From Mycobacterium sp. 050128 (GTDB lineage Bacteria; Actinomycetota; Actinomycetes; Mycobacteriales; Mycobacteriaceae), in assembly GCF_036409155.1 (NCBI RefSeq), contig NZ_JAZGLW010000007.1:62001-126000 (forward strand): 64,000 bases of DNA, in the 5' to 3' direction. Shown here piece after piece: positions 1 to 64,000 of the stretch. The stretch's first letter is position 1. Each line of letters opens with the position of its first letter. The notes beneath the pieces were generated by a model. It saw nothing but the letters and a program-made list of their open reading frames with translations, was not told the origin of the DNA and ran no database searches. A program made the translations under genes and the position numbers.

Positions 1-2559
1 GCCGTACATGACGAGGTGTTGCGCTCGGCGGTCGAGGCGCACGGGGGCTGGTTGTTCAAGCACACCGGCGATGGGGTGTGCGCGGCATTCGCGTCACCAG
101 GGGCAGCGGTAGATGCCGCCATCGCCGCACAGCGCGAGTTGGAATTGCCGGTGCGGATGGGCATCGCGACCGGCGAAGCCGAACTTCGCGGCGGTGACTA
201 CTTCGGCATCGTGCTTAACCGAGCAGCCAGGGTGATGGCTGCCGGGCACGGTGGTCAGATCCTGGTGGCCGAGTCGACGGCGGTGCTGCTCATTGGGGTT
301 GATTTATTGGATCTGGGGCCGCGGCGGCTACGGGATGTACCGATTCCGATCGGGATGTTCCAGGTCCAAGCGGAGGGACTGCGCACCGCCTTTCCGGCGT
401 TGCAGGCGCTGGACCCTAGTCCCGGCAATCTGCGGGCGCCGACCACAAGCTTCGTTGGCCGCGAGTCCACGGTCGCCGGGCTGCGAGCCGCGGTACAAGC
501 TCATCGGTTGGTGACGTTGACCGGGGTGGGCGGGGTGGGCAAGACCCGCCTGGTGTTGGAGGTCGCGGCGCGGCTGGCTGACGAATTCCCTGACGGTGTT
601 TGGATTTTCGAGCTGGCTGCGGTCACCGACCCGGCGGCCGTGTCGGACGCGGTGGCGGCGGTGCTGGGCGTCATCCAGCAGCCCGGGAAGAGCGTGTGCG
701 AGTCAGTGGCCGCCGCGTTGGAGGGCAGAGTCCGGTTGTTGGTGTTCGACAACTGCGAGCACGTGCTCGATGCCGCAGCCGATTTGATCGAGGCCGTGCT
801 TGCGTTCTCGGCGACGGTGACGATTGTGGCCACCAGCCGCGAAGGATTGGGAGTCGCCGACGAACGCTTATGGCCGGTGCCCTCGCTAGATGTCGGCGCA
901 GGCATCGACTCTCCAGCGGTAGAACTGTTTGTCCAACGCGCACAAGCTGTTTTGCCGGGCTTCTCGGTCCCCAACGCTGATGAGGCAGCCGCGGTGGTGG
1001 AGATCTGTGCTCGCCTCGACGGGATCCCGTTGGCCATCGAATTAGCGGCCTCACGGATAGCGTCGATGACGCCGAGCGAGGTACGGGATCGCCTCGATCA
1101 TCGATTCCGGCTGCTGGTCGGGTCGCGGCGCGGAGTGGAACGCCACCAGACGTTGCGTCAGGCGGTGGCGTGGTCTTATGACTTGCTCGAGGATGCGGAG
1201 AAGGTTGTGCTCGAGCGGTGTTCGGTGTTCGCCGGTGGATTCGGTCTCGAAAGTGTTTGCGCAGTCGCGGATTCTCATGACGAGTTCGCCATGCTCAATC
1301 TGCTGGACGCGCTGGTGCGCAAGTCGCTGCTGGTCGCCGACCGGTCGGCGGGGCGGACCCGGTTTGCGATGCTGGAGACGATCCGCCAGTTCGCCGAGGA
1401 GCAACTCGTCGCCCGCGGCGAGGCATCCGAGATTCGGGCTGCTCACGCGCGGTACTTCGCCGGACGTGAAGTCGACACTCTTGCCCTGTGGGACAGCCCC
1501 CGACAGCGACAGGCCTACGACTGGTTCACTCTCGAGCTGCCCAACCTGCGCACCGCGTTTCGGTGGGCCGCCGACCAAGGCGACCTCGACACCGCCGCCG
1601 CCATCGCCACCTATGTGGGGTGGCTCGGCAATATCGTCCAAACCTATGAGCCGATAGCCTGGGCTGAAGAGCTGATCGAGGCTGCCCGCGCCGTCGATCA
1701 CCCGCGGCTGGCGTTCCTGTACGTGATTGCGTCGCTGTGCTACACGACCGGACGGATCGAGGCGGCTATCCGCTATTGCGACGCCGGCCAGATCGTTCTC
1801 GGCAGGAGCCGCGAGGCGCCGCCGTACGGCATCGAAGCCATGCTTGGATCTGTATACCTAGTCATCGGGCGGCCCGAACGATGTGTCGAGTTGTGCCGCG
1901 CCCAGCTCGCACGCCGCCGCGACACCCACGTCTACATCCGGGCATATCTGGTTGTCGCCCTTGCATTGGCCGGTTCGGGTGGGGAGGCGATGGATTCCGC
2001 GGATGGCCTCATCGAGGCTGCGGAGGCAACAGGCAACCGGTCCGTGCTCGCGTTCGCGCTCGGTGCCTACGGTCTCGCTTTCCGTGACGCGGATCCCGTC
2101 GGGGCGCTTAACGCCGTCGGCCGGGGTCTGGTGATCGCTCAAGACAGCGGCGACCGCGCCAACGCGTCAGTCCTGGCACACGCTCTGGCCCTACTCGAGG
2201 CCGAACAGGGCGAGACCGCGTCCGCGTTCGATCACCTCACTCTGGCAATCCGCAACTACCACGATTCGGGCAACACTACGACGATCCGCGGCGCGCTGGC
2301 CGTCCTCGTCGCCCTTTTCGACCGGCTCGGCCGCCACGAACCGGCGGCCACCATCGCCGGGTTCGCATTCAGTCCCTTCGCGACAGCGGCGACCCCGGAG
2401 ATCACCACCGCGATCACGCACCTCCGCGATGTCCTCGGCGACCAGACCTACGAATCGCTCGCCCGCACGGGTGAGACGATGGCCACCGCCGCCATCGCGA
2501 CCTACGCGAACGACCAAATCGACCAGGCCCGAGCGGAACTGAACATCGTCGCGAAATAG
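1..2559 (+). CDS. Class III nucleotide cyclase / NB-ARC-like ATPase / TPR regulator, 5' truncated by window edge
   Basis: The reading frame is open from base 1, so the true start lies upstream. The first ~110 residues are the C-terminal part of a class III adenylate cyclase domain (FKHTGDGVCAAF, then GIATGEAELR and GDYFGIVLNRAARV). A STAND/AfsR-type ATPase follows, with Walker A GVGGVGKT at nt 523-546 and Walker B LLVFDNCEHV. The rest is helical and TPR-like. Mycobacteria carry several such cyclase-ATPase regulators, often ending in a LuxR-type HTH. No HTH is visible here: the protein ends in QARAELNIVAK. Catalytic activity cannot be judged because the first metal-binding aspartate is outside the window. 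It probably acts as a cytoplasmic signalling regulator; its target is unknown. The next gene is convergent, 210 bases downstream. Confidence 0.85.
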   Translation, partial: AVHDEVLRSAVEAHGGWLFKHTGDGVCAAFASPGAAVDAAIAAQRELELPVRMGIATGEAELRGGDYFGIVLNRAARVMAAGHGGQILVAESTAVLLIGVDLLDLGPRRLRDVPIPIGMFQVQAEGLRTAFPALQALDPSPGNLRAPTTSFVGRESTVAGLRAAVQAHRLVTLTGVGGVGKTRLVLEVAARLADEFPDGVWIFELAAVTDPAAVSDAVAAVLGVIQQPGKSVCESVAAALEGRVRLLVFDNCEHVLDAAADLIEAVLAFSATVTIVATSREGLGVADERLWPVPSLDVGAGIDSPAVELFVQRAQAVLPGFSVPNADEAAAVVEICARLDGIPLAIELAASRIASMTPSEVRDRLDHRFRLLVGSRRGVERHQTLRQAVAWSYDLLEDAEKVVLERCSVFAGGFGLESVCAVADSHDEFAMLNLLDALVRKSLLVADRSAGRTRFAMLETIRQFAEEQLVARGEASEIRAAHARYFAGREVDTLALWDSPRQRQAYDWFTLELPNLRTAFRWAADQGDLDTAAAIATYVGWLGNIVQTYEPIAWAEELIEAARAVDHPRLAFLYVIASLCYTTGRIEAAIRYCDAGQIVLGRSREAPPYGIEAMLGSVYLVIGRPERCVELCRAQLARRRDTHVYIRAYLVVALALAGSGGEAMDSADGLIEAAEATGNRSVLAFALGAYGLAFRDADPVGALNAVGRGLVIAQDSGDRANASVLAHALALLEAEQGETASAFDHLTLAIRNYHDSGNTTTIRGALAVLVALFDRLGRHEPAATIAGFAFSPFATAATPEITTAITHLRDVLGDQTYESLARTGETMATAAIATYANDQIDQARAELNIVAK

Positions 2560-2768
2560 ACCACATTCGAGAGTCTGGAAAGTTAGTTCCGGTTTGCTGG
2601 GTGTTCGTGGGTTGGGTGGGACGTCGTGTGCGGGTATCTGGTGGGGGCCCGCCTTCTGGGGTTGTGACGTTGCTGTCGCCCGAACGGGTCGGGTCCCATA
2701 TCTGGTTGCGGTGTCGCTGCGACCCGCAATGCTGTTGTCGTGGGCCCTAATTGCTTAGTGGTTGGGCC

Positions 2769-3959
2769 TTAGTGCGGGAGTGCAAGCCCTGAGCTGATCA
2801 AGACGATGCCGGCGCCTGCGGCGGCGAGGAGGGTGAGCACGACGCCGCGGCGTAGTAGGAGGAGTAAGACTGCGGCGGCGGCGAGGACTGCGTACTGCCA
2901 CGGCTGGGTTAGGGCTCTGGCGAGGCTAATCGCGGAGCCGAAGATGGCGCCGATCGCGGCTGGTCCGGCGCCGTCGAGAAATGCGCGGGCGATGGCGTTG
3001 GTGCGCAGCTGGTCGAAGTGCCGGGCGCCGAGAAGCACGAACGTGAAGGACGGGCTGAATACAACGAGGCACGCAAGGACAGCGCCGAGCAGCCCGGCGG
3101 CGGCGTAGCCGACTACGGCGACGGTCTGCACGACTGGTCCCGGTGTGATCTGGCCGAGGGCGACTGCGTTAAGGAACTGGGGGCCGGTCATCCAGTGGTA
3201 GTGATCGACAGCGTCGTTTTGCATCAGCGGGATGATGACGAATCCGCCGCCGTAGGACAGCGCGCCGACCTTGAACGCTACCCAGATCAAGGAACCGAGT
3301 GTGCCAAGGCTCAGCGTTCCGAGTGCCAGCAGGGGTGTGGGCGCAATGGCGGTCGGGCCAGTGGGCTCGCGGCGGATACGGCTGGCGATCTCGATCACGC
3401 CGCAGGCCAGCAGCGCTAGTACCAGCCAGGGGCCGATGGTCGCCGCTGCGAGCAGACCGGCAGCAACAAAGGAAATCCACCGGAGCCGACTGGCACGCCC
3501 GGCGGGGTGGGCGCCGTGCCAGCTGGTAGGCAGCAGGCCGGCTGCGGCGTGCACCGCGACGGCTGCTACCGCTGATCCGGCGCCGGCACCTGCGGCTAGG
3601 ACCGCGCGCGGCGGTGCGTCGCCTAAGAACAGCACCGCCAGGGCGAGGATGAGGATTAGTCCGGGGACGATGAACGCGGCCCCGCCTAGCAGCGCGCCGC
3701 CCCAGCCACGGACCCGCCAGGCGCAAAAGATCGCCAGCTGAGTGGAGGCGGGCCCGGGCAACAGGTTGCAGGCAGCGACGGCGTCTTCGAACTCAACCGG
3801 CGTCAACCAACGCCGGCGCTCGACGCACAGCTCGCGCAGCAGCTTGATGTGTGTGGGCGGACCACCAAACCCTATACACCCGATCCGTCCCCACTCGCGC
3901 AGCACGATGGCCAGGCTCGGCCGCGGCGGCACCTGCGCGTCGGCGTCGGGGTCACTCAT
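2769..3959 (-). CDS. chrA: Chromate transporter, ChrA/CHR family (copy 1)
   Basis: A 396-residue integral membrane protein with two homologous halves. The first carries WGRIGCIGFGGPPTHI and NLLPGPASTQLA; the second carries KVGALSYGGGFVIIPLM and ALGQITPGPVVQT. These are the paired GFGGP and GPxxT/Q signatures of long-chain CHR transporters, and the length matches the family. CHR proteins export chromate, usually by proton-coupled antiport. The gene is divergent from the doxX gene. An ArsR-type operator and a -10 element (4039-4061) lie about 80 bases upstream, matching the control region of the ArsR-phosphatase fusion at 4716, so that protein is the likely repressor (inference). There is no obvious Shine-Dalgarno before the ATG. 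A second, divergent CHR gene lies at 14299. Confidence 0.9.
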   Translation of the reverse strand: MSDPDADAQVPPRPSLAIVLREWGRIGCIGFGGPPTHIKLLRELCVERRRWLTPVEFEDAVAACNLLPGPASTQLAIFCAWRVRGWGGALLGGAAFIVPGLILILALAVLFLGDAPPRAVLAAGAGAGSAVAAVAVHAAAGLLPTSWHGAHPAGRASRLRWISFVAAGLLAAATIGPWLVLALLACGVIEIASRIRREPTGPTAIAPTPLLALGTLSLGTLGSLIWVAFKVGALSYGGGFVIIPLMQNDAVDHYHWMTGPQFLNAVALGQITPGPVVQTVAVVGYAAAGLLGAVLACLVVFSPSFTFVLLGARHFDQLRTNAIARAFLDGAGPAAIGAIFGSAISLARALTQPWQYAVLAAAAVLLLLLRRGVVLTLLAAAGAGIVLISSGLALPH

Positions 3960-4038
3960 CGGTGCATGACAGAAGCCGATTTGCGCGCCTGGATTACTCG
4001 ATGGGTCATCAAGTTCCCCGGGCTCTGGACACCGAGCG

Positions 4039-4061
4039 ACATTACATCAATCTAGTTTGAT
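4039..4061 (-). promoter_or_regulatory. chrA promoter with ArsR-type operator ATCAA-N6-TTGAT
   Basis: On the minus strand the inverted repeat ATCAA-N6-TTGAT (4061-4046) is followed at once by GTAATGT, containing a -10-like TAATGT (4044-4039). The same arrangement, identical in the arms and in TTGATGTAATGT, lies in front of the ArsR fusion at 4686-4708. The site sits between divergent chrA and doxX and could control both. Confidence 0.7.
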
Positions 4062-4149
4062 ATGTATGGCCGGTGCGTGCCTGCTCGGGCATAGGGTGGG
4101 TTGAGTATCTGGTGAGGTCAAAGGCGCTATGCGAGAAGGAGACAACGAA

Positions 4150-4641
4150 ATGACTGTCTTTGCGAGCAAGGTCCTCGCGCTAGCCTCGACACATGCACCC
4201 GCGGCGGTTGTGCTGATTCGCCTCTATGTGGGGCTGGTTTTCGCATGCGAAGGGGTGCTGAAGTTTTTATGGCCTGATTCGCTGGGCACCGGTCGGTTCG
4301 ACAAAGCCGGCATCCCAGCGCCGGCGTTCTTCAGCGCACTGGACGGCGTCTTCGAGATCGGCTGCGGCGCACTCATTCTGGTCGGGCTGCTGACTCGGCT
4401 GGCCACTGTGCCAATGATCGTCGACATGCTCAGCGCGTTGCTTATCACCAAATTGCCGATCGTCTGGGGCCATGCCCCACTCTTCGGCACGGAGCATGGC
4501 TGGTGGGACTTCATCCACGAATCCCGTGTCGACCTCGCGCAGCTGTGCGGCAGCGTGTTTCTGCTTATCGTCGGTGCCGGCAGCTGCTCTCTCGACGCCC
4601 ACCTAACCAGTGGGAAGTCCCTGCGCCCACAGCGCCGCTGA
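4150..4641 (+). CDS. DoxX family membrane protein
   Basis: A 163-residue protein with four predicted membrane segments and the DoxX-family layout: RLYVGLVFACEGVLKF in the first helix, then ALDGVFEIGCGALILVG and LTRLATVPMIVDMLSALL. The ATG at 4150 is chosen because AAGGAG (4135-4140) sits at normal distance before it; the ATG at 4129 overlaps that ribosome site. DoxX-family proteins are small membrane proteins; in mycobacteria one member works with SodA and SseA in a membrane oxidoreductase complex. Its role here is unknown. It lies between the chrA operator and the ArsR-fusion operator, so it may belong to the same response. Confidence 0.8.
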   Translation: MTVFASKVLALASTHAPAAVVLIRLYVGLVFACEGVLKFLWPDSLGTGRFDKAGIPAPAFFSALDGVFEIGCGALILVGLLTRLATVPMIVDMLSALLITKLPIVWGHAPLFGTEHGWWDFIHESRVDLAQLCGSVFLLIVGAGSCSLDAHLTSGKSLRPQRR

Positions 4642-4685
4642 CCGTGTTCCGAGGCGATGCAGGAGGTGCTGCACGTCCAAACTCG

Positions 4686-4708
4686 ATCAAATCATTTTGA
4701 TGTAATGT
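4686..4708 (+). promoter_or_regulatory. Autoregulatory ArsR-type operator and -10 element
   Basis: The inverted repeat ATCAA-N6-TTGAT spans 4686-4701 and overlaps a -10-like TAATGT at 4703-4708. The ATG at 4716 follows after seven bases, so the transcript is probably leaderless. The site is a second copy of the one at 4046-4061. Confidence 0.7.
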
Positions 4709-4715
4709 GGCCGCC

Positions 4716-5459
4716 ATGGCGACGACTGATCGCATGCCGGTTCCGCTGCTGATGCAGATGGCCTCGCATCCGCTGCGCTGGGCGCTGTTGACCGAGTTGG
4801 CGTCGAGCGATCGCCGAGTCCGGGAATTGGTTGTCGCCGTGGATGCCCCGCAGAACCTTGTCTCCTACCATCTGCGATTGCTGCGCGTGGCCGGGCTGGT
4901 AGCTACTCGTCGCAGCAGCTTTGACGGCCGCGACAGCTACTACCACCTCGAACTTGCGCGGTGCGCGGCGGCGTTCGGTGACGCCGCAACCGCTCTGCAT
5001 CCTGCATTGGCCCCTGCCGTCGCCGCGAGGGCAGCGGCGGGCAAGTCGGTGTTATTCGTGTGCACGGGCAACAGCGCGCGCTCGCCGATGGCCGAAGGGC
5101 TACTGCGGCTTCGCGGCACTGGCCGTGTCCGTGTTACCAGCGCTGGCAGCCACCCCAAGCCGCGTCTACATCCCAACGCGGTGCGGGTAATGCGTGAGGC
5201 GTATGGCATAGACATCGGCCGCCGGCGGCCGAAATCGCTGACTGCAGTTGCCGAACGACGCTTCGATTACGTAATTACGTTGTGCGACAAAGTTCGCGAG
5301 TTTCCCTATGAGCACGGTTCGGCTGCCGCGATGCATTGGAGCCTGCCCGATCCGTCAGCCGGCCCGGCGGGCTATCGACAATTCCGGAGAGTGGCAGCCG
5401 AGCTCGACACCCGCATCGGATTTCTGCTGCCTGTTTTGGCGCACGCCACGGAAGGGTAA
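4716..5459 (+). CDS. ArsR-family repressor fused to low-MW phosphatase/arsenate reductase domain
   Basis: A 247-residue two-domain protein. Residues ~1-95 form an ArsR winged helix (HPLRWALLTELASSDRRVRE, then NLVSYHLRLLRVAGLV). Residues ~110-245 form a low-molecular-weight tyrosine phosphatase / thioredoxin-type arsenate reductase fold, with the P-loop VCTGNSARS (C116-x5-R122) and the acid loop LPDPS (D212). Fusions of ArsR with ArsC-like domains are known in actinobacteria. The catalytic domain could reduce arsenate or act on a phosphoprotein while the N-terminus represses chrA and itself (inference). No arsenite exporter is adjacent, so the substrate is uncertain. The ATG at 4716 is preferred over the GTG at 4707 because it sits seven bases after the -10 element. 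The operator upstream implies autoregulation. Confidence 0.85.
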   Translation: MATTDRMPVPLLMQMASHPLRWALLTELASSDRRVRELVVAVDAPQNLVSYHLRLLRVAGLVATRRSSFDGRDSYYHLELARCAAAFGDAATALHPALAPAVAARAAAGKSVLFVCTGNSARSPMAEGLLRLRGTGRVRVTSAGSHPKPRLHPNAVRVMREAYGIDIGRRRPKSLTAVAERRFDYVITLCDKVREFPYEHGSAAAMHWSLPDPSAGPAGYRQFRRVAAELDTRIGFLLPVLAHATEG

Positions 5460-5461
5460 GT

Positions 5462-5623
5462 ATGTCGATCGCATCGAAGCAACAGGCCGGCACCTGTTGC
5501 CTGGTCGACGATATAGAGCGGCTGCGCGCGGCTGGGCTGGGTTTCCGCAACGGCATCACCCGTGGCCCTGGTGGACACCCTGCCAGCACTCTCATCGAGC
5601 TATTCCAACCCGCCAACCGCTAG
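5462..5623 (+). pseudogene. C-terminal remnant of a VOC (glyoxalase-like) protein
   Basis: A 53-codon frame just after the ArsR fusion. It encodes VDDIERLRAAGLGFRN, then GPGG and finally IELFQP, which match the last third of VOC-superfamily proteins (normally LVVDDI...ERLRAAGV.FRN...GPGG...DPxGNPIELFQP). The N-terminal metal-binding half is missing and the expected DPSGN region is eroded. It is read as a decayed fragment rather than a working gene. It may trace an original arsR-arsC-VOC arrangement. Confidence 0.55.
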
Positions 5624-5640
5624 ACCACACGGGGGCCCAC

Positions 5641-7125
5641 GTGGTACTGGATCGACGCGATTTCCTTACATGGGGCGGCTTGGCGGTCATGGCCGCCGCC
5701 GGCGGCGTTGGTGTCGGAGTAACTGCTGGGTGCTCGCAGACGGCACCCACCCCGCCCACCGGCAAGCCTGACTACACGCTGCGGATCGGCACCGGCACCG
5801 TCGACTTGGCCCCAGACCAGATCGTGTCGACCACCGTCTACAACGGCCAGTTCCCCGGTCCGCTGGTGCGCTTAAAAGAGGGCCAACGGACGTCGGTGGA
5901 CATCTACAACGACACCGACACCCCCGAGCAGCTGCATTGGCACGGCCAGCACGTGGGCGTTGATGTCGACGGCGCCGCTGAGGAGGGCACGCCCTACATC
6001 CCCTCGCACGGCATGCGGCGCATCTCCTTTGTGCCCGGCCCGGCCGGGTTCCGGTTCTATCACACCCACGTGGTGCCGCGCGCCGATCTGTCCCGCGGTC
6101 AGTACACCGGCCTGGTGGGCCCGGTCTACATCGAACCCAAGCAGAACCCCGGCGCATACGACCAAGAGATCTTCTTGACGCTCAAGGAATTTGAGCCTAC
6201 CTTCAGCCGCGGCGGCGACATGGCCGCCGATTTCCTCGCCGGCGAGGCCGACCCCGATCTGAAGCACAAAGGCGAATCGGCGATGGATGCCTCACTGGCC
6301 CAGGGCAATCCCCATGGCTATGAGGTCAGCTACACGACATTCGCGATCAATGGGCGCATGCTCGGCCACGGCGATCCTCTCCGGGTGCAGACCGGTCAGC
6401 GGGTACTGCTGCATGTCCTCAACGGCAGCGCCACCGAAACCCGCAGCCTCGCACTGCCCGGACACAGCTTCACCGTGATCGCGCTGGACGGCAATCGAGT
6501 ACCTAACCCCGCCCCGGTTCCGGTGCTCTGGCTGGGCGCAGCCGAACGGATCTCCGCGATCGTCAATATGACTAACCCAGGGATCTGGGTGCTGGGCGAT
6601 CTTTCCGACGACGACCGCGGACACGGCATGGGCATCGTGGTGGAATACGCCGGGCGCAGCGGGGATCCGCAATGGGCGCCGCCCCCGCCCTTCAAATGGG
6701 ACTACCGCCGATTCGCCGCACCCAACCCCAGTGCCGCGGCGCCGCCCGATCACACGATCGACATGCTGATCGAGAAGCGCAACGCTGCCGACAACGGCTT
6801 CAACCTTTGGACGATCAACGGCACACCGTTTTCGATGGACACCAATAAACCCGTGCTCGACCTACAACAAAACAAGCGATACCGGCTACGGTTTCGCAAC
6901 GCCACGGATGACTTACACCCACTGCATTTGCATCGGCACACCTTCGAACTCACCCACATCGCCGGCACCCCCACCACCGGGGTGCGCAAGGATGTCGCAA
7001 TGCTGGGCGGCTACCAGAGCATGGAGGTCGATTTCATCGCCGACCAGCCCGGTCTATCACTGCTGCACTGCCACCAACAGATCCATATGGACTACGGATT
7101 TATGGCATTGCTGCGCACCACCTGA
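5641..7125 (+). CDS. Exported multicopper oxidase
   Basis: A 494-residue multicopper oxidase. The chosen GTG start gives an N-terminal Tat motif, DRRDFLTWGG, followed by a hydrophobic stretch and a lipobox-like VTAGC, so it is probably a Tat-exported lipoprotein. Copper motifs are all present: HWHGQH (from ~H99), YHTHV, HPLHLHRHTF (from ~H426), and HCHQQIHMDYGFM (from ~H476) with Met as axial type-1 ligand. Such enzymes oxidise Cu(I) or phenolic and metal substrates at the cell surface. Mycobacterial MmcO is a functional analogue, but this sequence is not a close match by eye. The frame stays open upstream to 5308, but that stretch overlaps other genes and is not protein-like. It lies in a metal-resistance cluster. 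Confidence 0.9.
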   Translation: MVLDRRDFLTWGGLAVMAAAGGVGVGVTAGCSQTAPTPPTGKPDYTLRIGTGTVDLAPDQIVSTTVYNGQFPGPLVRLKEGQRTSVDIYNDTDTPEQLHWHGQHVGVDVDGAAEEGTPYIPSHGMRRISFVPGPAGFRFYHTHVVPRADLSRGQYTGLVGPVYIEPKQNPGAYDQEIFLTLKEFEPTFSRGGDMAADFLAGEADPDLKHKGESAMDASLAQGNPHGYEVSYTTFAINGRMLGHGDPLRVQTGQRVLLHVLNGSATETRSLALPGHSFTVIALDGNRVPNPAPVPVLWLGAAERISAIVNMTNPGIWVLGDLSDDDRGHGMGIVVEYAGRSGDPQWAPPPPFKWDYRRFAAPNPSAAAPPDHTIDMLIEKRNAADNGFNLWTINGTPFSMDTNKPVLDLQQNKRYRLRFRNATDDLHPLHLHRHTFELTHIAGTPTTGVRKDVAMLGGYQSMEVDFIADQPGLSLLHCHQQIHMDYGFMALLRTT

Positions 7126-7197
7126 CCCGCGGCCGCCAGGGGTACCCGCATATGGATTGCGCGAAAGCCGAAAGGGATCAGTTCACGGCGACAATAA

Positions 7198-7668
7198 CGC
7201 GGCGACGGGGCGCACCCCGACGCTCGACCGCGCTCCTGGTGGACTGCCCAACGGGGCGGTGCACGCCGCCGCCCGGCTGGGATTGGCCGAAATCCGTTGG
7301 GACGTGATCTCTTTCGATTGGATCGACGACGCCAATACGGCAGCGACAAGGTACATGCTGATGACCCAAATCAAGCCCGGGTCGGTAGTGCTGTTCCATG
7401 ACACCTACTCGAGCACGGTTGACCTTGTCTACCAGTTCATTCCGGTGCTGAAGGCCAACGGCTACCGCCTGGTGACAGTCAGCGCGATGCGCGGGCCGCG
7501 CGCCGGGCAGCAGTTACGGTGACCGCGACAACGGCCCGCCGGTCAACGTCATCACCGACATCCCGGCCGCGAAGATACCGACACTGCCGAACACACCGTC
7601 ACCTAAGCCGATGCCCAACCTGCCGATCACCGACATCCCCAACCAGAACCTCGGCGGGCCGCAATTGG
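7198..7668 (+). pseudogene. 3' fragment of a polysaccharide deacetylase gene, frameshifted
   Basis: The reading frame resumes a NodB-type deacetylase at AATGRTPTLDRAPGGLPNG and continues through FDWIDDANTAATRY and GSVVLFHDTY (metal/catalytic motif 5 region). At about 7501 one base appears to be missing. The next frame then carries the normal C-terminal tail (GDRDNGPPVNV, IPTLPNTPSPKPMPN, LPITDIPNQN). The N-terminal catalytic motifs (TFDD and HxxxH) are absent. Both truncation and frameshift make this a non-functional remnant of a secreted peptidoglycan or polysaccharide deacetylase. Confidence 0.75.
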
Positions 7669-7717
7669 AATTCCTGTCGCCTCGGCGGCGCCGTCTGTGT
7701 GGTTCGGCCGCAACCGA

Positions 7718-8350
7718 CTACGCGGTAACGCGCGCGGCCAGCGTGGCCTGTCCGGGTCCGTCGAGTTCGGTGACCACTGAGTGCCGACCGGCCATTGCCA
7801 TCAGGAGTGCTTCTCCGGTGCCGCTGACTTCCAAGCCCTCGCCGTGCTGCCAGTCGATGTCGGTCGCTCGTAGTCGGAGTCCTTTGATGCGACGCCCTGC
7901 GCCCAGGCGCGGATTTCCAGGCACCAAGGGCAGGATCCGTTCCAGGCGATCCGCGGGCACAGCGCGCCGATGTCCGAGTGCGCGGCGAATGTCCTGATGA
8001 TGGATGGTGCCGTCGATGAGGGCAATCATGCCGCCGAAGCCAGCGGTCAGCCCGCGTGGTCGAAGATGTCTTCCAAGGAAGTGCCTCAACTCCTGCGGGG
8101 ACAGAGGCGAAAGCTCTTGAACGCCGACCTCATTGGCATGGACGAACCGTCCCTTCGCGAAACGCTTCATCAATCCGAGTGGGCTCAACTCTTCGTAACT
8201 CACGACATGCGCAACGACGTCCTTCACCGACCATCGGTCACACAAGCTCGGTGCCTGCCACTCGTGTGGGCTCAGCGTTGCAAGGAATGCGGCCAGGTCG
8301 GCCCGCTCGTCATAGGCGAGGTCCATCAGAGACTTTTGATCGATGCTCAC
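7718..8350 (-). CDS. Mycothiol-dependent enzyme, maleylpyruvate isomerase/DinB-like family
   Basis: A 210-residue protein with the N-terminal signature of the actinobacterial mycothiol maleylpyruvate isomerase family: SLCDRWSVKDVVAHVVSYEE (residues ~35-55) and a later GGMIALIDGTIHHQDIRRALG, supplying the three metal-ligand histidines of the DinB fold. These proteins are metal-dependent thiol transferases using mycothiol; the substrate cannot be told from sequence. The GTG at 8350 is chosen because it overlaps the stop of the SRPBCC gene (GTGA) and follows a GGAGGA ribosome site. It is the last gene of a three-gene operon headed by an ArsR regulator. Confidence 0.8.
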   Translation of the reverse strand: MSIDQKSLMDLAYDERADLAAFLATLSPHEWQAPSLCDRWSVKDVVAHVVSYEELSPLGLMKRFAKGRFVHANEVGVQELSPLSPQELRHFLGRHLRPRGLTAGFGGMIALIDGTIHHQDIRRALGHRRAVPADRLERILPLVPGNPRLGAGRRIKGLRLRATDIDWQHGEGLEVSGTGEALLMAMAGRHSVVTELDGPGQATLAARVTA

Positions 8351-8835
8351 AGCGACTCCTCCCTCTTCGCGATCTCGACGTAGTGGCTGAGGTACAGCGG
8401 CCAACCCGCATCGCCGTCAACACCATCGGCTACGGCTTGCCAGCCCGTGCCATGCCGTTCCAAGTGTCGGTGTTCTAACTCCACGCGAGTGCGGTCCTCG
8501 GACTCGGCAATGAAGCGCACCTCAACCTCACTCGTCTTCGCGGGATCGGCTTCCAGTTGCCAGGTGGGGCTGATGTCCCAGGAAAAGACGACGCGGAACG
8601 GCGCCTCGTAGACGAGGACACGCGCCCATTCGCACCGGCTACCGTCGGTCCCCACGTCGTAGATGTGCCCGCCCACTCGCGGCTCGAAGACGGTTTCGGC
8701 AATCGGGACCGACAGCAGATTGTGCTCGCGCGGCTTGATGGCATCGAACTTGCTGATGAACAGCGTGAACGCACGCTCGATACCCGTGTTGACCGCGACG
8801 CTCTTGCGTATCGGCTCGACCTTTGATGAGCTCAT
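8347..8835 (-). CDS. SRPBCC (AHSA1/START-like) domain protein
   Basis: A 162-residue single-domain protein with the AHSA1-type SRPBCC pattern: VNTGIERAFTLFI near the N-terminus, VGGHIYDVGTDGSRCEWARV in the middle, then RVVFSWDISPTWQ and a C-terminal helix GWQAVADGVDGDAGWPLYL. This helix-grip fold binds small hydrophobic ligands. Genes of this kind are commonly translationally coupled to an ArsR regulator, as here: its ATG overlaps the regulator's stop (ATGA) and its stop overlaps the next start. No enzymatic function can be assigned. Confidence 0.8.
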   Translation of the reverse strand: MSSSKVEPIRKSVAVNTGIERAFTLFISKFDAIKPREHNLLSVPIAETVFEPRVGGHIYDVGTDGSRCEWARVLVYEAPFRVVFSWDISPTWQLEADPAKTSEVEVRFIAESEDRTRVELEHRHLERHGTGWQAVADGVDGDAGWPLYLSHYVEIAKREESL

Positions 8836-9155
8836 CCCTGTTGCCCCTCTTCATCGGCGATCAGTGTGTAGGCGTCCAGCGCCTTGCCCCAGAACACGTC
8901 TAACTCCGACCTCAGTGCCTGAATGCCTTTCGGGTCCAACTGATAGACGCGCCGCGTTCCGACTGCGCGATCCGCAACAAGTCCAGCGCATTTGAGCACC
9001 TTGAGGTGCTGCGACACGGCCGGCCTGCTCACCGGCAAGCCATGAGCAAGCTCGCCGACCGCCATCGGCCCACCGGCAAGACGCTTGAAGATCGCTCGCC
9101 GGGTGCCGTCGGCGAGAGCGGCCCAGGCATCGACGGTGCCATGGTAAGTCGCCAC
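8832..9155 (-). CDS. ArsR-family transcriptional regulator
   Basis: A 107-residue winged-helix repressor: AWAALADGTRRAIFKRLAGG, then VGELAHGLPVSRPAVSQHLK as the recognition helix-turn-helix and TRRVYQLDPKGIQALRSEL in the wing. No clear cysteine or histidine metal site is present (one Cys, in LKCAGLV), which fits the metal-independent ArsR members paired with SRPBCC genes. It starts at GTG 9155, three bases from a perfect inverted repeat (9159-9178) that is its likely operator. It probably represses its own three-gene operon. Confidence 0.85.
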   Translation of the reverse strand: MATYHGTVDAWAALADGTRRAIFKRLAGGPMAVGELAHGLPVSRPAVSQHLKVLKCAGLVADRAVGTRRVYQLDPKGIQALRSELDVFWGKALDAYTLIADEEGQQG

Positions 9156-9158
9156 GAA

Positions 9159-9178
9159 CGGTAAGTCTACACTTACCG
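9159..9178 (-). promoter_or_regulatory. Perfect 8-bp inverted repeat, probable ArsR operator
   Basis: CGGTAAGT-CTAC-ACTTACCG lies directly upstream of the GTG start at 9155. On the minus strand it contains a -10-like TAGACT (9169-9164). Binding here would block transcription of the arsR-SRPBCC-mycothiol enzyme operon. Confidence 0.65.
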
Positions 9179-9250
9179 ATCTATTCAGCTACAGCTCAGT
9201 GTCCAGAAAGGGCCGGAACTGAAGGTGTCGAGGGCACCGCTTGCACTGCC

Positions 9251-10002
9251 TCAACTGGCGCCCGTACGGCGGCCCGGCCGGTGAATCCGGGGGATAAGTT
9301 GTGGGACCCGGCGGCGGTACTGGCGATATTGATCGCCGAGCGCCGCGTTCAGATCATGCTCTTCGAGCTGCAGCGCGATCACGATGTAGCCGGTTGTTAC
9401 TAGCGCGAAGAGCAAGTGCCCGGTCGTCATTGTCGGCGCGGCCCAAAACGCGATGATGAAGCCCAGCATGAGAGGGTGCCGCACAATTCGGTAGAGCAGG
9501 GGGGTCCGAAATCCGGTGTCGGTGTAGGGTTCTGCGCGCCACGCCAGGTACACCTGGCGGAGTCCAAACAGATCAAAGTGACTGATCATGAAGGTCGACG
9601 CGAGGGCCATAGCCCAGCGAGCCAGAACAGCACCTGCAGTCCGATCCGCCCCAACGGCCACGCGACGTTCCAAATGACTGTTGGCATCGTCCGCCATTGC
9701 CAGAACATAAGCAACAGAACCAGACTCGACAACAGAACATAGGTGCTGCGCTCAATGCTGTTGGGCACCAGCCGTGTCCACCAACGCTTGAATGCCGGTC
9801 GCGCCATCACGCTGTGCTGCACTGCGAATAGCCCGAGCAGCAGCATATTCACCACGACTGCCTCTCCGACGGGTGCCGTCACGCCGTGGTCGATGCTGCG
9901 TGGCACGACGAGGTTGCCGACGAAGCCGATGGAATACAGGAAGGCGGCCAGGAAAATTAGATAACTTGCCCCGCCGTATCCGAGTGTGAGATAGCGCTTC
10001 AT
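9251..10002 (-). pseudogene. MddA/NnrU-like membrane methyltransferase, frameshifted
   Basis: Two overlapping frames together form one protein. The first (10002 downward) starts MKRYLTLGYGGASYLIFLAA and contains LFAVQHSVMARPAFKRWW and SIERSTYVLLSSL. At about 9620, inside the sequence for LFWLA-WAMALASTF, the frame shifts by one base. The second frame carries SHFDLFGLRQVYLAWR, LYRIVRHPLMLGFIIAFW and ALQLEEHDLNAALGDQYRQY. This is the membrane methyltransferase family that includes methanethiol S-methyltransferase MddA and NnrU-like proteins; RHPLMLGF and EEHDL are the SAM-site motifs. All motifs survive, so the break is either a recent mutation or a base-call error. As read, no full-length product is made. 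Confidence 0.7.
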
Positions 10003-10028
10003 GGTGCCCTTTCTGCTGTGGTGATGGC

Positions 10029-10415
10029 CTATGTCGTGGGCGCGCTATGGGTGAATGGTGGTGCCGCCGAGTCGGGTTTGGTGAGGGTCACTTGCCATAG
10101 CCGTCGGGGCAGGTCGCCTTCTTCGAATGCGTACACGTCGTTGAGTTTCCAGCCGTCTGCCAGCGCATCGACAAGTTCTCGGGAAAAGAAGTGGACCGCG
10201 AATCCGCCGTGTTCGAAGATGTCGTCACCGTGCGGGTTTCCGGCACCGTAGTGGGCGTCGCCGGTGTGCCGAACGGTGTAGATGAACGTTCCGCCTGGCC
10301 GCAGGACCCGCCGAACCTCGTTGACGATGGCGTGGATTTCCTTGGTCGACAGGGCCATACACAGTGCCATGTGTGCGAACACGGCGTCGACGGCCTCGTC
10401 GTCAACGCGGCATTG
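10029..10415 (-). pseudogene. C-terminal fragment of a class I SAM-dependent methyltransferase
   Basis: Only the downstream half of a Rossmann methyltransferase is readable: VDDEAVDAVFAHMALCMAL, VRRVLRPGGTFIYTVRHTGD, then FFSRELVDALADGWKLNDV. The glycine-rich SAM motif I is missing. Upstream of about 10415 the frame runs into sequence that codes on the other strand for a TetR C-terminus. The gene is therefore truncated by a recombination junction. Confidence 0.7.
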
Positions 10416-10417
10416 AG

Positions 10418-10856
10418 CCAGTGCTTTGGGATGTGGAATCAGCGCGTCGAGCAGGCATTCGAGGCGGCCGCAGGCCTGGCCCCCCGTGACCAACTGGGCG
10501 CCATCCTGCGTGCGGCAATCGATTCGTTCGCCGATCTGCGGTCGTCGGTGCACGCATGCGTCGAGTCCTATGCGCCGGCGCTGCGGTCGCAGGAGTTGCG
10601 GGAGAGACTCGCGGCTGGATACGCGGGAGTGCGTGAATCCGCTGTTCGGTTGGGCACCCAGCACATGGCCGATGTGGGTATGGCGGCGCCACAGAACCTG
10701 GCCCCGATCGCATCGGTGCTGATGGCGGTTTGCGACGGCCTGATGTTGCAATGGATTGCAGACCCGCAGGCCACCCCGCATGCAGCCGAAACACTCGACG
10801 CTCTCAGTGTGCTCGGAATGCTGGCATCGATGGGAGCGGACCAGGCTGCGCGCTAG
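10418..10856 (+). pseudogene. C-terminal ligand-binding fragment of a TetR-family regulator
   Basis: The plus-strand frame reads FGMWNQRVEQAFEAA, LGAILRAAIDSFADLRSS, APALRSQELRERLAAGYAG, then IASVLMAVCDGLMLQWIADP. This is the helical C-terminal domain of a TetR regulator. There is no DNA-binding domain: upstream of about 10418 the same frame is only the antisense of a methyltransferase. It is a head-to-head partner of the truncated methyltransferase at 10029, marking a fusion point between two broken genes. Confidence 0.6.
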
Positions 10857-11057
10857 GACTCGCCGCCATCTGGCGAGCGCCTGTGTGAACGCAACCGTAG
10901 CTGACGAAGCCGTGAAAGCTGTCGTGTCGAAATAGACGAGATATGAGGGTCTCGAAATTCCGTCGCGGTCGTCGCAGGGATAGTTCGGCGCAGACTTCGG
11001 CGTCACCAAGATCGTGCTCGGGGCGGCTTGTTTTCGACAGGATGCTCGTGGTCCGGC

Positions 11058-12398
11058 TCAGCACACAGAGGCGGCAGGAAGCTGGATGGTGATTTCGGCG
11101 CCGCCAGCGGGGCGGTTGTGTGCGGTGACGGTGCCGTAGTTGCGTCGCGCGAGGGTGTCGACGATGGCCAGGCCGAGTCCGGTGCCGCCCCTCGTGCGTG
11201 CGGGGTCGGCGCGGGTGAATCGGTCGAAGGCGTGCGGGAGGAATCCGGGAGGGAATCCGGCGCCGTTGTCGCCGACGCGGATCTCGACGCCGTCGTCGGT
11301 GGCCGGCTGGACGCGGATGGTGATCGGCGGGGCGCCGTGCTGGGTGGCGTTGTCGATGAGGTTGCTGATGATCCGGTCCAGGTCATTAGGGTCGATTCGG
11401 GCGTATTGGCCTGCGGGGCAGTCGATGTCGAGTTGGCCGTCCAGGCTGTGACGGTAGCGTTCGCCGATCGTTTGCAAGCGGGTGCGAAGGTCGATGGTTG
11501 GCGGCGGCTCAGCCGAGTTGCTGGTGTCTGCGACGGTGAGCAGGTCGCGAGCCAGGCGGGACAGCCGGGTGGTTTCGTCCAGGGCTGAGCACATCGCGGT
11601 GACCAGTTCGGGGTTGCTTCGTGGGCGCCGCAGGGCGAGTTCGAGTTCAGTCGTCAACAGACTCAGCGGAGTGCGAAGTTCGTGGCCCGCGTCGCTGACG
11701 AACTGTCGTTCTCGCTCTAGCGCGTCTTGCAGCCGTTGCAGGAGCTCATTAAATGTTGTTCCGAGATACCAGATTTCATCGCGAGCGGGTGGGACGGGCA
11801 GGCGGGCGTGCGCGTCGGTGGCGCTGATCCCCGCGGCGCGAGCGCGCATGCGTTCGACCGGTCGAAGGGCGGCGGCTGCTAACAGGTACGCGCCAATGGC
11901 GGCGGCCAACAATACGATCGGGAAACCGGTGGCCAGTTCGTCGCGCAGGTCCGCCACCGCGGCGTCGCGGTCGGCCAGGCTCTGGGCCGCCAGCACAAGG
12001 CGCCCACCGGGTGCAGGGCTCGCTGCCACCCGCACCGGGCTTTGCAGATTGCCGAGCCGGGAGTGATCGGCGACCAGCTGCCCGCGTCGGGCGGTGTCAA
12101 GCTCGGACGGTGACAGCGCGCTCTGCCCAGCGAGATTCGAGGTCGCGGCCAACACCCGACCGTCGGGGGCGATGATCTGTTGGGCCGCGTCGGGATCAGT
12201 GTCAGCGAGGACGGGATCGGTCGCGGCTGCGACCGGGCGCAAGTTGTCCAACCGATAGGACAGGGACTCGGTGATCGCCTCGTCCAGCGATTCTTTTGTG
12301 TGGGTGACGGTGAGAGTCCCAACGGCCAGTAAGACCAGCGCTATCACGGCGGTGAAGGCAGCGGTGAGCCTGATCCGGAGCGGCCAGCGCCGAATCAT
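11058..12398 (-). CDS. Two-component sensor histidine kinase
   Basis: A 446-residue kinase with an N-terminal membrane helix (residues ~10-30), a ~120-residue extracytoplasmic sensor region, a second helix (LLAAAIGAYLLAAAAL) and a HAMP-like linker. The dimerisation H-box FVSDAGHELRTPLS has its phosphorylated His near residue 239. The ATPase boxes follow: N-box IISNLIDNATQHG, G1 VGDNGAGFPPG and G2 RGGTGLGLAIVDTLAR. It overlaps the response-regulator stop by four bases (ATGA), so the two are co-translated. The stimulus is unknown. The neighbouring DUF1259, PepSY-like and ChrA genes suggest metal or envelope stress (inference). Confidence 0.93.
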   Translation of the reverse strand: MIRRWPLRIRLTAAFTAVIALVLLAVGTLTVTHTKESLDEAITESLSYRLDNLRPVAAATDPVLADTDPDAAQQIIAPDGRVLAATSNLAGQSALSPSELDTARRGQLVADHSRLGNLQSPVRVAASPAPGGRLVLAAQSLADRDAAVADLRDELATGFPIVLLAAAIGAYLLAAAALRPVERMRARAAGISATDAHARLPVPPARDEIWYLGTTFNELLQRLQDALERERQFVSDAGHELRTPLSLLTTELELALRRPRSNPELVTAMCSALDETTRLSRLARDLLTVADTSNSAEPPPTIDLRTRLQTIGERYRHSLDGQLDIDCPAGQYARIDPNDLDRIISNLIDNATQHGAPPITIRVQPATDDGVEIRVGDNGAGFPPGFLPHAFDRFTRADPARTRGGTGLGLAIVDTLARRNYGTVTAHNRPAGGAEITIQLPAASVC

Positions 12399-13093
12399 CT
12401 GGCTGTTTTCTCGGGCACGCCGCCATCGGTGCGTAGCCGATAACCGATACCGCGAACAGTTTCAATCGAGCGCACCCCAAAGGGTCGGTCGATCTTGTCA
12501 CGCAGCGCGCGTATATGGACGTCCACGACATTCGAACGTGATTCGTAGGCGAAATCCCAGCAGTGTTCCATCAACAACTCCCGGGTCAGCACGGTTCCGG
12601 GTCGGCGCATCAGCAGCTCGAGCAGCCCGAATTCCTTAGTGGTCAAGGAGAATTCGACCTCGCCGCGCCAGCATCTACGGCTGGCGGGATCGGCGCGCAG
12701 CGCACCGACGGTCAACACTGTGGGTCGCGGAGTCGGTCCGCGGCGGATCAGCGATCGCAGCCGGGCGAAAAGCTCATCGAGGTGAAACGGCTTGGTGAGG
12801 TAGTCATCGGCGCCACCGTCGAGCCCGGCGACGCGGTCAGCGACGGCGCCACGGGCGGTGAGCATCAGCACCGGTACCCACTTCTGCCGGTCGCGCCATC
12901 TTCGGCAGATATCGAAGCCGGAAAGGCCCGGCAACATAGCGTCCAGCACGATCGCGTCGTAGTCGCAGGCCATGGCGGCCTGGAAGCCGCTGAGGCCGTC
13001 GGCGGCGACGTCAACGGCATAGCCGTCTTCGACCAGGCCCCGGCGCAGCAGGTCGGCCATCTTGGGCTCGTCTTCGACGACCAGCACACGCAC
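12395..13093 (-). CDS. OmpR/PhoB-family response regulator
   Basis: A 232-residue regulator. The receiver domain carries VEDEPKMADLL, the phospho-acceptor aspartate in AIVLDAMLPGLSGFDI, and LTKPFH with the conserved Lys. The C-terminal winged helix contains EFGLLELLMRRPGTVLTREL, NVVDVHIRALRDKID and VRGIGYRL. It is first in an operon with the histidine kinase. OmpR-type regulators bind direct repeats spaced by one helical turn; three such repeats (ATGAAG-N5-ATGAAG type) occur at 13191-13246 and 15929-15948, beside this operon, the DUF1259 gene and the PepSY-like gene. Confidence 0.93.
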   Translation of the reverse strand: MRVLVVEDEPKMADLLRRGLVEDGYAVDVAADGLSGFQAAMACDYDAIVLDAMLPGLSGFDICRRWRDRQKWVPVLMLTARGAVADRVAGLDGGADDYLTKPFHLDELFARLRSLIRRGPTPRPTVLTVGALRADPASRRCWRGEVEFSLTTKEFGLLELLMRRPGTVLTRELLMEHCWDFAYESRSNVVDVHIRALRDKIDRPFGVRSIETVRGIGYRLRTDGGVPEKTAR

Positions 13094-13190
13094 CGTCGCA
13101 CCGTCCTGTCTTTACTAGGCCCTTTGTGTACTTGGCGTTGTGCCCGACTCCATCATCACCTTTAGGCGAGGTAACGCAGTTGTATTCGGC

Positions 13191-13246
13191 ATTCATGAAG
13201 CCACGATGAGGACGATGGCCGACAGCTTCATCGTGACTTCATGAAG
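13191..13246. promoter_or_regulatory. Two opposed 11-bp direct-repeat sites, probable response-regulator binding region
   Basis: Site 1 on the plus strand (13191-13212) holds ATGAAGCCACGATGAGG, that is ATGAAG and ATGAGG with an 11-base period. Site 2 on the minus strand (13246-13225) holds ATGAAGTCACGATGAAG. The two form a large inverted repeat between the divergent regulator operon and the DUF1259 gene. A third copy is at 15929-15948. The spacing is typical for OmpR/PhoB proteins. Confidence 0.65.
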
Positions 13247-13317
13247 ACGCGATAGACCATGGGCTAGCCGAGCGGCCATCCAGACGGCGTGGATTTCTTC
13301 GAACATTGGGAGGGCTC

Positions 13318-14292
13318 ATGGGTGGGGTCAGGCACGCGGTTGCGCGAACCGTGGTGATCGCCGCCACGGTGGCGGTGGTGCTGTCGGGCTGTAGCGCGGG
13401 TTCAAAGACGGGCGCGGGTAACGACAAAGACCAAGTCGGCAATCCCCATTCGGCCGTGCGGACAACAGATGCCGATTGGAAGCCGGTGGCCGATGCGCTG
13501 GGACGTGTCGGCAAGCTCGGCGATAACAACACTGCCTTCCGAATGGCCGTGGTGCGCAACGATCTTCAGGTCACCACCGACGGTGTGGCGATCAAACCGG
13601 GATTGTCGCTGGGCGGGTACGCGGCCTTCGTGCGCTATGACGACAATCAGACGCTGTTGATGGGCGACCTGGTGGTAACAGAAACCGAGCTGGCCAAAGT
13701 CATCGACGCACTACAGGCCCACGGCCTCGCCCAGACCGCGCTGCACAAGCATCTGCTGCAGCAAGTCCCGCCGGTGTGGTGGACCCACGTGCATGGCATG
13801 GGTGACGCCGTCCAGCTGGCCCAGGCGCTCAGAGCCGCCCTGGACGCGACCTCGATCGGACCGGCGACCCCGCCGCCGGCGCAGCAGCCGCCTCTCGGCA
13901 TCGACACCGCCGGGGTTGAGCAGACGTTGGGCCGCAAGGGAACTTCGGACAACGGGTTGTTCAAATACGGCATCCCCCGCAAGGACACCATCGTCGAGGA
14001 CGGGTACGTGCTGCCCGCGGTGTCGCTGAACCTGACGACCGTGATCAACTTCCAACCCACCGGCGGCGGCCGGGCCGCGATCAACGGCGACTTCATCCTC
14101 ACCGCCCCCGAGGTCCAGAAGGTCATCCAGGCATTGCGCGCCGGCAACATCCAAATCGTCGAATTGCACAACCATGGCCTCACCGAACAACCCCGGCTGT
14201 TTTATATGCACTACTGGGCCGTCGACGACGCAGTAACTCTTGCCAAAGGGCTGCGCCCGGCGCTGGACGCCACCAACCTGCAACCGGCATAG
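13318..14292 (+). CDS. DUF1259 lipoprotein (LppY/LpqO-like)
   Basis: A 324-residue secreted lipoprotein with signal peptide and lipobox VVLSGC, followed by two homologous DUF1259 repeats. Each repeat has a VEQTLGRKG- or DALGRVGKL-like opening, a GDFILTAPEVQKVIQALRA- or GDLVVTETELAKVIDALQA-like core, and a His-rich ending (LHKHLLQQVPPVWWTHVHG; LHNHGLTEQPRLFYMHYW). The histidines could bind metal. M. tuberculosis LppY and LpqO share the family; their function is unknown. The ATG at 13318 follows GGGAGGG. The upstream intergenic region carries two probable response-regulator sites, so it is likely a target of the adjacent two-component system. Confidence 0.85.
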   Translation: MGGVRHAVARTVVIAATVAVVLSGCSAGSKTGAGNDKDQVGNPHSAVRTTDADWKPVADALGRVGKLGDNNTAFRMAVVRNDLQVTTDGVAIKPGLSLGGYAAFVRYDDNQTLLMGDLVVTETELAKVIDALQAHGLAQTALHKHLLQQVPPVWWTHVHGMGDAVQLAQALRAALDATSIGPATPPPAQQPPLGIDTAGVEQTLGRKGTSDNGLFKYGIPRKDTIVEDGYVLPAVSLNLTTVINFQPTGGGRAAINGDFILTAPEVQKVIQALRAGNIQIVELHNHGLTEQPRLFYMHYWAVDDAVTLAKGLRPALDATNLQPA

Positions 14293-14298
14293 CCGATT

Positions 14299-15516
14299 TC
14301 AGTACACGACGAGGCCGAGCACGCCAGTCGCGAAGACTACATAGGGTTCTTTGATCTTGAACCGCCATAGCAGACCGAGGGTGGCCACGGCGATGGCGGC
14401 GGTGATCCAGTCGGTCACAGCTTCGCGGGTGAGCACCACGACGGCACCGCAGAGTGCCCCCGCCGCGGCGGCGGTGGCGCCCGAAACGAAGGCGCGTAGC
14501 TGGGCGTTGTCGCGGTGTCGCAAAAACCAGCGGCCGGGCACGACGACGCCCAGATAGATCGGAGTGAAGATGGCGATGGCCGAGATGATCGCACCCGGCA
14601 GTCCGGCGACTAGGTAGCCGATGAATCCGGCGCTGATCACAACCGGTCCAGGGGTGATCAGGCCGATCGCTACGGAATCGAGAAACTGGCTGTCGCTTAG
14701 CCAGTGGTGCTGGTCGACCACCCCGGCGCGCATGAACGGCACGATCGCCAACCCTGACCCGAACACGATCGCCCCGGTTTTCAGGAAGAACAACCCAAGC
14801 GACGCCAGCGTCCCCGCACCGGCCAAGGTGCCAAGCCCGACCAGCAGCGGGACGGATTTGGGGCTGTCATCGGTCCCGGTGACGTCGTCTGGGGATTTTC
14901 GGCGGCGTCGCCGAATGCGCGGGCGGGCGTCGAGCAGGATCATCAGCAGACCCGCGCCGACGATGACCAGCACCGGTTCGGAACCGGTGAGCGCGGTGAG
15001 CGCGAACACTGCGGCGCTGATGCCCCAGAGCCGCCAGTCGCGGCGGTCGGTCAGTTTGATCAGCCTGATCGCGGCGATCGTGATGATTGCCATCACGGCC
15101 GGGGCGATGCCGTAGAACAGCGCCTGCACAACACTCGAGCCGGAGTAGTGCGAATAAACGGCGCCCACGGCCACGACGATGACGAACGACGGTGCGACGA
15201 AGGCGCCCGCGACCGCAGCCGCGCCTAGGGCGCCGTGGCGCAGGTAACCGACCCACATCGCGACCTGGGCCGCCAACGGGCCCGGCATGGTCTGTCCGAG
15301 GGCCACGCCGTCGAGGAAGTCTCGCCGATCCATCCACCGACGCTGTTCGACCAAATCTCGTTGCATGTAACCGACCGTGGCGATCGGTCCACCAAAGCCG
15401 ATCGCGCCCAGCTTGAGGAAGTAGGTGAGGATGCGGCCGAAGGCGACTGGTTCGGGGTCAGCTTCGGCTGATGGGTGATGCTCGTCGGCCGGTGGCTGCG
15501 GATCGGACTCACTCAC
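14299..15516 (-). CDS. chrA: Chromate transporter, ChrA/CHR family (copy 2)
   Basis: A 405-residue membrane protein with the two-half CHR architecture: FLKLGAIGFGGPIATVGYM and ALGQTMPGPLAAQ in half one, KTGAIVFGSGLAIVPFM and AIGLITPGPVVIS in half two. A charged linker (residues ~205-230, RIRRRRRKSPDD) separates them. It is convergent with the DUF1259 gene, only six bases apart. It differs from the copy at 2769 throughout, so it is not a recent duplication. Clustering of CHR transporters with DUF1259 proteins suggests a common chromate or oxyanion response, but direct control by the two-component system is shown only by nearby sites. Confidence 0.9.
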   Translation of the reverse strand: MSESDPQPPADEHHPSAEADPEPVAFGRILTYFLKLGAIGFGGPIATVGYMQRDLVEQRRWMDRRDFLDGVALGQTMPGPLAAQVAMWVGYLRHGALGAAAVAGAFVAPSFVIVVAVGAVYSHYSGSSVVQALFYGIAPAVMAIITIAAIRLIKLTDRRDWRLWGISAAVFALTALTGSEPVLVIVGAGLLMILLDARPRIRRRRRKSPDDVTGTDDSPKSVPLLVGLGTLAGAGTLASLGLFFLKTGAIVFGSGLAIVPFMRAGVVDQHHWLSDSQFLDSVAIGLITPGPVVISAGFIGYLVAGLPGAIISAIAIFTPIYLGVVVPGRWFLRHRDNAQLRAFVSGATAAAAGALCGAVVVLTREAVTDWITAAIAVATLGLLWRFKIKEPYVVFATGVLGLVVY

Positions 15517-15573
15517 GCCGAATGATCTTTCCCCGACTGTGAAGCTGCGGCGATTCCAACCGAGATCCCGGGG

Positions 15574-15873
15574 TCAGTCGTTGTCCGGAGCTTCTGTGCC
15601 CACGAATCGGAAGCCCTGGTCCAGGTGTACTTCTACTCGACTGCCGTCGGTCTTGGTTACGAGGACCCCGTAGTAGGCGGCGCCCTCGTTGGATTCCTTT
15701 TCGACCTTCCCAGCTTTGCCCGGTACGGCTTGCACCGCCGCGGCGCGGGCCTGATCTGCTGCCGGGCCAGTGACCTCGCCGTCGTCGGCGACGGCGACGA
15801 AGACGCCGAGGCCAACGCCCCCCAGGACGGCGGCACCGGCCACACCGATACCGATCCTCGTTCGAATTCTCAT
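15574..15873 (-). CDS. Small membrane-anchored PepSY-like protein
   Basis: A 99-residue protein with an N-terminal membrane or signal helix (IGIGVAGAAVLGGVGLGVFV) followed by a PepSY-like module: DQARAAAVQAVPGKAGKVEKES, YYGVLVTKTDGSRVEVHLDQGFRFVG. Such domains are found in extracytoplasmic inhibitors and stress-sensing proteins. The ATG at 15873 follows GAGGAGGGA. A response-regulator-type repeat (15929-15948) lies 55 bases upstream. It may modulate the nearby sensor kinase or buffer metal at the membrane (inference). Confidence 0.75.
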   Translation of the reverse strand: MRIRTRIGIGVAGAAVLGGVGLGVFVAVADDGEVTGPAADQARAAAVQAVPGKAGKVEKESNEGAAYYGVLVTKTDGSRVEVHLDQGFRFVGTEAPDND

Positions 15874-15928
15874 CGACCCATCCCTCCTCGTCATAAACCC
15901 TGGTATCGAAAGCGACGCTAGCGTCGGC

Positions 15929-15948
15929 ACATGAAGCCAGGATGAAAG
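15929..15948 (+). promoter_or_regulatory. Third ATGAAG-type direct repeat
   Basis: ACATGAAGCCAGGATGAAAG repeats ATGAA with an 11-base period and matches the two sites at 13191-13246. It lies upstream of the PepSY-like gene (minus strand). Confidence 0.55.
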
Positions 15949-16221
15949 TGAGCACCAAGGCTAGGCGCGGTTGCCCGACCGCGAGACCCGCCGATAGCGC
16001 GTATCGAAATACTGCGACACAGCGCGCGTGCGACACATGTTTCGGAATGCGTGCCCTGAACGAACTTTGGAGCCCGCGTCCGATACTCCGAGAATGTGTC
16101 CGGCCGCTTCCGACTAAACCGTCGCGGTGCTTAGCTGCAGACACAGCAATAGCGCAGGCGGAGCAACAGCGAGTTCGGGAAGCTAGCCAAAAATGTGTGT
16201 GGGGTGGGGTGTGGGTGCGTT
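15949..16221. other. Intergenic boundary between cargo and ESX-P region
   Basis: No convincing gene, RNA or terminator is seen. The stretch ends with a G/T-rich run (GTGTGTGGGGTGGGGTGTGG at 16195-16214), directly before the -10-like GATACT (16222-16227) of the NlpC/P60 gene. It marks the change from metal-resistance cargo to plasmid backbone. Confidence 0.5.
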
Positions 16222-16233
16222 GATACTTGAGGT

Positions 16234-17304
16234 GTGTCGATAGATGCGCTGGTGCAGCACGTGGGCCAGGTGCTCAATCGTGGGCATGCGTTGTTCGGCC
16301 AGCCCGGCACGGGTGGGGACGTGGCCGCGGGGCGCAGCGATGCGGCACTGGCCGGTGCTGCCGAGCTGGTGCGTCACAGCCAGCAGCGCATGTCCGGGTT
16401 GTCCGGGGTGCTGCCGGCGACCTACACCACGTTCGCGACCGATGCCGCCCCGGGCTTAGGCAGGGTCTCTACCGCCGATAACCGGCTGGGCACCCAGATA
16501 CACGATGCGGTGCAAGTGGATTGGACCGGCGGGGCCAACTCGGGTTCGGTGGTCAAAGGCGCTGCCGCAGACACCACCACCTTGGCCCCGGTCTCGGGCA
16601 CCCCGGCCGGCCAACGCGCCCTGATCGCCACCCTGCGCGCCCGCCTCGCCCAACAACAGCAGATCGTCAACGCGCATAAGGCTCGGGACGCGCAGCTGGC
16701 TTCTATGGTCCGCTCGATGCTGTACTCGCGTCGCCGCGGTAGTGGGGGTGGCGGGATGCCGATGGGCGGAATGCCGTTCGGCGGCGGTGGTTTCGGCGGC
16801 GGTGGGGGCGGTATGCCGGCGCTGTCTGGTCTGTCGGGGTTGGGTGGGTTCGGCGGGCACGGATCTCGCGGCCCGCATGCCAGCCTCGTTGATTCCTTGC
16901 GTGGGGCCAGTAGCGTTCCGGGGGAGCCGGGTGCCGGCGCGGCGCAGGCAGCGCTGAGTAAATTGGGCCGGCCTTACGTGTGGGGAGCTAAGGGCCCCAA
17001 TAGTTTTGATTGTTCCGGATTGACGCAATGGGCGTGGCGCCAGGCTGGTGTGCAGTTGGGTAATGACACGTATTCCCAAATCAAGGAGGGTGTGGCGGTG
17101 CCGCCGGGGCAGGTGCGGGCCGGGGATCTGATTTTTCCGCTCGACGCTTTCGGTGAGGGCGGTCGTGGCGGACCTGGACATGTGCAGTTGGCGATTTCAG
17201 ATCACCAGGTCGTGCATGCTCCTACCCCCGGTGACGTGGTCAGGATCGCCTCGCTGCCTGGCCGCTATATCGCTCGCCGACCAGTCCGCGCGCTGGCGGG
17301 TTGA
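16234..17304 (+). CDS. NlpC/P60 cell-wall hydrolase of the ESX-P locus
   Basis: A 356-residue protein. Residues 1-165 are helical and resemble T7SS-associated N-termini. Residues ~168-210 form a Gly/Met-rich linker. Residues ~235-350 are an NlpC/P60 endopeptidase: GRPYVWGAKGPNSFDCSGLTQWAWRQ in two blocks, with predicted catalytic C260, H316 (GPGHVQLA) and H328 (VVHAPTP). NlpC/P60 enzymes cut peptidoglycan stem peptides. Conjugative ESX plasmids carry such hydrolases, probably to open the cell wall locally for the secretion or mating apparatus (inference). The GTG at 16234 is six bases after a -10-like GATACT, so it is probably leaderless. There is no signal peptide, so export would have to be through ESX-P. 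Confidence 0.88.
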   Translation: MSIDALVQHVGQVLNRGHALFGQPGTGGDVAAGRSDAALAGAAELVRHSQQRMSGLSGVLPATYTTFATDAAPGLGRVSTADNRLGTQIHDAVQVDWTGGANSGSVVKGAAADTTTLAPVSGTPAGQRALIATLRARLAQQQQIVNAHKARDAQLASMVRSMLYSRRRGSGGGGMPMGGMPFGGGGFGGGGGGMPALSGLSGLGGFGGHGSRGPHASLVDSLRGASSVPGEPGAGAAQAALSKLGRPYVWGAKGPNSFDCSGLTQWAWRQAGVQLGNDTYSQIKEGVAVPPGQVRAGDLIFPLDAFGEGGRGGPGHVQLAISDHQVVHAPTPGDVVRIASLPGRYIARRPVRALAG

Positions 17305-17376
17305 AGGCAGAAAATTGTGCAGGAAGGGGTCACCGGGCGCGGTTAGGCTCGAATCACCTCCACGAAAGGACCGGCG

Positions 17377-17529
17377 GTGAATTCACGTTTAGAGCAAGAG
17401 GCCCAGCAGGTGTTGGGAGTTGTTTCTCACGCGCAGCGCGTTTTTGGCGGCGACGTGCTCCCTGCTGAGCCGCCGGCGTTCGCGCCTCGCCGTGATCTTG
17501 AAGACGATCTTGGCCTTGGCCACTTCTGA
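17377..17529 (+). CDS. Small hypothetical protein (50 aa)
   Basis: GTG 17377 is preceded by GAAAGGA at normal ribosome-site distance and opens a 50-codon frame: MNSRLEQEAQQVLGVVSHAQ, then RVFGGDVLPAEPPAF and ending DDLGLGHF. It lies between the NlpC/P60 gene and the DUF4226-like gene in the same orientation. No family is recognised. Acidic and amphipathic, it could be a small adaptor of the locus. Confidence 0.5.
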   Translation: MNSRLEQEAQQVLGVVSHAQRVFGGDVLPAEPPAFAPRRDLEDDLGLGHF

Positions 17530-17550
17530 CACCGGGGACGGGGGGAATTG

Positions 17551-19557
17551 ATGGGCACCAAGCACTTCGGCGACAACACTTCGTGGGGCGTTTGGAATCG
17601 CCAGGGCGGCAGCGAGGGGTGGTCTGAGCCGGGTTGGGCGATGCCGTCGGATCACGCTCGCTACATCAGCAAGCATGACCCGTACTGGGGCCGGGTGTTA
17701 GATCATGCGCGACAAGCCTACGGCGACCCCACTATTCACTACAGCACTGACAATGTGGGCGATGAACGCCATCTGGTGTTCGGTGACGGCACGAGGCTGC
17801 CCGACAACGGCGTGATCGTCTATCACGATGGGGCAAGCAAGCAGAACTGGGCCCAAAATGACGACGGCACAGTGTCTTTGGTCGACCCGGACGGTAGGCA
17901 GGGTCCGCCGATTCCGCCGGCGGGCTACCGGAAGTTGGGTGACCACTATGCGCCGGTGAACGCGACCGGTCAGCAGATCGGGCCGCAGTTGGGCGGTGTT
18001 CCCAGTAGCGACAACGGTTTTTATAACGATCCCAAGAGCGGGTTGTTGACGCCGAAAAACCTCAACGGCGATTACTACACGCTGGGCCCGGACGGCAAGA
18101 AGTCGCTCTTCGACAAGAACGGTGCACCGATTAGTGAGGAGCAGTTCAACAACGCCAATAAGCCGCGTGATCCGGGGACCCGTCCCGGCGACGGCGGGCT
18201 AGCCACCGATGAGCAGCAGTCAGGCAAGGCCGCTGACGCGGTCAAGAAGCTGCAGCAGGAGCTGAAGAATCGCTACACCAAAATCAGTGACGCGGAGGAG
18301 AAACTGTCGGAGGTGCTGCTCAACGCGCACGCCACGACCAGCGCGGGTCAGCAGAAGCTCAACGACATTCAAAAGAAGATCGTCGATGCGGTCAACAACC
18401 CGACCATGGCGATGGACACACCGGCCGGTGAACGGGCGTTTCTGACGTTGTTGCGCAACCAGGTCGGTGCGACCAACGACTTGCTTGCCGAGGGGGGTCT
18501 GAGCGCTGAGGATCAGACCAAGGCCGCCCAGGCGCTGGCCGCGTTGTATGCGGCCGACAGCGGCGCGGGAAACGCCAATACTTCGCCGAACCCTGCTGAT
18601 CCCGCCGCGGGGCAATCCTCTGCGCCGCCGGGACCCAGTTCGCCTGCCGGCGCCGATCCGGCTCCCGCCGCAGCCGATCTTGGGCCAGTTGCAGCACCAG
18701 ATATGTCCGACCCCGGGTTGTCAAACATGCTCGGCGCCAACCCGTTAGGCGCCGACCCGTTATCGTCGTTAGCTTCGATGTTGCCCGCGTTGGGCAATCT
18801 GGGCGGAGCTGGGGGAAGCCCGCTGGATTCATTGGGTGGGTTGGCCGGCGCGGCAAGCCCTTTGGCGGGCTTGGCATCAGGTCTAGGTGATCAGGCCAAC
18901 CACGAGCGGCCCTCCGACACCGCGGAAAAGACCGACGACGGGCCCGATCATCCCAAAGGCAAGGAAGCCAAGGACGGCAAGACGGACACCACGACACCGC
19001 CAGACGGTGCAGCTGGGCAGCCGGGGCCGCAGGCCCAAAACGCGGGTAACTCCACACCGGGGGATCCCCCCAACCCCGCCACGCCGCCGGCGGCGGCATC
19101 GCCGACGGTCAAGCTGCCCGACGGATCGATGGCGACGGCCCGCAGCCCGCAGGCGGCGCAGGCCATTCGCGACTATCTTGCGGGTAAAACCGTCGACGCG
19201 GCCTACCGCCAAAACAACATCCAGCTGCCACCGCCGGGCACACCGGTGACCAATCCGGTGGACCCAAGCCGTCTCACATGCGGGGACTTGGCCATGTTCA
19301 AAGATCACTACGTGCCTGTCCTGAGCTCGGTCAAGGCCTTCGTCAACGGCCAGGTGGTTCCTCTGGAATCGGTGTCCTCAAGCCCGGACTTTTTGGGTTG
19401 GATCGACCCCACGGCCGCGGCCGGCAGCGCCACGCCCCACGGTGGGCCACCGGCGCCGGCTCCTCCCCAGCCCGCGATACCTCCGGTCCCCTCGGCCCCG
19501 CCGGCCGTCTCAGCACCGCCTGCAGCGGCGGGCGCGCCTGTGCCGATCGGCGGGTAG
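17551..19557 (+). CDS. Large T7SS-locus protein with DUF4226-like middle region
   Basis: A 668-residue protein of unknown function. Residues ~1-215 are a soluble domain rich in Gly, Asp and Tyr. Residues ~228-335 (KKLQQELKNRYTKISDAEEK, HATTSAGQQKLNDIQKKIVD, DTPAGERAFLTLLRNQV) match the helical DUF4226 type of mycobacterial T7SS loci. A Pro/Ala-rich region and a C-terminal domain (LPDGSMATARSPQAAQAIRD; LTCGDLAMFKDHYVP) follow. The C-terminal domain recalls NlpC/P60-partner folds but lacks a clear catalytic Cys-His pair. It may be a secreted substrate with the EspC-like protein that follows. Start at ATG 17551 after a GGGGG-rich ribosome site. Function cannot be assigned. Confidence 0.75.
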   Translation: MGTKHFGDNTSWGVWNRQGGSEGWSEPGWAMPSDHARYISKHDPYWGRVLDHARQAYGDPTIHYSTDNVGDERHLVFGDGTRLPDNGVIVYHDGASKQNWAQNDDGTVSLVDPDGRQGPPIPPAGYRKLGDHYAPVNATGQQIGPQLGGVPSSDNGFYNDPKSGLLTPKNLNGDYYTLGPDGKKSLFDKNGAPISEEQFNNANKPRDPGTRPGDGGLATDEQQSGKAADAVKKLQQELKNRYTKISDAEEKLSEVLLNAHATTSAGQQKLNDIQKKIVDAVNNPTMAMDTPAGERAFLTLLRNQVGATNDLLAEGGLSAEDQTKAAQALAALYAADSGAGNANTSPNPADPAAGQSSAPPGPSSPAGADPAPAAADLGPVAAPDMSDPGLSNMLGANPLGADPLSSLASMLPALGNLGGAGGSPLDSLGGLAGAASPLAGLASGLGDQANHERPSDTAEKTDDGPDHPKGKEAKDGKTDTTTPPDGAAGQPGPQAQNAGNSTPGDPPNPATPPAAASPTVKLPDGSMATARSPQAAQAIRDYLAGKTVDAAYRQNNIQLPPPGTPVTNPVDPSRLTCGDLAMFKDHYVPVLSSVKAFVNGQVVPLESVSSSPDFLGWIDPTAAAGSATPHGGPPAPAPPQPAIPPVPSAPPAVSAPPAAAGAPVPIGG

Positions 19558-19626
19558 CGGCCAAACGCCACCCACAAGTAGCCACCACCGTGGACACTTG
19601 AAAAACACAGAAAGGAACACTCAGCC

Positions 19627-19929
19627 ATGTCCGAGCCGATCCGTATTGATCCCGAGGTGCTCCGCGAGGTGGCCGGCAACCATGACGAGGTCGTGCGCGT
19701 CGTCGAAGCCGCACGAGAGCGCGGCGGCGACATCCAAGCCGCCGTGGAAACCCTCGGCCCGATCATGCACGAGGTCAAAGCCGCAGTCAGCGATGTGTTG
19801 ATCGACCGCGACAACGCGCTGGCCGAGCACGCCAGCCGGCACCGCAGCGCCAGCGAGGACCTGCAGCGAGGGGCCCACATTTACACTGACGTCGACGACC
19901 AGAACTCCCAGCACCTCCGCCAGCTATAA
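19627..19929 (+). CDS. EspC-like T7SS secretion-associated protein
   Basis: A 100-residue helical-hairpin protein. The N-terminus IRIDPEVLREVAGNHDEVVR and the C-terminus GAHIYTDVDDQNSQHL match the EspC (DUF2580) group of WXG100-related proteins. The end holds the T7SS general export signal YxxxD (YTDVD). It is preceded by AAAGGAAC as ribosome site and starts a four-gene run (19627-22238). It is likely a substrate or co-substrate of ESX-P, possibly pairing with the large protein at 17551 or 20245, as EspC does with EspA (inference). Confidence 0.75.
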   Translation: MSEPIRIDPEVLREVAGNHDEVVRVVEAARERGGDIQAAVETLGPIMHEVKAAVSDVLIDRDNALAEHASRHRSASEDLQRGAHIYTDVDDQNSQHLRQL

Positions 19930-19936
19930 CAGACCC

Positions 19937-20233
19937 ATGACAACCGACGCCGCCGACCGGGAATACACCGCCAACACCCCCGATGAAACCGTGTGGGTGC
20001 GGGTGGCCGGGTCGGGTCAGGTGCTGGGCGTCCAACTGGAGCCGCCCGTGATGGATCTGCGCGGCCACGAGATCGCCGAGCGCATCCAGGCCTGCGCCGA
20101 CGTCGCCTACCTGAAGGGGCAAGTGGCGCTGCGCGCCGACTTCGAACAACGCGGCACCCCCGCCGACGCAATCGCCTGGATGGCTACGCACGAAGACCTC
20201 GACCAGGCCCACACCCGGCTCAGAAATCTGTAG
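19937..20233 (+). CDS. YbaB/EspL-like small protein
   Basis: A 98-residue protein with the pattern of YbaB/EbfC-like T7SS accessory proteins: a short beta segment (TVWVRVAGSGQVLGVQLEPP) followed by helices (GHEIAERIQACADVAYLKGQ; EDLDQAHTRLRNL). ESX-1 encodes the related EspL, which stabilises secreted partners. It lies seven bases after the EspC-like gene and is probably co-transcribed. It is presumably cytosolic. Confidence 0.6.
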   Translation: MTTDAADREYTANTPDETVWVRVAGSGQVLGVQLEPPVMDLRGHEIAERIQACADVAYLKGQVALRADFEQRGTPADAIAWMATHEDLDQAHTRLRNL

Positions 20234-20244
20234 GGACATTTGGG

Positions 20245-21927
20245 ATGAAGGTCGACGCACCCGGGCTGGTCGCCGCCGCGCAGCGGCTGCTCGCCGCGGT
20301 CGAAGCCCTTGGCGGTAGCGGTGTGCCGCACGCGCCGCTGGCCGCGGACCCCGCGTCGATTGGCGCGGCAACCCGGTTGACCACCGCCGGTGCGGAGCTC
20401 ACGGCGGCGCTGACCGCCCACATCACAGCCCTGGTCGCATCTATCGAGCATCTGACGGGCACGGCGATCACGTTCGTCGAGACCGACGCCAACAATGCGG
20501 CGGCCATCGCCGCCTTGAACACGGGTGGGGCCGCCGCGGCGGGGGTTGCGGGTTCGGCCCCGCCTGCTCCGCCCGTGCCCCCCGATGTGCGAGTACCGAT
20601 CGGGCCACCGCCACCGATGCCGCCCGAGGCCATTTCGGTGGCCGTGCACTCTGGGTCTCCCAGCGGCGGGGAACCGTTTATCAACGCGTGGTCGCAGGTC
20701 GCCCGCGCGACACACGATGCCTCCCAAATGATCCGGTCCGCGGTCCAGCAGCTCCCCGACGTCTTGGATGGGCCGGTGTCCACCCCGGCGGTGAGCCAGC
20801 ACCTGATGTCGTTCGCGACGGGTCTTGAGACCTACGGTCAGCGTGCTCAGACTTTGGTCAGGCAGGCAAATCACCACGCGGACAACCAATTTGAAGTCCG
20901 CCAGGCTGTCCCGACACCGCAGCAATTCACGAGCGCTGAAAACCGGGTGCAGACTATCGCTTTCGCGAATGCGGCCTCAGGGGGTAAACACGCGGCGCAG
21001 CTGGCGCAAGCGGTCGCGGTCAAAAACCAGCTCGACGACCAAGCGGTGACCCATTACCCGCCCTATCACGTGCGCACGGTGGCCAGCACCGATGGTGAAG
21101 ATCCCGGCACCCCGCCGACCGAGCAGCACACCGCCGATCCCACGGGCCAAGATCCTACGACTCCAAAGACTCCGGGCGATCCGACGACCAGCGGCACCGA
21201 CGATGGGGAAGGCCTCGGCGGCACGGATCCGGCCTCAGATCTCGCACCGGAGCAGAGCGGCGGCGCGGCGGGCTTGATACCGCAACTGCTGCCCACACTG
21301 CTCGGGGCCGCTGGCGGGATGATCGGCGGCGCGCTGGGCGCGGTGACGAAGGGGCCTGAGGCCGCGCTGCAAGCAGGCCAGCAGGCGATCCAGGCGGCGA
21401 CTCAGGGCTTGTCGGGTCTGGGGCAATCGAAAATGGATCCCCCGGAGATGGGTAATGAGCCGTCGATGCCCGGGGGTGGGGATCCGGCCGGCGGGGGTGG
21501 CGATCCTGCACCGACCACGCCTGCCAGCGGTGCGGGGGAGCTCAGCGTTGCCCCGTCAACCGGTGCCCCGCCCACCCCGGCGGTTACGCCGGTAGGAGCC
21601 GCAGAAGGATCGTCGCCTGGCGGCGCAGGTTCGGGGGGTGGCGGGCCGATGGGCATGCCGATGGGCGGCATAGGGGGATTGGGCGGGGCGCCGGGCGGGG
21701 CCGGCGCCGGTAAGGGCGAGCGCGACCGGGAACGTAAAGTGACTGTGCGCGATATCCCGCACACCGAGGACGTCACGGGGCGAGTCGATACGAACCGTTT
21801 ATCGGTGGCCGCGGCGGCTACTCAGCGCGACCGTAACCCTGAGCCGCCCGACGATGATGACCCGCCCGATGCGGGGACCCCGGTCGTGCGCCGCCTGGTG
21901 ACCCGCCCGCCCAAGGAGCCGTCGTGA
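20245..21927 (+). CDS. PPE/EspB-like T7SS-associated protein with proline-rich tail
   Basis: A 560-residue protein beginning MKVDAPGLVAAAQRLLAAVE, a helical domain with heptad-like runs to about residue 100 (LTAHITALVASIEHLTGTA) that recalls EspB/PPE helical bundles. A second helical block spans ~140-270 (INAWSQVARATHDASQMIRS; ETYGQRAQTLVRQANHHADN). A Gly/Pro/Met-rich stretch and an acidic tail (DDDDPPDAG) end the protein. It has a hydrophobic patch (LIPQLLPTLLGAAGGMIGGA). Located between two YbaB-like genes, with its stop overlapping the next start (GTGA), it is a likely secreted substrate of the locus. Assignment rests on architecture and position, not on a diagnostic motif. Confidence 0.6.
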   Translation: MKVDAPGLVAAAQRLLAAVEALGGSGVPHAPLAADPASIGAATRLTTAGAELTAALTAHITALVASIEHLTGTAITFVETDANNAAAIAALNTGGAAAAGVAGSAPPAPPVPPDVRVPIGPPPPMPPEAISVAVHSGSPSGGEPFINAWSQVARATHDASQMIRSAVQQLPDVLDGPVSTPAVSQHLMSFATGLETYGQRAQTLVRQANHHADNQFEVRQAVPTPQQFTSAENRVQTIAFANAASGGKHAAQLAQAVAVKNQLDDQAVTHYPPYHVRTVASTDGEDPGTPPTEQHTADPTGQDPTTPKTPGDPTTSGTDDGEGLGGTDPASDLAPEQSGGAAGLIPQLLPTLLGAAGGMIGGALGAVTKGPEAALQAGQQAIQAATQGLSGLGQSKMDPPEMGNEPSMPGGGDPAGGGGDPAPTTPASGAGELSVAPSTGAPPTPAVTPVGAAEGSSPGGAGSGGGGPMGMPMGGIGGLGGAPGGAGAGKGERDRERKVTVRDIPHTEDVTGRVDTNRLSVAAAATQRDRNPEPPDDDDPPDAGTPVVRRLVTRPPKEPS

Positions 21928-22238
21928 CGATCAGCGCCGACGACGAGTTCAACAACCTCGGTGATGCCGAGAAAGTTAAATTCAGCCAAAACGAAACCGC
22001 CGCAACGCTGTCACGGCTCGATAAGCTACTTAACGAGCTCGACGGCTTACGCGCCGGCATCGATGACCCCGAGGGCCTGGTGTCGCTCACTCTGGGTTTC
22101 GATGGGCGCCTGCTCGAGGTGCGGATCGCTGACGCGATCGGCAACGTGATGACGAATCTGCAGCTGGAGAAGAAACTCAACGGCCTTTTCGCTGCGGGAA
22201 ACAAGGGTGTCGACGAGATGCGCGGCGAAATCCTCTAA
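21924..22238 (+). CDS. YbaB/EspL-like protein
   Basis: A 104-residue protein: a long N-terminal helix (NETAATLSRLDKLLNELDGL), then LVSLTLGFDGRLLEVRIADA as a beta-hairpin and QLEKKLNGLFAAGNKGVDEM as a final helix. This is the YbaB/EbfC fold seen in ESX-linked EspL-type chaperones. It overlaps the preceding gene and closes this half of the ESX-P set. The next 10.7 kb is unrelated cargo, after which the ESX-P set resumes. Confidence 0.65.
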   Translation: MTISADDEFNNLGDAEKVKFSQNETAATLSRLDKLLNELDGLRAGIDDPEGLVSLTLGFDGRLLEVRIADAIGNVMTNLQLEKKLNGLFAAGNKGVDEMRGEIL

Positions 22239-22294
22239 CCGCAGAGCACCTGACTGCCTGCATCTCTAGCCGCGGCTATCAACCGTCCGCAACC

Positions 22295-22400
22295 TGTTTA
22301 TCTGTAGATCGATTAGGGGTGTACTTGACTGTCGCTGACGGTGGGTATTGGTGCGGTGCACACCGTGAGGGACCAGTCTATCTGTAGAGCTGTACTTGAC
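22295..22400 (+). repeat. Paired TTATCTGTAG / TGTACTTGAC repeats at left edge of metal island
   Basis: TATCTGTAGA occurs at 22299-22308 and 22379-22388. TGTACTTGAC follows each, at 22320-22329 (11-base gap) and 22391-22400 (2-base gap). The units are 80 bases apart at their first motif and form no gene. Related copies lie at the other edge of the island (32911-32980), partly inverted. They could be recombinase or transposase sites, or an operator pair. No transposase is adjacent. Confidence 0.6.
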
Positions 22401-22531
22401 GATATTCGGGTGCACCGCGCCCGCTGCCCGATCCGCGTGCATTTGAGAGTTTCACGGTGCTGGCTGACGTTAGTTCGTGGTGTGGAGTTTGCGCGGATCG
22501 CCGTAGGCAATGTTGCTCAGTCGGTCGGGTG

Positions 22532-23092
22532 TTAGGGACGCATCATTCCGCCGCCCATCATTCCGCCGCCCATCATGGGGCCCATCATGGCGGGCATGCC
22601 GTCGGTGACAAAGCCGGTGACTTCTTGTGCGTGGGCGCGGATGGCGTCGGTGAGGGCGGGATCAGTGGCGGTTTCGGTTACGGCAACACCGTTGGGGGTC
22701 AGGGTGATTCGGCGTTGGTAGTCGGATGCTCGGCGGAATAGGGTGGGCAGGCTGTCGCTCATGCAGGTCACTTCTGCGCCCTGGTTGAGGTGGTCATACA
22801 TCGAGGACACGTGGGCATGCAGTTGCGCGACGAGATCGGGCGCGTCGGATTCGGTGGTGGTGCGGATCCCGCCGGGAATGTTCTCGACGGTACGACGCAG
22901 TTCGGTGTGGCGGGCGAACATGGTCATATAGCGGCTCATATCGGTGCCCGAGATACCACCCATCATCCCGGGACCGTCGGCTCGGCCGGCGGGCATCCGA
23001 ATAGTGGTGGTGCGCAGAAGGTATGCCAGTGCGGCCACGGCGCCGGCCGCACTGAGGACGGCGAGTGCGGTGCGTCTGGGTATTTCGGTCAT
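22532..23092 (-). CDS. Membrane-anchored methionine-rich protein, possible copper binding
   Basis: A 186-residue protein with an N-terminal signal or membrane helix (ALAVLSAAGAVAALAYLL) and a helical body (DLVAQLHAHVSSMYDHLNQG; LPTLFRRASDYQRRI). A methionine-rich C-terminus (MPAMMGPMMGGGMMGGGMM) and an internal GPGMMGGISGTDMSRYM follow. Met-rich extracytoplasmic segments of this type bind Cu(I) or Ag(I). It ends the minus-strand cluster with the methyltransferases. Function is inferred from composition only. Confidence 0.65.
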   Translation of the reverse strand: MTEIPRRTALAVLSAAGAVAALAYLLRTTTIRMPAGRADGPGMMGGISGTDMSRYMTMFARHTELRRTVENIPGGIRTTTESDAPDLVAQLHAHVSSMYDHLNQGAEVTCMSDSLPTLFRRASDYQRRITLTPNGVAVTETATDPALTDAIRAHAQEVTGFVTDGMPAMMGPMMGGGMMGGGMMRP

Positions 23093-23145
23093 GTGCGGCT
23101 TCTTTCATGATGGTGTCCTGCTCGGAATCACCGCCGCCGGGCAGG

Positions 23146-23784
23146 TCAGGTCGTGGCGGTTTTGCGGGCGACGACGCGTTCGACGAGCCCGAGGGCGAAC
23201 CGCTCGACGCGGTCGATATCGAGGTTGTCGGCGGCGCGCAGATGATTGAGGGGTCGGCGCAGGAAGTGTTCGCCGCCCAGCGGCACGGTGAACAGTTCTA
23301 GCAACCGCTGTACCGCCCGCACCGCGGCAGCGGTGCTGCGGACGTGATCGACCAGGATGAGCCGTCCGCCGGGGCGCAGCACCCGGGCCATCTCGGTGAG
23401 CGCCCGGGTGTGGTCGGGAATGGCGCACAGCCCGAACGTGCACACGACGGTGTCGAAGCTGGCGTCGTCGAACGGCAATCGGTGGGCGTCGGCCCGTTGC
23501 AGGATGGCGGTATGGCCGAGGTCGGCGGCGCGGCCGCGGGCGAGTTCAAGCATCTGTTCGCTCCAGTCGATGCCGGTCAGCCTGACAGTCTCTGGGTAGA
23601 AGGGCAGGTTGAGGCCGGTCCCGATGGCGACCTCTAGGACTTCGCCGGTGGCTTGGCTGCAGACCCACTGGCGGGAATCGCCGAACAGGTGGCGGTCGAA
23701 GAACCCGATCTCACGGTCATAGTTGCGGGATTTTTTGTCCCAATACCGGTTCCAGCGGGCGCTGCGGTCATTTGATGTGGCCAT
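23146..23784 (-). CDS. Class I SAM-dependent methyltransferase
   Basis: A 212-residue Rossmann methyltransferase, with motif I EVLEVAIGTGLNLPFYP, motif II LTGIDWSEQMLELAR and DAHRLPFDDASFDTVVCTFG. The post-motif region RVLRPGGRLILVDHVRS is typical of the UbiE/phospholipid-methyltransferase type. The small-molecule substrate is unknown. It is one of three class I methyltransferase genes plus two membrane methyltransferase loci packed in 23.1-27.2 kb, all on the minus strand. Confidence 0.85.
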   Translation of the reverse strand: MATSNDRSARWNRYWDKKSRNYDREIGFFDRHLFGDSRQWVCSQATGEVLEVAIGTGLNLPFYPETVRLTGIDWSEQMLELARGRAADLGHTAILQRADAHRLPFDDASFDTVVCTFGLCAIPDHTRALTEMARVLRPGGRLILVDHVRSTAAAVRAVQRLLELFTVPLGGEHFLRRPLNHLRAADNLDIDRVERFALGLVERVVARKTATT

Positions 23785-23799
23785 GAGTTCACCTCGCGT

Positions 23800-23945
23800 C
23801 GCCGGTCAGACGTTGCGGTGCGTCCGATGTGGGCAACCAACCGGCCGACAGTCTCACAGTAGTCGCGCAGGCCTGGCCGTGGGTGTCGTTCAGGTCGGGC
23901 TCCTCGACCACGCGGACCTCGGCTTCGATCGCGGCCAGCACCACC
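23800..23945 (-). pseudogene. C-terminal remnant of an isoprenylcysteine-methyltransferase-like gene
   Basis: Read on the minus strand, LAAIEAEVRVVEEPDLNDTHGQ is followed, after a one-base frame change, by RDYCETVGRLVAHIGRT. This matches the end of the intact membrane methyltransferase at 25880 (QVRRAEEPYLRRVHGRAYTD, then VGRFLPHLGRT). The rest of the gene is missing. It shows that a second copy of this family was lost here. Confidence 0.5.
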
Positions 23946-24097
23946 GTCTATGCGGCCATGGCGAGCGGGTTGGGTCATCGCGGTGATGCCGGTGGCGCGG
24001 CACTGGGCATCGGGGTGAATCCTACTGTCGGAGTGCAGATGTGGCTGACTATCGGGTGTTGCACGTTGCCGACGAGGAAGGCCCGGCAGCTGGCTGC

Positions 24098-24564
24098 CTA
24101 ATCTCTGAGTGCCTTGTCGAGCGCTGTGGTCACGTCCTCGTAGCTTCTGGGCTGGAACCGGGTGCCGTTGAGGAAAAAGGTCGGGGTACCCTTGCGGTAC
24201 ATCGCCTCCAATTGCCCCTGCTGGGCGGCCGCTTCCACGGCACGTGCGGCCCGCTCAGAGTTGTAGTGCGCTTGCAGCTGGAAGTAGCGGATGACGAAAT
24301 CACCCGGTCCCCGTATTCGGCCCTCAGCTGTTCGATCACGGGATACAGGGCACCGCAGCCTTCGCATTCGAAGTCGAGAAACTCCACGAAGGTCACGTCA
24401 CTGCCGGGTGCCGAATTCAGCCGGTGACTGTTCTCGCGCACCACCCGGCCCACCTCGCTGCCTTCCGGCCGCGCTTGGGTGGTAGCCCCGCGATCGCGCA
24501 CCGACAGGTAGACCAGCACACCGATCGCCAACGCGGCAATGACAACCGCGGTGAGCTTAGGCAC
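24098..24564 (-). pseudogene. DsbA-like thiol oxidoreductase, frameshifted and internally deleted
   Basis: The first frame (ATG at 24564) gives a membrane anchor (LTAVVIAALAIGVLVYLSV) and the thioredoxin active site FVEFLDFECEGCGALYP (CxxC). At about 24297 a one-base shift occurs. The second frame continues FVIRYFQLQAHYNSERAARA, then QGQLEAMYRKGTPTFFLNGT. In DsbA-like proteins several dozen helical residues separate EAMY from the cis-Pro motif (GTPTFFLNG); here they are missing. The product would be non-functional even without the frameshift. It was a membrane-tethered DsbA/DsbG-type protein. Confidence 0.75.
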
Positions 24565-25201
24565 CTCTTTTCTGGGCGTGGATGATCTGGAACGGCGCGG
24601 CCCAGCTGCGCGCGGGCTGGTGGGCGGTGATGGTCAGGCCGTGCGCGGTGAAGGTGTCGGCGAGCCCGCTGCCCACGACGTCGCGGGCATAGGGCCGTTC
24701 AGCCAGCCGCAGGTAGATGCCGTAGACCCACCGCGCGGCCGGTGGTGGATCGAGGTCGATGGCGATGACCTGCCCACCAGCGCGCAGCACGCGCAGGGTT
24801 TCCTCGACCGCCCGGTGGCGGGTATCGGTGGGGAGTTCGTGCCAGCCGAACACGCTCATCGCCACGTCGAACGTACCGTCCTGGAACGGCAGGGCCGCAG
24901 CATCACCTTCACGCAGCGCCACATTGGTGATCCCGGCGCGGTGCAGTCGGGACCGGCCGACGGCCAGCATTTCCGGGGAGAGGTCGAGAGAATCGATGGT
25001 GGCAGTGGGCAGGCGTTTGGCTAGCAGGCGGGCGGCATAGCCGGTGCCGCCGCACAGTTCGAGCACCCGCTGGGGATGTTGGTCGGCGACCAGGCGGGCC
25101 AGCCGGTCATGCGGCCGGCCGGGGATGAACCGGTTGCCGGCTTCGAACACAGGCCCGGCGAGAGCGAATTTGAGCCGGTTGCGGCTCCAGTGACGGCTCA
25201 T
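24557..25201 (-). CDS. Class I SAM-dependent methyltransferase
   Basis: A 214-residue methyltransferase: AGPVFEAGNRFIPGRPHDR, motif I VLELCGGTGYAARLLAKR, motif II IDSLDLSPEMLAVGRSRL and GDAAALPFQDGTFDVAMSVF, then LRVLRAGGQVIAIDLDP. The N-terminus is chosen at ATG 25201, overlapping the stop of the cyclase-YHS gene (CATCGG region). Its stop overlaps the start of the DsbA remnant by eight bases, so it sits inside a polycistronic unit. It resembles UbiE-like lipid or quinone methyltransferases. The substrate is unknown. Confidence 0.82.
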   Translation of the reverse strand: MSRHWSRNRLKFALAGPVFEAGNRFIPGRPHDRLARLVADQHPQRVLELCGGTGYAARLLAKRLPTATIDSLDLSPEMLAVGRSRLHRAGITNVALREGDAAALPFQDGTFDVAMSVFGWHELPTDTRHRAVEETLRVLRAGGQVIAIDLDPPPAARWVYGIYLRLAERPYARDVVGSGLADTFTAHGLTITAHQPARSWAAPFQIIHAQKRGA

Positions 25202-25905
25202 CGGTGGTGCCTTTCGCTGGCGGCGATCGGGGGTTGCTGCAGTGTGGAAATGCTTGGGGTGGTGGTGAATCGGTGGGCGCAGTCGGTCGAGCAGAACCAC
25301 CAATCCCGGCCATTGCGGTGGTGGTGGGCCGCGGCGGTGGCCGGGTCGATGCGCATGCCGCAGACCGGGTCGCGCGGATAGTGTGCGGCGGCCAGTGCGA
25401 TCGTGTGCAGTGGGATCGGGGTGGTGATATTGCGCAACCGCGGTGCGCCCATGGCAGTGGTGGGTAGCCCGAACTCGCCGGCGGCGTCGATGATCTGGTC
25501 GGTCAGTACCGCCTGCCCGGCGCCGGCCAGGGCGGTGATCCGGGCGGCGATGTTGACCGCATGCCCGAATAAATCCCCGTCGCGGGCAATCGCGGGGCCG
25601 TGATGGATGCCGGCCCGTATCGGCAGAAATCCGTCTTCACTAGCCACCCGGTCGGCCAGCTCGGTGATCGTGGCCATCATCTGGGTGGGAGTGTCGGCGG
25701 CCAGCATGGCCGCGTCCCCGATCGTCTTCACCAGCCTGGTGCCCGGTTGTAGGGCGCTGTGGGCGAGTTCGGCCAGTCGCGCGGCCAACTGGGCGGCCTC
25801 GCGGTCCCCGCAGGCCTCGGTGAGCACGCTCTAGCCGGCCAGGTCGACGAACGCCACCGTCACCTCCACGGTGTCGAAGTCAGTTGTCGTGTCGGGCAGC
25901 ATCAT
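25198..25905 (-). pseudogene. Class III nucleotide cyclase with C-terminal YHS metal domain, interrupted by in-frame TAG
   Basis: From ATG 25905 the frame reads DFDTVEVTVAFVDLAG, then TAG (25831-25833), then continues in the same frame SVLTEACGDREAAQLAARL. The stop replaces the residue that is normally Tyr or Phe in the FVDLAGYS motif, which carries a catalytic metal-binding Asp. Downstream are VKTIGDAAMLAAD, IRAGIHHGPAIARDGDLFGH and VNIAARITALA, and a YHS/TRASH-like domain (YPRDPVCGMRIDP, then WFCSTDCAHRF). YHS domains bind metals through Cys. The combination suggests metal-gated cyclic nucleotide synthesis (inference). Restart at GTG 25827 would lack the first metal Asp. It is probably inactive as read. 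Confidence 0.75.
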
Positions 25906-26533
25906 TGGCCTCACGTCGTGAGTTGGAGCGGGTGCGGCCCAGATGCGGCAGGAAGCGGCCCACCGTGGCGGTGTAATCGGTGTAGGCGCGGCCGTGGACG
26001 CGGCGCAGGTAAGGCTCCTCGGCCCGGCGCACCTGCAGCTCGATCCCCGCCACCGCGACCAGGAGGCCGACGACCGCAACGGGGTTGGGGACCATCAGGG
26101 CCAGCCCGGTCAAGGTGAGCAGCAGCGCGGTAAAGATCGGGTTACGCACTATCGCGAACGGGCCACCGGTGACCAGGGCGGTGGTCTCGGTCTCGTCGAC
26201 CCCGATCCGCCACGACGCCCCCAACCCGAGTTGCGCGAACAGAGTCAGGGTGATCCCGGCGACCGCCACTACCATCCCGACCACCTGCACCCACGGCCGG
26301 TCGACGATATCCAGTGCCGGCAGACCGGCCAGGGCCGCCGCCGGGGCGGCGATCCCGACCAGCAGATACCCCACGTCGGCGAGGACCAGAGCCCACCACT
26401 CCAGAGTTCCGTCGGGACGCCAGGTGCGTCGGTTGCCACTGTCGCCGGTTTGGTGCAGTTGGATGCGCCGGCGACCCGCGCCGATCACCACCATCATCGA
26501 AGCAAACAGGACCAGGACCGCGACGGCCATCAT
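25880..26533 (-). CDS. Isoprenylcysteine carboxyl methyltransferase (ICMT/PEMT)-family membrane protein
   Basis: A 217-residue protein with about five membrane helices. The C-terminal SAM-binding signature of ICMT/phospholipid methyltransferase proteins is visible: ALVTGGPFAIVRNPIFTALL, then VRRAEEPYLRRVHGRAYTDY and VGRFLPHLGR. Bacterial members methylate small lipophilic or metalloid substrates, and few have known functions. It overlaps both neighbours (cyclase start and methyltransferase stop), so it is translated with them. A remnant of a related gene is at 23800. Confidence 0.82.
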   Translation of the reverse strand: MMAVAVLVLFASMMVVIGAGRRRIQLHQTGDSGNRRTWRPDGTLEWWALVLADVGYLLVGIAAPAAALAGLPALDIVDRPWVQVVGMVVAVAGITLTLFAQLGLGASWRIGVDETETTALVTGGPFAIVRNPIFTALLLTLTGLALMVPNPVAVVGLLVAVAGIELQVRRAEEPYLRRVHGRAYTDYTATVGRFLPHLGRTRSNSRREANDAARHDN

Positions 26534-27155
26534 TGCTCACCGCCGGTGGGTAGCGGCTTGGCGGCCACGCCGAGTAGGTAGTCGCCCTGGATGCGGGTCA
26601 GTGAACCCAGGACGACGAGCCCGTGGTGGGCGAGTTCATCGAGGAATTGCTCGGCGCTGAACCGGTCTACGGTCGGGTGGTCGAACAGCCGCTTGTAGGT
26701 GGGCCGGGCGAGGGCGTGGGCGGTGACTTCGTCGAAGTAGAACCGCCGTCCCGGCGCAAGTACTCGCGCGACTTCGGCGACTGCCTTCCGCCAGTCGGGA
26801 ATGTGGTGGACGATTCCGAAGTCGAACACCGCCCCATAACTGCCGCCGCCGGCATTGAGTGCTGTGGACAGGTCGGTCGCGCTGCCCTGGACCAACCGAA
26901 CCCGGTCGCCGTAGGCGGTCAGACGCCGACCGGCCCGTCGGATCATCGCCGGGTCGAGGTCCACGGCCTCCACGGTGGCAGCGCCGAATCGCTCCAGTAT
27001 CAGCTGCGATCCGTATCCAGATCCGCACCCGATTTCGAGGGCTCTGCTGTCCGGGGGCAGCCGGCCGCCGAACCGCAGCAGTACCGGCACCTCGTGTGGC
27101 GTTGCAACCACCGCCGCGGCGGCGAGTTGATCAGGGCCGTCTCCGTCCGATTCAT
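26530..27155 (-). pseudogene. Class I SAM-dependent methyltransferase with N-terminal frameshift
   Basis: ATG 27155 gives MNRTETALINSPPRRWLQRH, the usual start of a widespread methyltransferase family (NxPxRxxxQRxYE). One base appears lost near 27095. The next frame continues EVPVLLRFGGRLPPDSRALE, with motif I ALEIGCGSGYGSQLI, VEAVDLDPAMIRRA, FDFGIVHHIPDWRKAVAEV and VLAPGRRFYFDEVTA. A shorter product could start at TTG 27189 in the second frame, but without the family N-terminus. It is first in the minus-strand cluster and shares its upstream palindrome with the AraC gene. Confidence 0.7.
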
Positions 27156-27257
27156 CAACACCGCAAACCCCTTCCCACCCAGTCGGCAATCGCCACGGGT
27201 ATCAACACCAACGGACGACATCGGTGGCATCGCCTGTTAGCGATCTATGCTTGACGC

Positions 27258-27281
27258 TATCATCGTCGTATGACGATTAAT
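27258..27281 (+). promoter_or_regulatory. Palindromic operator at araC-type gene start, related to the cmtR operator
   Basis: ATCGTC-GTAT-GACGAT (27262-27277) overlaps a -10-like TATCAT (27258-27263) and the ATG at 27270. In a 24-base alignment with 29064-29087 at the CmtR-like gene, 20 positions are identical. The same regulator probably recognises both. Confidence 0.65.
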
Positions 27282-28043
27282 AGGTCTGGCGGTGATCTCA
27301 CCGTTGACCCGCGCTGGGGCGGGGCGGCGCTGCTGCGTCCGGGGGTGCTGGCCTTCACCGGGTCGATCGGCACCACCGATACCCATGTCCATCACGCGGT
27401 ACAGGTCATGACCGCCACAACGGCTTTCGCGGTGCTCGACGAGCACGGCGCTCGACACTGCGGGACGAGCGTGGTCGTGCCCGCCGATGCACCGCACCGG
27501 ATCGAGGTCGGCGCCGAGGAAGGCACGGTGGTGTTCCTGGAGCCGGAATCCGCGCCGGGCCGATCCGCGCATCTGCGTGCGGTCCGCTCCGGATGGGCCG
27601 TCACCACCGCCCTCACCCACGCCCAGCGACGACCGCTTGCTGTCGTGGTTGACAATGTGGTCGCGCACCTGGCGTCCGCCGGGGCAGGCGAGGTCGCGCC
27701 GCGCCACCGGGCGGTCGATGACGCGTTGGAGTTGCTGCCCGACCTTGTGGCGGCAGGCCCGGTCAGCGGTACGGAACTCGCTGCGCAGGTGGGTATCTCG
27801 GCGAGTCGGCTGACGCATCTGTTCACCGAACAGGTGGGCATCCCGCTGCGCCGGTACGTGTTGTGGTCGCGTTTGCAGATCGCGATCACCCGGGTGCAGG
27901 CCGGTGACGACCTGACCGGTGCTGCGCACGGTGCGGGGTTCGCCGACAGCGCGCATCTCACCCGCACCACCCGCGACATGTTCGGCCTGGCGCCTTCGGT
28001 GCTGAGCCGGCACGTGTCCTGGGACCTTCCCACCAGCGGTTAG
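27270..28043 (+). CDS. AraC-family transcriptional regulator
   Basis: A 257-residue regulator with a cupin-like N-terminal half (DTHVHHAVQVM with metal-type His residues, then VVVPADAPHRIEVGAEEGTV) and a C-terminal double HTH. The HTH region reads SGTELAAQVGISASRLTHLF, GIPLRRYVLWSRLQIAITRV, then DLTGAAHGAGFADSAHLTRT and FGLAPSVLSR. The HVHHAV motif could bind a metal or small ligand. It is divergent from the methyltransferase cluster and upstream of the hydroxylase and cmtR genes. The start codon lies six bases after TATCAT, so the mRNA is probably leaderless. Confidence 0.88.
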   Translation: MTINRSGGDLTVDPRWGGAALLRPGVLAFTGSIGTTDTHVHHAVQVMTATTAFAVLDEHGARHCGTSVVVPADAPHRIEVGAEEGTVVFLEPESAPGRSAHLRAVRSGWAVTTALTHAQRRPLAVVVDNVVAHLASAGAGEVAPRHRAVDDALELLPDLVAAGPVSGTELAAQVGISASRLTHLFTEQVGIPLRRYVLWSRLQIAITRVQAGDDLTGAAHGAGFADSAHLTRTTRDMFGLAPSVLSRHVSWDLPTSG

Positions 28044-28089
28044 CCGAATCATTCAAGCTCGCCTCGGGTAGGGCGCCGACCATCAAGCC

Positions 28090-29085
28090 ATGAGCACGAT
28101 TACTTCTTCAGCCGTGGCCAGCATCCCGGTCCACAGGGTGGCCCGCTACGGCTACGTGCCGTTCATGCTGATCGGCCTCAACGGCACAGCCATCACCCTG
28201 ACCGCCTTGGGCGCACCGAAACTGTGGCTGCTGCCCATCTTGGGCGTCGCGATCGCGACATCGTTTCTGGTCGAGCGGATCATCCCCTATGACCGCGACT
28301 GGAACCATGACCGCGCCGACACCACCCGCGACCGCCTCCACGTCGCGGTCAACGAAGCCCTCATCCTGGCCAGTGTGGGGGCCATCCCACTGGTGGCCGC
28401 GATCGTTCCCGCTCCGCAGCTGTGGCCGCACAACTGGCCATTTCTGCTGCAGGTCCTTGCCGCGATCCTGATCGCCGACCTCGGCATCACCGTCGCACAC
28501 CTGGCCAGCCACAAGATCGGCGTGCTGTGGCGCTTCCACGCCGTGCACCACAGCATCACCCGCTTCTACGGCCTCAACGGCCTGATGAAACACCCCCTGC
28601 ACCAAACCGTCGAAATGGCCGTCGGCGTGGCCCCCCTCATCTTGATCGGCCTCCCCGTCGACGTCGCCTCGGTGCTGGCGCTGGCGGTGGCAATCCAGTT
28701 GCTGCTGCAACACTCCAACGCCGACTACCGCATCGGCCCCGCCAAGTACGTCTTGGCCCTCAACGAGGGGCACCGCTTTCATCACCTCAAATGGGCCGGC
28801 GTCGGCGACGTCAACTTCGGGCTGTTCACCCTGGCGTGGGATCACCTCATGGGCACCTTCTCCTACGACCGGACCCGCCGATTCGATTCCACCCAACTGG
28901 GCATGGCTGCCAAACCCGACTACCCCAGCAGCTACCTGCACCAGATGATCTACCCGTTCACCCGCAGCGGTGGCTGCACACTCAGCTCCACCCCCACCGA
29001 GCCCGCCAACGAGACGCAGACGGCGGGTCCCAACCCCACGTCGAAGCATCGCCGCTTGTCGGATATCATCGCCATATGGCGATGA
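28090..29085 (+). CDS. Fatty acid hydroxylase / sterol desaturase-family membrane enzyme
   Basis: A 331-residue protein with several membrane helices and the diiron His boxes of the family: HLASH (HxxxH), FHAVHHS (HxxHH) and GHRFHH (HxxHH), plus QHSNADYRIGP. These enzymes hydroxylate or desaturate lipid chains or carotenoids with oxygen. The substrate here is unknown. Its 3' end overlaps the cmtR start by ten bases, which links it to the metal cassette. A lipid-modifying enzyme beside lipid-type methyltransferases hints at membrane remodelling under metal stress (inference). Confidence 0.85.
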   Translation: MSTITSSAVASIPVHRVARYGYVPFMLIGLNGTAITLTALGAPKLWLLPILGVAIATSFLVERIIPYDRDWNHDRADTTRDRLHVAVNEALILASVGAIPLVAAIVPAPQLWPHNWPFLLQVLAAILIADLGITVAHLASHKIGVLWRFHAVHHSITRFYGLNGLMKHPLHQTVEMAVGVAPLILIGLPVDVASVLALAVAIQLLLQHSNADYRIGPAKYVLALNEGHRFHHLKWAGVGDVNFGLFTLAWDHLMGTFSYDRTRRFDSTQLGMAAKPDYPSSYLHQMIYPFTRSGGCTLSSTPTEPANETQTAGPNPTSKHRRLSDIIAIWR

Positions 29086-29087
29086 AT
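29064..29087 (+). promoter_or_regulatory. Perfect 20-bp palindrome operator over the cmtR-like start
   Basis: TCATCGCCATATGGCGATGA (29066-29085) is a perfect palindrome. It covers the -10-like TATCAT (29064-29069), the predicted transcription start and the ATG at 29076. This fits autorepression by an ArsR/SmtB-type metal sensor. Confidence 0.75.
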
Positions 29088-29486
29088 AAATCGGATGCCT
29101 GCCTCGTCGGCAGTACCTCAGGGACCTCCTCCAATTTGGATGCCGCGGTGGCGCTGTTTCACAGCCTCTCCGATGGCGCCCGGCTGGCGATCGTGCGCCG
29201 GCTGGCCGACGGGGAAGCCCGCGTGGTCGACCTGATCGGTGAGCTGGGGTTGGCGCAGTCCACCGTCTCGGCGCATGTGGCATGTCTGCGGGACTGCGGA
29301 CTGGTCACCGGCCGCCCCGAAGGACGACAGGTGTTCTACTCGCTGACGCGCCCCGAACTGCTCGACCTGCTCGCCTCAGCGGAGACGCTGCTGGCCGCCA
29401 CGGGCAGCGCGGTGGCGCTGTGCCCCAACTACGGAACCCGCTCCCGCACGGGCGCGACGACCACCACGAAGCAGGCCCGGCGATGA
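29076..29486 (+). CDS. cmtR: CmtR-like Cd/Pb-sensing ArsR/SmtB repressor
   Basis: A 136-residue winged-helix protein: LFHSLSDGARLAIVRRLADG, then GLAQSTVSAHVACLRDCGLV. The recognition region holds C70 and C74 (ACLRDCG) and a distal C116 (LCPNYG). The spacing of these cysteines matches the Cd(II)/Pb(II) ligands of M. tuberculosis CmtR (C57, C61, C102). ATG 29076 lies inside a perfect palindrome, and translation of the next gene overlaps it by four bases (ATGA). The protein should repress the metal-efflux operon until Cd or Pb binds. Confidence 0.88.
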   Translation: MAMNKSDACLVGSTSGTSSNLDAAVALFHSLSDGARLAIVRRLADGEARVVDLIGELGLAQSTVSAHVACLRDCGLVTGRPEGRQVFYSLTRPELLDLLASAETLLAATGSAVALCPNYGTRSRTGATTTTKQARR

Positions 29487-31447
29487 GCGACGCATGCGGC
29501 TGCGGCAACGACGAACCCCGCGGCGCCGACGAGCAAGAGCATGAGCCCGAGCGGCTCTGGCAGATCAAAGAACTGCAGTTCGCCGCTATTTCGGGGGTGT
29601 TCCTGCTGGCAGCGCTGATCGCTGGATTCCTCGACGCCGCCGCCCCGGTCGTCCTCACGCTGCAAGCGGTGGCGCTGCCGGCCGGTGCCTATACCTTCGT
29701 GCCGTCCACCCTCACGCGGCTGGCCAACGGCAAGATCGGGGTCGGCACGCTGATGACCATCGCCGCGGTGGGCGCGGTGATCCTCGGCGAGGTGGGCGAG
29801 GCCGCCATGCTGGCCTTCCTGTACTCCATCAGCGAGGGACTGGAAGAGTACTCGCTGGCCCGCACCCGCCGCGGACTGCGTGCATTGCTGTCGCTGGTGC
29901 CCGACGAGGCCACCGTGCTGCGTGACGACGCCGAAATCGTCGTCGCACCAGCAGAATTGCAGATCGGCGACCGGATGCTGGTCAAGCCGGGTGAACGTGT
30001 TGCTACCGACGGCATCATCAGGCAAGGCCGCACCGCGCTCGACGTCTCGGCCATCACCGGAGAGTCAGTTCCCGTCGAAGGCGGGCCAGGCGATGAGGTG
30101 TTCGCCGGGTCGATCAACGGCACCGGCGTCCTCGAGGTGGAGGTCACCACCACCGCCGAGGACAACTCGCTGGCCCGCATCGTGCGCATCGTGGAAGCCG
30201 AACAGTCCCGCAAAGGCGCCTCCCAACGCCTGGCCGACCGCATCGCCAAACCGCTGGTGCCCGGGGTCATGATCGCCGCGACCCTGATCGCGGCGATAGG
30301 CAGTCTGCTCGGTGACCCGGCCACCTGGATCGAACGGGCCCTGGTGGTGCTGGTCGCCGCCTCCCCGTGCGCCCTGGCGATCTCCGTGCCAGTCACCGTC
30401 GTGGCCGCCATCGGGGCCGCCAGCAAGCTGGGCGCACTGGTCAAGGGCGGGGCCGCACTGGAAGCGCTGGGCAAGATCCGCGGCGTTGCACTGGACAAGA
30501 CCGGCACACTCACCGCGAACCGGCCCACCGTCATCGACGTGGCCACCACCAACGGCGCCACCCGCGAACAGGTGCTGGATCTGGCGGCTGCCCTGGAAGC
30601 GCGCAGCGAACACCCGCTGGCCGCGGCGATCCTCAACGCGGTAGACACCGTCATTCCCGCTGCCGACGTCGAGGCCGTTACCGGTGCCGGGCTCACCGGA
30701 CATCGCGACGGGCACACCATCCGCCTCGGCCGCCCCGGCTGGCTCGACCCGGGCCCACTCGCCGGCGACGTCGCGCGCATGCAGCAGGCAGGCGCCACCG
30801 CCGTCCTCGTCGAAGACAACGGACAGTTGATCGGTGCCATCGCCGCGCGCGACGAGTTGCGCCCCGAGGCCGCCGAAGTGGTCACCCAACTGCGCCGCGA
30901 CGGCTATCACGTGGCGATGCTCACCGGCGACAACCACGCCACCGCCGCCGCGTTGGCCCACGAGGTCGGCATCGAGGCCGTGCACGCCGAGCTGCGCCCC
31001 GAGGACAAGGCCCGACTGATCGAACAGCTACGGGCCCAGCGCCCCACGGCGATGGTCGGTGACGGCGTCAACGACGCCCCTGCCCTGGCCACCGCCGACC
31101 TGGGTATCGCGATGGGCGCGATGGGCACCGACGTGGCGATCGAAACCGCCGACGTCGCGTTGATGGGCGAAGACCTACGCCACCTGCCGCAGGCCTTCAC
31201 GCATGCGCGCCGGGCGCGGCGGATCATGCTGCAAAACGTCGGCCTATCCCTGGGCCTGATCGTCGCGTTGATGCCGCTGGCCTTGTTCGGGGTGCTCGGA
31301 CTGGCTGCGGTCGTGCTGGTCCACGAACTCGCCGAAATCGTGGTCATCGCCAACGGTGTACGGGCCGGGCGCACCAAACCGCTGGCCGCGCCGGTGAAAC
31401 GGCCCGCCAGCCCGACCCGCGCGGCGGCGGTCGGCGCGACGTCGTGA
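29483..31447 (+). CDS. ctpG: P1B-type heavy-metal ATPase, CtpG-like
   Basis: A 654-residue metal-exporting ATPase. The N-terminus is short and Cys-rich (SDACGCGNDE) with no HMA ferredoxin-like domain. Key motifs are the actuator AITGESVPVEGGPGD, the metal site AASPCALAIS in a membrane helix, the phosphorylation site ALDKTGTLTANRP, the nucleotide site EHPLAAAI and the hinge AMVGDGVNDAPAL. The SPC motif with a C-terminal HELAEIVVIAN fits Zn/Cd/Pb pumps. Coupling to a CmtR-like sensor mirrors the M. tuberculosis cmtR-ctpG arrangement, so Cd/Pb efflux is the best guess. Inner membrane. Confidence 0.9.
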   Translation: MSDACGCGNDEPRGADEQEHEPERLWQIKELQFAAISGVFLLAALIAGFLDAAAPVVLTLQAVALPAGAYTFVPSTLTRLANGKIGVGTLMTIAAVGAVILGEVGEAAMLAFLYSISEGLEEYSLARTRRGLRALLSLVPDEATVLRDDAEIVVAPAELQIGDRMLVKPGERVATDGIIRQGRTALDVSAITGESVPVEGGPGDEVFAGSINGTGVLEVEVTTTAEDNSLARIVRIVEAEQSRKGASQRLADRIAKPLVPGVMIAATLIAAIGSLLGDPATWIERALVVLVAASPCALAISVPVTVVAAIGAASKLGALVKGGAALEALGKIRGVALDKTGTLTANRPTVIDVATTNGATREQVLDLAAALEARSEHPLAAAILNAVDTVIPAADVEAVTGAGLTGHRDGHTIRLGRPGWLDPGPLAGDVARMQQAGATAVLVEDNGQLIGAIAARDELRPEAAEVVTQLRRDGYHVAMLTGDNHATAAALAHEVGIEAVHAELRPEDKARLIEQLRAQRPTAMVGDGVNDAPALATADLGIAMGAMGTDVAIETADVALMGEDLRHLPQAFTHARRARRIMLQNVGLSLGLIVALMPLALFGVLGLAAVVLVHELAEIVVIANGVRAGRTKPLAAPVKRPASPTRAAAVGATS

Positions 31448-31481
31448 CGCCCCGACCACCTCAGCTGGGCAGCCGACGGTG

Positions 31482-31940
31482 ATGCGGGCGCGGATCACCC
31501 TGGCCGCCACGGCGGTCCTGGTCGCGGGACTGGACCTGGCCGTCAAGATGTGGGCCGGCCGCGCGCTGAACGACGGCAGCACAACTGATCTCGGGCCGCT
31601 AGAACTGCGGCTGACGTTCAACCCTGGTGTGGCATTCAGCCTCGGCGACACCCTGCCCCACGGTCCTGCTCGGCGTCACCGGCGTGATCGTGGCCGCACT
31701 TGCGGTGTTCGCCTTCCGCTTCACTCGCACCGCTGCGCTGCCCTTCGTGCTGGCACTGGCCGCACTACTGGGTGGCGCTGCGGCCAATGTGATCGACCGC
31801 GCCGCTGATGGGCTGGTCACCGACTACCTGCACACGGGCTGGTTTCCCACCTTCAATCTCGCTGACGTCTTCGTCGTCACAGGCGCAGCCGTACTCGCTC
31901 TGGCTAGCTGGCGGGCAAGTGCCCCCGCAGACACCGGGAC
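31482..31940 (+). pseudogene. lspA: Lipoprotein signal peptidase (LspA) paralogue, frameshifted
   Basis: The first frame (GTG 31479 or ATG 31482) reads MRARITLAATAVLVAGLDLA and LRLTFNPGVAFSLGDTLP. Near 31660 the frame shifts by one base. The second frame continues VLLGVTGVIVAALAVFAF, LLGGAAANVIDRAADGLVTD and FNLADVFVVTGAAVLAL. These carry the two catalytic aspartates (NVIDR and NLAD) of the family. All motifs remain, so the break is small. An extra lspA beside a metal ATPase is a known pattern in actinobacterial metal islands. Confidence 0.75.
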
Positions 31941-31961
31941 GGGTGCACGATCGCGTCGTCC

Positions 31962-32548
31962 GTGCTGCCAGCGATCGGGCTGTTCACCGTCACCAACATC
32001 GACGACATCATCGTGCTCTCACTGTTTTTCGCCCGCGGCGCAGGACAACCCGGGACAACGACCCGGATCACCGCAGGCCAGTACCTGGGATTCGCGGGCA
32101 TCCTGGGCGCGGCGGTGCTCGTCACGGTGGGTGCGGGAGCGTTTCTTCCTCCAGAAGTCATCCCGTACTTCGGACTCATACCGCTCATGCTGGGGCTGTG
32201 GGAGGCATGGGAAGCCTGGCGTGACAACGACGGCGATGACGATGCTGCGAAGGTGGCAGGCAAGAACGTCCGCGTCTGGACCGTCGCTGCAGTCACCTTC
32301 GCCAACGGCGGGGACAACATCGGCGTCTACGTCCTTGTGTTCCTGTGTTCCTCAGCGTGGGACCCGCAGCCGTGGTGGCTTACTGCATCGTCTTCCTCGC
32401 GCTCGTCGCGGTCCTCGTCGTCGCCGCCAGATTCGTCGCCACCCGCCGGCCGATCGCCGAAGTCCTCGAACGCTGGGAACACATCCTGTTCCCGATCGTC
32501 CTGATTGCCCTGGGCATCGTCATCCTGGTCAGCGGCCTCGCCGACTAA
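31962..32548 (+). pseudogene. cadD: CadD-family cadmium resistance transporter, disrupted by an 8-bp tandem duplication
   Basis: The first frame from GTG 31962 reads LPAIGLFTVTNIDDIIVLSL, QYLGFAGILGAAVLVTVGAG and NGGDNIGVYVLVFL, the CadD layout with the IDD motif. GTGTTCCT is then repeated at 32337-32344 and 32345-32352. Removing one unit joins VLVFL directly to SVGPAAVVAYCIVFLALVAV and LERWEHILFPIVLIALGIVI in the other frame, restoring a protein of about 190 residues. CadD exports Cd. The gene is a fresh-looking knockout. Confidence 0.8.
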
Positions 32549-32612
32549 GGGTCAGGAAGCCCCTCTCGCGCACCGGTTCACCGCCGAAAGCGTTGCCGCC
32601 CAAAGGAGATCT

Positions 32613-32951
32613 ATGCGTAGCGTCACGCGATCTGTCGCCGTCATGGCAACCCTTGCCATCGCTGCAGCACAGGTCACCGGCTGCACCACTGGCGAGGATG
32701 CCGTGGCCCAAGGCGGCACTTTCGACTTCGTTTCCCCCGGCGGCAAGACCGCGATCTTCTACGACCCTGCTTCGGCACGGGGCACGATCGGCGCAACCGC
32801 TCTTGTAGGTTCGCACGGCGAATTTCGCACACAAAAACAGGGAGTGCAAGCAACACGCCGTACCGGCGTAGCGCCGAGATTTCTATTGCTAGACACGTTC
32901 ATAGAGTACATGTACTTCACGATAAATATGCAGATAAACACGCATATTTAG
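32613..32951 (+). pseudogene. Truncated thioredoxin-like (TlpA-type) lipoprotein
   Basis: ATG 32613 follows a strong AAAGGAG site. The product begins with a signal peptide and lipobox (VTGC, near residue 23), then DAVAQGGTFDFVSPGGKTAI and FYDPASARGTIG. This is the usual N-terminal region of mycobacterial TlpA/redoxin lipoproteins. The thioredoxin domain with its CxxC never follows. After about 32800 the frame enters AT-rich, non-protein-like sequence and stops at 32951. It marks the right-hand truncation edge of the metal island. Confidence 0.65.
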
Positions 32952-32980
32952 CTCTCTGTAATCTAGTTAACTACAGATAA
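32905..32980. repeat. AT-rich repeat cluster at right edge of metal island
   Basis: Contains TGTACTTCACGATA (32911-32924), which resembles TGTACTTGACGATA at 22391-22404. Also present are CAGATAAACA (32931-32940) and CTACAGATAA (32971-32980), the reverse complements of TGTTTATCTG and TTATCTGTAG found at 22295-22307. CTGTA/TACAG arms (32956-32976) surround GTTAAC. From here to about 33110 no gene is seen. Confidence 0.5.
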
Positions 32981-33274
32981 GCGGTTCACACTGCTATGTG
33001 TGCGAGACGTGTTGGCGCGCAACACAAAGTTGAAAGGGCTCGGCTTGAAGTGGGAGTTCGCCGAGCTCTTTCCGCCACACCGTGGTGGGGCGTCTTCAAC
33101 CCTACCGCCCCGGAAATGCCAGCCATGCACAATCTTTCGCCCACCAAAAGCGAATCACCGTCAGCGACATCCGAACTGGCGTGGACCAGCGCAGCCGATT
33201 CGAGGACGACGAACGCCAACGATCGAGGAAATATCGCGTCAGCCGTGGTGCCCAGGAGGCTTTACCCTGGAACC

Positions 33275-33841
33275 GTGAATTGGCCAACCCCGCCGGCACC
33301 ACCTCAGCGAAACAAGGCAGTAGCCATCGCAATCGGGACATCATTGGTGGCCACGGTTATCGCGATTGCCGCCCTCATCGTCGGCATCATCGACCTAACT
33401 CGGCCGACGACCTCAGCTTCGCCAACCACAGAAACGTCAGTCTCCACTCCGGCCCGTCAACCCAACCCAAGCGACATTGCTGCCGCGAACCGCGCATTGT
33501 GTGGTGCGATCGCGCCGATGACGACGGAGAGTGATCGGATCTCAAAGGCCTACTCAAGCTTGGGCCCGGCAGGCAGCCCAACATATAGCGCGGGCGTATC
33601 GACGTTCATGGGCGACACCAGAAACTGGGTGGGAAGGATTCAACCGGTCATCGATGGACACTCGAATGTCGATCCCTACTTACTTCGCTCGCTGCAGCGC
33701 TTTGTCGATGACCGCAGATATCTCATCGCTGATCTTGAGGAAGGCGAGCCACAGCCGTACGACCAAACTGACTGGAATGACAGCTTATCGGCGTACAACG
33801 GTCCGTTGGTTACATGCTGGAACGTCGTTGTCAACTGGTAG
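33275..33841 (+). CDS. Membrane-anchored ESX-P accessory protein, paralogue 1
   Basis: A 188-residue protein with a Pro-rich N-terminus (NWPTPPAPPQRN), one membrane helix (AVAIAIGTSLVATVIAIAAL then IVGIIDLTRPTTSA) and an extracytoplasmic domain with NRALCGAIAPMTTESDRISK, VGRIQPVIDGH, LQRFVDDRRYLIADLEEGEP and a final TCWNVVVNW. Two Cys (in ALC and TCW) may form a disulfide. GTG 33275 is chosen: it aligns with the paralogues and lies six bases after a -10-like TACCCT, so it is probably leaderless. An upstream extension is in frame but not protein-like. No family name is recognised. Topology is N-in, C-out. Confidence 0.7.
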   Translation: MNWPTPPAPPQRNKAVAIAIGTSLVATVIAIAALIVGIIDLTRPTTSASPTTETSVSTPARQPNPSDIAAANRALCGAIAPMTTESDRISKAYSSLGPAGSPTYSAGVSTFMGDTRNWVGRIQPVIDGHSNVDPYLLRSLQRFVDDRRYLIADLEEGEPQPYDQTDWNDSLSAYNGPLVTCWNVVVNW

Positions 33842-34022
33842 CAAAAGCGATGGCTCCTCGGAAATGCCAGTCGTGCACAATCTTTCACCCACCAAAAGCG
33901 AATCACCGTCAGCGCCAGCTGAGCTGGCGTGGACCGGTGCAGCCGATTCGAGGACACCGAGCGCCAACGATCGACCAGATTTCGCGTCAGTCGTGGTGCC
34001 CTGCAGGCTTTACGCTGGAACG

Positions 34023-34586
34023 GTGAATTGGCCAACGCCGCCGGCGCCACCGCGGCGAAATCAGGCAGTAGCCATCGCAATCGGCACGGCGTTGGTGGCG
34101 CTGGTTGTCGCGATTGCCGCGCTCATCGTCGGCATCATCGACCTAACCCGGCCGACGACCTCAGCGCCGCCAGCCACAGGAACTTCTTCGTCGCCAGCCC
34201 CCCACGCTGCGCCGGCGAATAGCAGCGGGGCCGATCGAGCCCTCTGCACAGAGATCGCACCACTGATGTCCGAAAGCAATCGAACGGCGCAAGCATATTC
34301 GAGGCTAGGCGCGGCGAATACCCCCGAGTGGAATACGAGTGCGCGAACATTCATCAGCGACACGCGGGATTGGGTACGGCGAATCCAACCGGTGATAGAT
34401 AGCCATCAGGACGCGGACCCCTATTTTCGACGGTCGCTTCAACGATTCGTCGACGACCGTAGGTATCTGATTGCTGACCTTGAGGCTGGCCCCTGGCAGC
34501 CATACGACCAGACAAACTGGAACGACAGCCTGTCGGCGCTGGGCGGTCCACTGAGCATTTGCTGGGATTTAGGTGTCAAGTGGTAG
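34023..34586 (+). CDS. Membrane-anchored ESX-P accessory protein, paralogue 2
   Basis: A 187-residue paralogue of the preceding gene: NWPTPPAPPRRNQAVAIAIG, IVGIIDLTRPTTSAPPA, DRALCTEIAPLMSESNRTAQ, RRIQPVIDSHQDADPYFRRS, LQRFVDDRRYLIADLEAGPW and the ending ICWDLGVKW. GTG 34023 lies six bases after TACGCT (-10-like, 34011-34016), with GCGTCAG 27 bases further upstream, as in several other promoters of the locus. The extracytoplasmic domain keeps both Cys. Position before the ESX core suggests a role in the secretion or mating apparatus (inference). Confidence 0.7.
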   Translation: MNWPTPPAPPRRNQAVAIAIGTALVALVVAIAALIVGIIDLTRPTTSAPPATGTSSSPAPHAAPANSSGADRALCTEIAPLMSESNRTAQAYSRLGAANTPEWNTSARTFISDTRDWVRRIQPVIDSHQDADPYFRRSLQRFVDDRRYLIADLEAGPWQPYDQTNWNDSLSALGGPLSICWDLGVKW

Positions 34587-34717
34587 TTGAAAGCGAGGGC
34601 TGCCAGGGCACGCGAAGGGTCTCGACCGCGACTTAACTCATTAAGCCGACCAGCGAGCGTACCTTTCGTGATGAGTTTTCCGTGGCTAGTCCCGCTTGCG
34701 GGCCTTAAGCTGGATTA

Positions 34718-35377
34718 ATGTCGACGACGCATCATGGGGGGCCCGGCACACAGGTAGGGCCGCGCTCGGACCCGTTTCTGCCGGGTGCTCCTCCTCCTGC
34801 CCCTCTACCCACTCCGCCAGGGGCGAACTGGCCATACTCGCAACCGCTACCTCCGCGACGAAGCAAGACGCTGGCCATTGCTGTCGGCGCAGCAATCGTG
34901 ATCTCTACCGCGGCGCTCGTGGTGGGCATCATCGGCCTGATACGGCCCACAACGTCAGCCGCGCCAGCTGCCGGAACATCGTCGCCGCCCGCACGGTCGG
35001 CTCCTGTCGACATGGCCGCCGCGAATCGGGCGCTCTGCAGTGCGATCGCGCCTCTGATGGGCGAGAGCGATCGAATGGGAAAGGCTTTCACCAGTTTAGG
35101 GCCGCCAGACTCAGCAACGTCGGCTGCAGGGGTGCCGAAGTTTGTTAGCGATACCAAGGATTGGGTGGGGCGCATTCAGCCGATCATCGACAGTCACCCC
35201 GACGTCGACCCGTACTTCCAGCGGACGCTCCAACGCTTCGTCGACGACGAGAAGTCGTTGGCAATCGACCTTGCTGCCGGTCCGTGGCAGCCGTATGACC
35301 AGACCATATGGAACGACGCGTTAGGCGCAGAAAACGGGCCTATGAGCACCTGCTGGGCTCTGGGAGTCAAATGGTAG
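34718..35377 (+). CDS. Membrane-anchored ESX-P accessory protein, paralogue 3
   Basis: A 219-residue protein related to the two upstream genes but with a longer Pro/Gly-rich cytosolic N-terminus (GAPPPAPLPTPPGANWPYSQ). The membrane helix is LAIAVGAAIVISTAALVVGI. The outer domain repeats ANRALCSAIAPLMGESDRMG, GRIQPIIDSHPDVDPYFQRT and LQRFVDDEKS, and ends TCWALGVKW. ATG 34718 lies six bases after TAAGCT (34706-34711), so the transcript is probably leaderless. The next gene starts two bases after its stop, so it heads the 34.7-38.4 kb operon. The TAGCG-type box of other locus promoters is not evident here. Confidence 0.75.
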   Translation: MSTTHHGGPGTQVGPRSDPFLPGAPPPAPLPTPPGANWPYSQPLPPRRSKTLAIAVGAAIVISTAALVVGIIGLIRPTTSAAPAAGTSSPPARSAPVDMAAANRALCSAIAPLMGESDRMGKAFTSLGPPDSATSAAGVPKFVSDTKDWVGRIQPIIDSHPDVDPYFQRTLQRFVDDEKSLAIDLAAGPWQPYDQTIWNDALGAENGPMSTCWALGVKW

Positions 35378-35379
35378 GG

Positions 35380-37818
35380 ATGAGCGCGCCGGCGGGTATG
35401 CCACACCGGCGATACTCGGCGGTGATCCTTGGCGGATCCTGGCCGCACACAGACCCGCAAAGCTGCCAGTCGTGTTCTGAGGCGCAGCATGGCGAAGGCG
35501 TTAAGAATCTCGATTTAGCGGACGTAGTGCGTGGGGCCTCTGATCGGGTTGCTACGGAACTTTCGGGCCATGTGGCGGATGGGTTTGTCCAGGCCTGCGG
35601 CCGCATTGCCGCTATGTACGTTGGACATGCCGACCGTTGGTTCGCGTTCTCCCGGGTTTCCGAGGAGGTTGGGCGGCTCGGCTACGGTCTGCGCGAAGAT
35701 CTCGACCAGATCGATCTACAGGCGCACCAGGAGATTGCGCGCCTAGAGGAGCAAGCCCGGCTCGGCATGGGAATGATGGCGCTGTCCGAGATTGGCCTGG
35801 TCATCGCTAAGGCGCGTGCGGAGGCGATGGCCAAGTCTGCGACAGCGACCGCCGCCGTGGAAAAACTGGCCCCACAGCTCAACCCGGGCGGCGGTCAAGG
35901 GTCCACGCCAGCAGGAGGCCCGCCGGGAAACGGCGACGACCCCGTCGATCCAAAGCTACGTGAAATGCAGGAGGCCGGTAGTGGCCCCGGCGGCGGACGC
36001 GGCATAGGCAACATGCCAAAAGGACCAGTACTTGGAAACCCGCCGCCAGAGAACCCGCCGCCTTCCCCATCCCCAAAGCCAGGCAACGCTCACAATGCTG
36101 CCCCGCCCGGGCAACAACCTGGCGATCCAGGCGGACAGATAAACCCTGCTGACAATCCGACGGGGAAAAACGGCACTCCGGACTCTTCTCCCAATCCCAA
36201 GCCGGGTAATCAACATGGGGGCTGGGATAACAACAACATGCCCCTGCCGCCCTTGCCGTTTAGTGGTGGCAGTGGGGGCGGTCTCCCGTCGCCGTCGAGT
36301 GGCGGCGGTATGGGTGGCGGAATCCCTGGTGGCGGTGGTTTTAAGTTGCCGGAGTCTCCGGGCGGTCTGGGTGGTCTGGGCGGTGGTGGTTTGCCGCAGG
36401 GTTTGACGCCTACGGGTTTGTCTTCGGGAGCTGGGGGGATGGCTTCGCCGGCCGCCTCTCCGACGGATTTCTCTCGTGGGTTGGGCGCGGGTTTGGGTGC
36501 TGGTCCCGCGCCGTTGGCTCCTCCGGTGACGCAGCCGTCTCCGATGTCGACGAGTGCGGCTCCGGCAGGTGCGTATTCGCCGGGGCCGGCGCCGGTCGCT
36601 GCTTCTGGGGGTGCGCCGGCGGTGTCGTCACCGGTGGCTACGCCCGCCCCGGCGGGTGGCGGTGGTGTGCCTGCGGGCCCGGTCGGGCCGTTGCCCCCGT
36701 TCGGGTCAGATGTCCCTCGTGCAGCGGCGGCCGCTTCGGCTGGGGCGGCGGTAAGCCCCGCGTCGGGTGCGCCGCTGGCTCCATCGTCTCCGGGTGGGGG
36801 CTCGTCAGGGTCAGCGTCGGTGGCGCCGCTTCCTCCGGGTGTGGTTGGTTCCGGCGTGGGAGCCAGCGCGGGGGCTGCGACTGAGGGAGTGCGCTCGTCG
36901 CGGCCGGATCCTTTGTTGGAGTCGGCGTCACAGCTGGTTTATCAGTTGCTGCATGCTTCCCAGAAGAGCAAGTACTTGTTTATGGACTGGTGTGTGGGGG
37001 TGTTTCGCACGCAGTCTGGTGTTGAGACCGTTGTCGTGAATAGTGATGGCGCGGGCTACATTCCGGCTGGGGTGTTTGTGCCGCGTTCGGCGCGGATGCT
37101 GTTCGCGGATTCAAGTTTGAGTCCGGCATTTCGGGAGCGGTGGTTTAGCTGGGCGAACCCGGCCGAGACGATGCTGGCTTATGCCGAGCTCGCGACGAGG
37201 AACAGTCCGGGTGTGGAGTTGTGGGCGTTGGCGGTGTCGACAAGTTATGGCGGCTCGTCGGTGCCTGCGCGGGCCGTGAGTGTCCCGCACTTTGAGGATT
37301 GCCCGGTGGAGCTGTCCCCGATTAAGGAGACGGACCCACCGATGCCGCTTGACGAGAGTCATATGCATCGGTTGGAAGTGGTGGATCGTGCTTTGTATGC
37401 GCGGCTGCTGGGTTTCGGTGATGGTCCTTTGCCTGATCCTTCCGAGGCGTGGCGGATGACGCAGGAGGCGGCCGAGGCCGCGCTGGGGCGCGCGGGTGCG
37501 GTGCGTGATCTGGCGGTGGCGCCGGTGATTCGGGAGGTATTGGGGACGTTGCGCAGCGGTGTGCCGGTGAAGCAGCAGCGTTGGACCGCGCTGGAAGGTG
37601 CCTATTTCGAGGCGGTCGGGATGGGTACGAGCCTGCGCCCGGGATTGATCAACCGGGATGGCGCCTCACCGCATGTCCTGGCGTATTTTGATTTGTCGAG
37701 GTTGATCGAGATTTTGCTGCTGTGGAGCCTCGATAATGAGACGGGTGGGCGGGGTATTAAGTATCCCGAGATCGCGTATCTGACGCGCCAGATTTTGGGT
37801 CATGGGGAGGGCAGCTGA
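35380..37818 (+). CDS. Large Gly/Pro-rich T7SS-locus protein (DUF5631/DUF5632-like architecture)
   Basis: An 812-residue protein in three parts. Residues ~30-170 are helical (ASDRVATELSGHVADGFVQA; RVSEEVGRLGYGLREDLDQI). Residues ~170-510 are a long low-complexity Gly/Pro/Ser/Ala linker. Residues ~515-805 are a folded domain (SASQLVYQLLHASQKSKYLF, MDWCVGVFRTQSGVETVVVN, YIPAGVFVPRSARMLFAD, LARYFDLSRLIEIL-like end). The layout resembles M. tuberculosis proteins of the Rv0026/Rv2082 type, which also precede two small genes. ATG 35380 is two bases after the previous stop; longer forms overlap that gene. Function is unknown. It is probably secreted or membrane-associated with ESX-P. Confidence 0.65.
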   Translation: MSAPAGMPHRRYSAVILGGSWPHTDPQSCQSCSEAQHGEGVKNLDLADVVRGASDRVATELSGHVADGFVQACGRIAAMYVGHADRWFAFSRVSEEVGRLGYGLREDLDQIDLQAHQEIARLEEQARLGMGMMALSEIGLVIAKARAEAMAKSATATAAVEKLAPQLNPGGGQGSTPAGGPPGNGDDPVDPKLREMQEAGSGPGGGRGIGNMPKGPVLGNPPPENPPPSPSPKPGNAHNAAPPGQQPGDPGGQINPADNPTGKNGTPDSSPNPKPGNQHGGWDNNNMPLPPLPFSGGSGGGLPSPSSGGGMGGGIPGGGGFKLPESPGGLGGLGGGGLPQGLTPTGLSSGAGGMASPAASPTDFSRGLGAGLGAGPAPLAPPVTQPSPMSTSAAPAGAYSPGPAPVAASGGAPAVSSPVATPAPAGGGGVPAGPVGPLPPFGSDVPRAAAAASAGAAVSPASGAPLAPSSPGGGSSGSASVAPLPPGVVGSGVGASAGAATEGVRSSRPDPLLESASQLVYQLLHASQKSKYLFMDWCVGVFRTQSGVETVVVNSDGAGYIPAGVFVPRSARMLFADSSLSPAFRERWFSWANPAETMLAYAELATRNSPGVELWALAVSTSYGGSSVPARAVSVPHFEDCPVELSPIKETDPPMPLDESHMHRLEVVDRALYARLLGFGDGPLPDPSEAWRMTQEAAEAALGRAGAVRDLAVAPVIREVLGTLRSGVPVKQQRWTALEGAYFEAVGMGTSLRPGLINRDGASPHVLAYFDLSRLIEILLLWSLDNETGGRGIKYPEIAYLTRQILGHGEGS

Positions 37819-38066
37819 TGGAAGGCCCGATTTTTAGCGCCTTGGTCGATATCGCCGCGCTGACCGGCAGGGCGGCGGTGAGTATGCCGGTGATCCCGCC
37901 GCTGAAGGCGGGGCCGATGCTCGATGATGTGTGCGCCGAGTTGTCGCAGCAGATGGAAAGTCGGAGTCGGGAGATGGCGGCGGAGTTAGCACGGACCGCT
38001 GCGCAGCTTGAGGCGATGATCTTCGAGGGGAAGATCGGCTTTGCCGAGGAGATGGGGGAGAGCTGA
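37818..38066 (+). CDS. Small helical protein (82 aa)
   Basis: ATG overlaps the previous stop (TGATG). The protein is amphipathic helical: FSALVDIAALTGRAAVSMPV, then CAELSQQMESRSREMAAELA and LARTAAQLEAMIFEGKIGFA. No WXG motif is present. Size and position (large linker protein, then two small proteins) mirror the Rv0026-Rv0028 arrangement of M. tuberculosis. It is probably a partner or chaperone of a neighbouring protein. No function is known. Confidence 0.6.
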   Translation: MEGPIFSALVDIAALTGRAAVSMPVIPPLKAGPMLDDVCAELSQQMESRSREMAAELARTAAQLEAMIFEGKIGFAEEMGES

Positions 38067-38383
38067 TGCCAGCTCAGGTAATTAAGGTGACGCCGCCGAC
38101 GCTGCTCGAGGCTGCCGCTACGGTCGCGGCGACGTCGGCAAGAACCGCACCGACGCCGGGCGCGGTGCCGACGCCGGTGCCGGGGTCTCCGTTCGACGCT
38201 GCCTGGGCGGGCTTGGGGGCCACGATGGGCGCTGAGGCTGCGACGATGACGGCCGAGGCTGCCGGCGAGGGTCCGGCGCTTCAGGATATTTCGCAGGCGG
38301 CGGTGAGCACACTGCAGGCCGAGGATGATCGCAACGCGACTCAGCTTCAAGCGGTCGGACAGTCGGCCGTCATTACGGTCTGA
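38066..38383 (+). CDS. Small Ala/Thr-rich helical protein (105 aa)
   Basis: Starts within the previous stop (TGATG). The sequence VIKVTPPTLLEAAATVAATS opens an Esx/PE-like helical pattern, with a central SPFDAAWAGLGATMGAEAAT and a C-terminal helix VSTLQAEDDRNATQLQAVGQ. W-x-G-like WAGLG could form the turn of a helical hairpin. It may pair with the 82-residue protein. It ends the operon about 110 bases before eccC. Confidence 0.6.
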   Translation: MPAQVIKVTPPTLLEAAATVAATSARTAPTPGAVPTPVPGSPFDAAWAGLGATMGAEAATMTAEAAGEGPALQDISQAAVSTLQAEDDRNATQLQAVGQSAVITV

Positions 38384-38454
38384 AAACCGCAGCGGGCCAG
38401 CACTGTTCGGCAGCACGTCATGAACCCGCTGCACGATGTCTGGGGTAGCCGATT

Positions 38455-38488
38455 TAGCGCGGATTTGGGTGCAGACACGGGTTAGGGT
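38455..38488 (+). promoter_or_regulatory. eccC promoter with TAGCGCGGAT box
   Basis: TAGCGCGGAT at 38455-38464 and the -10-like TAGGGT at 38483-38488. The GTG start of eccC follows after six bases, so a leaderless mRNA is predicted. The box and spacing recur at eccB and espI. Confidence 0.75.
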
Positions 38489-38494
38489 GATGAG

Positions 38495-41400
38495 GTGACC
38501 ACTCACAAATTTGAGCGCCCGGGCGATCCTGTCCGTCCCCCGAAAACTGGTGGCGGCAAGATCAAGTTAGAGCCGCCTATTGTGGCGCCGGTCCCGCCGC
38601 CGCGAAGCATTTGGGGCATCGTGTTGCCGGTCGTGCTGTTGGTTGGGATCGTCGGCTTGATCGTGGTGATGTACGCCTCGGGTGCTCGCCAATTAGCCGG
38701 TGGTTTCGGGCTTTTCGGTGGGATGGCGGCTTTTAGCGCGATCGGCATGGTGGTGCGTAACCGGGGGGCGTCCCGGAAAATGTCGTGGGGCGAGCTGACG
38801 GCGCGGCGGCGCAAGTGGTTCTCGCAGCAAGACGACACGCGCGACATTGTGGATGTTCAGCGCCGAGCGCAGTGGGAGCATCGCTGCCATTTCCATTGGG
38901 CGCCAGAGGATTTGATTGCGGTAGCAGGCTCGGTGCGGATGTGGGATCGCGAGCCGGGCGCGGACATGTTTTCGGTGGTGCGCGTCGGTGTCGGCAAGGT
39001 GAAGCTGGCGATGATGCTGGAAAAGCCGGAGATCGCACAGGCTGCTGACCTTGAGCCGGCAACGGGGCATGCGTTGCGCAAGTTCTTGAACGCCCAAGAG
39101 TACGTCGATGGTGTGCCCAAAGCGGTGTGGTTGCAACGTTTTCCCGGCGTCGGGATCGTAGGCAACCTCGAACAGGGGCGCGCATTGGTGCGTGCGATGT
39201 TATGCCAGCTGGCCGCCTTTCACAGCCCCGGTGATCTGGAAATCATCGTGGTGAGTTCTGCACCGACGCAATGGGATTGGGCGAAATGGCTTCCTCACAT
39301 GCAGCATGCCAGCGTGCGCGATGGCTGCGGTGAGCGTCGGATGCTGTTTTCCTCACCGGCTGAGTTGGAGGCGTTCTTCGATGAGGACCCCGACAGCTCG
39401 CGGGAGTCGTGGTCGGCGCCGTCTAGTGGCATGTCGGCTGGCGTTGGGGCGCAACCACTTCGGGTCATTGTCGATGATCACTGCGCGACCCCGGAGGACT
39501 GGGCGGGACTGACCGGCGCGCTCGGATATGCCAGCACCTGCTTTATCCGATTGGCAGAGCGTGTCCCACCGCGCCCGGGCGGCACGCTGGGCGGCGGCGC
39601 CAAGCAGTGGGTGGGATTTTCGCCGGAGACGACCTACCGCATCGACGGGGGAGTGCTGCGCAAGCAGGTGCTGCTCAGCGAGCAACAGCAGCATGCGGCG
39701 ACGATGTATGGGACGTCGGACACGAAGTCCGACGAGCTCGAGGAAGCGTTCTACGCGACCGCCGATCAGATGAGCGTTGACGGCGCAGAGCGTTTCGCTC
39801 GCGCCCTGGCCCGGTATCGCGCTAAGGGCTCGGCGAGTGTGGCCCTCGTCGACGAGGCTGAGCAGCGAGATGTCTTGGATGTGTTGGGGATTCGTGACCC
39901 CCGCCACCTCGACACCGACCGGTTGTGGGCAGCGACCCGGGCGCAGGGGCCGGGCTGGATGCGTTTCCCGATCGGGCTCTACACCGACACCGGTGAAACC
40001 GTGTGGCTGGATCTGCGGGAGGGCGCGCAGGGCGGCATGGGGATGCACGGGTTGTTCATCGGCACCACCGGCGCCGGGAAGTCCGAGGGTTTGATCACCG
40101 AGATCTCCGCGGCATGTTTGACGCACTCCCCGGAGGTCCTCAACATCGTGTTCACCGACTTCAAGCTGCGCTCGGCGGCCGGGGCGATTAGCCGGTTCCC
40201 GCATGTGGTGGCCGCGGTGAGCAACCTGTATGAGGAACGGCATTTGTTGGGGCGTCTTTATGACACTCTCGACGGTGAGCTGGATCGCCGGGGTGAAATG
40301 TTGGCCGCTCTTGACGATTGCCCGGATGTGACCAGCTATAACCGGCGTCGTCTGGTTGATCCGACTTTGCCTCCGATCCCGGTGCTGTGGGTGATTACCG
40401 ACGAATACAACGAGGTGTTCGCCGACCCGATCTGGGGGCCGAAGTTCCGCAAGCTGTATTTGCGGATTGCCCGGGTGGGCCGCTCGTTGCATGTGTTTTT
40501 GAAGTTGGTGGGCCAGACCAAGGACACCCAGAATCTGCGCGACATCACCAAGTTGCTCGGCTACAACATTGCGGCGCGCACCGGCACGGAGGAGGAATCC
40601 AAAGCCGGGATCGGCGATGCCCGGGCCGCTCATATCGCGCCTCGGGGCGAGGAAGGCACCGCCTATCTGCGGGTGGCGTTGCGGGAGGCGCGCAAGTTTC
40701 GCTACTTCTTCACCTCGGCTGATTTCGTTCCTCCCGAGGAGGGCGCGGAGGCCGCGCCGGCGCCGCGCCGGGCGGCCACGGAGTTCATTCCGCGGGTGTT
40801 CACGGTCGACGAAAGCGAGGATGTTGACGGCCGTCTGGCGCCCGAGCCTGAGCTCGTTGATCAGGCGAGCGCCGCGCCGGCGGCACCGCGGACTCCAGAG
40901 CAGGAGCCGGTCAAGATGGTGACGGCGATCGCCGAGTCGTTGCAGGCCGGTCCGGAGCGGCCGCCGCGCCCCATCTGGCTGCCGGTACTGGGGGATCCCA
41001 CACCGGCCGATGAGTTGGTGGCCCGCTGGCGGGGACGGCCGTGGCATGTGGACTATGGCAACAACCCGGGACTGTTCATGCCGGTAGCGCTGGCCGACTA
41101 TCCGCGCGGGGCCCGCCAGGAGCCGTACTGCATGGATTTGCTTCGCGACAACGCCCTCGTTGTGGGCGCGCCGACTCGGGGGGCGACTACTGCGGTGATG
41201 ACGATGGTGACGTCCACGGCGCTGCTGTATCGCCCGGAGCGGGTGCAGTTTTACTGCATCGCGGCCAGCGGCCCTCAGCTGGCACGGGTTTCGGATCTTC
41301 CGCATGTGGCGGCGGTGGTGGCGGGCACCGACAGCGAGGGTGTCACTCGGATCATCGCGACCGTGGAAGCGATCGTCAACGAGCGCGATAGGGCGTTCAC

Positions 41401-42745
41401 GACACAGCGCCTTGACATGGACCAGGTGCGCGTTGCGAAATTCGGCGCCGACCAATATGCCGGTGCCACACCGGTTACCGATGTCCAAGCGGCACGGTCG
41501 GTCGACGGTGGCGACGTCGTGTTGATTATCGATGGGTGGAAGAACTTCACCGAAACCTATACGAATCTGGCGCCGCGGGTCGCGGCGCTGATGCGGGCGC
41601 GGAACTACGGGGTGCGGGTGGTCTACACCCACACCAGCACCCTGTCGGGGATTTCCACGGGCATTAAGACCGAGACCGGGGTGACGCTGGAGCTCAAGCT
41701 GGTCCAAGAGCACGACACCACCGTCAAACGTGACCGGGCCGATCCGGAACGCAACCCGGCGCGCGAGGTCCCCGACAAGCCGGGCCGTGGGCTGACCCCC
41801 GATGGGCACCACATGATGGTGGGCTGGCCGGCTTTGGCTCATCCACCCACTGAGTCCGGCGAGCCGGACACGGCAGCGCGCCAGCTCGAGGCAGACGAGT
41901 TGAGCGCGGTGGTGCGCCGTGTGGCCGGGGTCGCGAAAGCTGCTGCGGTGGCGCGGCTGCCGGAGAAGGTTCTCCTCGACGATGTGTTCGCCGGGATCAC
42001 TGAGCCGCTTCCGGCTCGGGTGGTGCCGTTTGGTCTTGCTGAGTCGAATCTGCCTGGCGCGCCGCTGGTTCCGGCGACCATTGACTTTTTCGATCACCCT
42101 CACGCGGTGGCGACGGGGCTTGCCGAGTGTGGTCTGAGCACGTGGCTGCGCGCGATGATGCTCGGCATCATGCGTTCGTATCGCCCGGAGGACGCGACCA
42201 TCATTTTGTTGGAGCACCGCCGCGCCAATATCGGTGTGGTACCGCCTACGCAATGGTTGTCGGCCTACGCGCAGAATCCCAACCAGATCGCCGAAATCGT
42301 CAAGGAATTGGCGGCGCTGTTGGAAAAGCGTCGGCCGCCGCCGGGCGCCACGCCTGAGGATTTGGCCACGAAGCGATTCTGGGAGGGCCGCGAATTGTTT
42401 GTGATCATCGACGGGATCACCGCGTGGCCGGGTGCCAGCAGTCCATTGATGCCGCTGGCCCAATATGTTGCGGAAGCCGAGGATTTAGGGCTACACATTG
42501 TGGCTACCGCCGACATCGCGCAATTCAGCTATCACGCGCAATCAGGGCAGGGCGTGTTGGGCAAGATGATGAACATGACGCCACCAGTGGTGGTGATGAA
42601 TGGGTTGCGCCAGCACGGGGTGATCGTTCCTGGGGTGTATGCCGAGCCGCAGCGCGAGGGCAAGGGTCGGCTGGCTCGTCGCACGGCCATCGACAATGTG
42701 CTGGTGGGGTGGTCTGAGCCGCCGTTTGTGGGCAAACGCCGTTAA
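38495..42745 (+). CDS. eccC: ESX-P secretion ATPase EccC (FtsK/SpoIIIE family)
   Basis: A 1416-residue motor of the type VII channel, with two N-terminal membrane helices (residues ~38-90), a DUF/linker region and three FtsK-like ATPase domains. Domain 1 has Walker A GTTGAGKS near residue 523 and Walker B VLWVITDEYNEVF. Domain 2 has VVGAPTRGATTAV near 889, with no Lys at the canonical place. Domain 3 has GLAECGLSTWLRAM near 1208, again without the P-loop Lys. ESX motors rely mainly on domain 1; the others bind substrates and regulate. Unsplit EccC fits ESX-2 to ESX-5 and ESX-P rather than ESX-1. GTG 38495 is preferred because it sits six bases after the -10 element. Confidence 0.96.
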   Translation: MTTHKFERPGDPVRPPKTGGGKIKLEPPIVAPVPPPRSIWGIVLPVVLLVGIVGLIVVMYASGARQLAGGFGLFGGMAAFSAIGMVVRNRGASRKMSWGELTARRRKWFSQQDDTRDIVDVQRRAQWEHRCHFHWAPEDLIAVAGSVRMWDREPGADMFSVVRVGVGKVKLAMMLEKPEIAQAADLEPATGHALRKFLNAQEYVDGVPKAVWLQRFPGVGIVGNLEQGRALVRAMLCQLAAFHSPGDLEIIVVSSAPTQWDWAKWLPHMQHASVRDGCGERRMLFSSPAELEAFFDEDPDSSRESWSAPSSGMSAGVGAQPLRVIVDDHCATPEDWAGLTGALGYASTCFIRLAERVPPRPGGTLGGGAKQWVGFSPETTYRIDGGVLRKQVLLSEQQQHAATMYGTSDTKSDELEEAFYATADQMSVDGAERFARALARYRAKGSASVALVDEAEQRDVLDVLGIRDPRHLDTDRLWAATRAQGPGWMRFPIGLYTDTGETVWLDLREGAQGGMGMHGLFIGTTGAGKSEGLITEISAACLTHSPEVLNIVFTDFKLRSAAGAISRFPHVVAAVSNLYEERHLLGRLYDTLDGELDRRGEMLAALDDCPDVTSYNRRRLVDPTLPPIPVLWVITDEYNEVFADPIWGPKFRKLYLRIARVGRSLHVFLKLVGQTKDTQNLRDITKLLGYNIAARTGTEEESKAGIGDARAAHIAPRGEEGTAYLRVALREARKFRYFFTSADFVPPEEGAEAAPAPRRAATEFIPRVFTVDESEDVDGRLAPEPELVDQASAAPAAPRTPEQEPVKMVTAIAESLQAGPERPPRPIWLPVLGDPTPADELVARWRGRPWHVDYGNNPGLFMPVALADYPRGARQEPYCMDLLRDNALVVGAPTRGATTAVMTMVTSTALLYRPERVQFYCIAASGPQLARVSDLPHVAAVVAGTDSEGVTRIIATVEAIVNERDRAFTTQRLDMDQVRVAKFGADQYAGATPVTDVQAARSVDGGDVVLIIDGWKNFTETYTNLAPRVAALMRARNYGVRVVYTHTSTLSGISTGIKTETGVTLELKLVQEHDTTVKRDRADPERNPAREVPDKPGRGLTPDGHHMMVGWPALAHPPTESGEPDTAARQLEADELSAVVRRVAGVAKAAAVARLPEKVLLDDVFAGITEPLPARVVPFGLAESNLPGAPLVPATIDFFDHPHAVATGLAECGLSTWLRAMMLGIMRSYRPEDATIILLEHRRANIGVVPPTQWLSAYAQNPNQIAEIVKELAALLEKRRPPPGATPEDLATKRFWEGRELFVIIDGITAWPGASSPLMPLAQYVAEAEDLGLHIVATADIAQFSYHAQSGQGVLGKMMNMTPPVVVMNGLRQHGVIVPGVYAEPQREGKGRLARRTAIDNVLVGWSEPPFVGKRR

Positions 42746-42785
42746 CCGGCGGATAGTGCGACGAAAAAGTGGGTATAGGTGTACG

Positions 42786-42818
42786 ACCGTTCACACGCGG
42801 GTGTCGCGTGTGAACGGT
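42786..42818 (+). terminator. Perfect 14-bp inverted repeat after eccC
   Basis: ACCGTTCACACGCG-GGTGT-CGCGTGTGAACGGT forms a flawless stem of 14 pairs with a 5-base loop, 40 bases after the eccC stop. There is no U-run. It is either a transcription end or mRNA-processing hairpin, or an operator for the pe promoter that begins seven bases later. Confidence 0.55.
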
Positions 42819-42824
42819 AAGATT

Positions 42825-42857
42825 TAGCGTCAGACGTTGTCCGCGGGGCCATAAACT
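42825..42857 (+). promoter_or_regulatory. pe-ppe promoter with TAGCGTCAG box
   Basis: TAGCGTCAG at 42825-42833 and -10-like TAAACT at 42852-42857. Unlike the leaderless members, the transcript would have about 30 bases of leader, with a GGGGAGG ribosome site before ATG 42896. Confidence 0.6.
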
Positions 42858-42895
42858 GGACACCACAGTCGGGATGTATTTGGGGAGGCTGAATT

Positions 42896-43201
42896 ATGAC
42901 GAATCCACTATTGATCGCGGCTCCGGTGCTCGCCGGCGCTTCAGCTGCCGAAGAGGGCGGTGCAGCGACGATGGGCGGCACGATGGCCGGTGCTGCCGGC
43001 CCGGTGACGGCAGTTCTGCCACCGGGAGGCGAGGACGCGTCAGCGGCCGCGGCCGCCGGTTTCGCTGCGCACGGTGCCGCCACCGACGCGATGCTCACAC
43101 AGCTGACCCTGGTGCGGTCACTGTTCGCGCAGACCATCGCCAGCAGCGGCGTGGCTTACACCGCGATGGACGCGGCGAACGAGGCGACGCTAGTCATCTA
43201 G
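42896..43201 (+). CDS. PE-family protein of ESX-P
   Basis: A 101-residue helical-hairpin protein in the PE position: first helix LLIAAPVLAGASAAEEGGAA, a Gly/Pro turn, and second helix AAAGFAAHGAATDAMLTQLT with YTAMD near the C-terminus. YTAMD fits the YxxxD/E general secretion signal of T7SS substrates. The exact Pro-Glu opening is not conserved. Its partner is the PPE gene 27 bases downstream; PE-PPE pairs fold together, are bound by EspG and are exported as a dimer. The ribosome site GGGGAGG is clear. Confidence 0.8.
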   Translation: MTNPLLIAAPVLAGASAAEEGGAATMGGTMAGAAGPVTAVLPPGGEDASAAAAAGFAAHGAATDAMLTQLTLVRSLFAQTIASSGVAYTAMDAANEATLVI

Positions 43202-43228
43202 CCAGGCGCCGGGGGAGGCAAAGACGCG

Positions 43229-44425
43229 ATGAGCGCGTTTGGGGACGCCGGTGCTGTCCCGCCGGACATGAATCACACCCTGATGATCGCCGGGGATCTC
43301 GGGGCGAGCTTGGTGGGGGCGGCGGCGGGCTACGAATCAGTAGCCGACATGCTGATCGCTGAGCTGACGGCGATGGGGTTGACCACCTCGACCACCGCCA
43401 TGGTGGGGTGGCAAGGCCCGGCCGGGGAAATGATGCAGATGTCTGCCGCCGAGTTCATGGAGGTCTGTGCGGCAGCGTCGGCGTGGATTCGTATCGGTCA
43501 GATTCAAGCTGCTGAGGTGGCCGCGGCCCACACCGCGGCGGTCGAGCAGATGATTCCCGCCCCGGTGGTCTGGACCAACCGCGCCACCCAAGTCGGCTTA
43601 GTCGCCACGAATGCGTTCGGGCAGAACACACCCGCCATTAATGTCCTCGACGCACAGTATGTTGACTTTTGGGTGACCAACGCGACCAGCCGCACCCAAT
43701 ACGGCGCGGTGGTGTCGACGGCGCTGGGCGCGATTTCTGCACCGTTTCCGCTGTCGCCAACGGCCTCGAATCCGCTGGGCCCCGCGCTGGGTGTTGCCCA
43801 GGATGTAGGACAAACCGGAGGGCAAAGCGCGTTTCAGGCCGCCTCCAAAACGATGACCACCGCGGCCGACGGGCAGTCGCAACCGACGTCGATCATGTCG
43901 TCGATGGCGGGTCAGGCCGGTGGCCTGTTTGGCCAGGTGGGTTCGGCCTTCGGACAGGTCACGTCGGCGGGCCAGCAGCTGCCGTCGATGCTGGGGCAAG
44001 CGCCTCAGCTGTTTTCCGGGATGTTAGGCCCACTGTCGTCGATGAATGGTCTGAACAGTGCCGCCGCGGGCGGGCTGGGCCCCGAAACCGCCGCTGCGGG
44101 AGCGTCGATGGGGGGAATGGGCGCCGCCGGCGGAGGCGGGGGTGGACTGCTGACCGGGTCGTCAGCGTTATCGAGCAGCTTTGTGCGCCCTGCCAGCAGC
44201 TTTAGCACCCCGACCGCGCCCACCTTGCCGGGCGGTTGGCAGGGTTCCTCGACGACGGCGGGCGAGTCGTCGCCGCGCCCGGCCGGTGTGGGCGGCGGCG
44301 GCCTTTACGGCGCCCCGGGGGCGGCGGGCCGCGAGACTGCCAGCGGGGAGCAGCAGCGCCCGGGCCGCACCATGCAGGTCACTGAGCGGCCCGGATCGAG
44401 TAGGGGGGAGCGGCAACGAGCCTGA
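43229..44425 (+). CDS. PPE-family protein of ESX-P
   Basis: A 398-residue protein with a PPE-like helical bundle in residues ~1-165: opening VPPDMNHTLMIAGDLGASLV, MVGWQGPAGEMMQMSAAEFM containing the W-x-G motif, and ATQVGLVATNAFGQNTPAIN. The C-terminal half is Gly/Ala/Gln-rich (GQAGGLFGQVGSAFGQVTSA) and ends in a basic tail. It starts Met-Ser, with PPD rather than PPE. It pairs with the PE protein and is probably recognised by the EspG encoded at 45280. Confidence 0.85.
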   Translation: MSAFGDAGAVPPDMNHTLMIAGDLGASLVGAAAGYESVADMLIAELTAMGLTTSTTAMVGWQGPAGEMMQMSAAEFMEVCAAASAWIRIGQIQAAEVAAAHTAAVEQMIPAPVVWTNRATQVGLVATNAFGQNTPAINVLDAQYVDFWVTNATSRTQYGAVVSTALGAISAPFPLSPTASNPLGPALGVAQDVGQTGGQSAFQAASKTMTTAADGQSQPTSIMSSMAGQAGGLFGQVGSAFGQVTSAGQQLPSMLGQAPQLFSGMLGPLSSMNGLNSAAAGGLGPETAAAGASMGGMGAAGGGGGGLLTGSSALSSSFVRPASSFSTPTAPTLPGGWQGSSTTAGESSPRPAGVGGGGLYGAPGAAGRETASGEQQRPGRTMQVTERPGSSRGERQRA

Positions 44426-44430
44426 GAAAA

Positions 44431-44465
44431 AAGCGTCTGGGACCCCCTCAACGGGCTTCTAGACT
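44431..44465 (+). promoter_or_regulatory. esxBA promoter with AAGCGTC box
   Basis: AAGCGTC at 44431-44437 and -10-like TAGACT at 44460-44465, at the spacing seen for other locus promoters. A leader of about 40 bases with AAGGAG precedes ATG 44512. Confidence 0.55.
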
Positions 44466-44511
44466 CAGAATCACCACCGACGGCACACCATTTGTTGCAA
44501 GGAGAATTTAG

Positions 44512-44835
44512 ATGTCACAACCCATTCACGTTGATCAAAGTTCAGTGGTCAGCCTGGCCGGACAGATGGACGAATTGTCCCATCGCGCGCAAGACGTTTT
44601 GTCTCGCTATTCGGACCTGGTGCAGCATGGCAATTCCGCGCAGTACCTGCGGGGTAGCGCCGGGTCGACCAACCTGGTGACCGCTGAAGAAATCCACGAG
44701 GCCCAGAACAAGATCCAGTCGCGATTCCAGTCGGTCAACGAACTGCTGCGCAGCGGTGCCTCGCAGTACCACAACACCGACTCCGAGGCCCAAGGGCACA
44801 TCGCGTCGGTGGCGGGCCACCTACGTTTCACCTGA
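44512..44835 (+). CDS. esxB: EsxB-like (CFP-10-type) WXG100 protein
   Basis: A 107-residue helix-turn-helix substrate: first helix SSVVSLAGQMDELSHRAQDV, turn RGSAGSTN, second helix IHEAQNKIQSRFQSVNELLR and a C-terminal YHNTD that fits the YxxxD/E export signal. The WXG tripeptide in the turn is not conserved (LRGSAG). It is followed by esxA 48 bases downstream, with its own ribosome site (AAAGGAATT). EsxB-EsxA heterodimers are exported through the channel, with the EsxB tail bound by EccC. Confidence 0.85.
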   Translation: MSQPIHVDQSSVVSLAGQMDELSHRAQDVLSRYSDLVQHGNSAQYLRGSAGSTNLVTAEEIHEAQNKIQSRFQSVNELLRSGASQYHNTDSEAQGHIASVAGHLRFT

Positions 44836-44883
44836 TCCCTGCCAGCACAGCATTTTTCGCTACGACGAGCAAAGGAATTCACG

Positions 44884-45186
44884 ATGTCAGAAGGACCAAT
44901 GATCTACCACCCGGCCGGCCTGGCCGATATGACGGCCGGCATGCACAGCTTCGCTCAGGAGCTGGATTCGATTGGGCAAGAAGCACATAACTTGCTCGCG
45001 TCCTCACGCGACTTCTTCTCGGGGCCGCACGGTGCTGAGGCCTACGCGCAAGCGCAGCAGTTGATCAACGAGGGCATTCAGGACGGCAAGGATGTCATCT
45101 TCCGGCACGGGGACACCATCGACGGAGCCTCGCAGGCCTTCCAGGCCGCCGACAGCACCGTTGGCCAAAGCTTTCAGTCGATCTAG
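44884..45186 (+). CDS. esxA: EsxA-like (ESAT-6-type) WXG100 protein
   Basis: A 100-residue protein: MIYHPAGLADMTAGMHSFAQ, LDSIGQEAHNLLASSRDFFS, turn FFSGPHGAEAY, second helix AQQLINEGIQDGKDVIFRHG. The WXG turn has Phe-Ser-Gly in place of Trp-x-Gly. No YxxxD/E is visible, as expected for the EsxA partner. It is the last gene of the esxBA unit; a strong hairpin follows 28 bases later. A secreted heterodimer partner. Confidence 0.85.
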   Translation: MSEGPMIYHPAGLADMTAGMHSFAQELDSIGQEAHNLLASSRDFFSGPHGAEAYAQAQQLINEGIQDGKDVIFRHGDTIDGASQAFQAADSTVGQSFQSI

Positions 45187-45214
45187 GTCAGGGTTTAGCC
45201 GTCAGAACCCGTAT

Positions 45215-45246
45215 AGAGGGGGGCCAGCTGCGGCGGGCCCCCCTCT
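45215..45246 (+). terminator. Strong GC-rich hairpin after esxA
   Basis: AGAGGGGGGCC (45215-45225) pairs with GGCCCCCCTCT (45236-45246) over a 10-base loop. It separates the esxBA unit from espG. Only a short TT follows, so it may act as an intrinsic-like or mRNA-stabilising hairpin. Confidence 0.75.
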
Positions 45247-45279
45247 TGCGCGTCACATCATGATCGGGGGTTGCGAGCT

Positions 45280-46134
45280 GTGTTGAACACATCGGTCGAA
45301 TGCGTGTGGGCTCTGCAAGCGTTGCTCGGTGTCGAGCGGATGCCGATCAGCTTGCATCTCAAGCCCTACATCCCGTCGGCGCACTCCGATCTGATCGTCG
45401 AGACGGACGCGGGCAAGGTTCCCCTGGCCAACACTGCGCAATACCACAGCTTGGTGCAGGCGGGCGTGATCGACGAGCACGGCCGAGTCGACGCCGCGGT
45501 GCGGGATTGGATGACGGTACTCGGCCGCGCCGAGCGCGAGGTGGTCCTCACTATTCGCCGGCCCGATCAGCCTGCGACGCAGGACTGCGGCGCCACGGTG
45601 CATGAGCGCGTCATGGCGGTGTGCCGTTACGGCCGCTATTTGGCGATGGCAGCGCGCGACGGCGAGGAGATGGTGATCGGCGGGGTGGGCGAAAGCGATG
45701 AGCCCACACACCAAGTCGAGCTGATGTGCCACATGCTGCTGCCCGCTTTCGGTGATCACCCGCCGGCCGACATCGACGGCATCAACGTCCCCAAAGGCAT
45801 GATGCAAATGGCGATCGACGCGGCCGGGCGCGAACCGGAAGCGATGGCGGCGGCGCTGCGCCGGCTGGGCCTGGGTCCGTGGGAGGTCGAGGTGGTGCAG
45901 GCGGCCGCGGACTTGGATCAGTCGGCGATGGCGGTGGTGGCCGTCATCGACCACTGCCCCGACGTGCGCCCCCACTCACGCGTGTTGACCGTGGCCGACA
46001 CCGAGTATGGGCGGATCAGTTTCACCACCACCACCGGTGCGGACGGCAAGGAATGGACGAGCATCTGGCCGACCACCGCAACCGGTCTGCGCGACGATCT
46101 GGCCAACCTGCTGTCTGCTCCGCAGCTGGTCTGA
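45280..46134 (+). CDS. espG: EspG PE-PPE chaperone of ESX-P
   Basis: A 284-residue cytosolic chaperone. The pattern fits EspG: VECVWALQALLGVERMPISL near the N-terminus, LVQAGVIDEHGRVDAAVRDW (typical of EspG), REVVLTIRRPDQ, AMAAALRRLGLGPWEVEVVQ and a C-terminal GRISFTTTTGADGKEWTSIW. EspG binds the tip of the PPE partner and keeps PE-PPE dimers soluble until they reach EccC. GTG 45280 or TTG 45271 could start the protein; the GTG gives the more compact N-terminus. Confidence 0.85.
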   Translation: MLNTSVECVWALQALLGVERMPISLHLKPYIPSAHSDLIVETDAGKVPLANTAQYHSLVQAGVIDEHGRVDAAVRDWMTVLGRAEREVVLTIRRPDQPATQDCGATVHERVMAVCRYGRYLAMAARDGEEMVIGGVGESDEPTHQVELMCHMLLPAFGDHPPADIDGINVPKGMMQMAIDAAGREPEAMAAALRRLGLGPWEVEVVQAAADLDQSAMAVVAVIDHCPDVRPHSRVLTVADTEYGRISFTTTTGADGKEWTSIWPTTATGLRDDLANLLSAPQLV

Positions 46135-46168
46135 CAGTCGCCATGACGTATGTCTTGGGTCGCCCAAT

Positions 46169-46203
46169 TAGCGCGGATATCGTGCAATGAGCGCCGGTAA
46201 GGT
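46169..46203 (+). promoter_or_regulatory. eccB promoter with TAGCGCGGAT box
   Basis: TAGCGCGGATATCGTGCA starts at 46169, with -10-like TAAGGT at 46198-46203 and ATG after six bases (leaderless). The 18-base run TAGCGCGGATATCGTGCA also occurs before espI. Confidence 0.78.
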
Positions 46204-46209
46204 TTCCTC

Positions 46210-47712
46210 ATGGCCTTGAATCTCACGTCGCGACTGCAGGTTACGGCGCACTACTTCTGGAATCGGCGCAACGCGGCCGCATTGAGCCATCACGGCGTAC
46301 GCCTGGATTACGACCCGGAGCAGCGCCGCATCTCAGCTCTGGTGCTCGGGTATACCTTGACCATCGTCATGATCGCGCTGGCCGCCCTGATGGCCTACAT
46401 CAAACCGGCTGGGCAGGTGGGCAAGTCGCAAATCCTGGCCGACCGCGACACCGGCGCCATCTACGTCATGGTCGATGGCCGGTTGCACCCGGCGTTGAAT
46501 TTGATTAGCGCCCGCCTGATTTCGGGGGAGGACGCCAACCCGACTTTCGTCAAAGCCGCCGAGCTGGCCAAGTATCCCCAAGGTCCCATGGTTGGAATCG
46601 TCGGTGCGCCAACGCAAATGCCGGTGCGCCCCGGCTTGGAGTCGCAGTGGGCGGTGTGCGACAGCGCCCCGACGGCCACGGCAACCAAGTCGGCGGGCCA
46701 AGCCCCGGTGGTGACGACGATCGCTGGGCCACTGGCCGGCCGGCGCTCGGCACCGCTGACGATGCCCAACGCGGTGCTGGCCCGCCACGACGACAAAACC
46801 GTGGTCATCTGGGACGGGCACCGCTCTGAGATCGACGTCTCCAACAAACCGGTGGCGTTGGCGCTGGGCGTGGATTCCTCAGCACCACAACCGATTCCAA
46901 TGTCGAGGGCGCTCTACGACGCGATCCCGGCCACCGATCCGTTGGTCGTTCCCACGATCGCTAACGCGGGGCAACCGTCGCCATGGGATTTTGGGCGGCC
47001 CGCGCCGATCGGCTCAGTGCTGTCGGTTCATGACGTTCAGCAGTCCGGTGATCAGTTATTTGTGTTGCTTCCCAACGGGATTCAACATATTTCGCCGTTT
47101 GTGGCGTCGCTGCTGCGCTCGTCGAACTCGTTCGGCGACCTGGCCCCGGTGCTGGTGTCGCCTGACCGACTCACAGCCGTACCGGTGGTCGAGTCATTGC
47201 CGGTGTCTTACTACCCGCCGACCCGGCTGCACCTGGTGGACACCAACGTCAACGGCACCACCTGCCTGGCGTGGTCGAAAGGCTCCACCGACAAGGCCGC
47301 CAAGATAACCGTGCTGTCGGGCCAAGGGCTACCCACCCCGCCGGAATCCGATGACCGGCTGGTGCATTTGGTGAAAGACTCCCGCTCGAACGGCGCGGTG
47401 GCAGAGGCCGATCAGGTCTACATCGCTTCTAACGCAACGAATTTGGTGATGACCACCAACGCCGACCCGGTGTCAGTGAGCCGCGACTCGCTGTGGTGGG
47501 TGTCTGATCAAGGCGTCCGCTACGGCATCGAGCTCGACGACTCGGCCCTCAAACCACTACACATCGCCACCGCCTCGGCGCGCCAAGCGCCCTGGGTTCT
47601 GATACGCACCCTGGCGCCGGGCCCGGCGCTCTCGCGCGCCGACGCCCTCACTCAGCATGACACCCTGGCGCCGGTAGCCGGGGCCGAAACACTGCCAACG
47701 AAAACCCCCTGA
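46210..47712 (+). CDS. eccB: ESX-P core component EccB
   Basis: A 500-residue protein with a short cytosolic N-terminus (LTSRLQVTAHYFWNRRNAAA, the usual EccB opening), one membrane helix (ALVLGYTLTIVMIALAALMA, residues ~38-62) and a large periplasmic part of repeat domains. These include QILADRDTGAIYVMVDGRLH, VVIWDGHRSEIDV and VSDQGVRYGIELDDSALKPL. EccB lines the periplasmic side of the ESX membrane complex and binds MycP. Leaderless start at ATG 46210 after TAAGGT. Confidence 0.95.
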   Translation: MALNLTSRLQVTAHYFWNRRNAAALSHHGVRLDYDPEQRRISALVLGYTLTIVMIALAALMAYIKPAGQVGKSQILADRDTGAIYVMVDGRLHPALNLISARLISGEDANPTFVKAAELAKYPQGPMVGIVGAPTQMPVRPGLESQWAVCDSAPTATATKSAGQAPVVTTIAGPLAGRRSAPLTMPNAVLARHDDKTVVIWDGHRSEIDVSNKPVALALGVDSSAPQPIPMSRALYDAIPATDPLVVPTIANAGQPSPWDFGRPAPIGSVLSVHDVQQSGDQLFVLLPNGIQHISPFVASLLRSSNSFGDLAPVLVSPDRLTAVPVVESLPVSYYPPTRLHLVDTNVNGTTCLAWSKGSTDKAAKITVLSGQGLPTPPESDDRLVHLVKDSRSNGAVAEADQVYIASNATNLVMTTNADPVSVSRDSLWWVSDQGVRYGIELDDSALKPLHIATASARQAPWVLIRTLAPGPALSRADALTQHDTLAPVAGAETLPTKTP

Positions 47713-47747
47713 CCAGTAACGATGACGAAAATCCAGGCCAACGCAAC

Positions 47748-47781
47748 TAGCGCGGATATCGTGCATTGCCGCTGATAGGAT
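47748..47781 (+). promoter_or_regulatory. espI promoter with TAGCGCGGAT box
   Basis: TAGCGCGGATATCGTGCA from 47748 and -10-like TAGGAT at 47776-47781. ATG 47789 follows after seven bases, so leaderless translation is likely. Confidence 0.78.
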
Positions 47782-47788
47782 CAACAAT

Positions 47789-49432
47789 ATGACCGAGCGT
47801 CCAGACCCCGAAATCGACGAGAACGCGCCGCGGCCGCACCCCCCCACAGACACTTCGGGCAGCGCCGCAGAAGACCCGGACAGCGCTGCGCATCGCGACG
47901 ATCCTGCTCCAGCGCTTGACGAACCGCCTGCCGGGTTGGGCGCCTCAGCGCAGACCGCTGCGCACTCCCGCTTCGATTGGCCGGACCGCCCCCATGTGGG
48001 CCACCCCGAGGACCCCACCAACCCCGGCGGCGCCTCATCGGTTCCACCGGGTGCACACCGTGTCGACCCTGCCGGCGGGGCACCGAGGCCGATGTGGCCG
48101 TCGCCGGCAGCACAGGACTTTCCGCGGCCTGACGAGGAAGTGACATCGGTGGTCGACCTGTCGAAGACTGCCGCGTGGGAGGCGCTGCAGCGCCGCCGCG
48201 GCGCGTGGCCAGCCGCGGCGCCCCCGCCAGCGGGCCCAAACAATTGGCGGGCCGGCGGCGATCGTTATGGGCAGCCACCCGGCGCGGCCCCGTCCGGACA
48301 GTTGCAGCCCTACGGCGCGCCGCGCCCACAGGGTGAACTGCCGCCGGCGCCGGCCCGCCCGGGTGACAACGCGCCCCACCCGCAATGGCAGCCGCCTTCT
48401 GGCCAAGGCGAAACCGAAACGCCAGAGGAGACCTACTCCTGGTCGCAGGCTCAGGGATCCGGCACGAAGTACAACTATGTGGACAACATCCGCAGCAGTG
48501 AGTTGGTGCCGATCAAACGCACCCCGCCGACGCGAGGCTGGCGCAAAGCTCTCTATCGGGCCACCTTCAAGCTGATTAATCTCGGTCGATCCAGAGACGA
48601 GCGTGAGCAAGACGAGCTGGAAACACAGATTCAGTCGCTGCTGCGCGGCAAATACAAAATCGGTGTGCTCGGCAAGGGCGGGGTTGGCAAGAGCACCGTT
48701 TCGGCTAGTGTCGGGTCGGTTTTCGCCGCGCTGCGTAAAGACGACCGGGTTGTCGCCGTCGACGCAGACACGGCCTTCGGCAAGCTCGCCAGCCGGATCG
48801 ACCCCTCAGCCTCGGGCTCCTACTGGGAGTTAGCCGCCGACCAACACCTGGATACCTTCGCTGACATTCGCGGCCGATTGGGCAGCAACGCAGCAGGTTT
48901 GTATGTCCTTGGCGGAGAGTCGGCGACGGCACGGCGCCGAATCCTTGACCAGGCGGTCTACCAGGCAGCGACGTTTCAGCTCGACAGGCATTTCACGTTG
49001 TCCATCGTCGACTGCGGATCGACCCTGGATTCCCCGGTAACCCGCGCGGTCCTCAACGACCTCGACGCGCTGATCGTGGTGTCCTCGCCGTGGTACGACG
49101 GCGCGTCCGCGGCCGGGCAGACCTTGGAGTACCTGGCCAACGACGGCTACACCAGCCTGCTCAACCGAACCGTGGTGGTGCTCAACGACTCCGACGGTCA
49201 CTCCCCAAAGCGTGATCGCGCGCTGCTGGTCGAACGGTTCAGCCAGGGGGGCCACAAGGTGATCGAGATGCCCTACGACGAGCACCTGCGCCCGGGTGGG
49301 GTGATCGATCTCAAGGGAGACATCAACCGCAGCACCCACCGCGCGCTGCTGAAAGTGGCCGCGGCGTGCGCCGAGCACTTCGCCGCCACCACCGACGGCC
49401 CGAGGGGAATCCATGACCGCCACCGCCGATAA
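47789..49432 (+). CDS. espI: EspI-like P-loop ATPase of ESX-P
   Basis: A 547-residue protein. Residues 1-245 are disordered and Pro/Asp-rich. A basic stretch (VPIKRTPPTRGWRKALYRAT) leads to a MinD/ParA-type ATPase with deviant Walker A GKGGVGKST near residue 295, then VVAVDADTAFGKL and TLSIVDCGSTLD. The C-terminus includes NDSDGHSPKRDRALLVERFS and YDEHLRPGGVIDLKG. EspI of ESX-1 adjusts secretion to ATP level. A ParA-like protein here could also place the channel or couple secretion to DNA transfer (inference). Its 3' end overlaps eccD by 20 bases. Confidence 0.88.
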   Translation: MTERPDPEIDENAPRPHPPTDTSGSAAEDPDSAAHRDDPAPALDEPPAGLGASAQTAAHSRFDWPDRPHVGHPEDPTNPGGASSVPPGAHRVDPAGGAPRPMWPSPAAQDFPRPDEEVTSVVDLSKTAAWEALQRRRGAWPAAAPPPAGPNNWRAGGDRYGQPPGAAPSGQLQPYGAPRPQGELPPAPARPGDNAPHPQWQPPSGQGETETPEETYSWSQAQGSGTKYNYVDNIRSSELVPIKRTPPTRGWRKALYRATFKLINLGRSRDEREQDELETQIQSLLRGKYKIGVLGKGGVGKSTVSASVGSVFAALRKDDRVVAVDADTAFGKLASRIDPSASGSYWELAADQHLDTFADIRGRLGSNAAGLYVLGGESATARRRILDQAVYQAATFQLDRHFTLSIVDCGSTLDSPVTRAVLNDLDALIVVSSPWYDGASAAGQTLEYLANDGYTSLLNRTVVVLNDSDGHSPKRDRALLVERFSQGGHKVIEMPYDEHLRPGGVIDLKGDINRSTHRALLKVAAACAEHFAATTDGPRGIHDRHRR

Positions 49433-50915
49433 GTCCGCGGCCACTGCGGCCGAGACGCTGATCCCTCCGTCGAGCCGGGTGTCGCTACTGGTGGGGGACA
49501 CCCAGATCGATTTGCTGCTTCCTGCGGCGGTGCCGCTGGCCAAGCTCGTCGAGCCCACCCGCGACACCATTAACCGGCGGCTCAAATCGGTCGGGGCCAA
49601 AGAGCTGCCCGGCGGCGCGTTCGTGTTCGCCCGCGCGGCCGGCATGACGATGCTGTCGGGGAAGCTGTCCCTGGCAGCCCAGGGGGTCCATGACGCGGAG
49701 CTCCTCGCGTTTGTGCCCGCGGCGACAGCCCAGCGCTACGAACCCAACATCGAAAACGTCAGCGCGGCGATCGCGAAGTGGGCCAAACAGCATTTCCCGG
49801 CGGTGACCGCGCTGGATGCTGCCCGGGTGGCCGTTGCGCTGACCCTGGTCGCGTTGAGTGTGGCTGCGCTGCTGGTGTGGCGGCTGCGCTGGGCGAGTGC
49901 GGGTGGATGGCTGGTGCCGACGATTTTCGGAGCCACCGCACTGGTCTTGGCCGGTGCCGCGCTGCTGGCTACGCGCATGGGCGCGGACCGGTTCATTGCC
50001 GGCGCGACAACCTGGGCGGTGATCGTGGCGCTGGTCGCCGCCGGCGCGACCACCCCGCCCGGCGCGCATCCCGGCGCGCCCCACGCCGTGCTGGCAGCAG
50101 GTGTCGCGCTGATCGCGGCCGCGGCCTTGGGCAAGCTCACTGGTCGCTACTGGGTGGCCGCGACCGCCGTGGTGACGGTCTCGGTGGCCGGGCTCGGCAG
50201 TGCGGCGGCACGGATGTTCTTCGCCGTGCCGGGCCAACGCATTGCTGTCGTGGTGTTGGTGGGGGTATTGACGGTCTCGCTGGCCGCCCCGGGGATCGGG
50301 CGCCGTTTGGCGCGCGTGCCGCGCCAAAGCTTCGAATCAATCACCGGCAAAGACATGTATGAACGCTCACCCAGCGATCCTGAGGACACCATTTCCCCGG
50401 TCGCTGACAGCCCGCGCGATATTACGTTGACCGGTGAACAGGTGGGCGAGGTTGCCTTGCGGTCTAACCGCGTGTTGATGGGCCTGTTACTGGGCACGGC
50501 GGCGACACAGGTGGCCGCGTCGTGGTTCGCGGTCCAGCCGGGCGTGGGAACGCAGTGGACCTTTGTTGTGGTCAGCGCGTGCATTGCGCTGATTGCGGTG
50601 TTGCGGGCGCGCGCCTTTCGGGACCGCCGCCACGCCATCACGCTGGTTGTCGGTGCGGCGTTGTCGCTGTTTGCCATCCCCGCCCATTACGGATTTGCGG
50701 CCAACGCCGGCGCGACCGGTGCGGTGTTGGCGTGCGCGGCGGCCGTGGTGGGCATTGCGCTGGCTGCGCTGCTCGCTGGGGCGATCGTGCCCACCCACAT
50801 GTTTTCTGAGCCGGTCCGCGAGGTCGTCGAGTACGCCGAATACCTCGCTACCACTGTGGTGGTGGTCTTCGCCGCGTGGACGATCGATCTCATTCAATTC
50901 GTGAGGTATCACTGA
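49413..50915 (+). CDS. eccD: ESX-P core channel component EccD
   Basis: A 500-residue protein. Residues ~20-110 are a ubiquitin-like domain (RVSLLVGDTQIDLLLPAAVP; ELLAFVPAATAQRYEPNIEN), and the rest has about eleven membrane helices (for example VALTLVALSVAALLVWRLRW). EccD dimers form the main membrane vestibule of ESX complexes. The basic cytosolic loop RRLARVPRQSFESITGKDMY is typical. The ATG lies inside the end of espI and the stop overlaps mycP (TGATG), so the three are translationally coupled. Confidence 0.94.
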   Translation: MTATADKSAATAAETLIPPSSRVSLLVGDTQIDLLLPAAVPLAKLVEPTRDTINRRLKSVGAKELPGGAFVFARAAGMTMLSGKLSLAAQGVHDAELLAFVPAATAQRYEPNIENVSAAIAKWAKQHFPAVTALDAARVAVALTLVALSVAALLVWRLRWASAGGWLVPTIFGATALVLAGAALLATRMGADRFIAGATTWAVIVALVAAGATTPPGAHPGAPHAVLAAGVALIAAAALGKLTGRYWVAATAVVTVSVAGLGSAAARMFFAVPGQRIAVVVLVGVLTVSLAAPGIGRRLARVPRQSFESITGKDMYERSPSDPEDTISPVADSPRDITLTGEQVGEVALRSNRVLMGLLLGTAATQVAASWFAVQPGVGTQWTFVVVSACIALIAVLRARAFRDRRHAITLVVGAALSLFAIPAHYGFAANAGATGAVLACAAAVVGIALAALLAGAIVPTHMFSEPVREVVEYAEYLATTVVVVFAAWTIDLIQFVRYH

Positions 50916-52540
50916 TGCGTGTCAAGGCCGCGGCCTCCGCATTGGGTGCGGCCGCTTTGGTGGCCGCCCATGTGATCGCTGCGCCGGCCGCGATGGCCGT
51001 GGCGCCGCCGGTGATCGATCCAGGAGCGTTGCCGCCGGCGGAAACACCGGGCCCGGCCGAAGAGATGCGGCAAAGCGAGGCGTGCATCCTGCCCGTCGTA
51101 ATTGCCGATCCGAACGTCGCCCAGCCCGCCCCGGGTAACGCGATGCTCAACGTGACGCAGGCCTGGCAGTATTCGACGGGCGCCGGGGTGACGGTCGCCA
51201 TCGTCGACACCGGCGTCACCCCCAATCCGCGGTTCCCGTCGCTGTTCGCTGGCGGCGACTATGTGCAGGGATTGCCCAATGGTGGACTGACCGACTGCGA
51301 CAACCACGGTTCCTTCGTCGCCAGCATCATCGGCGCCGCCCCGTCGAACCCCGCCAGTCGGCCCGCGTCGAAACCGGCCGGTGCGGGGGCACCGGCCGCT
51401 CCGCCACCGGTGCCTGCCAATCCGGCACCTCCGCCGCCGACTCCCAAAGCGCCGCCGCCCTCAACGGTCACGGTGACCGCGCCCCCACCGCCGCCACCCC
51501 CGCCGGGAGGCGATGCTCCCGCCGACGGTGCGGGAGGCTCCAACACGGGGCAACCGCTGGTGGCTGGACCCCCGCCGACGGGACCTGACGGGGTGGTCGG
51601 TGTGGCGCCTGACGCCACGCTGATCTCAATCAGGCAAGCCTCCGCCGCGTTCTCTCCGGCCCATCCGACCCCCGAAGAACAAGACCTGCACCGCAAAGCC
51701 GGTGATGTCCTGTCATTGGCCAAAGCGATCCGCACCGCGGCCGACCGCGGCGCGAGGGTGATCAACGTGTCGCTGGCGTCGTGCACCAACGCTGCGGCAC
51801 CGGTCAATCAAGACGCGCTCGGGGCGGCGGTGCGCTACGCCGCGGTGGACAAGGACGCGGTGATCGTGGCCGCGGCCGGCAACCGCAATGACCCCATGCA
51901 GCACGACTGCGGCCAGAACCCGGTTTTTAACCCGCTCAACGTCGATGACCCACGAGACTGGGCCGGGGTGCGCACCATTGTGAGCCCGGCCTGGTTCTCC
52001 GATTACGTGCTCGCTGTGGCAGCGGTGACCCCGGAAGGCCAGCCGATGCCCGATTCCATCAACGGTCCTTGGGTGGGGGTCGCCGCGCCCGGATCGCGCA
52101 TCATGGGGCTCTCGAGTGTCAACGGTGCGGCGGTCAACGCCTCACCCGGCACCGACCCTGGCACCGGAAACGGAGTGTGGGGCACCAGCTTTTCGGCGGC
52201 GTACGTGGCCGGTGTCGCTGCCCTGGTGCGCGCCAAATACCCGGATCTAAGTGCACACCAGGTGATTCGGCGCATCATGGAGACCGCCCACAATCCCGCC
52301 CACACCGTCGATAATCAGGTCGGGCACGGGGTGGTGGACCCCGTGGCCGCCCTGACCTTCGATATCACCCCGGGTGACCCCAAGCCTGTCGAGCACCTCA
52401 GCACGGCTCTGCATGTGCCACCCAAGCCGCCGACCCCCGATCTGCGGCCACGCAACGTAGCCCTGCTGGGCCTGGGCGTCGTGGTCCTGGCCGCCGGCGC
52501 GCTCTTTGGTGTAATGGCCATCAAACGGAGAATGTCGTGA
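50915..52540 (+). CDS. mycP: Mycosin, membrane-anchored subtilisin-like protease MycP
   Basis: A 541-residue protease with a signal peptide (residues 1-30), a subtilase domain and a C-terminal membrane helix (ALLGLGVVVLAAGALFGVMA). The catalytic triad is D98 (VAIVDTG), H131 (DNHGS) and S425 (GTSFSA). Residues ~145-225 form a Pro-rich insert (PPPSTVTVTAPPPPPPPP) in the loop after His, longer and more Pro-rich than the core fold requires. Mycosins cap the periplasmic side of the complex and are needed for stability and secretion, independent of most proteolysis. Starts within the eccD stop. Confidence 0.95.
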   Translation: MRVKAAASALGAAALVAAHVIAAPAAMAVAPPVIDPGALPPAETPGPAEEMRQSEACILPVVIADPNVAQPAPGNAMLNVTQAWQYSTGAGVTVAIVDTGVTPNPRFPSLFAGGDYVQGLPNGGLTDCDNHGSFVASIIGAAPSNPASRPASKPAGAGAPAAPPPVPANPAPPPPTPKAPPPSTVTVTAPPPPPPPPGGDAPADGAGGSNTGQPLVAGPPPTGPDGVVGVAPDATLISIRQASAAFSPAHPTPEEQDLHRKAGDVLSLAKAIRTAADRGARVINVSLASCTNAAAPVNQDALGAAVRYAAVDKDAVIVAAAGNRNDPMQHDCGQNPVFNPLNVDDPRDWAGVRTIVSPAWFSDYVLAVAAVTPEGQPMPDSINGPWVGVAAPGSRIMGLSSVNGAAVNASPGTDPGTGNGVWGTSFSAAYVAGVAALVRAKYPDLSAHQVIRRIMETAHNPAHTVDNQVGHGVVDPVAALTFDITPGDPKPVEHLSTALHVPPKPPTPDLRPRNVALLGLGVVVLAAGALFGVMAIKRRMS

Positions 52541-54285
52541 AAGCGCGCCCGGTCACCATCCGTCCCGCCTTGGGCGCTGTCGTCGGCGCCGAGGTGATCG
52601 GAATCGGCGCGTTCGCCGCACTGCCGACGTGGCTTTTCGGGTGGTGGCCCGCAACAGGGATCACCCTGGCCGCGGTGGTGCTGCTGGTCGTCACGGTGCA
52701 CCGGCGCAACGCCGCAGCCTGGGTGCTGGACCGGTCACGCTGGATGCGCGCTCGCCGGCACACCACCGCCGTGGGCGCTGCGGTGGACATCAGCCACGGC
52801 GGCAACGTGTACGGAGTGCGCACCGCCGACAATGAGGCCGTCGCGATGATCGAAGTCGACGGCCGACCGTATTCACCGACATACCTGCGGGGTTCGACGC
52901 TGGCGTTGACCGACAATCTGCTGCCGCTCGACGTGGTGATCGGTCTGATGGAACAACCCGGCGGTCTGCACCTGGGTATCGACGTCGCGACCGCAGGGTA
53001 TCGGGTCCGCCCGGGCACCGGGTACCCGCAGCTTTACGGCACATTATTGGCGGATCGGGGCGCAGCCGGGCAACGCACCACTCATTTGATCGTGCGCCTC
53101 GACATCAACGAATCGGTCCGCGGCCTGATGTACCGCCGCTCGATCGGTTCTGCGGCAGCCGCGGCGACCGAGCGCATCGTCAAAGCCCTTGAGCAGCAAG
53201 GCTGCCGGGCCCGCGTTCTCAACGCCGAAGAACAAGACACGATGCTCGAGGACCTCAGCATGGGCCTAGCTTGTGCGCCGCCCCGCCCGCCGGTCATCGA
53301 CGAGGTCGAGGACCTCGATACCGCCGCGGCCGGTGAGGGTGCCGACCAGCTCGAGCTGATCGGCTCGGGCGGCCGCCATCAACGTGCCGCGGGTGCCGCG
53401 TCCGCACCGCTGACCGCTGCGCAACGGACACGCCCCAAAGCCGACGTCGGGTGGAAAACCATCAACGCCAAACCCGGTTATGTGACCTCGTATTACTTTT
53501 CGCCCGAAGACATCACGACCGAATCGTTCAACCAGATGTGGTCACTGCGGAGCGACCACATCGTGCATGTGCTGATGCTGCGCAAAGTCCCCGCCGGCCC
53601 GGTGACGGTGTCGGCGCTGGTGCGTACCAACGACCCTCGCCCACCAGAGCAGCCCCCCACGTTGTTCCTCAACACGTTGCCGGGCAGCCAGTACAACGCT
53701 GCACTGCGAGCCGCGCCGACAACCCAACCCGCGCTGCATTTGCCGGCTCGGCCGTTGACTGCCGTCGACGAGGTGCAGGTCCCAGTCGGTCCGACCGGCA
53801 TCCTGGTCGGAGCGGCGCTTCGTGACGACAAGTCGGCGTGGCCGCCGATCCAGCGCGACGACTTGGTGATGTGGCCGTTGACCGACGCGGCGCAACCGAC
53901 CCGCATTGTCATGGACACCTCGGATTTCTATGTACGCCAGCTGCTGATCCGGGCCGCCGCGGCGGGCGAACGTGTCGCCATCTACTCTCGCGAGCCGCGG
54001 CGCTGGTATTCGGTATCGCAAACCAACATCGCAGTGGTCGAAGCACGCCGGGCCGCCGAGTTCGTACCAACGGTGATCGTCAACGATCGGGCTACCATCG
54101 CGCCGCAGGCCGGGCTGTCCTCAACAGTGATCACTGTGGGCCACAGCCCAACCGACGCCATGGTGCCCGATATTAGGTTTGAGCAGACCTCGGAGTCGAC
54201 CGTGCGCATCACGACCGCCGCACGAACTGTCGACCTATCCATGGTGGTGTTCCGTCAAGAACAAACGTGGACCGGCAGCGCCTAA
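52537..54285 (+). CDS. eccE: ESX-P core component EccE
   Basis: A 582-residue protein with two N-terminal membrane helices (LGAVVGAEVIGIGAFAALPT; ATGITLAAVVLLVVTVHR) and a large cytosolic domain. The latter includes VYGVRTADNEAVAMIEVDGR, VRLDINESVRGLMYRRSIGS and GYVTSYYFSPEDITTESFNQ. EccE sits at the edge of the ESX membrane complex. The GTG start overlaps the mycP stop. It ends the espI-eccD-mycP-eccE operon. Confidence 0.93.
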   Translation: MKARPVTIRPALGAVVGAEVIGIGAFAALPTWLFGWWPATGITLAAVVLLVVTVHRRNAAAWVLDRSRWMRARRHTTAVGAAVDISHGGNVYGVRTADNEAVAMIEVDGRPYSPTYLRGSTLALTDNLLPLDVVIGLMEQPGGLHLGIDVATAGYRVRPGTGYPQLYGTLLADRGAAGQRTTHLIVRLDINESVRGLMYRRSIGSAAAAATERIVKALEQQGCRARVLNAEEQDTMLEDLSMGLACAPPRPPVIDEVEDLDTAAAGEGADQLELIGSGGRHQRAAGAASAPLTAAQRTRPKADVGWKTINAKPGYVTSYYFSPEDITTESFNQMWSLRSDHIVHVLMLRKVPAGPVTVSALVRTNDPRPPEQPPTLFLNTLPGSQYNAALRAAPTTQPALHLPARPLTAVDEVQVPVGPTGILVGAALRDDKSAWPPIQRDDLVMWPLTDAAQPTRIVMDTSDFYVRQLLIRAAAAGERVAIYSREPRRWYSVSQTNIAVVEARRAAEFVPTVIVNDRATIAPQAGLSSTVITVGHSPTDAMVPDIRFEQTSESTVRITTAARTVDLSMVVFRQEQTWTGSA

Positions 54286-54298
54286 AGACCCGTGAAAA

Positions 54299-54333
54299 TA
54301 GCGGACGGCCACGGGGTGTCGAGGATTTAACCT
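54299..54333 (+). promoter_or_regulatory. Transfer-module promoter with TAGCGG box
   Basis: TAGCGGACGG from 54299 and -10-like TAACCT at 54328-54333, six bases before ATG 54340. A weaker copy of the box seen at eccC, eccB and espI. Confidence 0.55.
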
Positions 54334-54339
54334 TAAATC

Positions 54340-54876
54340 ATGGCTGCGCAGAACACCGTGATCGCACTTGATGGAACCCGGCGCTACCACTCGGCGGATT
54401 CGAGTGGCCTGTTCACCATCAAAGAAGTCAGCCAGGCCTGCGGCCTGCCAGGGCCGGTGATCATGCAGCTGGTGCCCCGGACTTGGGTTGAACCAGTGGG
54501 TTGGCTCTACACACTCGACCAAATCCGCGCGGCCATCACGATTTCCGAGGATCTACACCCTCCGTCTGAGACCAATCAGACTGAGGCGCAACGGGACCCG
54601 ATCGAAATGCTGTCCTGCGCGCGTTGCTTTGTGCTCACCGACGTCGCCGATGCGAGAGTTCGCGGCTGGCTCAACGTCGTAGAGCCTGACAGCAGTGGGC
54701 CGGCGGCCTGGGATGGCAAGGATTACTGCGCGCAGTGTGTGATTCGGTGCCCGAGCTGCCGAACCGATGTTAGTGACGGTCTGTGTGAGACGTGTTTCGG
54801 CGCGCGGAAGATTCCGAGGCCGCCACTTGCAACGAATTTTGTGCAGTCAACGCCACTGCGGCGGCCTTACCGTTGA
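54340..54876 (+). CDS. Zn-ribbon protein with MerR/excisionase-like N-terminus
   Basis: A 178-residue protein. Residues ~20-70 (GLFTIKEVSQACGLPGPVIM, then GWLYTLDQIRAAITI) resemble a MerR/excisionase-type winged HTH. Residues ~90-160 hold four CxxC pairs (CARC, CAQC, CPSC, CETC), enough for two zinc ribbons. A DNA-binding or protein-docking role is likely. It is the first gene after the ESX core and precedes the VirD4-like ATPase by three bases, so it could regulate or assist DNA processing for transfer (inference). Leaderless start. Confidence 0.65.
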   Translation: MAAQNTVIALDGTRRYHSADSSGLFTIKEVSQACGLPGPVIMQLVPRTWVEPVGWLYTLDQIRAAITISEDLHPPSETNQTEAQRDPIEMLSCARCFVLTDVADARVRGWLNVVEPDSSGPAAWDGKDYCAQCVIRCPSCRTDVSDGLCETCFGARKIPRPPLATNFVQSTPLRRPYR

Positions 54877-54879
54877 TGA

Positions 54880-56250
54880 ATGGCAATTGCGAACAGCACT
54901 GACGGATTTCGGCCACCGGTAACCCCTTTCGCCGGATGGACGCGAGACGGTCACGGGCGGCTGGTTCCCTTGGAAACGGCGCCCCACGTCGGTGGGTTCG
55001 CGCCGCCGGGAACCGGCAAAACACGCCGCTGGCTGGCCCAGTCCGCGGTGCTGTGGCCCGGCCCCGCGTTTGTGTCATCCAGTAAAGACGACCTGATGCA
55101 AATGGTGGCGTCGCGCCGCTACGGCCCTACAGCGCTGTTGGACCTGCGCCCGATCACTGCGCCCTACTATCCCAAAGACTATGTCTCGTACCGCTTTGAC
55201 CCCACAGCGCTGATCACCAGCCTCAACGACGCTATAGCAACAGCCCAAAGCCTGCTGAGCACATCAGCAATTGCCCTGTCCGGCAGCGCATTTCGCCAGG
55301 GCTCCGATCCTGGGCCGTGGGATCAGCTAGCGCTTGCACCGCTGGTGTGCCTGCTGTACGCGGCCAGCCCAGAGGGCACCGGGCAGGGGATGGAGTGGAC
55401 CCTTGAAGCCTCAGAAAACGTCGAAGTCGGCCATCGTCACGACGCTTACCAAACGTCATGGAAACCCGGATGGGCCAGCGCCGCCGCGTGGACGGCTGAC
55501 CCGCTGTTCGAGGCGCGAGTGCGCGCCGTGCTGGAAATGGAACCTAAGCAACGCGATTCGGTGAAAATGACCGTGACCAAAGTTCTCACCGCCTGGCTGC
55601 TTACAACCAAACGCGACCGCAAGTTCCCGTCGCTGGACTTGTCGTTCTTCGACGGCGCAGACGCCACGCTGTTCCTCCTGACCCCTGCTGATGGAACGGT
55701 CGCTGCGCAAGCAATTGTGTTGATGGATCAGCTGATCAATCGGCAACGTATGAAAGTGGCGCAGTGGGAGGAATTTCACCGCATCGGGCTGTTCCTCGAC
55801 GAGATCACCAACACTCCGATTCCTCGGCTTCCCCAGTATTTGGCCGAATCGCGTGGGCTCGGATGTTCTATTTGCTTTGCGGCGCAGGCCGGTTCGCAAC
55901 TCGATGCCATTTATGGCCCGTTGCAAGGCAAGGCCATCCGAGATGTCACTCCCGCGGCGATGATCATGTACGGCTCCCACGAGCGCGATATCATGGAATC
56001 GGCCGCATTCTGGTCAGGCAAAGCAACACGCAGCCACCAAAGCTACGATCACAACTCGGATAACAAAAGCACCAGCCGCCACTTCGGGAATGCCTTGGAG
56101 CCAGCGGAGTTGCTGCCCCGCAACATCGGGGAGGCCCGGCTGATCCCCAGGGGCGCGCCAGGCGAGATGGTAGAGCTGATCGATTGGGACGAGTTCATCA
56201 CATACCTCGACGAGCTGCGCGCCGCTCGCCGGCGGCGTGTAGCATCTTAA
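54880..56250 (+). CDS. VirD4/TcpA-like conjugative coupling ATPase
   Basis: A 456-residue ATPase with Walker A PPGTGKT (residues 42-48), SSSKDDLMQMVASRRYGPTA (typical of VirD4/TraG proteins), Walker B RIGLFLDEITNTPI and IPRLPQYLAESRGLGCSICF. A C-terminal arginine/serine region follows (MIMYGSHERDIMESAAFWSG). No membrane helices are seen, unlike classical VirD4; a partner membrane protein may anchor it. Coupling proteins deliver the relaxase-DNA complex to the transfer channel. It stands at the head of the DNA-transfer module. Confidence 0.85.
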   Translation: MAIANSTDGFRPPVTPFAGWTRDGHGRLVPLETAPHVGGFAPPGTGKTRRWLAQSAVLWPGPAFVSSSKDDLMQMVASRRYGPTALLDLRPITAPYYPKDYVSYRFDPTALITSLNDAIATAQSLLSTSAIALSGSAFRQGSDPGPWDQLALAPLVCLLYAASPEGTGQGMEWTLEASENVEVGHRHDAYQTSWKPGWASAAAWTADPLFEARVRAVLEMEPKQRDSVKMTVTKVLTAWLLTTKRDRKFPSLDLSFFDGADATLFLLTPADGTVAAQAIVLMDQLINRQRMKVAQWEEFHRIGLFLDEITNTPIPRLPQYLAESRGLGCSICFAAQAGSQLDAIYGPLQGKAIRDVTPAAMIMYGSHERDIMESAAFWSGKATRSHQSYDHNSDNKSTSRHFGNALEPAELLPRNIGEARLIPRGAPGEMVELIDWDEFITYLDELRAARRRRVAS

Positions 56251-56713
56251 ACACGTTGTTACAGTGCTACTTTGGTGCCAATGAAACTTGCCATCTCAAA
56301 AAATGGAGTCTTTGGACGTGAATAGTCTTGACGAAGACACGGCCGCCGAGGCCGCCGAAACGACACGCATTTGAGGCTAGTCGCCGACGACACGACGCGC
56401 GACGGGTCGGATTGCCGTAGGTCAGAGCTTGGCGATATGTCAGGGCCCTGTGCGGCGGTGAGCGTTGGCGCCGTCTCCGACCACGGGGGCTGGCGGGCGT
56501 GGCGCTGACAAGTGGCCCGCCGGCTGAGGCGTGTACCACAACCTGCTTGTGCTGTCGCGGAGAAGTCACGCGGGCCGCGCGCACTCCCGCCAGCGGACGT
56601 CACACACTGTGGGCACTAAACAGCAGCGCCGCCTCAGTGAATCAGTAACAGCAGGCAGCGAAGCCCAGATCGGAGTCATCCTGGGCCCGCGGCAGCCCAG
56701 TGGCGGCAAAAAA
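56251..56713. other. Non-coding gap of about 460 bp inside the transfer module
   Basis: Neither strand shows a protein-like frame with a sound start. The composition alternates GC-rich (ACGGCCGCCGAGGCCGCC) and AT-rich parts. It lies between the coupling-protein gene and the next transcription unit. It may hold the origin of transfer or a regulatory RNA, but no diagnostic nic motif could be identified by eye. Confidence 0.4.
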
Positions 56714-56747
56714 TAGCGCAGGAGAGCGTCTTTGGGCGCTTTACGCT
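56714..56747 (+). promoter_or_regulatory. Promoter with TAGCGC box
   Basis: TAGCGCAGGA from 56714 and -10-like TACGCT at 56742-56747. ATG 56754 follows after six bases (leaderless). Confidence 0.6.
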
Positions 56748-56753
56748 CAAAGT

Positions 56754-57425
56754 ATGGCCGTTGACCTGCCTCCGGACCGCTTCGATGACGTCCGGCGAGA
56801 ATGGATCGCCTACCACCAATGGTGGTCGACGATTCAGCGCTGCCGCGCCGAGCAGCTCGGGCGGATCGTGCGCAAACGGCAGCGCATTCGCACCTCGGCG
56901 GTACCAGATCCACACGACGACACCCGAATCGATCCACTGTGGATGCGGGCAGCCAAGTCGCGGGCCGCGCGCGTGGAGGTGGCCTTCGTAGTGGCGGCAG
57001 CCGTCATTGCGCCGATCGGGTGGGCAGGGGGGTGGGTGTTGAAGGCCATGCTGGTCCGCCTGATCCCGCAGACGCTGCGCGGCTTCCCGGTCGCGGCGAT
57101 GTTGTGGGCTGGGGCTGCCTTCGCCGCGCTGACGGTGGTGATTTCTCAGCTCGTCTACGACCCGGCAGGCTCATTCGGCCAAATCGCGGTACTGCCCTGG
57201 CTGTGTTTACAGCTCGTCATGATTCCCACGGTGGCGGGCATCTACGGCATCGCCGAGGGCTGGCTGGCTGTCGCAGGATCTGACCAATGGTGGCCGCTGA
57301 CCCCGGTCAAAAAGCCGATCACGCCCGAGGACGCGGCGGCCATTTTGGGTGCCTACGACATGACCGGGCCAGGGGTGGTCGACACACGACCGCTGCACGA
57401 GCCTGGCGAAAGGACGCGCCCGTGA
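56754..57425 (+). CDS. Transfer-module membrane protein
   Basis: A 223-residue protein. The cytosolic N-terminus (RFDDVRREWIAYHQWWSTIQ) is followed by three or four membrane helices: VEVAFVVAAAVIAPIGWAGG, FPVAAMLWAGAAFAALTVVI and IAVLPWLCLQLVMIPTVAGI. The C-terminal tail is cytosolic (LTPVKKPITPEDAAAIL). ATG 56754 is chosen because it fits a leaderless promoter; a GTG at 56700 lies upstream of the -10 element. It could anchor the soluble VirD4-like ATPase (inference). It is convergent with the HTH gene. Confidence 0.7.
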   Translation: MAVDLPPDRFDDVRREWIAYHQWWSTIQRCRAEQLGRIVRKRQRIRTSAVPDPHDDTRIDPLWMRAAKSRAARVEVAFVVAAAVIAPIGWAGGWVLKAMLVRLIPQTLRGFPVAAMLWAGAAFAALTVVISQLVYDPAGSFGQIAVLPWLCLQLVMIPTVAGIYGIAEGWLAVAGSDQWWPLTPVKKPITPEDAAAILGAYDMTGPGVVDTRPLHEPGERTRP

Positions 57426-57433
57426 CCAGCGAT

Positions 57434-57931
57434 TCACGCAGAGTTGGCGTCGGCGATCGAAGTGGTCGAGCCGTGCCAGGCGCCCAACTGCTCATCGGGG
57501 TTCAGTTCGATGAGGACGCGCCGAATAAGGTCGATGCGCCGCTCGACAGCGGCATGGTCCTCTTCGAGCCGGTCGAGTTCGTCGCGGAGCTGAGCCGTGA
57601 GCCGTTCTGTGATCTCGTCTTCACTGACAGGCCGAAGTGGGTGCTTCTTTTCGCGAAGGCCGGCCCGGTTACGGCGGGGAGTGAGGCTCATGGGATGGCC
57701 GCCGAGCAGCACGACCGCCGCAGAGCCGGGTTGCCACCCGAGGGTGGCGTCCAGGCGCAGCAAAGTGCCGACAGCCGGGGTGTTTTGGGCTTTGCGGCGG
57801 CGGGCCTTGACGAGGGTATCGACACCGGGGCCGCCGCGATCCGCCACTTCCTGCTTAGACATGTTCAGCTGCGCGAGACGGGCCTCGACGAAGTGGATGA
57901 GCCGGTCGATCCCGTCGGCTGGGGCGGTCAT
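57434..57931 (-). CDS. HTH-type (XRE-like) regulator of the transfer module
   Basis: A 165-residue protein. The N-terminal region IHFVEARLAQLNMSKQEVAD, then GVDTLVKARRRKAQNTPAVG, fits an XRE-like HTH. A C-terminal coiled coil (RLTAQLRDELDRLEEDHAAV, ERRIDLIRRVL) would dimerise it. ATG 57931 is preferred over GTG 57940 because the latter overlaps the -10 element TAGGGT. Its promoter contains TAGCGGATAT, the box shared with eccB and espI, so it is a candidate controller of the whole box regulon, including itself (inference). Confidence 0.7.
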   Translation of the reverse strand: MTAPADGIDRLIHFVEARLAQLNMSKQEVADRGGPGVDTLVKARRRKAQNTPAVGTLLRLDATLGWQPGSAAVVLLGGHPMSLTPRRNRAGLREKKHPLRPVSEDEITERLTAQLRDELDRLEEDHAAVERRIDLIRRVLIELNPDEQLGAWHGSTTSIADANSA

Positions 57932-57938
57932 ATCCCGC

Positions 57939-58014
57939 ACCCTACCGCACGAAATGCCCCATATCCGCTACCAGATTCCGGACCCGGATTTCTGTCACAT
58001 CCGATAACTAGGGT
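57939..58014. promoter_or_regulatory. Back-to-back promoters with CGGATA/CGGATT boxes
   Basis: On the minus strand, TAGCGGATAT (57970-57961) precedes TAGGGT (57944-57939) and ATG 57931. On the plus strand, CGGATTT (57985-57991) precedes TAGGGT (58009-58014) and ATG 58021. Both transcripts are predicted leaderless and may share regulator binding. Confidence 0.65.
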
Positions 58015-58020
58015 CGTTTC

Positions 58021-58371
58021 ATGAGAATACTGATCGCGTTCCTCTGCATGGGTTTTCTGGCCACGATGGCCACCGCGCTGGCCCTCTTCGAGGTGTTAGC
58101 CCGGACCTGGCCGCTACTCATCGTCGCACTCGGCGTTGTCGTGGCCGTGCGGCTGCATGATCGCCACGCCCGCAAAGCCGCTACACCGCCAGCCACCCTG
58201 CTTCCGGCAAGGAGTGTCGCCGTGCCCCGGCCGGCGCCCGCACCGCAGCCGATACAAGCCCGTCCCGCGGGCTGGGTGCTCGTCCCCGTGTGGGTGGACA
58301 GTCAGGGACAACCTCAGCGCCACCCGGTCATCGACGGTGACGTGATCATGGAGGACAGGCGCGGTGGCTGA
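58021..58371 (+). CDS. Small membrane protein of the transfer operon
   Basis: A 116-residue protein with two N-terminal membrane helices (ILIAFLCMGFLATMATALAL; LARTWPLLIVALGVVVAVRL), a Pro-rich middle (PRPAPAPQPIQARPAG) and a short folded end (WVLVPVWVDSQGQPQRHPVI). The gene begins the 58.0-64 kb transfer operon; its stop overlaps the next GTG. No family is recognised. Confidence 0.65.
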   Translation: MRILIAFLCMGFLATMATALALFEVLARTWPLLIVALGVVVAVRLHDRHARKAATPPATLLPARSVAVPRPAPAPQPIQARPAGWVLVPVWVDSQGQPQRHPVIDGDVIMEDRRGG

Positions 58372-59479
58372 GGGGACAACGTCGACCCAAGACTGGATGC
58401 TCGCGCAGCTCTTAGATGACGGGCCGGTCCTGACCGTCACCGATCAGGTTGAGCCCCAAGCCGACTGCGCCAACAGCGAGGGGCCTACTGGAGTCGAGGA
58501 CGACGCGGTCGACCAGCACGACGGCACCAACCCTGCATCAGCCGCCGAGGCCGCTACCGCGCTGCCGCACGAACTCGACGAGCCCGCCGAAGTGGGCGAG
58601 CACACCGATCCCGACGTCAATCGCGGGGCAAAACGAACGGCCGTCTGGCTGGGCTGCGGTGCTGCGGTGGTGGCGGTGCTGATCGTGGTGGCATTCGCCG
58701 GATTCGGCGGCGGCCCGGACCCAGTGTCACCGCCACAGCACCACGCCACCATCGCCGCGGTCGCCGCCGCTCCGACGACCAGTGCCGCCGTGCCACAACA
58801 GGATCAGGCCGTGCCGTATACCCCCTGGAGCACCAGTTGCACCCCAGACGGAGGTGCGGGCGACCAGCTCGCCGCACGCTCAACGCTGGCGCTGACCGAC
58901 ACCGCAACCGACTCGGCGTGGGTGTGTGGCCGCGGACCACAGGAAAGCCGCCTCGACGGCCAAGTGCTGCACGTGCAGTTCATGTGCGACCCGTCGCGCC
59001 CGAACTCGGCATGCAGCTACATGCTCAATTCGCTGTCGGTGACTCCGGGCTGGGTGGCCAAAACCCAAGGCGGCAAAGAGGAATGGATGCAGCACCGCGT
59101 CGTGACCAACGTGCAGTTCAACTTTTTCAACGGCAATGAACTCGTCACGGATCCACTGCCAGTCGACACACACAGCGTCCACGGCCCGGTCTCGGTGACC
59201 TTGCCCAGACGAGTCCTGGTCTCCCGTGTTGATGTGATTATTCTGCACACCGATCGTCCGCCGGCGAATCCGCTGCCAAGCTCGCCGGCGGCTGCGCCGA
59301 GCGCCGGCGCGGGCGAGCAGCCGCCCAACGGGCTGATGGATTCCCTGCTGGGTGCACCGGGTTCTGACCCGGCGTCGCCACCGCCGGCCGATCCCGCCAG
59401 CGGCGCCACGGCCGGCACCCCAGTCGATGCCACCTTCGCGATGAGCCAACTGCAGTTCTTCGGCCACTCGCCTAACTAA
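58364..59479 (+). CDS. Single-pass membrane protein of the transfer operon
   Basis: A 371-residue protein. Its acidic cytosolic N-terminus (residues 1-90) leads to one membrane helix (TAVWLGCGAAVVAVLIVVAF) and an extracytoplasmic domain with VHVQF-like beta structure: VLHVQFMCDPSRPNSACSYM, QHRVVTNVQFNFFNGNELVT and PRRVLVSRVDVIIL. Four or more Cys in this domain may form disulfides. A Pro/Ala-rich stretch and a short end (FAMSQLQFFGHSPN) close it. VirB8/TcpC-like topology suggests a channel scaffold component. GTG start overlaps the previous gene. Confidence 0.65.
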   Translation: MAEGTTSTQDWMLAQLLDDGPVLTVTDQVEPQADCANSEGPTGVEDDAVDQHDGTNPASAAEAATALPHELDEPAEVGEHTDPDVNRGAKRTAVWLGCGAAVVAVLIVVAFAGFGGGPDPVSPPQHHATIAAVAAAPTTSAAVPQQDQAVPYTPWSTSCTPDGGAGDQLAARSTLALTDTATDSAWVCGRGPQESRLDGQVLHVQFMCDPSRPNSACSYMLNSLSVTPGWVAKTQGGKEEWMQHRVVTNVQFNFFNGNELVTDPLPVDTHSVHGPVSVTLPRRVLVSRVDVIILHTDRPPANPLPSSPAAAPSAGAGEQPPNGLMDSLLGAPGSDPASPPPADPASGATAGTPVDATFAMSQLQFFGHSPN

Positions 59480-59492
59480 AGGACCAGCTTTC

Positions 59493-60440
59493 ATGAGCAC
59501 CATCACGATGTCGAGGACCTGGCAGTCGCGCATCGGCCGCGGCCGCGGTCTTCTTCGTCAGGCCGCGATCGCGGTCGTGACGCTCTTTGCGGTGTTCGGG
59601 TTCGCCGCCTCGCTGAAGGTCTTTTTCAGTGCATCTCATCCTGATAGCAGCGACGTCGCCGCAATCGCCAACCGTGCCGGCAATCAGCGCGCCGCCGCGG
59701 GTCAGTTCGCCGCTGATTTCGTTGCCGCGGTGTTAACCACGCCGAGCTCCAAACAGTCGACGCTGCAACGCTTCATCACGCTTTCCGAGTCCGACAGAGC
59801 GTTCGCGGCGGCGCAGTCGGCTCCGCCGCCGCCAGCGGTGATCAACACCCCCAAAGTGTGGTCGGTGGTGCCCAACGGCTCGGTCGGCGACGTCGATCTG
59901 TATGGGGTTGTCGTGGTCGTGCAGCAACGCTCCTACGCGTCGGCGGAAGCAGCGAGCGCGTTTTATGGTGTGCCCGTGGCGGTTTGGCACTACCAACCGC
60001 GCGCAATGGACTGGCCGGTGCCGATGAGTAACCCCGGCCCGGGCGCCGATGTGAAACAGGGCTACGACCACCCGTTGAGCCCCAGCAGCCCGGTCTATCC
60101 CGTGGTGAGCGGCTTCATCAACACGTACCTGACGGCCACGAGCGGCCTGGACCGCTACGTTGTGGCCGACTCGTGAATCAAACCGATCGGCGGCTATCAA
60201 AGCGCCGTGATCAAGAACGCCGACACCGCCACCGAAGTCCCTGACGCGCCGGCCCCGGGGACCCGCGTTCACGTCCGAGCGCGCGTCGTCGCGCAAACTT
60301 CACAATTTGCCGCACTCAATTTTACATTTCCGCTGACTGTCGAAAATAACGGCGGAACATGGATGGTCACGAGCATAGACTCAATACCGCAGCTCAGTAA
60401 TAACAGCAACCCTGTGCCGGCCACCTCAACACACAATTAA
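59493..60440 (+). pseudogene. TcpC-like conjugation protein interrupted by in-frame TGA
   Basis: The frame starts with a cytosolic/basic segment and membrane helix (LRQAAIAVVTLFAVFGFAAS), then a TcpC/VirB8-like NTF2 fold (FAADFVAAVLTTPSSKQSTL; RYVVADS). Codon 228 is TGA (60174-60176). The same frame continues directly IKPIGGYQSAVIKNADTATE, HVRARVVAQTSQFAALNFTF and TVENNGGTWMVTSIDSIPQL, completing the second domain. The region around the stop reads like DSGLKPIGGYQ of related proteins, so a GGA-to-TGA change is likely. As read, the product lacks its C-terminal domain. A GTG at 60207 could restart the remainder without a membrane anchor. Confidence 0.75.
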
Positions 60441-60458
60441 CTAGACAAGGAGATCATC

Positions 60459-60752
60459 GTGAACGCGACACATGCACAACTTCTGGCCGCAGGGCTCTTC
60501 ACTTCCGGAACCTCGCTGGCCTACATGCTCGAAGGGCTGCTCGCCGCGGCCGCGCTCGTGGTGGGCACCGTCGCCACGTTGGGCAAAGCGGGCAAAGAAG
60601 GCGCCGGCGCCGGCATGACCCACCAATTCCTGGTGATCGGTTTATCGGTGACCATCTTCTTGTCGGCGGGTATCGCAGCACTGTTCACCCACGAGTTCCA
60701 AAGCCACGGTGTCACCAACCACGTCAACGTACCCAACCCGTACGGGCAGTAA
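60459..60752 (+). CDS. Small membrane protein, VirB2/pilin-like position
   Basis: A 97-residue protein with two membrane helices (YMLEGLLAAAALVVGTVATL; QFLVIGLSVTIFLSAGIAAL) joined by a basic Gly-rich loop (GKAGKEGAGAG). It starts at GTG 60459 after AAGGAGATC. Size and place before a PrgI/VirB3-like gene and a VirB4-like ATPase resemble the pilin or channel small subunit of Gram-positive transfer systems. Assignment rests on context. Confidence 0.6.
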   Translation: MNATHAQLLAAGLFTSGTSLAYMLEGLLAAAALVVGTVATLGKAGKEGAGAGMTHQFLVIGLSVTIFLSAGIAALFTHEFQSHGVTNHVNVPNPYGQ

Positions 60753-61117
60753 TGGCCGACGAAACCCCGGCCAAGGTTTGGTCGGACCAGCGCGATCTGC
60801 CGATCTACCTCGGCGACTCCGGAGACGGATTCCGCCTGCCGTTCAAAGAGAAATGGCGACTTCCTGACACCACAGCACTGCTGGTGGGCTTTGTCGCCAC
60901 AGCCTCGCTGATGACTCTGAACCTTCAAAGCGGCAACGCCTTGATCATTGGTGCCGTTGGCGCGGCGCTGACCGCCGCCGCGATCTGGGCGCTGTCCAAA
61001 CTACCCGCTAGCCGGCCCTCACTGCGTACTCGACTGCAGTTCTGGCTGGCCGACCTACACCCGCACGTCATGTGTTCGCACGAGCCGGGATCGCCGAAAC
61101 ACGGTCCGCGGCAATGA
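60752..61117 (+). CDS. PrgI/TcpE/VirB3-like membrane protein
   Basis: A 121-residue protein with a cytosolic N-terminus (DLPIYLGDSGDGFRLPFKEK), two close membrane helices (TTALLVGFVATASLMTLNLQ; NALIIGAVGAALTAAAIWAL) and a basic C-terminus. The layout fits PrgI/VirB3-type partners of VirB4. The start overlaps the previous stop and the stop overlaps the VirB4-like start (ATGA), giving tight translational coupling. Confidence 0.65.
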   Translation: MADETPAKVWSDQRDLPIYLGDSGDGFRLPFKEKWRLPDTTALLVGFVATASLMTLNLQSGNALIIGAVGAALTAAAIWALSKLPASRPSLRTRLQFWLADLHPHVMCSHEPGSPKHGPRQ

Positions 61118-63714
61118 CTGTCACACCCAGCGAAGCCCCCATTGAGGCTGTCGGCAACCTGCGCTTCACCCACAGCGGGGTCTACGCCGAGTACCTGGTA
61201 TCGGGGTTGCCGTTTATCTTTTTGCCCAAAGAGTCGCAGGACTTGGTCGCCGACATGCACGCCGAGCTGCTCCGGACCCTGCCATCAGGCTCGCTACTGA
61301 GCGGCCTGACAGCGCCGGTGGCAACCCGCAACATCACCCGGCGCATGATCTATGCCCACCCTGATCTGCACCCAGACAACGTCATTGACGCCACCGCCAT
61401 GCCCGAACATGCCGAAGCCTGGGTGCAGCACTGCCAGCGCTGGGCCCCAGCCCTCCACGCCCGCAACTCGCGGCGGCGCATCTACTGGCTGAGCCTTCCG
61501 TTGGATTACGGCCTATCCGGGTCGACCACGGCAGGAGGATGGCAACGCCGCCTCGACTCGATCATCGGCCGCGACAAAGATAGCGCGGCCGCCCTGGCGC
61601 ACTACCGCCAGCTGGCCGCCACGATGATCGCCAAGCTGCCCCCGGCGCTGTTCGCGAAACCGGTGAGCGTCGAACAGATCTGGTGGCATTGGAACTACAC
61701 CGCCAGCCGCCACACCTGGCAGAAGCCCATCCCCAATCAACCCTATAACCCTGATGCCCGACTACCGGGATCCGCGTTCACACCGGTCTGGAAAGACCTG
61801 TCCGCTGCCGCGCTCCGTCAACGGCGATGGCGGGCCGCGCGCACCGAGGCTGACATATTCCTGCGTACGTATCGACACGAGGACGACGGTGTGGCCGACT
61901 CGTATCAAGCCATCGTGGGACTGGAAAAATGGCCCGACGCCGGCCTGCGCTGGCCGCGCTCAACCATCTTCAAGGTGCTCGATGATGTGACCGGACCGGC
62001 CATCACGTTGGACTGGACGATTCATTTCACGTTCGACACCGCTGAGGTGGCCGTGGCAACCGCACACAATGTCATCACCAACATCAAAGACCAAGCGCGC
62101 CAACGTGGCCGCCACGCCGACAGCGACGACGAGCTACTACGCAAACTCGTCTCCGGTAGGCAGCTGGCCTCTGCACTCAAACAGGGCAGCGCCGAACGAG
62201 GCGTCAACGCAGCGGTCGTGGTGATCGCCGCCGCCGCAGACGCCGCCGCCGCCGACACCGCGATCTCAGAAGTGATCCGCCGCTATCGCACCCAACGACT
62301 CGAGCTCAAACGCCGACGCGGCAGCCAACCCACATTGTGGCGCGCCCTGAATCCGGGAACCGAAACCACCGCAGGCCTGCATGAGATTCGAAACCCTTCC
62401 ACCACCAACGCATTCGCGAAACTCGTGCCACTGCTGGCCACCAGCCTCGGCAACAACGTCGGGGTCCCGCTGGGGGAGACCATCACCAGCCCCGGTCTGC
62501 GCGAGATCGTCCTCAACGACCTCATCGGCGCCCCCGGGCGCGACAATCCGGGCAACCTAGTCATCGGCGGATCCCCGGGGCGCGGAAAGTCGCAGTGCGC
62601 CAAGAACCTCGTCCGGTCATGGCTGGAATTAGGTGCCGGTGTACATCTCATCGACCCCACCGAGGCGCGCGAACACCAAACCGCATTATCCACATTCGAC
62701 GCCAACAAAAAGGTCATCATCGACCCCAAAAACCCCCAATTCAGCCTGGACGGGCTGCGCATTTTTCCGTTTGAGTATGCCGCAGAGCGCACCGTAGACC
62801 ATTTGCTGCCGCAAATAGGATTTCCGCCAGTGAGTCCTCAGGCTTCACGGCTTAAGGGGCTGCTCGCCCCGGCCTCACGAAACGCCAACGGCATCGGGTG
62901 CCTCAACCAGTTGATCGGGTTTCTAGCCGACCGCAGCAGACCAGACCGGGTCAGCATCGATGACGACTTACTCATCGCGTTGGAAGGCCTACGGGCCGAG
63001 CGGCTGCTGGCGCCGATGTTCGACGACACCCTGCCGCTGCCGGACTTGTCCAAGCAGCTTGTCATCTGGAACTTCGGCGGCCTCAAATTGCCCACTGTCA
63101 CCGAGGAATACCAGGCACACCTACACCACCTAACCACCCCGAGTCAGCGTGCCGCCCAAGCCCTTTACGGAATGGCCGCCAACCTCGCGGAATCGCTGTT
63201 CTTTTCCCGCGACACCCAACCCGACATCCTGGTCGTCGAAGAATGCGCGGCGTGGACACATTCTCCCGGAGGGCAGCGCTGCGCGAACAACGTGATCCGC
63301 CAAGGCCGTAAAGCATGGACGCTGTTCATGGGGATCAGCCAGTCACCCAGAAACGACTTCGGAGTACTGGAAGACGAATACATTGAGCAACGACTCTGCT
63401 TGGGCTTCAAAGAAACTGCCATCGCCGAGGACACACTGCTGTGGTGCAACCGCGACCTGGATCGCCACCCGCAGCTGCGCAGCGACTACGTCACCAACAC
63501 CAGCCCCGCGGCGATGCCCAACCACGGCGACGACACGATCGACAGCCGCCACGGCAAAGTCATTCCCGGCCGCGAAGGCGAGGCGTGGTTTCTCGACGAA
63601 TTCGGCGGGTGGGGCAAGGTCAAGTTGTTCGGCGCACCGACCCGCGAGCTTGCCGAGCTCTATGACACCAACCCACAACGCAAGCGACAACGCCAAAGGA
63701 TCAGCGCGTGCTAG
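61114..63714 (+). CDS. VirB4-like conjugation ATPase
   Basis: An 866-residue ATPase of the VirB4/TcpF/ConE type. The N-terminal half (YAEYLVSGLPFIFLPKESQD; WLSLPLDYGLSG) is the VirB4 interaction region. The C-terminal half holds Walker A GGSPGRGKS near residue 485, Walker B DILVVEECAAW, and RQGRKAWTLFMGISQSP, a motif typical of the family. It powers assembly or substrate movement in type IV-like channels. It overlaps the PrgI-like gene upstream and the next gene downstream. Confidence 0.88.
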   Translation: MTVTPSEAPIEAVGNLRFTHSGVYAEYLVSGLPFIFLPKESQDLVADMHAELLRTLPSGSLLSGLTAPVATRNITRRMIYAHPDLHPDNVIDATAMPEHAEAWVQHCQRWAPALHARNSRRRIYWLSLPLDYGLSGSTTAGGWQRRLDSIIGRDKDSAAALAHYRQLAATMIAKLPPALFAKPVSVEQIWWHWNYTASRHTWQKPIPNQPYNPDARLPGSAFTPVWKDLSAAALRQRRWRAARTEADIFLRTYRHEDDGVADSYQAIVGLEKWPDAGLRWPRSTIFKVLDDVTGPAITLDWTIHFTFDTAEVAVATAHNVITNIKDQARQRGRHADSDDELLRKLVSGRQLASALKQGSAERGVNAAVVVIAAAADAAAADTAISEVIRRYRTQRLELKRRRGSQPTLWRALNPGTETTAGLHEIRNPSTTNAFAKLVPLLATSLGNNVGVPLGETITSPGLREIVLNDLIGAPGRDNPGNLVIGGSPGRGKSQCAKNLVRSWLELGAGVHLIDPTEAREHQTALSTFDANKKVIIDPKNPQFSLDGLRIFPFEYAAERTVDHLLPQIGFPPVSPQASRLKGLLAPASRNANGIGCLNQLIGFLADRSRPDRVSIDDDLLIALEGLRAERLLAPMFDDTLPLPDLSKQLVIWNFGGLKLPTVTEEYQAHLHHLTTPSQRAAQALYGMAANLAESLFFSRDTQPDILVVEECAAWTHSPGGQRCANNVIRQGRKAWTLFMGISQSPRNDFGVLEDEYIEQRLCLGFKETAIAEDTLLWCNRDLDRHPQLRSDYVTNTSPAAMPNHGDDTIDSRHGKVIPGREGEAWFLDEFGGWGKVKLFGAPTRELAELYDTNPQRKRQRQRISAC

Positions 63715-64000
63715 CGCGAGCACATTGCTGGCTGCAGCTGCATCCGCGGGTGGCGCGGCCACTCAAGGTGTATGCACTCCTGCAGGTGCTGGCGACCATC
63801 GCGGTCACACTGGCTCCGGGAGCGAGTGCATCGACCAATGCCGCGGTGCTGAATTGGACTGGCCTGCACGATAACTACGGCGTCCCCATCGGCGACTTCT
63901 ACCTGTCGGTGGCCAGCGTTCCCGATCAGCTCACCCAGGGCGGGCCCGACGCGCAGGCATGGGACCCCTCGTCATGGGGGCCGTGGATGGTGCACGCCCT
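63708..64000 (+). CDS. Membrane/secreted transfer protein, 3' truncated by window edge
   Basis: GTG 63708 overlaps the VirB4-like stop. The visible 97 codons read MLARAHCWLQLHPRVARPLK, a hydrophobic stretch VYALLQVLATIAVTLAPGAS with a cleavage-like ASA, then NWTGLHDNYGVPIGDFYLSV and QAWDPSSWGPWMVHAL. It looks like the start of a VirB6/TrbL-type polytopic protein or a secreted channel component. The class cannot be fixed without the rest of the sequence. Confidence 0.6.
   Translation, partial: MLARAHCWLQLHPRVARPLKVYALLQVLATIAVTLAPGASASTNAAVLNWTGLHDNYGVPIGDFYLSVASVPDQLTQGGPDAQAWDPSSWGPWMVHA

What the first reader, a model, noticed from the sequence alone, without database searches (positions are those of the whole stretch)
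38455..58014. A plasmid-wide promoter class: GCG-core box plus leaderless TAnnnT, in front of eccC, eccB, espI and transfer genes
TAGCGCGGAT lies upstream of eccC (38455), eccB (46169) and espI (47748). Close variants lie upstream of the Zn-ribbon gene (54299), the 56754 gene (56714), the HTH gene (57970, minus), pe (42825), esxB (44431) and the two 33-34 kb paralogues (GCGTC at 33236 and 33984). In each case except 58021 (CGGATTT only), the GCG core is about 25-27 bases before a TAnnnT -10. In seven of the 38-58 kb genes and both paralogues the start codon follows the -10 by six or seven bases, exactly where a transcript should begin. The box sits near -41 to -32, where a class II activator or an alternative sigma factor would bind. 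This would tie ESX-P secretion and DNA transfer into one regulon. Candidate regulators are the HTH protein at 57434 or the Zn-ribbon protein at 54340.
Basis: partly seen in the sequence, partly recalled or inferred. Interest (0 to 1): 0.85.

Follow-up and report, generated by a model that had tools for sequence, protein, structure and literature searches.

The report
Shared promoter code for mycobacterial conjugation
A conserved DNA switch stands in front of both the secretion genes and the DNA-transfer genes of a family of mycobacterial plasmids, and a switch fitting the same pattern stands in front of chromosomal ESX-1 secretion genes, which suggests that plasmid transfer and ESX-1 secretion are turned on by the same kind of regulator (WhiB6).

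Summary
The boxes are real and conserved, but TAGCGCGGAT is two elements fused. Element 1, AAAWTnGYGC, lies 26-27 bases before TAnnnT, usually 6-7 bases before the start codon. A matrix built only from other loci finds 7 sites >=20 bits in the window's 162-kb contig, all inside the window, and none in 400 kb of host chromosome. The same matrix finds 8 such sites in 145 kb of chromosomal ESX-1 regions: six before EspA/EspE-family genes, one before a PPE gene, one before a WXG100-like gene. WhiB6 is reported to control such operons. Six box-bearing plasmids carry a divergent WhiB/EspM-like pair, and on a distant plasmid the boxes follow that pair, not the ESX locus. Element 2, TRTC-N21-GAYA, overlaps the -35 region of eccC, eccB, espI and the HTH gene (31 of 34 promoters; 0 of 28 box-only promoters); the HTH protein at 57434 probably binds it. 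Best reading: a WhiB6-SigA regulon joining secretion to transfer, with the HTH protein as a second control on ESX genes. Binding and transcription starts are untested.

The parts
38450..38460 (+). element 1 (AAAWTnGYGC box) of eccC; -10 TAGGGT 38483-38488; start GTG 38495
   Evidence: 22.1 bits, spacing 26, gap 6; conserved upstream of eccC orthologues
38437..38465 (+). element 2 (TRTC-N21-GAYA) of eccC
   Evidence: 1 mismatch
46164..46174 (+). element 1 of eccB; -10 TAAGGT 46198-46203; start ATG 46210
   Evidence: 27.7 bits, spacing 27
46151..46179 (+). element 2 of eccB
   Evidence: 0 mismatches
47743..47753 (+). element 1 of espI; -10 TAGGAT 47776-47781; start ATG 47789
   Evidence: 22.2 bits, spacing 26
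47730..47758 (+). element 2 of espI
   Evidence: 1 mismatch
54294..54304 (+). element 1 of the Zn-ribbon gene 54340; -10 TAACCT 54328-54333
   Evidence: 25.7 bits
   Evidence: 27.1 bits; gene = TraG-D_C / T4SS-DNA_transf
56709..56719 (+). element 1 of gene 56754; -10 TACGCT 56742-56747
   Evidence: 29.0 bits
44426..44436 (+). weaker element 1 before esxB (leadered); -10 TAGACT 44460-44465
   Evidence: 15.1 bits; conserved by eye in orthologues
33229..33239 (+). element 1 of paralogue gene 33275-33841; -10 TACCCT 33263-33268
   Evidence: 16.4 bits
33977..33987 (+). element 1 of paralogue gene 34023-34586; -10 TACGCT 34011-34016
   Evidence: 16.1 bits
17310..17320 (+). element 1, highest score in the contig, about 190 nt before DUF4226 gene 17548-19557
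   Evidence: 31.5 bits
57962..57990 (-). element 2 in the HTH/58021 intergenic region: one arm (57962-57968) over the HTH gene's -35, the other (57984-57990) over the -35 of 58021
   Evidence: 1 mismatch, N21; -10s at 57939-57944 (-) and 58009-58014 (+)
57434..57931 (-). XRE-like HTH protein, 165 aa, candidate regulator acting at element 2
   Evidence: no Pfam match itself; weak HTH_3 match in one orthologue (0.0063); helices in a low-to-moderate confidence model; orthologues in the group
58021..58371 (+). divergent leaderless gene sharing element 2

Best explanation
Element 1 (AAAWTnGYGC, about -46 to -36, 26-27 bases before TAnnnT) is the promoter signature of a WhiB6-like Wbl protein working with the housekeeping sigma factor SigA. 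The plasmid's own WhiB6-like protein (contig 55510-55809), beside an EspM-like repressor, would dock on SigA region 4 and touch the A/T tract just upstream of the -35 region, switching on secretion genes, coupling protein and other transfer genes together, mostly as leaderless mRNAs. Element 2 (TRTC-N21-GAYA) lies over the -35 region of eccC, eccB, espI and the HTH/58021 pair. The XRE-like protein at 57434 would bind it as a dimer, control its own gene and adjust (more likely repress than activate, about 60:40) the costly ESX machine on top of the WhiB6 signal. Shown: conservation, spacing, positions, co-occurrence, and the same element at chromosomal ESX-1 promoters. Inferred: who binds, the direction of control, the transcription starts.
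For: (1) 77 of 80 promoters of seven genes across 14 loci have TAnnnT 5-8 bases before the start (where the script preferred starts with such a -10); with the nearest start alone it is 71 of 80. Training spacing 27 in 35 of 47 sites and 26 in 9. (2) Held-out tests at >=20 bits: 7 sites in the contig, 0 in 400 kb of control chromosome (max 18.8), 8 in 145 kb of chromosomal ESX-1 regions of seven genomes never used in training. Among 30 EspM loci 15 hold such a site; 0 of 300 random 4.1-kb control windows do. (3) Of the 8 ESX-1 sites, six precede an EspA/EspE-family gene (L166, L168-L172), one a PPE gene directly after an FtsK/SpoIIIE-type (EccC-like) gene (L171), one a WXG100-like gene (L169); weaker sites precede PPE genes in L166 (14.4) and L168 (16.7) and WXG100-like genes in L166 (16.4) and L171 (19.8). 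Literature: WhiB6 activates ESX-1 substrate genes, and whiB6 deletion reduced but did not abolish espE transcript (PMC11005418, passages); its overexpression altered esxA and espK but not eccD1 (PMC6343904, passages); it likely binds at the PE35 promoter (PMC11728522, passage). (4) The six plasmids of the group each carry a divergent WhiB/EspM-like pair. The window plasmid's WhiB has one PDB match, WhiB6 (8d5v, 1.3e-22); the four plasmid WhiBs compared match the host WhiB beside espM best (54-61%). (5) On the M. arabiense plasmid the ESX region has no site above 13 bits, while 50 kb around its WhiB6-like/EspM-like genes has 27.8, 18.8, 18.0, 14.7, 14.0, 13.2 and 13.2. (6) Precedent: WhiB7 binds SigA region 4 and an AT-rich motif just upstream of the -35 (PMC3905903, passages). 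(7) Element 2 at N=21: 31 of 34 XRE-class promoters (next-best spacing 12) against 0 of 28 box-only and 0 of 8 ESX-1 sites. In M. abscessus plasmid 2 the arms read TTTGTC / GACARAA, still N21, at eccC, the divergent HTH region and (by eye) espI.
Against: No binding, TSS or expression data for these plasmids. The whiB6-espM intergenic region, bound by WhiB6 in published EMSAs (PMC7002343, passages), has no strong box: best 14.4-16.7 bits in 3 of 15 loci, below 13 in the rest. 15 of the 30 EspM loci have no site >=20 bits, and one of the seven ESX-1 regions (L173) has none above 14. PMC6343904 is not consistent on whether WhiB6 raises or lowers ESX-1 transcripts. The plasmid EspM-like protein (263 bits) is below the EspM model's cut-off (550) and lacks the FHA half. 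pRAW has WhiB genes but no box above 15.1 bits in its ESX region. Related loci are not independent, so counts overstate events. De novo search did not put the box first in pP4-4a and only modestly above controls in pCBMA213_2.
Confidence: 0.68

Rival explanations
1. The HTH protein at 57434 alone recognises the whole class, and TAGYGC is just part of its operator.
For: It sits among the genes, its intergenic region holds the best palindromes, and the eccC, eccB and espI boxes include an operator arm.
Against: Element 2 is absent from the coupling-protein, Zn-ribbon and 56754 promoters (0 of 28), while its own promoter has no good AAAWTnGYGC box. The box recurs at chromosomal ESX-1 loci without element 2 (0 of 8).
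Confidence: 0.08
2. Element 1 is the -35 signature of an alternative sigma factor encoded by plasmid or host.
For: Fixed distance to the -10; the GYGC end reaches the -35 region.
Against: The -10 is the ordinary TAnnnT; the A tract extends to about -46, further up than sigma region 4 usually reads (recalled); no site >=20 bits in 400 kb of host chromosome, so a host-wide sigma factor is unlikely. Plasmid sigma factors were not searched for.
Confidence: 0.1
3. Element 1 is bound by the EspM-like protein or another activator (EspN-like) that travels with WhiB6, not by WhiB6 itself.
For: EspM-like and WhiB genes occur together in the six plasmids and in 14 of 15 box-bearing EspM loci; EspN is required for espE transcription when EspM is absent (PMC11005418, passages).
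Against: EspM's known target is the whiB6-espM region, which has no strong box (the same point weighs against WhiB6). The position just upstream of the -35 matches Wbl-SigA precedent. EspN-like genes were not searched for on the plasmids.
Confidence: 0.14

Closest known systems
WhiB6-EspM control of chromosomal ESX-1 (M. marinum, M. tuberculosis)
   Same: Divergent WhiB6-like/EspM-like gene pair, ESX genes as targets, and the same promoter element at the same spacing in front of ESX-1 substrate-type genes.
   Different: On the plasmids the targets include the DNA-transfer coupling protein and the ESX machine itself (eccC, eccB), most promoters are leaderless, the EspM-like protein lacks the FHA half, and a second XRE operator overlaps the ESX promoters.
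WhiB7-SigA promoters
   Same: A/T tract just upstream of the -35 region of a SigA promoter.
   Different: Here the tract is followed by a near-invariant nGYG at 26-27 bases from the -10; the candidate protein is WhiB6-like.
pRAW conjugative plasmid (ESX + T4SS-like)
   Same: ESX cluster on a plasmid that also carries WhiB and HTH genes.
   Different: No element 1 above 15.1 bits in its 41-kb ESX region; its best WhiB has only 28% identity to the window plasmid's.
pCBMA213_2
   Same: Same plasmid family and same boxes; its whiB6 was noted in print (PMC5452490, passages).
   Different: The words promoter and regulator do not occur in that text, so neither the promoter element nor an EspM-type regulator is described there under those words.

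Membership tests
WhiB6 (Wbl) family, protein of contig 55510-55809 | four-cysteine Wbl domain | tested here: met
   translation with four Cys; relatives in W03, W04 and W05 over the Pfam cut-off, W01 and W02 below it. The C7 protein itself was not in the Pfam list.
WhiB6 (Wbl) family, protein of contig 55510-55809 | closer to WhiB6 than to other WhiBs | tested here: met
   only PDB match (E<=0.01) is WhiB6, 1.3e-22; best of the host WhiBs compared (11 of the 12) is the one beside espM
WhiB6 (Wbl) family, protein of contig 55510-55809 | binds SigA region 4 | not testable with these tools
   -
EspM (NF052403) | full-length match above curated cut-off | tested here: not met
   263 of 550 bits, C-terminal part only: EspM-like, not filed as EspM
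EspM (NF052403) | divergent from whiB6 | tested here: met
   contig 55510-55809 (-) and 55883-56710 (+); same arrangement in W01-W05
XRE/HTH_3 regulators (57434 protein) | HTH domain match above cut-off | tested here: inconclusive
   no Pfam match in the window protein; of three orthologues scanned one has HTH_3 at E 0.0063, below cut-off; helical N-terminal part in a model with mean pLDDT 68
XRE/HTH_3 regulators (57434 protein) | dyad operator at its own promoter | tested here: met
   57962-57990, N21 spacing kept in the group and in M. abscessus plasmid 2
WhiB6-regulated promoters | response to WhiB6 | not testable with these tools
   -

The most novel reading that the evidence does not exclude
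The EspM-WhiB6 circuit and its promoter element are one transferable control unit shared by conjugative ESX plasmids and chromosomal ESX-1. The ESX-1 programme would be a domesticated plasmid-transfer regulon (or the reverse), and host WhiB6 and plasmid WhiB6 could read each other's promoters, so that ESX-1 status and plasmid transfer are coupled in one cell.
Probability: 0.35. Interest if true: 0.87.

Novelty: new variant of a known kind. Interest (0 to 1): 0.73.

Why it matters
In the passages I read no recognition sequence for WhiB6 is given, and none stood out in the search listings; nor did the listings show a paper on how ESX conjugative plasmids are regulated (subscription papers are mostly not held). 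A specific element with fixed spacing, present on plasmids and in chromosomal ESX-1 loci, makes both questions directly testable with short reporters, and gives a regulatory counterpart to the idea (recalled) that ESX systems spread through plasmids.

Tried and rejected
De novo EM motif search on the annotated starts of pP4-4a first found ribosome-binding sites, and the script then stopped with an error before pCBMA213_2. On -75 to -23 it gave a GC-rich motif in pP4-4a, and in pCBMA213_2 the box among the top motifs, only modestly above synthetic controls (76.5 against 61.5-71.5), so I moved to orthologous promoters.

Zn-ribbon protein as regulator: rejected (ribbon lost in L004/L005). One single motif: rejected. 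M. arabiense first looked like a counter-example (WhiB6-like gene, no boxes in the ESX region), but the boxes lie around that gene instead. The predicted HTH structure had pTM 0.38 and mean pLDDT 68, so nothing rests on it; a profile search of PDB sequences gave only weak matches (E 0.098 or worse), mostly to the coiled-coil part.

Rows dropped: training left out the window, the HTH rows, L004, L064 and L066 as near-duplicates, and rows without TAnnnT; one search left out L004, L064 and L066. L063, near-identical to L064, was left out. In one search starts with a TAnnnT upstream were preferred; without that the count is 71 of 80. Exception to arm co-variation: L003 has C at arm position 3 in eccC but G in eccB.

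Papers: PMC7002343, PMC11005418, PMC3905903, PMC10245118, PMC11728522, PMC6343904, PMC8022548, PMC10470612 and PMC5452490 were seen as passages only; PMC4301838 was searched for WhiB6 with no occurrence in the main text; others only in search listings. Names espE, espK and PE35 for chromosomal loci are recalled; the calls give EspA/EspE family, PPE, FtsK/SpoIIIE and WXG100-like.
Full report
WHAT IS THERE. The window is bases 62001-126000 of a 161,868-bp contig of a mycobacterial genome. It carries a plasmid-type ESX cluster whose EccB is 67-75% identical to those of five PLSDB plasmids: pP4-4a, pCBMA213_2, and plasmids of M. branderi, M. vanbaalenii and M. poriferae, with a syntenic eccC-to-eccE block. 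As a bare word the motif is not significant; in context it is.

ELEMENT 1. Promoters of seven genes from 14 loci (80 rows) show TAnnnT 5-8 bases before the start in 77. That script preferred starts with such a -10; with the nearest start alone the count is 71 of 80. From 47 rows, none from the window or the HTH gene, I built a matrix: an A-rich stretch, T, a variable base (often A), GYG, mostly C; then 27 (35 sites) or 26 (9 sites) bases from the first G to the T of TAnnnT. My anchoring rule favours GYG and A, so the matrix's own information content is somewhat flattered; the held-out tests are not affected. Held-out results at >=20 bits: contig C7 7 sites, all in the window, 6 of them leaderless; host chromosome sample (20 stretches, 400 kb) 0; ESX-1 regions of seven genomes (145 kb) 8. 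At >=12 bits the numbers are 28, 9 and 18. pP4-4a and pCBMA213_2 (12 and 15 sites >=20) include training sites and are not independent.

THE CHROMOSOMAL LINK. The related plasmids hold a gene for a small WhiB protein divergent from an XRE protein that, where scanned, NCBIfam relates to EspM, the ESX-1 regulator (2.4e-78, C-terminal part, below the curated cut-off). The window's contig has the same pair at 55510-55809 (-) and 55883-56710 (+), outside the window. EspM represses whiB6 from the divergent position (PMC7002343, PMC11005418, passages). I therefore looked at espM loci. In 15 of 30 the best site is >=20 bits; 0 of 300 random 4.1-kb control windows reach that. In the longer ESX-1 regions the 8 sites >=20 bits precede EspA/EspE-family genes (6: L166, L168, L169, L170, L171, L172), a PPE gene that follows an FtsK/SpoIIIE-type gene ending at 10809 (L171), and a WXG100-like gene (L169); the seventh region, L173, has none above 14. 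In 14 of the 15 box-bearing EspM loci a WhiB6-like gene lies in the same 4-kb locus. WhiB6 is reported to act on such operons: espE transcript is reduced, not abolished, in a whiB6 deletion (PMC11005418), esxA and espK respond to overexpression while eccD1 does not (PMC6343904, which is not consistent on the sign), and WhiB6 likely binds at the PE35 promoter (PMC11728522).

THE BOX FOLLOWS THE PROTEIN. The window plasmid's WhiB has exactly one PDB match at E<=0.01, WhiB6, and the four plasmid WhiBs compared match the host WhiB next to espM at 54-61%, well above the other host WhiBs compared. The six plasmids of the group carry WhiB and EspM-like genes side by side. pRAW (best WhiB 28% to the window plasmid's) and the M. 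paragordonae plasmid (33%) have no box above 15.1 and 13.6 bits in their ESX regions. M. abscessus plasmid 2 (41%) scores 17.5 at best, but its coupling-protein gene and a neighbouring gene share a variant box by eye. M. arabiense is the telling case: its ESX region has no site above 13 bits, but a segment without ESX genes around its 55% WhiB6-like gene has sites of 27.8, 18.8, 18.0, 14.7, 14.0, 13.2 and 13.2 bits in 50 kb. This rests on one plasmid.

ELEMENT 2. TRTC-N21-GAYA with at most one mismatch, anywhere in the 90 bases before the start, occurs at N=21 in 31 of 34 promoters of eccC, eccB, espI and the HTH gene (other spacings from 14 to 28 at most 12) and in 0 of 28 promoters of the Zn-ribbon, coupling-protein and 56754 genes (three near-duplicate loci dropped), and at 0 of the 8 ESX-1 sites. 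In the HTH/58021 intergenic region one arm lies over the -35 of each divergent leaderless promoter. In the M. vanbaalenii/M. poriferae-like lineage (L004, L005, L064-L066) arm position 3 is C in the promoters that could be read, where the others with an arm have G or A, except L003 eccC; the HTH proteins of L004/L005 differ from those of L001, L002 and the window in the helix region. In M. abscessus plasmid 2 the arms changed while N21 stayed at eccC, the HTH region and, by eye, espI. This is what a dimeric regulator and its co-evolving operator would look like. TAGCGCGGAT is therefore the end of element 1 plus an arm of element 2.

MECHANISM. The A/T tract just upstream of the -35 region of a SigA promoter is where WhiB7, docked on SigA region 4, places its AT-hook (PMC3905903; PMC10245118). 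By analogy the WhiB6-like protein would activate element 1 promoters. Element 2 overlaps the -35 region, so the HTH protein could block SigA/WhiB6 access or, like a class II activator, help it; I lean to repression. In the pRAW-like plasmid pMK12478, five consecutive genes of the ESX locus were called growth-advantage in a transposon study (PMC10470612, passages), which fits a need to limit ESX expression; that plasmid was not scanned here.

LIMITS. Everything is sequence inference. Related loci are not independent. The published WhiB6-bound whiB6-espM region has no strong box. Half of the EspM loci examined lack a strong site. No sigma-factor or EspN search of the plasmids and no fold search were done.

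Noticed in passing
window 17310-17349, gene 17548-19557: The contig's highest-scoring element 1 (31.5 bits) lies about 190 nt upstream of a DUF4226 gene, 20 kb from the ESX cluster.
   Followed up: partly
contig C7 19811-20842 and 23965-24096 (outside the window): A second, longer EspM-like gene (389 bits) with another WhiB gene about 3 kb away on the same contig.
   Followed up: no
contig C7 144524-144763 (-) (L034:4524-4763): An NrdH-type glutaredoxin gene has an element 1-like site (18.7 bits) about 31 nt before it.
   Followed up: no
window 33275-33841 and 34023-34586: Tandem paralogues (128 of 191 aligned positions identical) that each keep the box and a leaderless GTG start.
   Followed up: partly
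L195 12124, 21550, 31991 (M. abscessus plasmid 2): The HTH operator arms changed to TTTGTC/GACA-type sequences with the N21 spacing intact: a natural operator swap.
   Followed up: partly
whiB-espM intergenic regions of pP4-4a and pCBMA213_2: Repeated CTTAAGTT-like words that may be sites of the EspM-like protein.
   Followed up: no
L207 (M. arabiense plasmid 343000-392700): Element 1 sites in a segment without ESX genes, with FHA, sensor-domain and zinc metallopeptidase genes beside a WhiB6-like gene: a possible ESX-independent use of the circuit.
   Followed up: partly
L194 37585-39949 (pRAW): A gene annotated as Pycsar effector next to two cyclase-domain genes directly after eccA.
   Followed up: no
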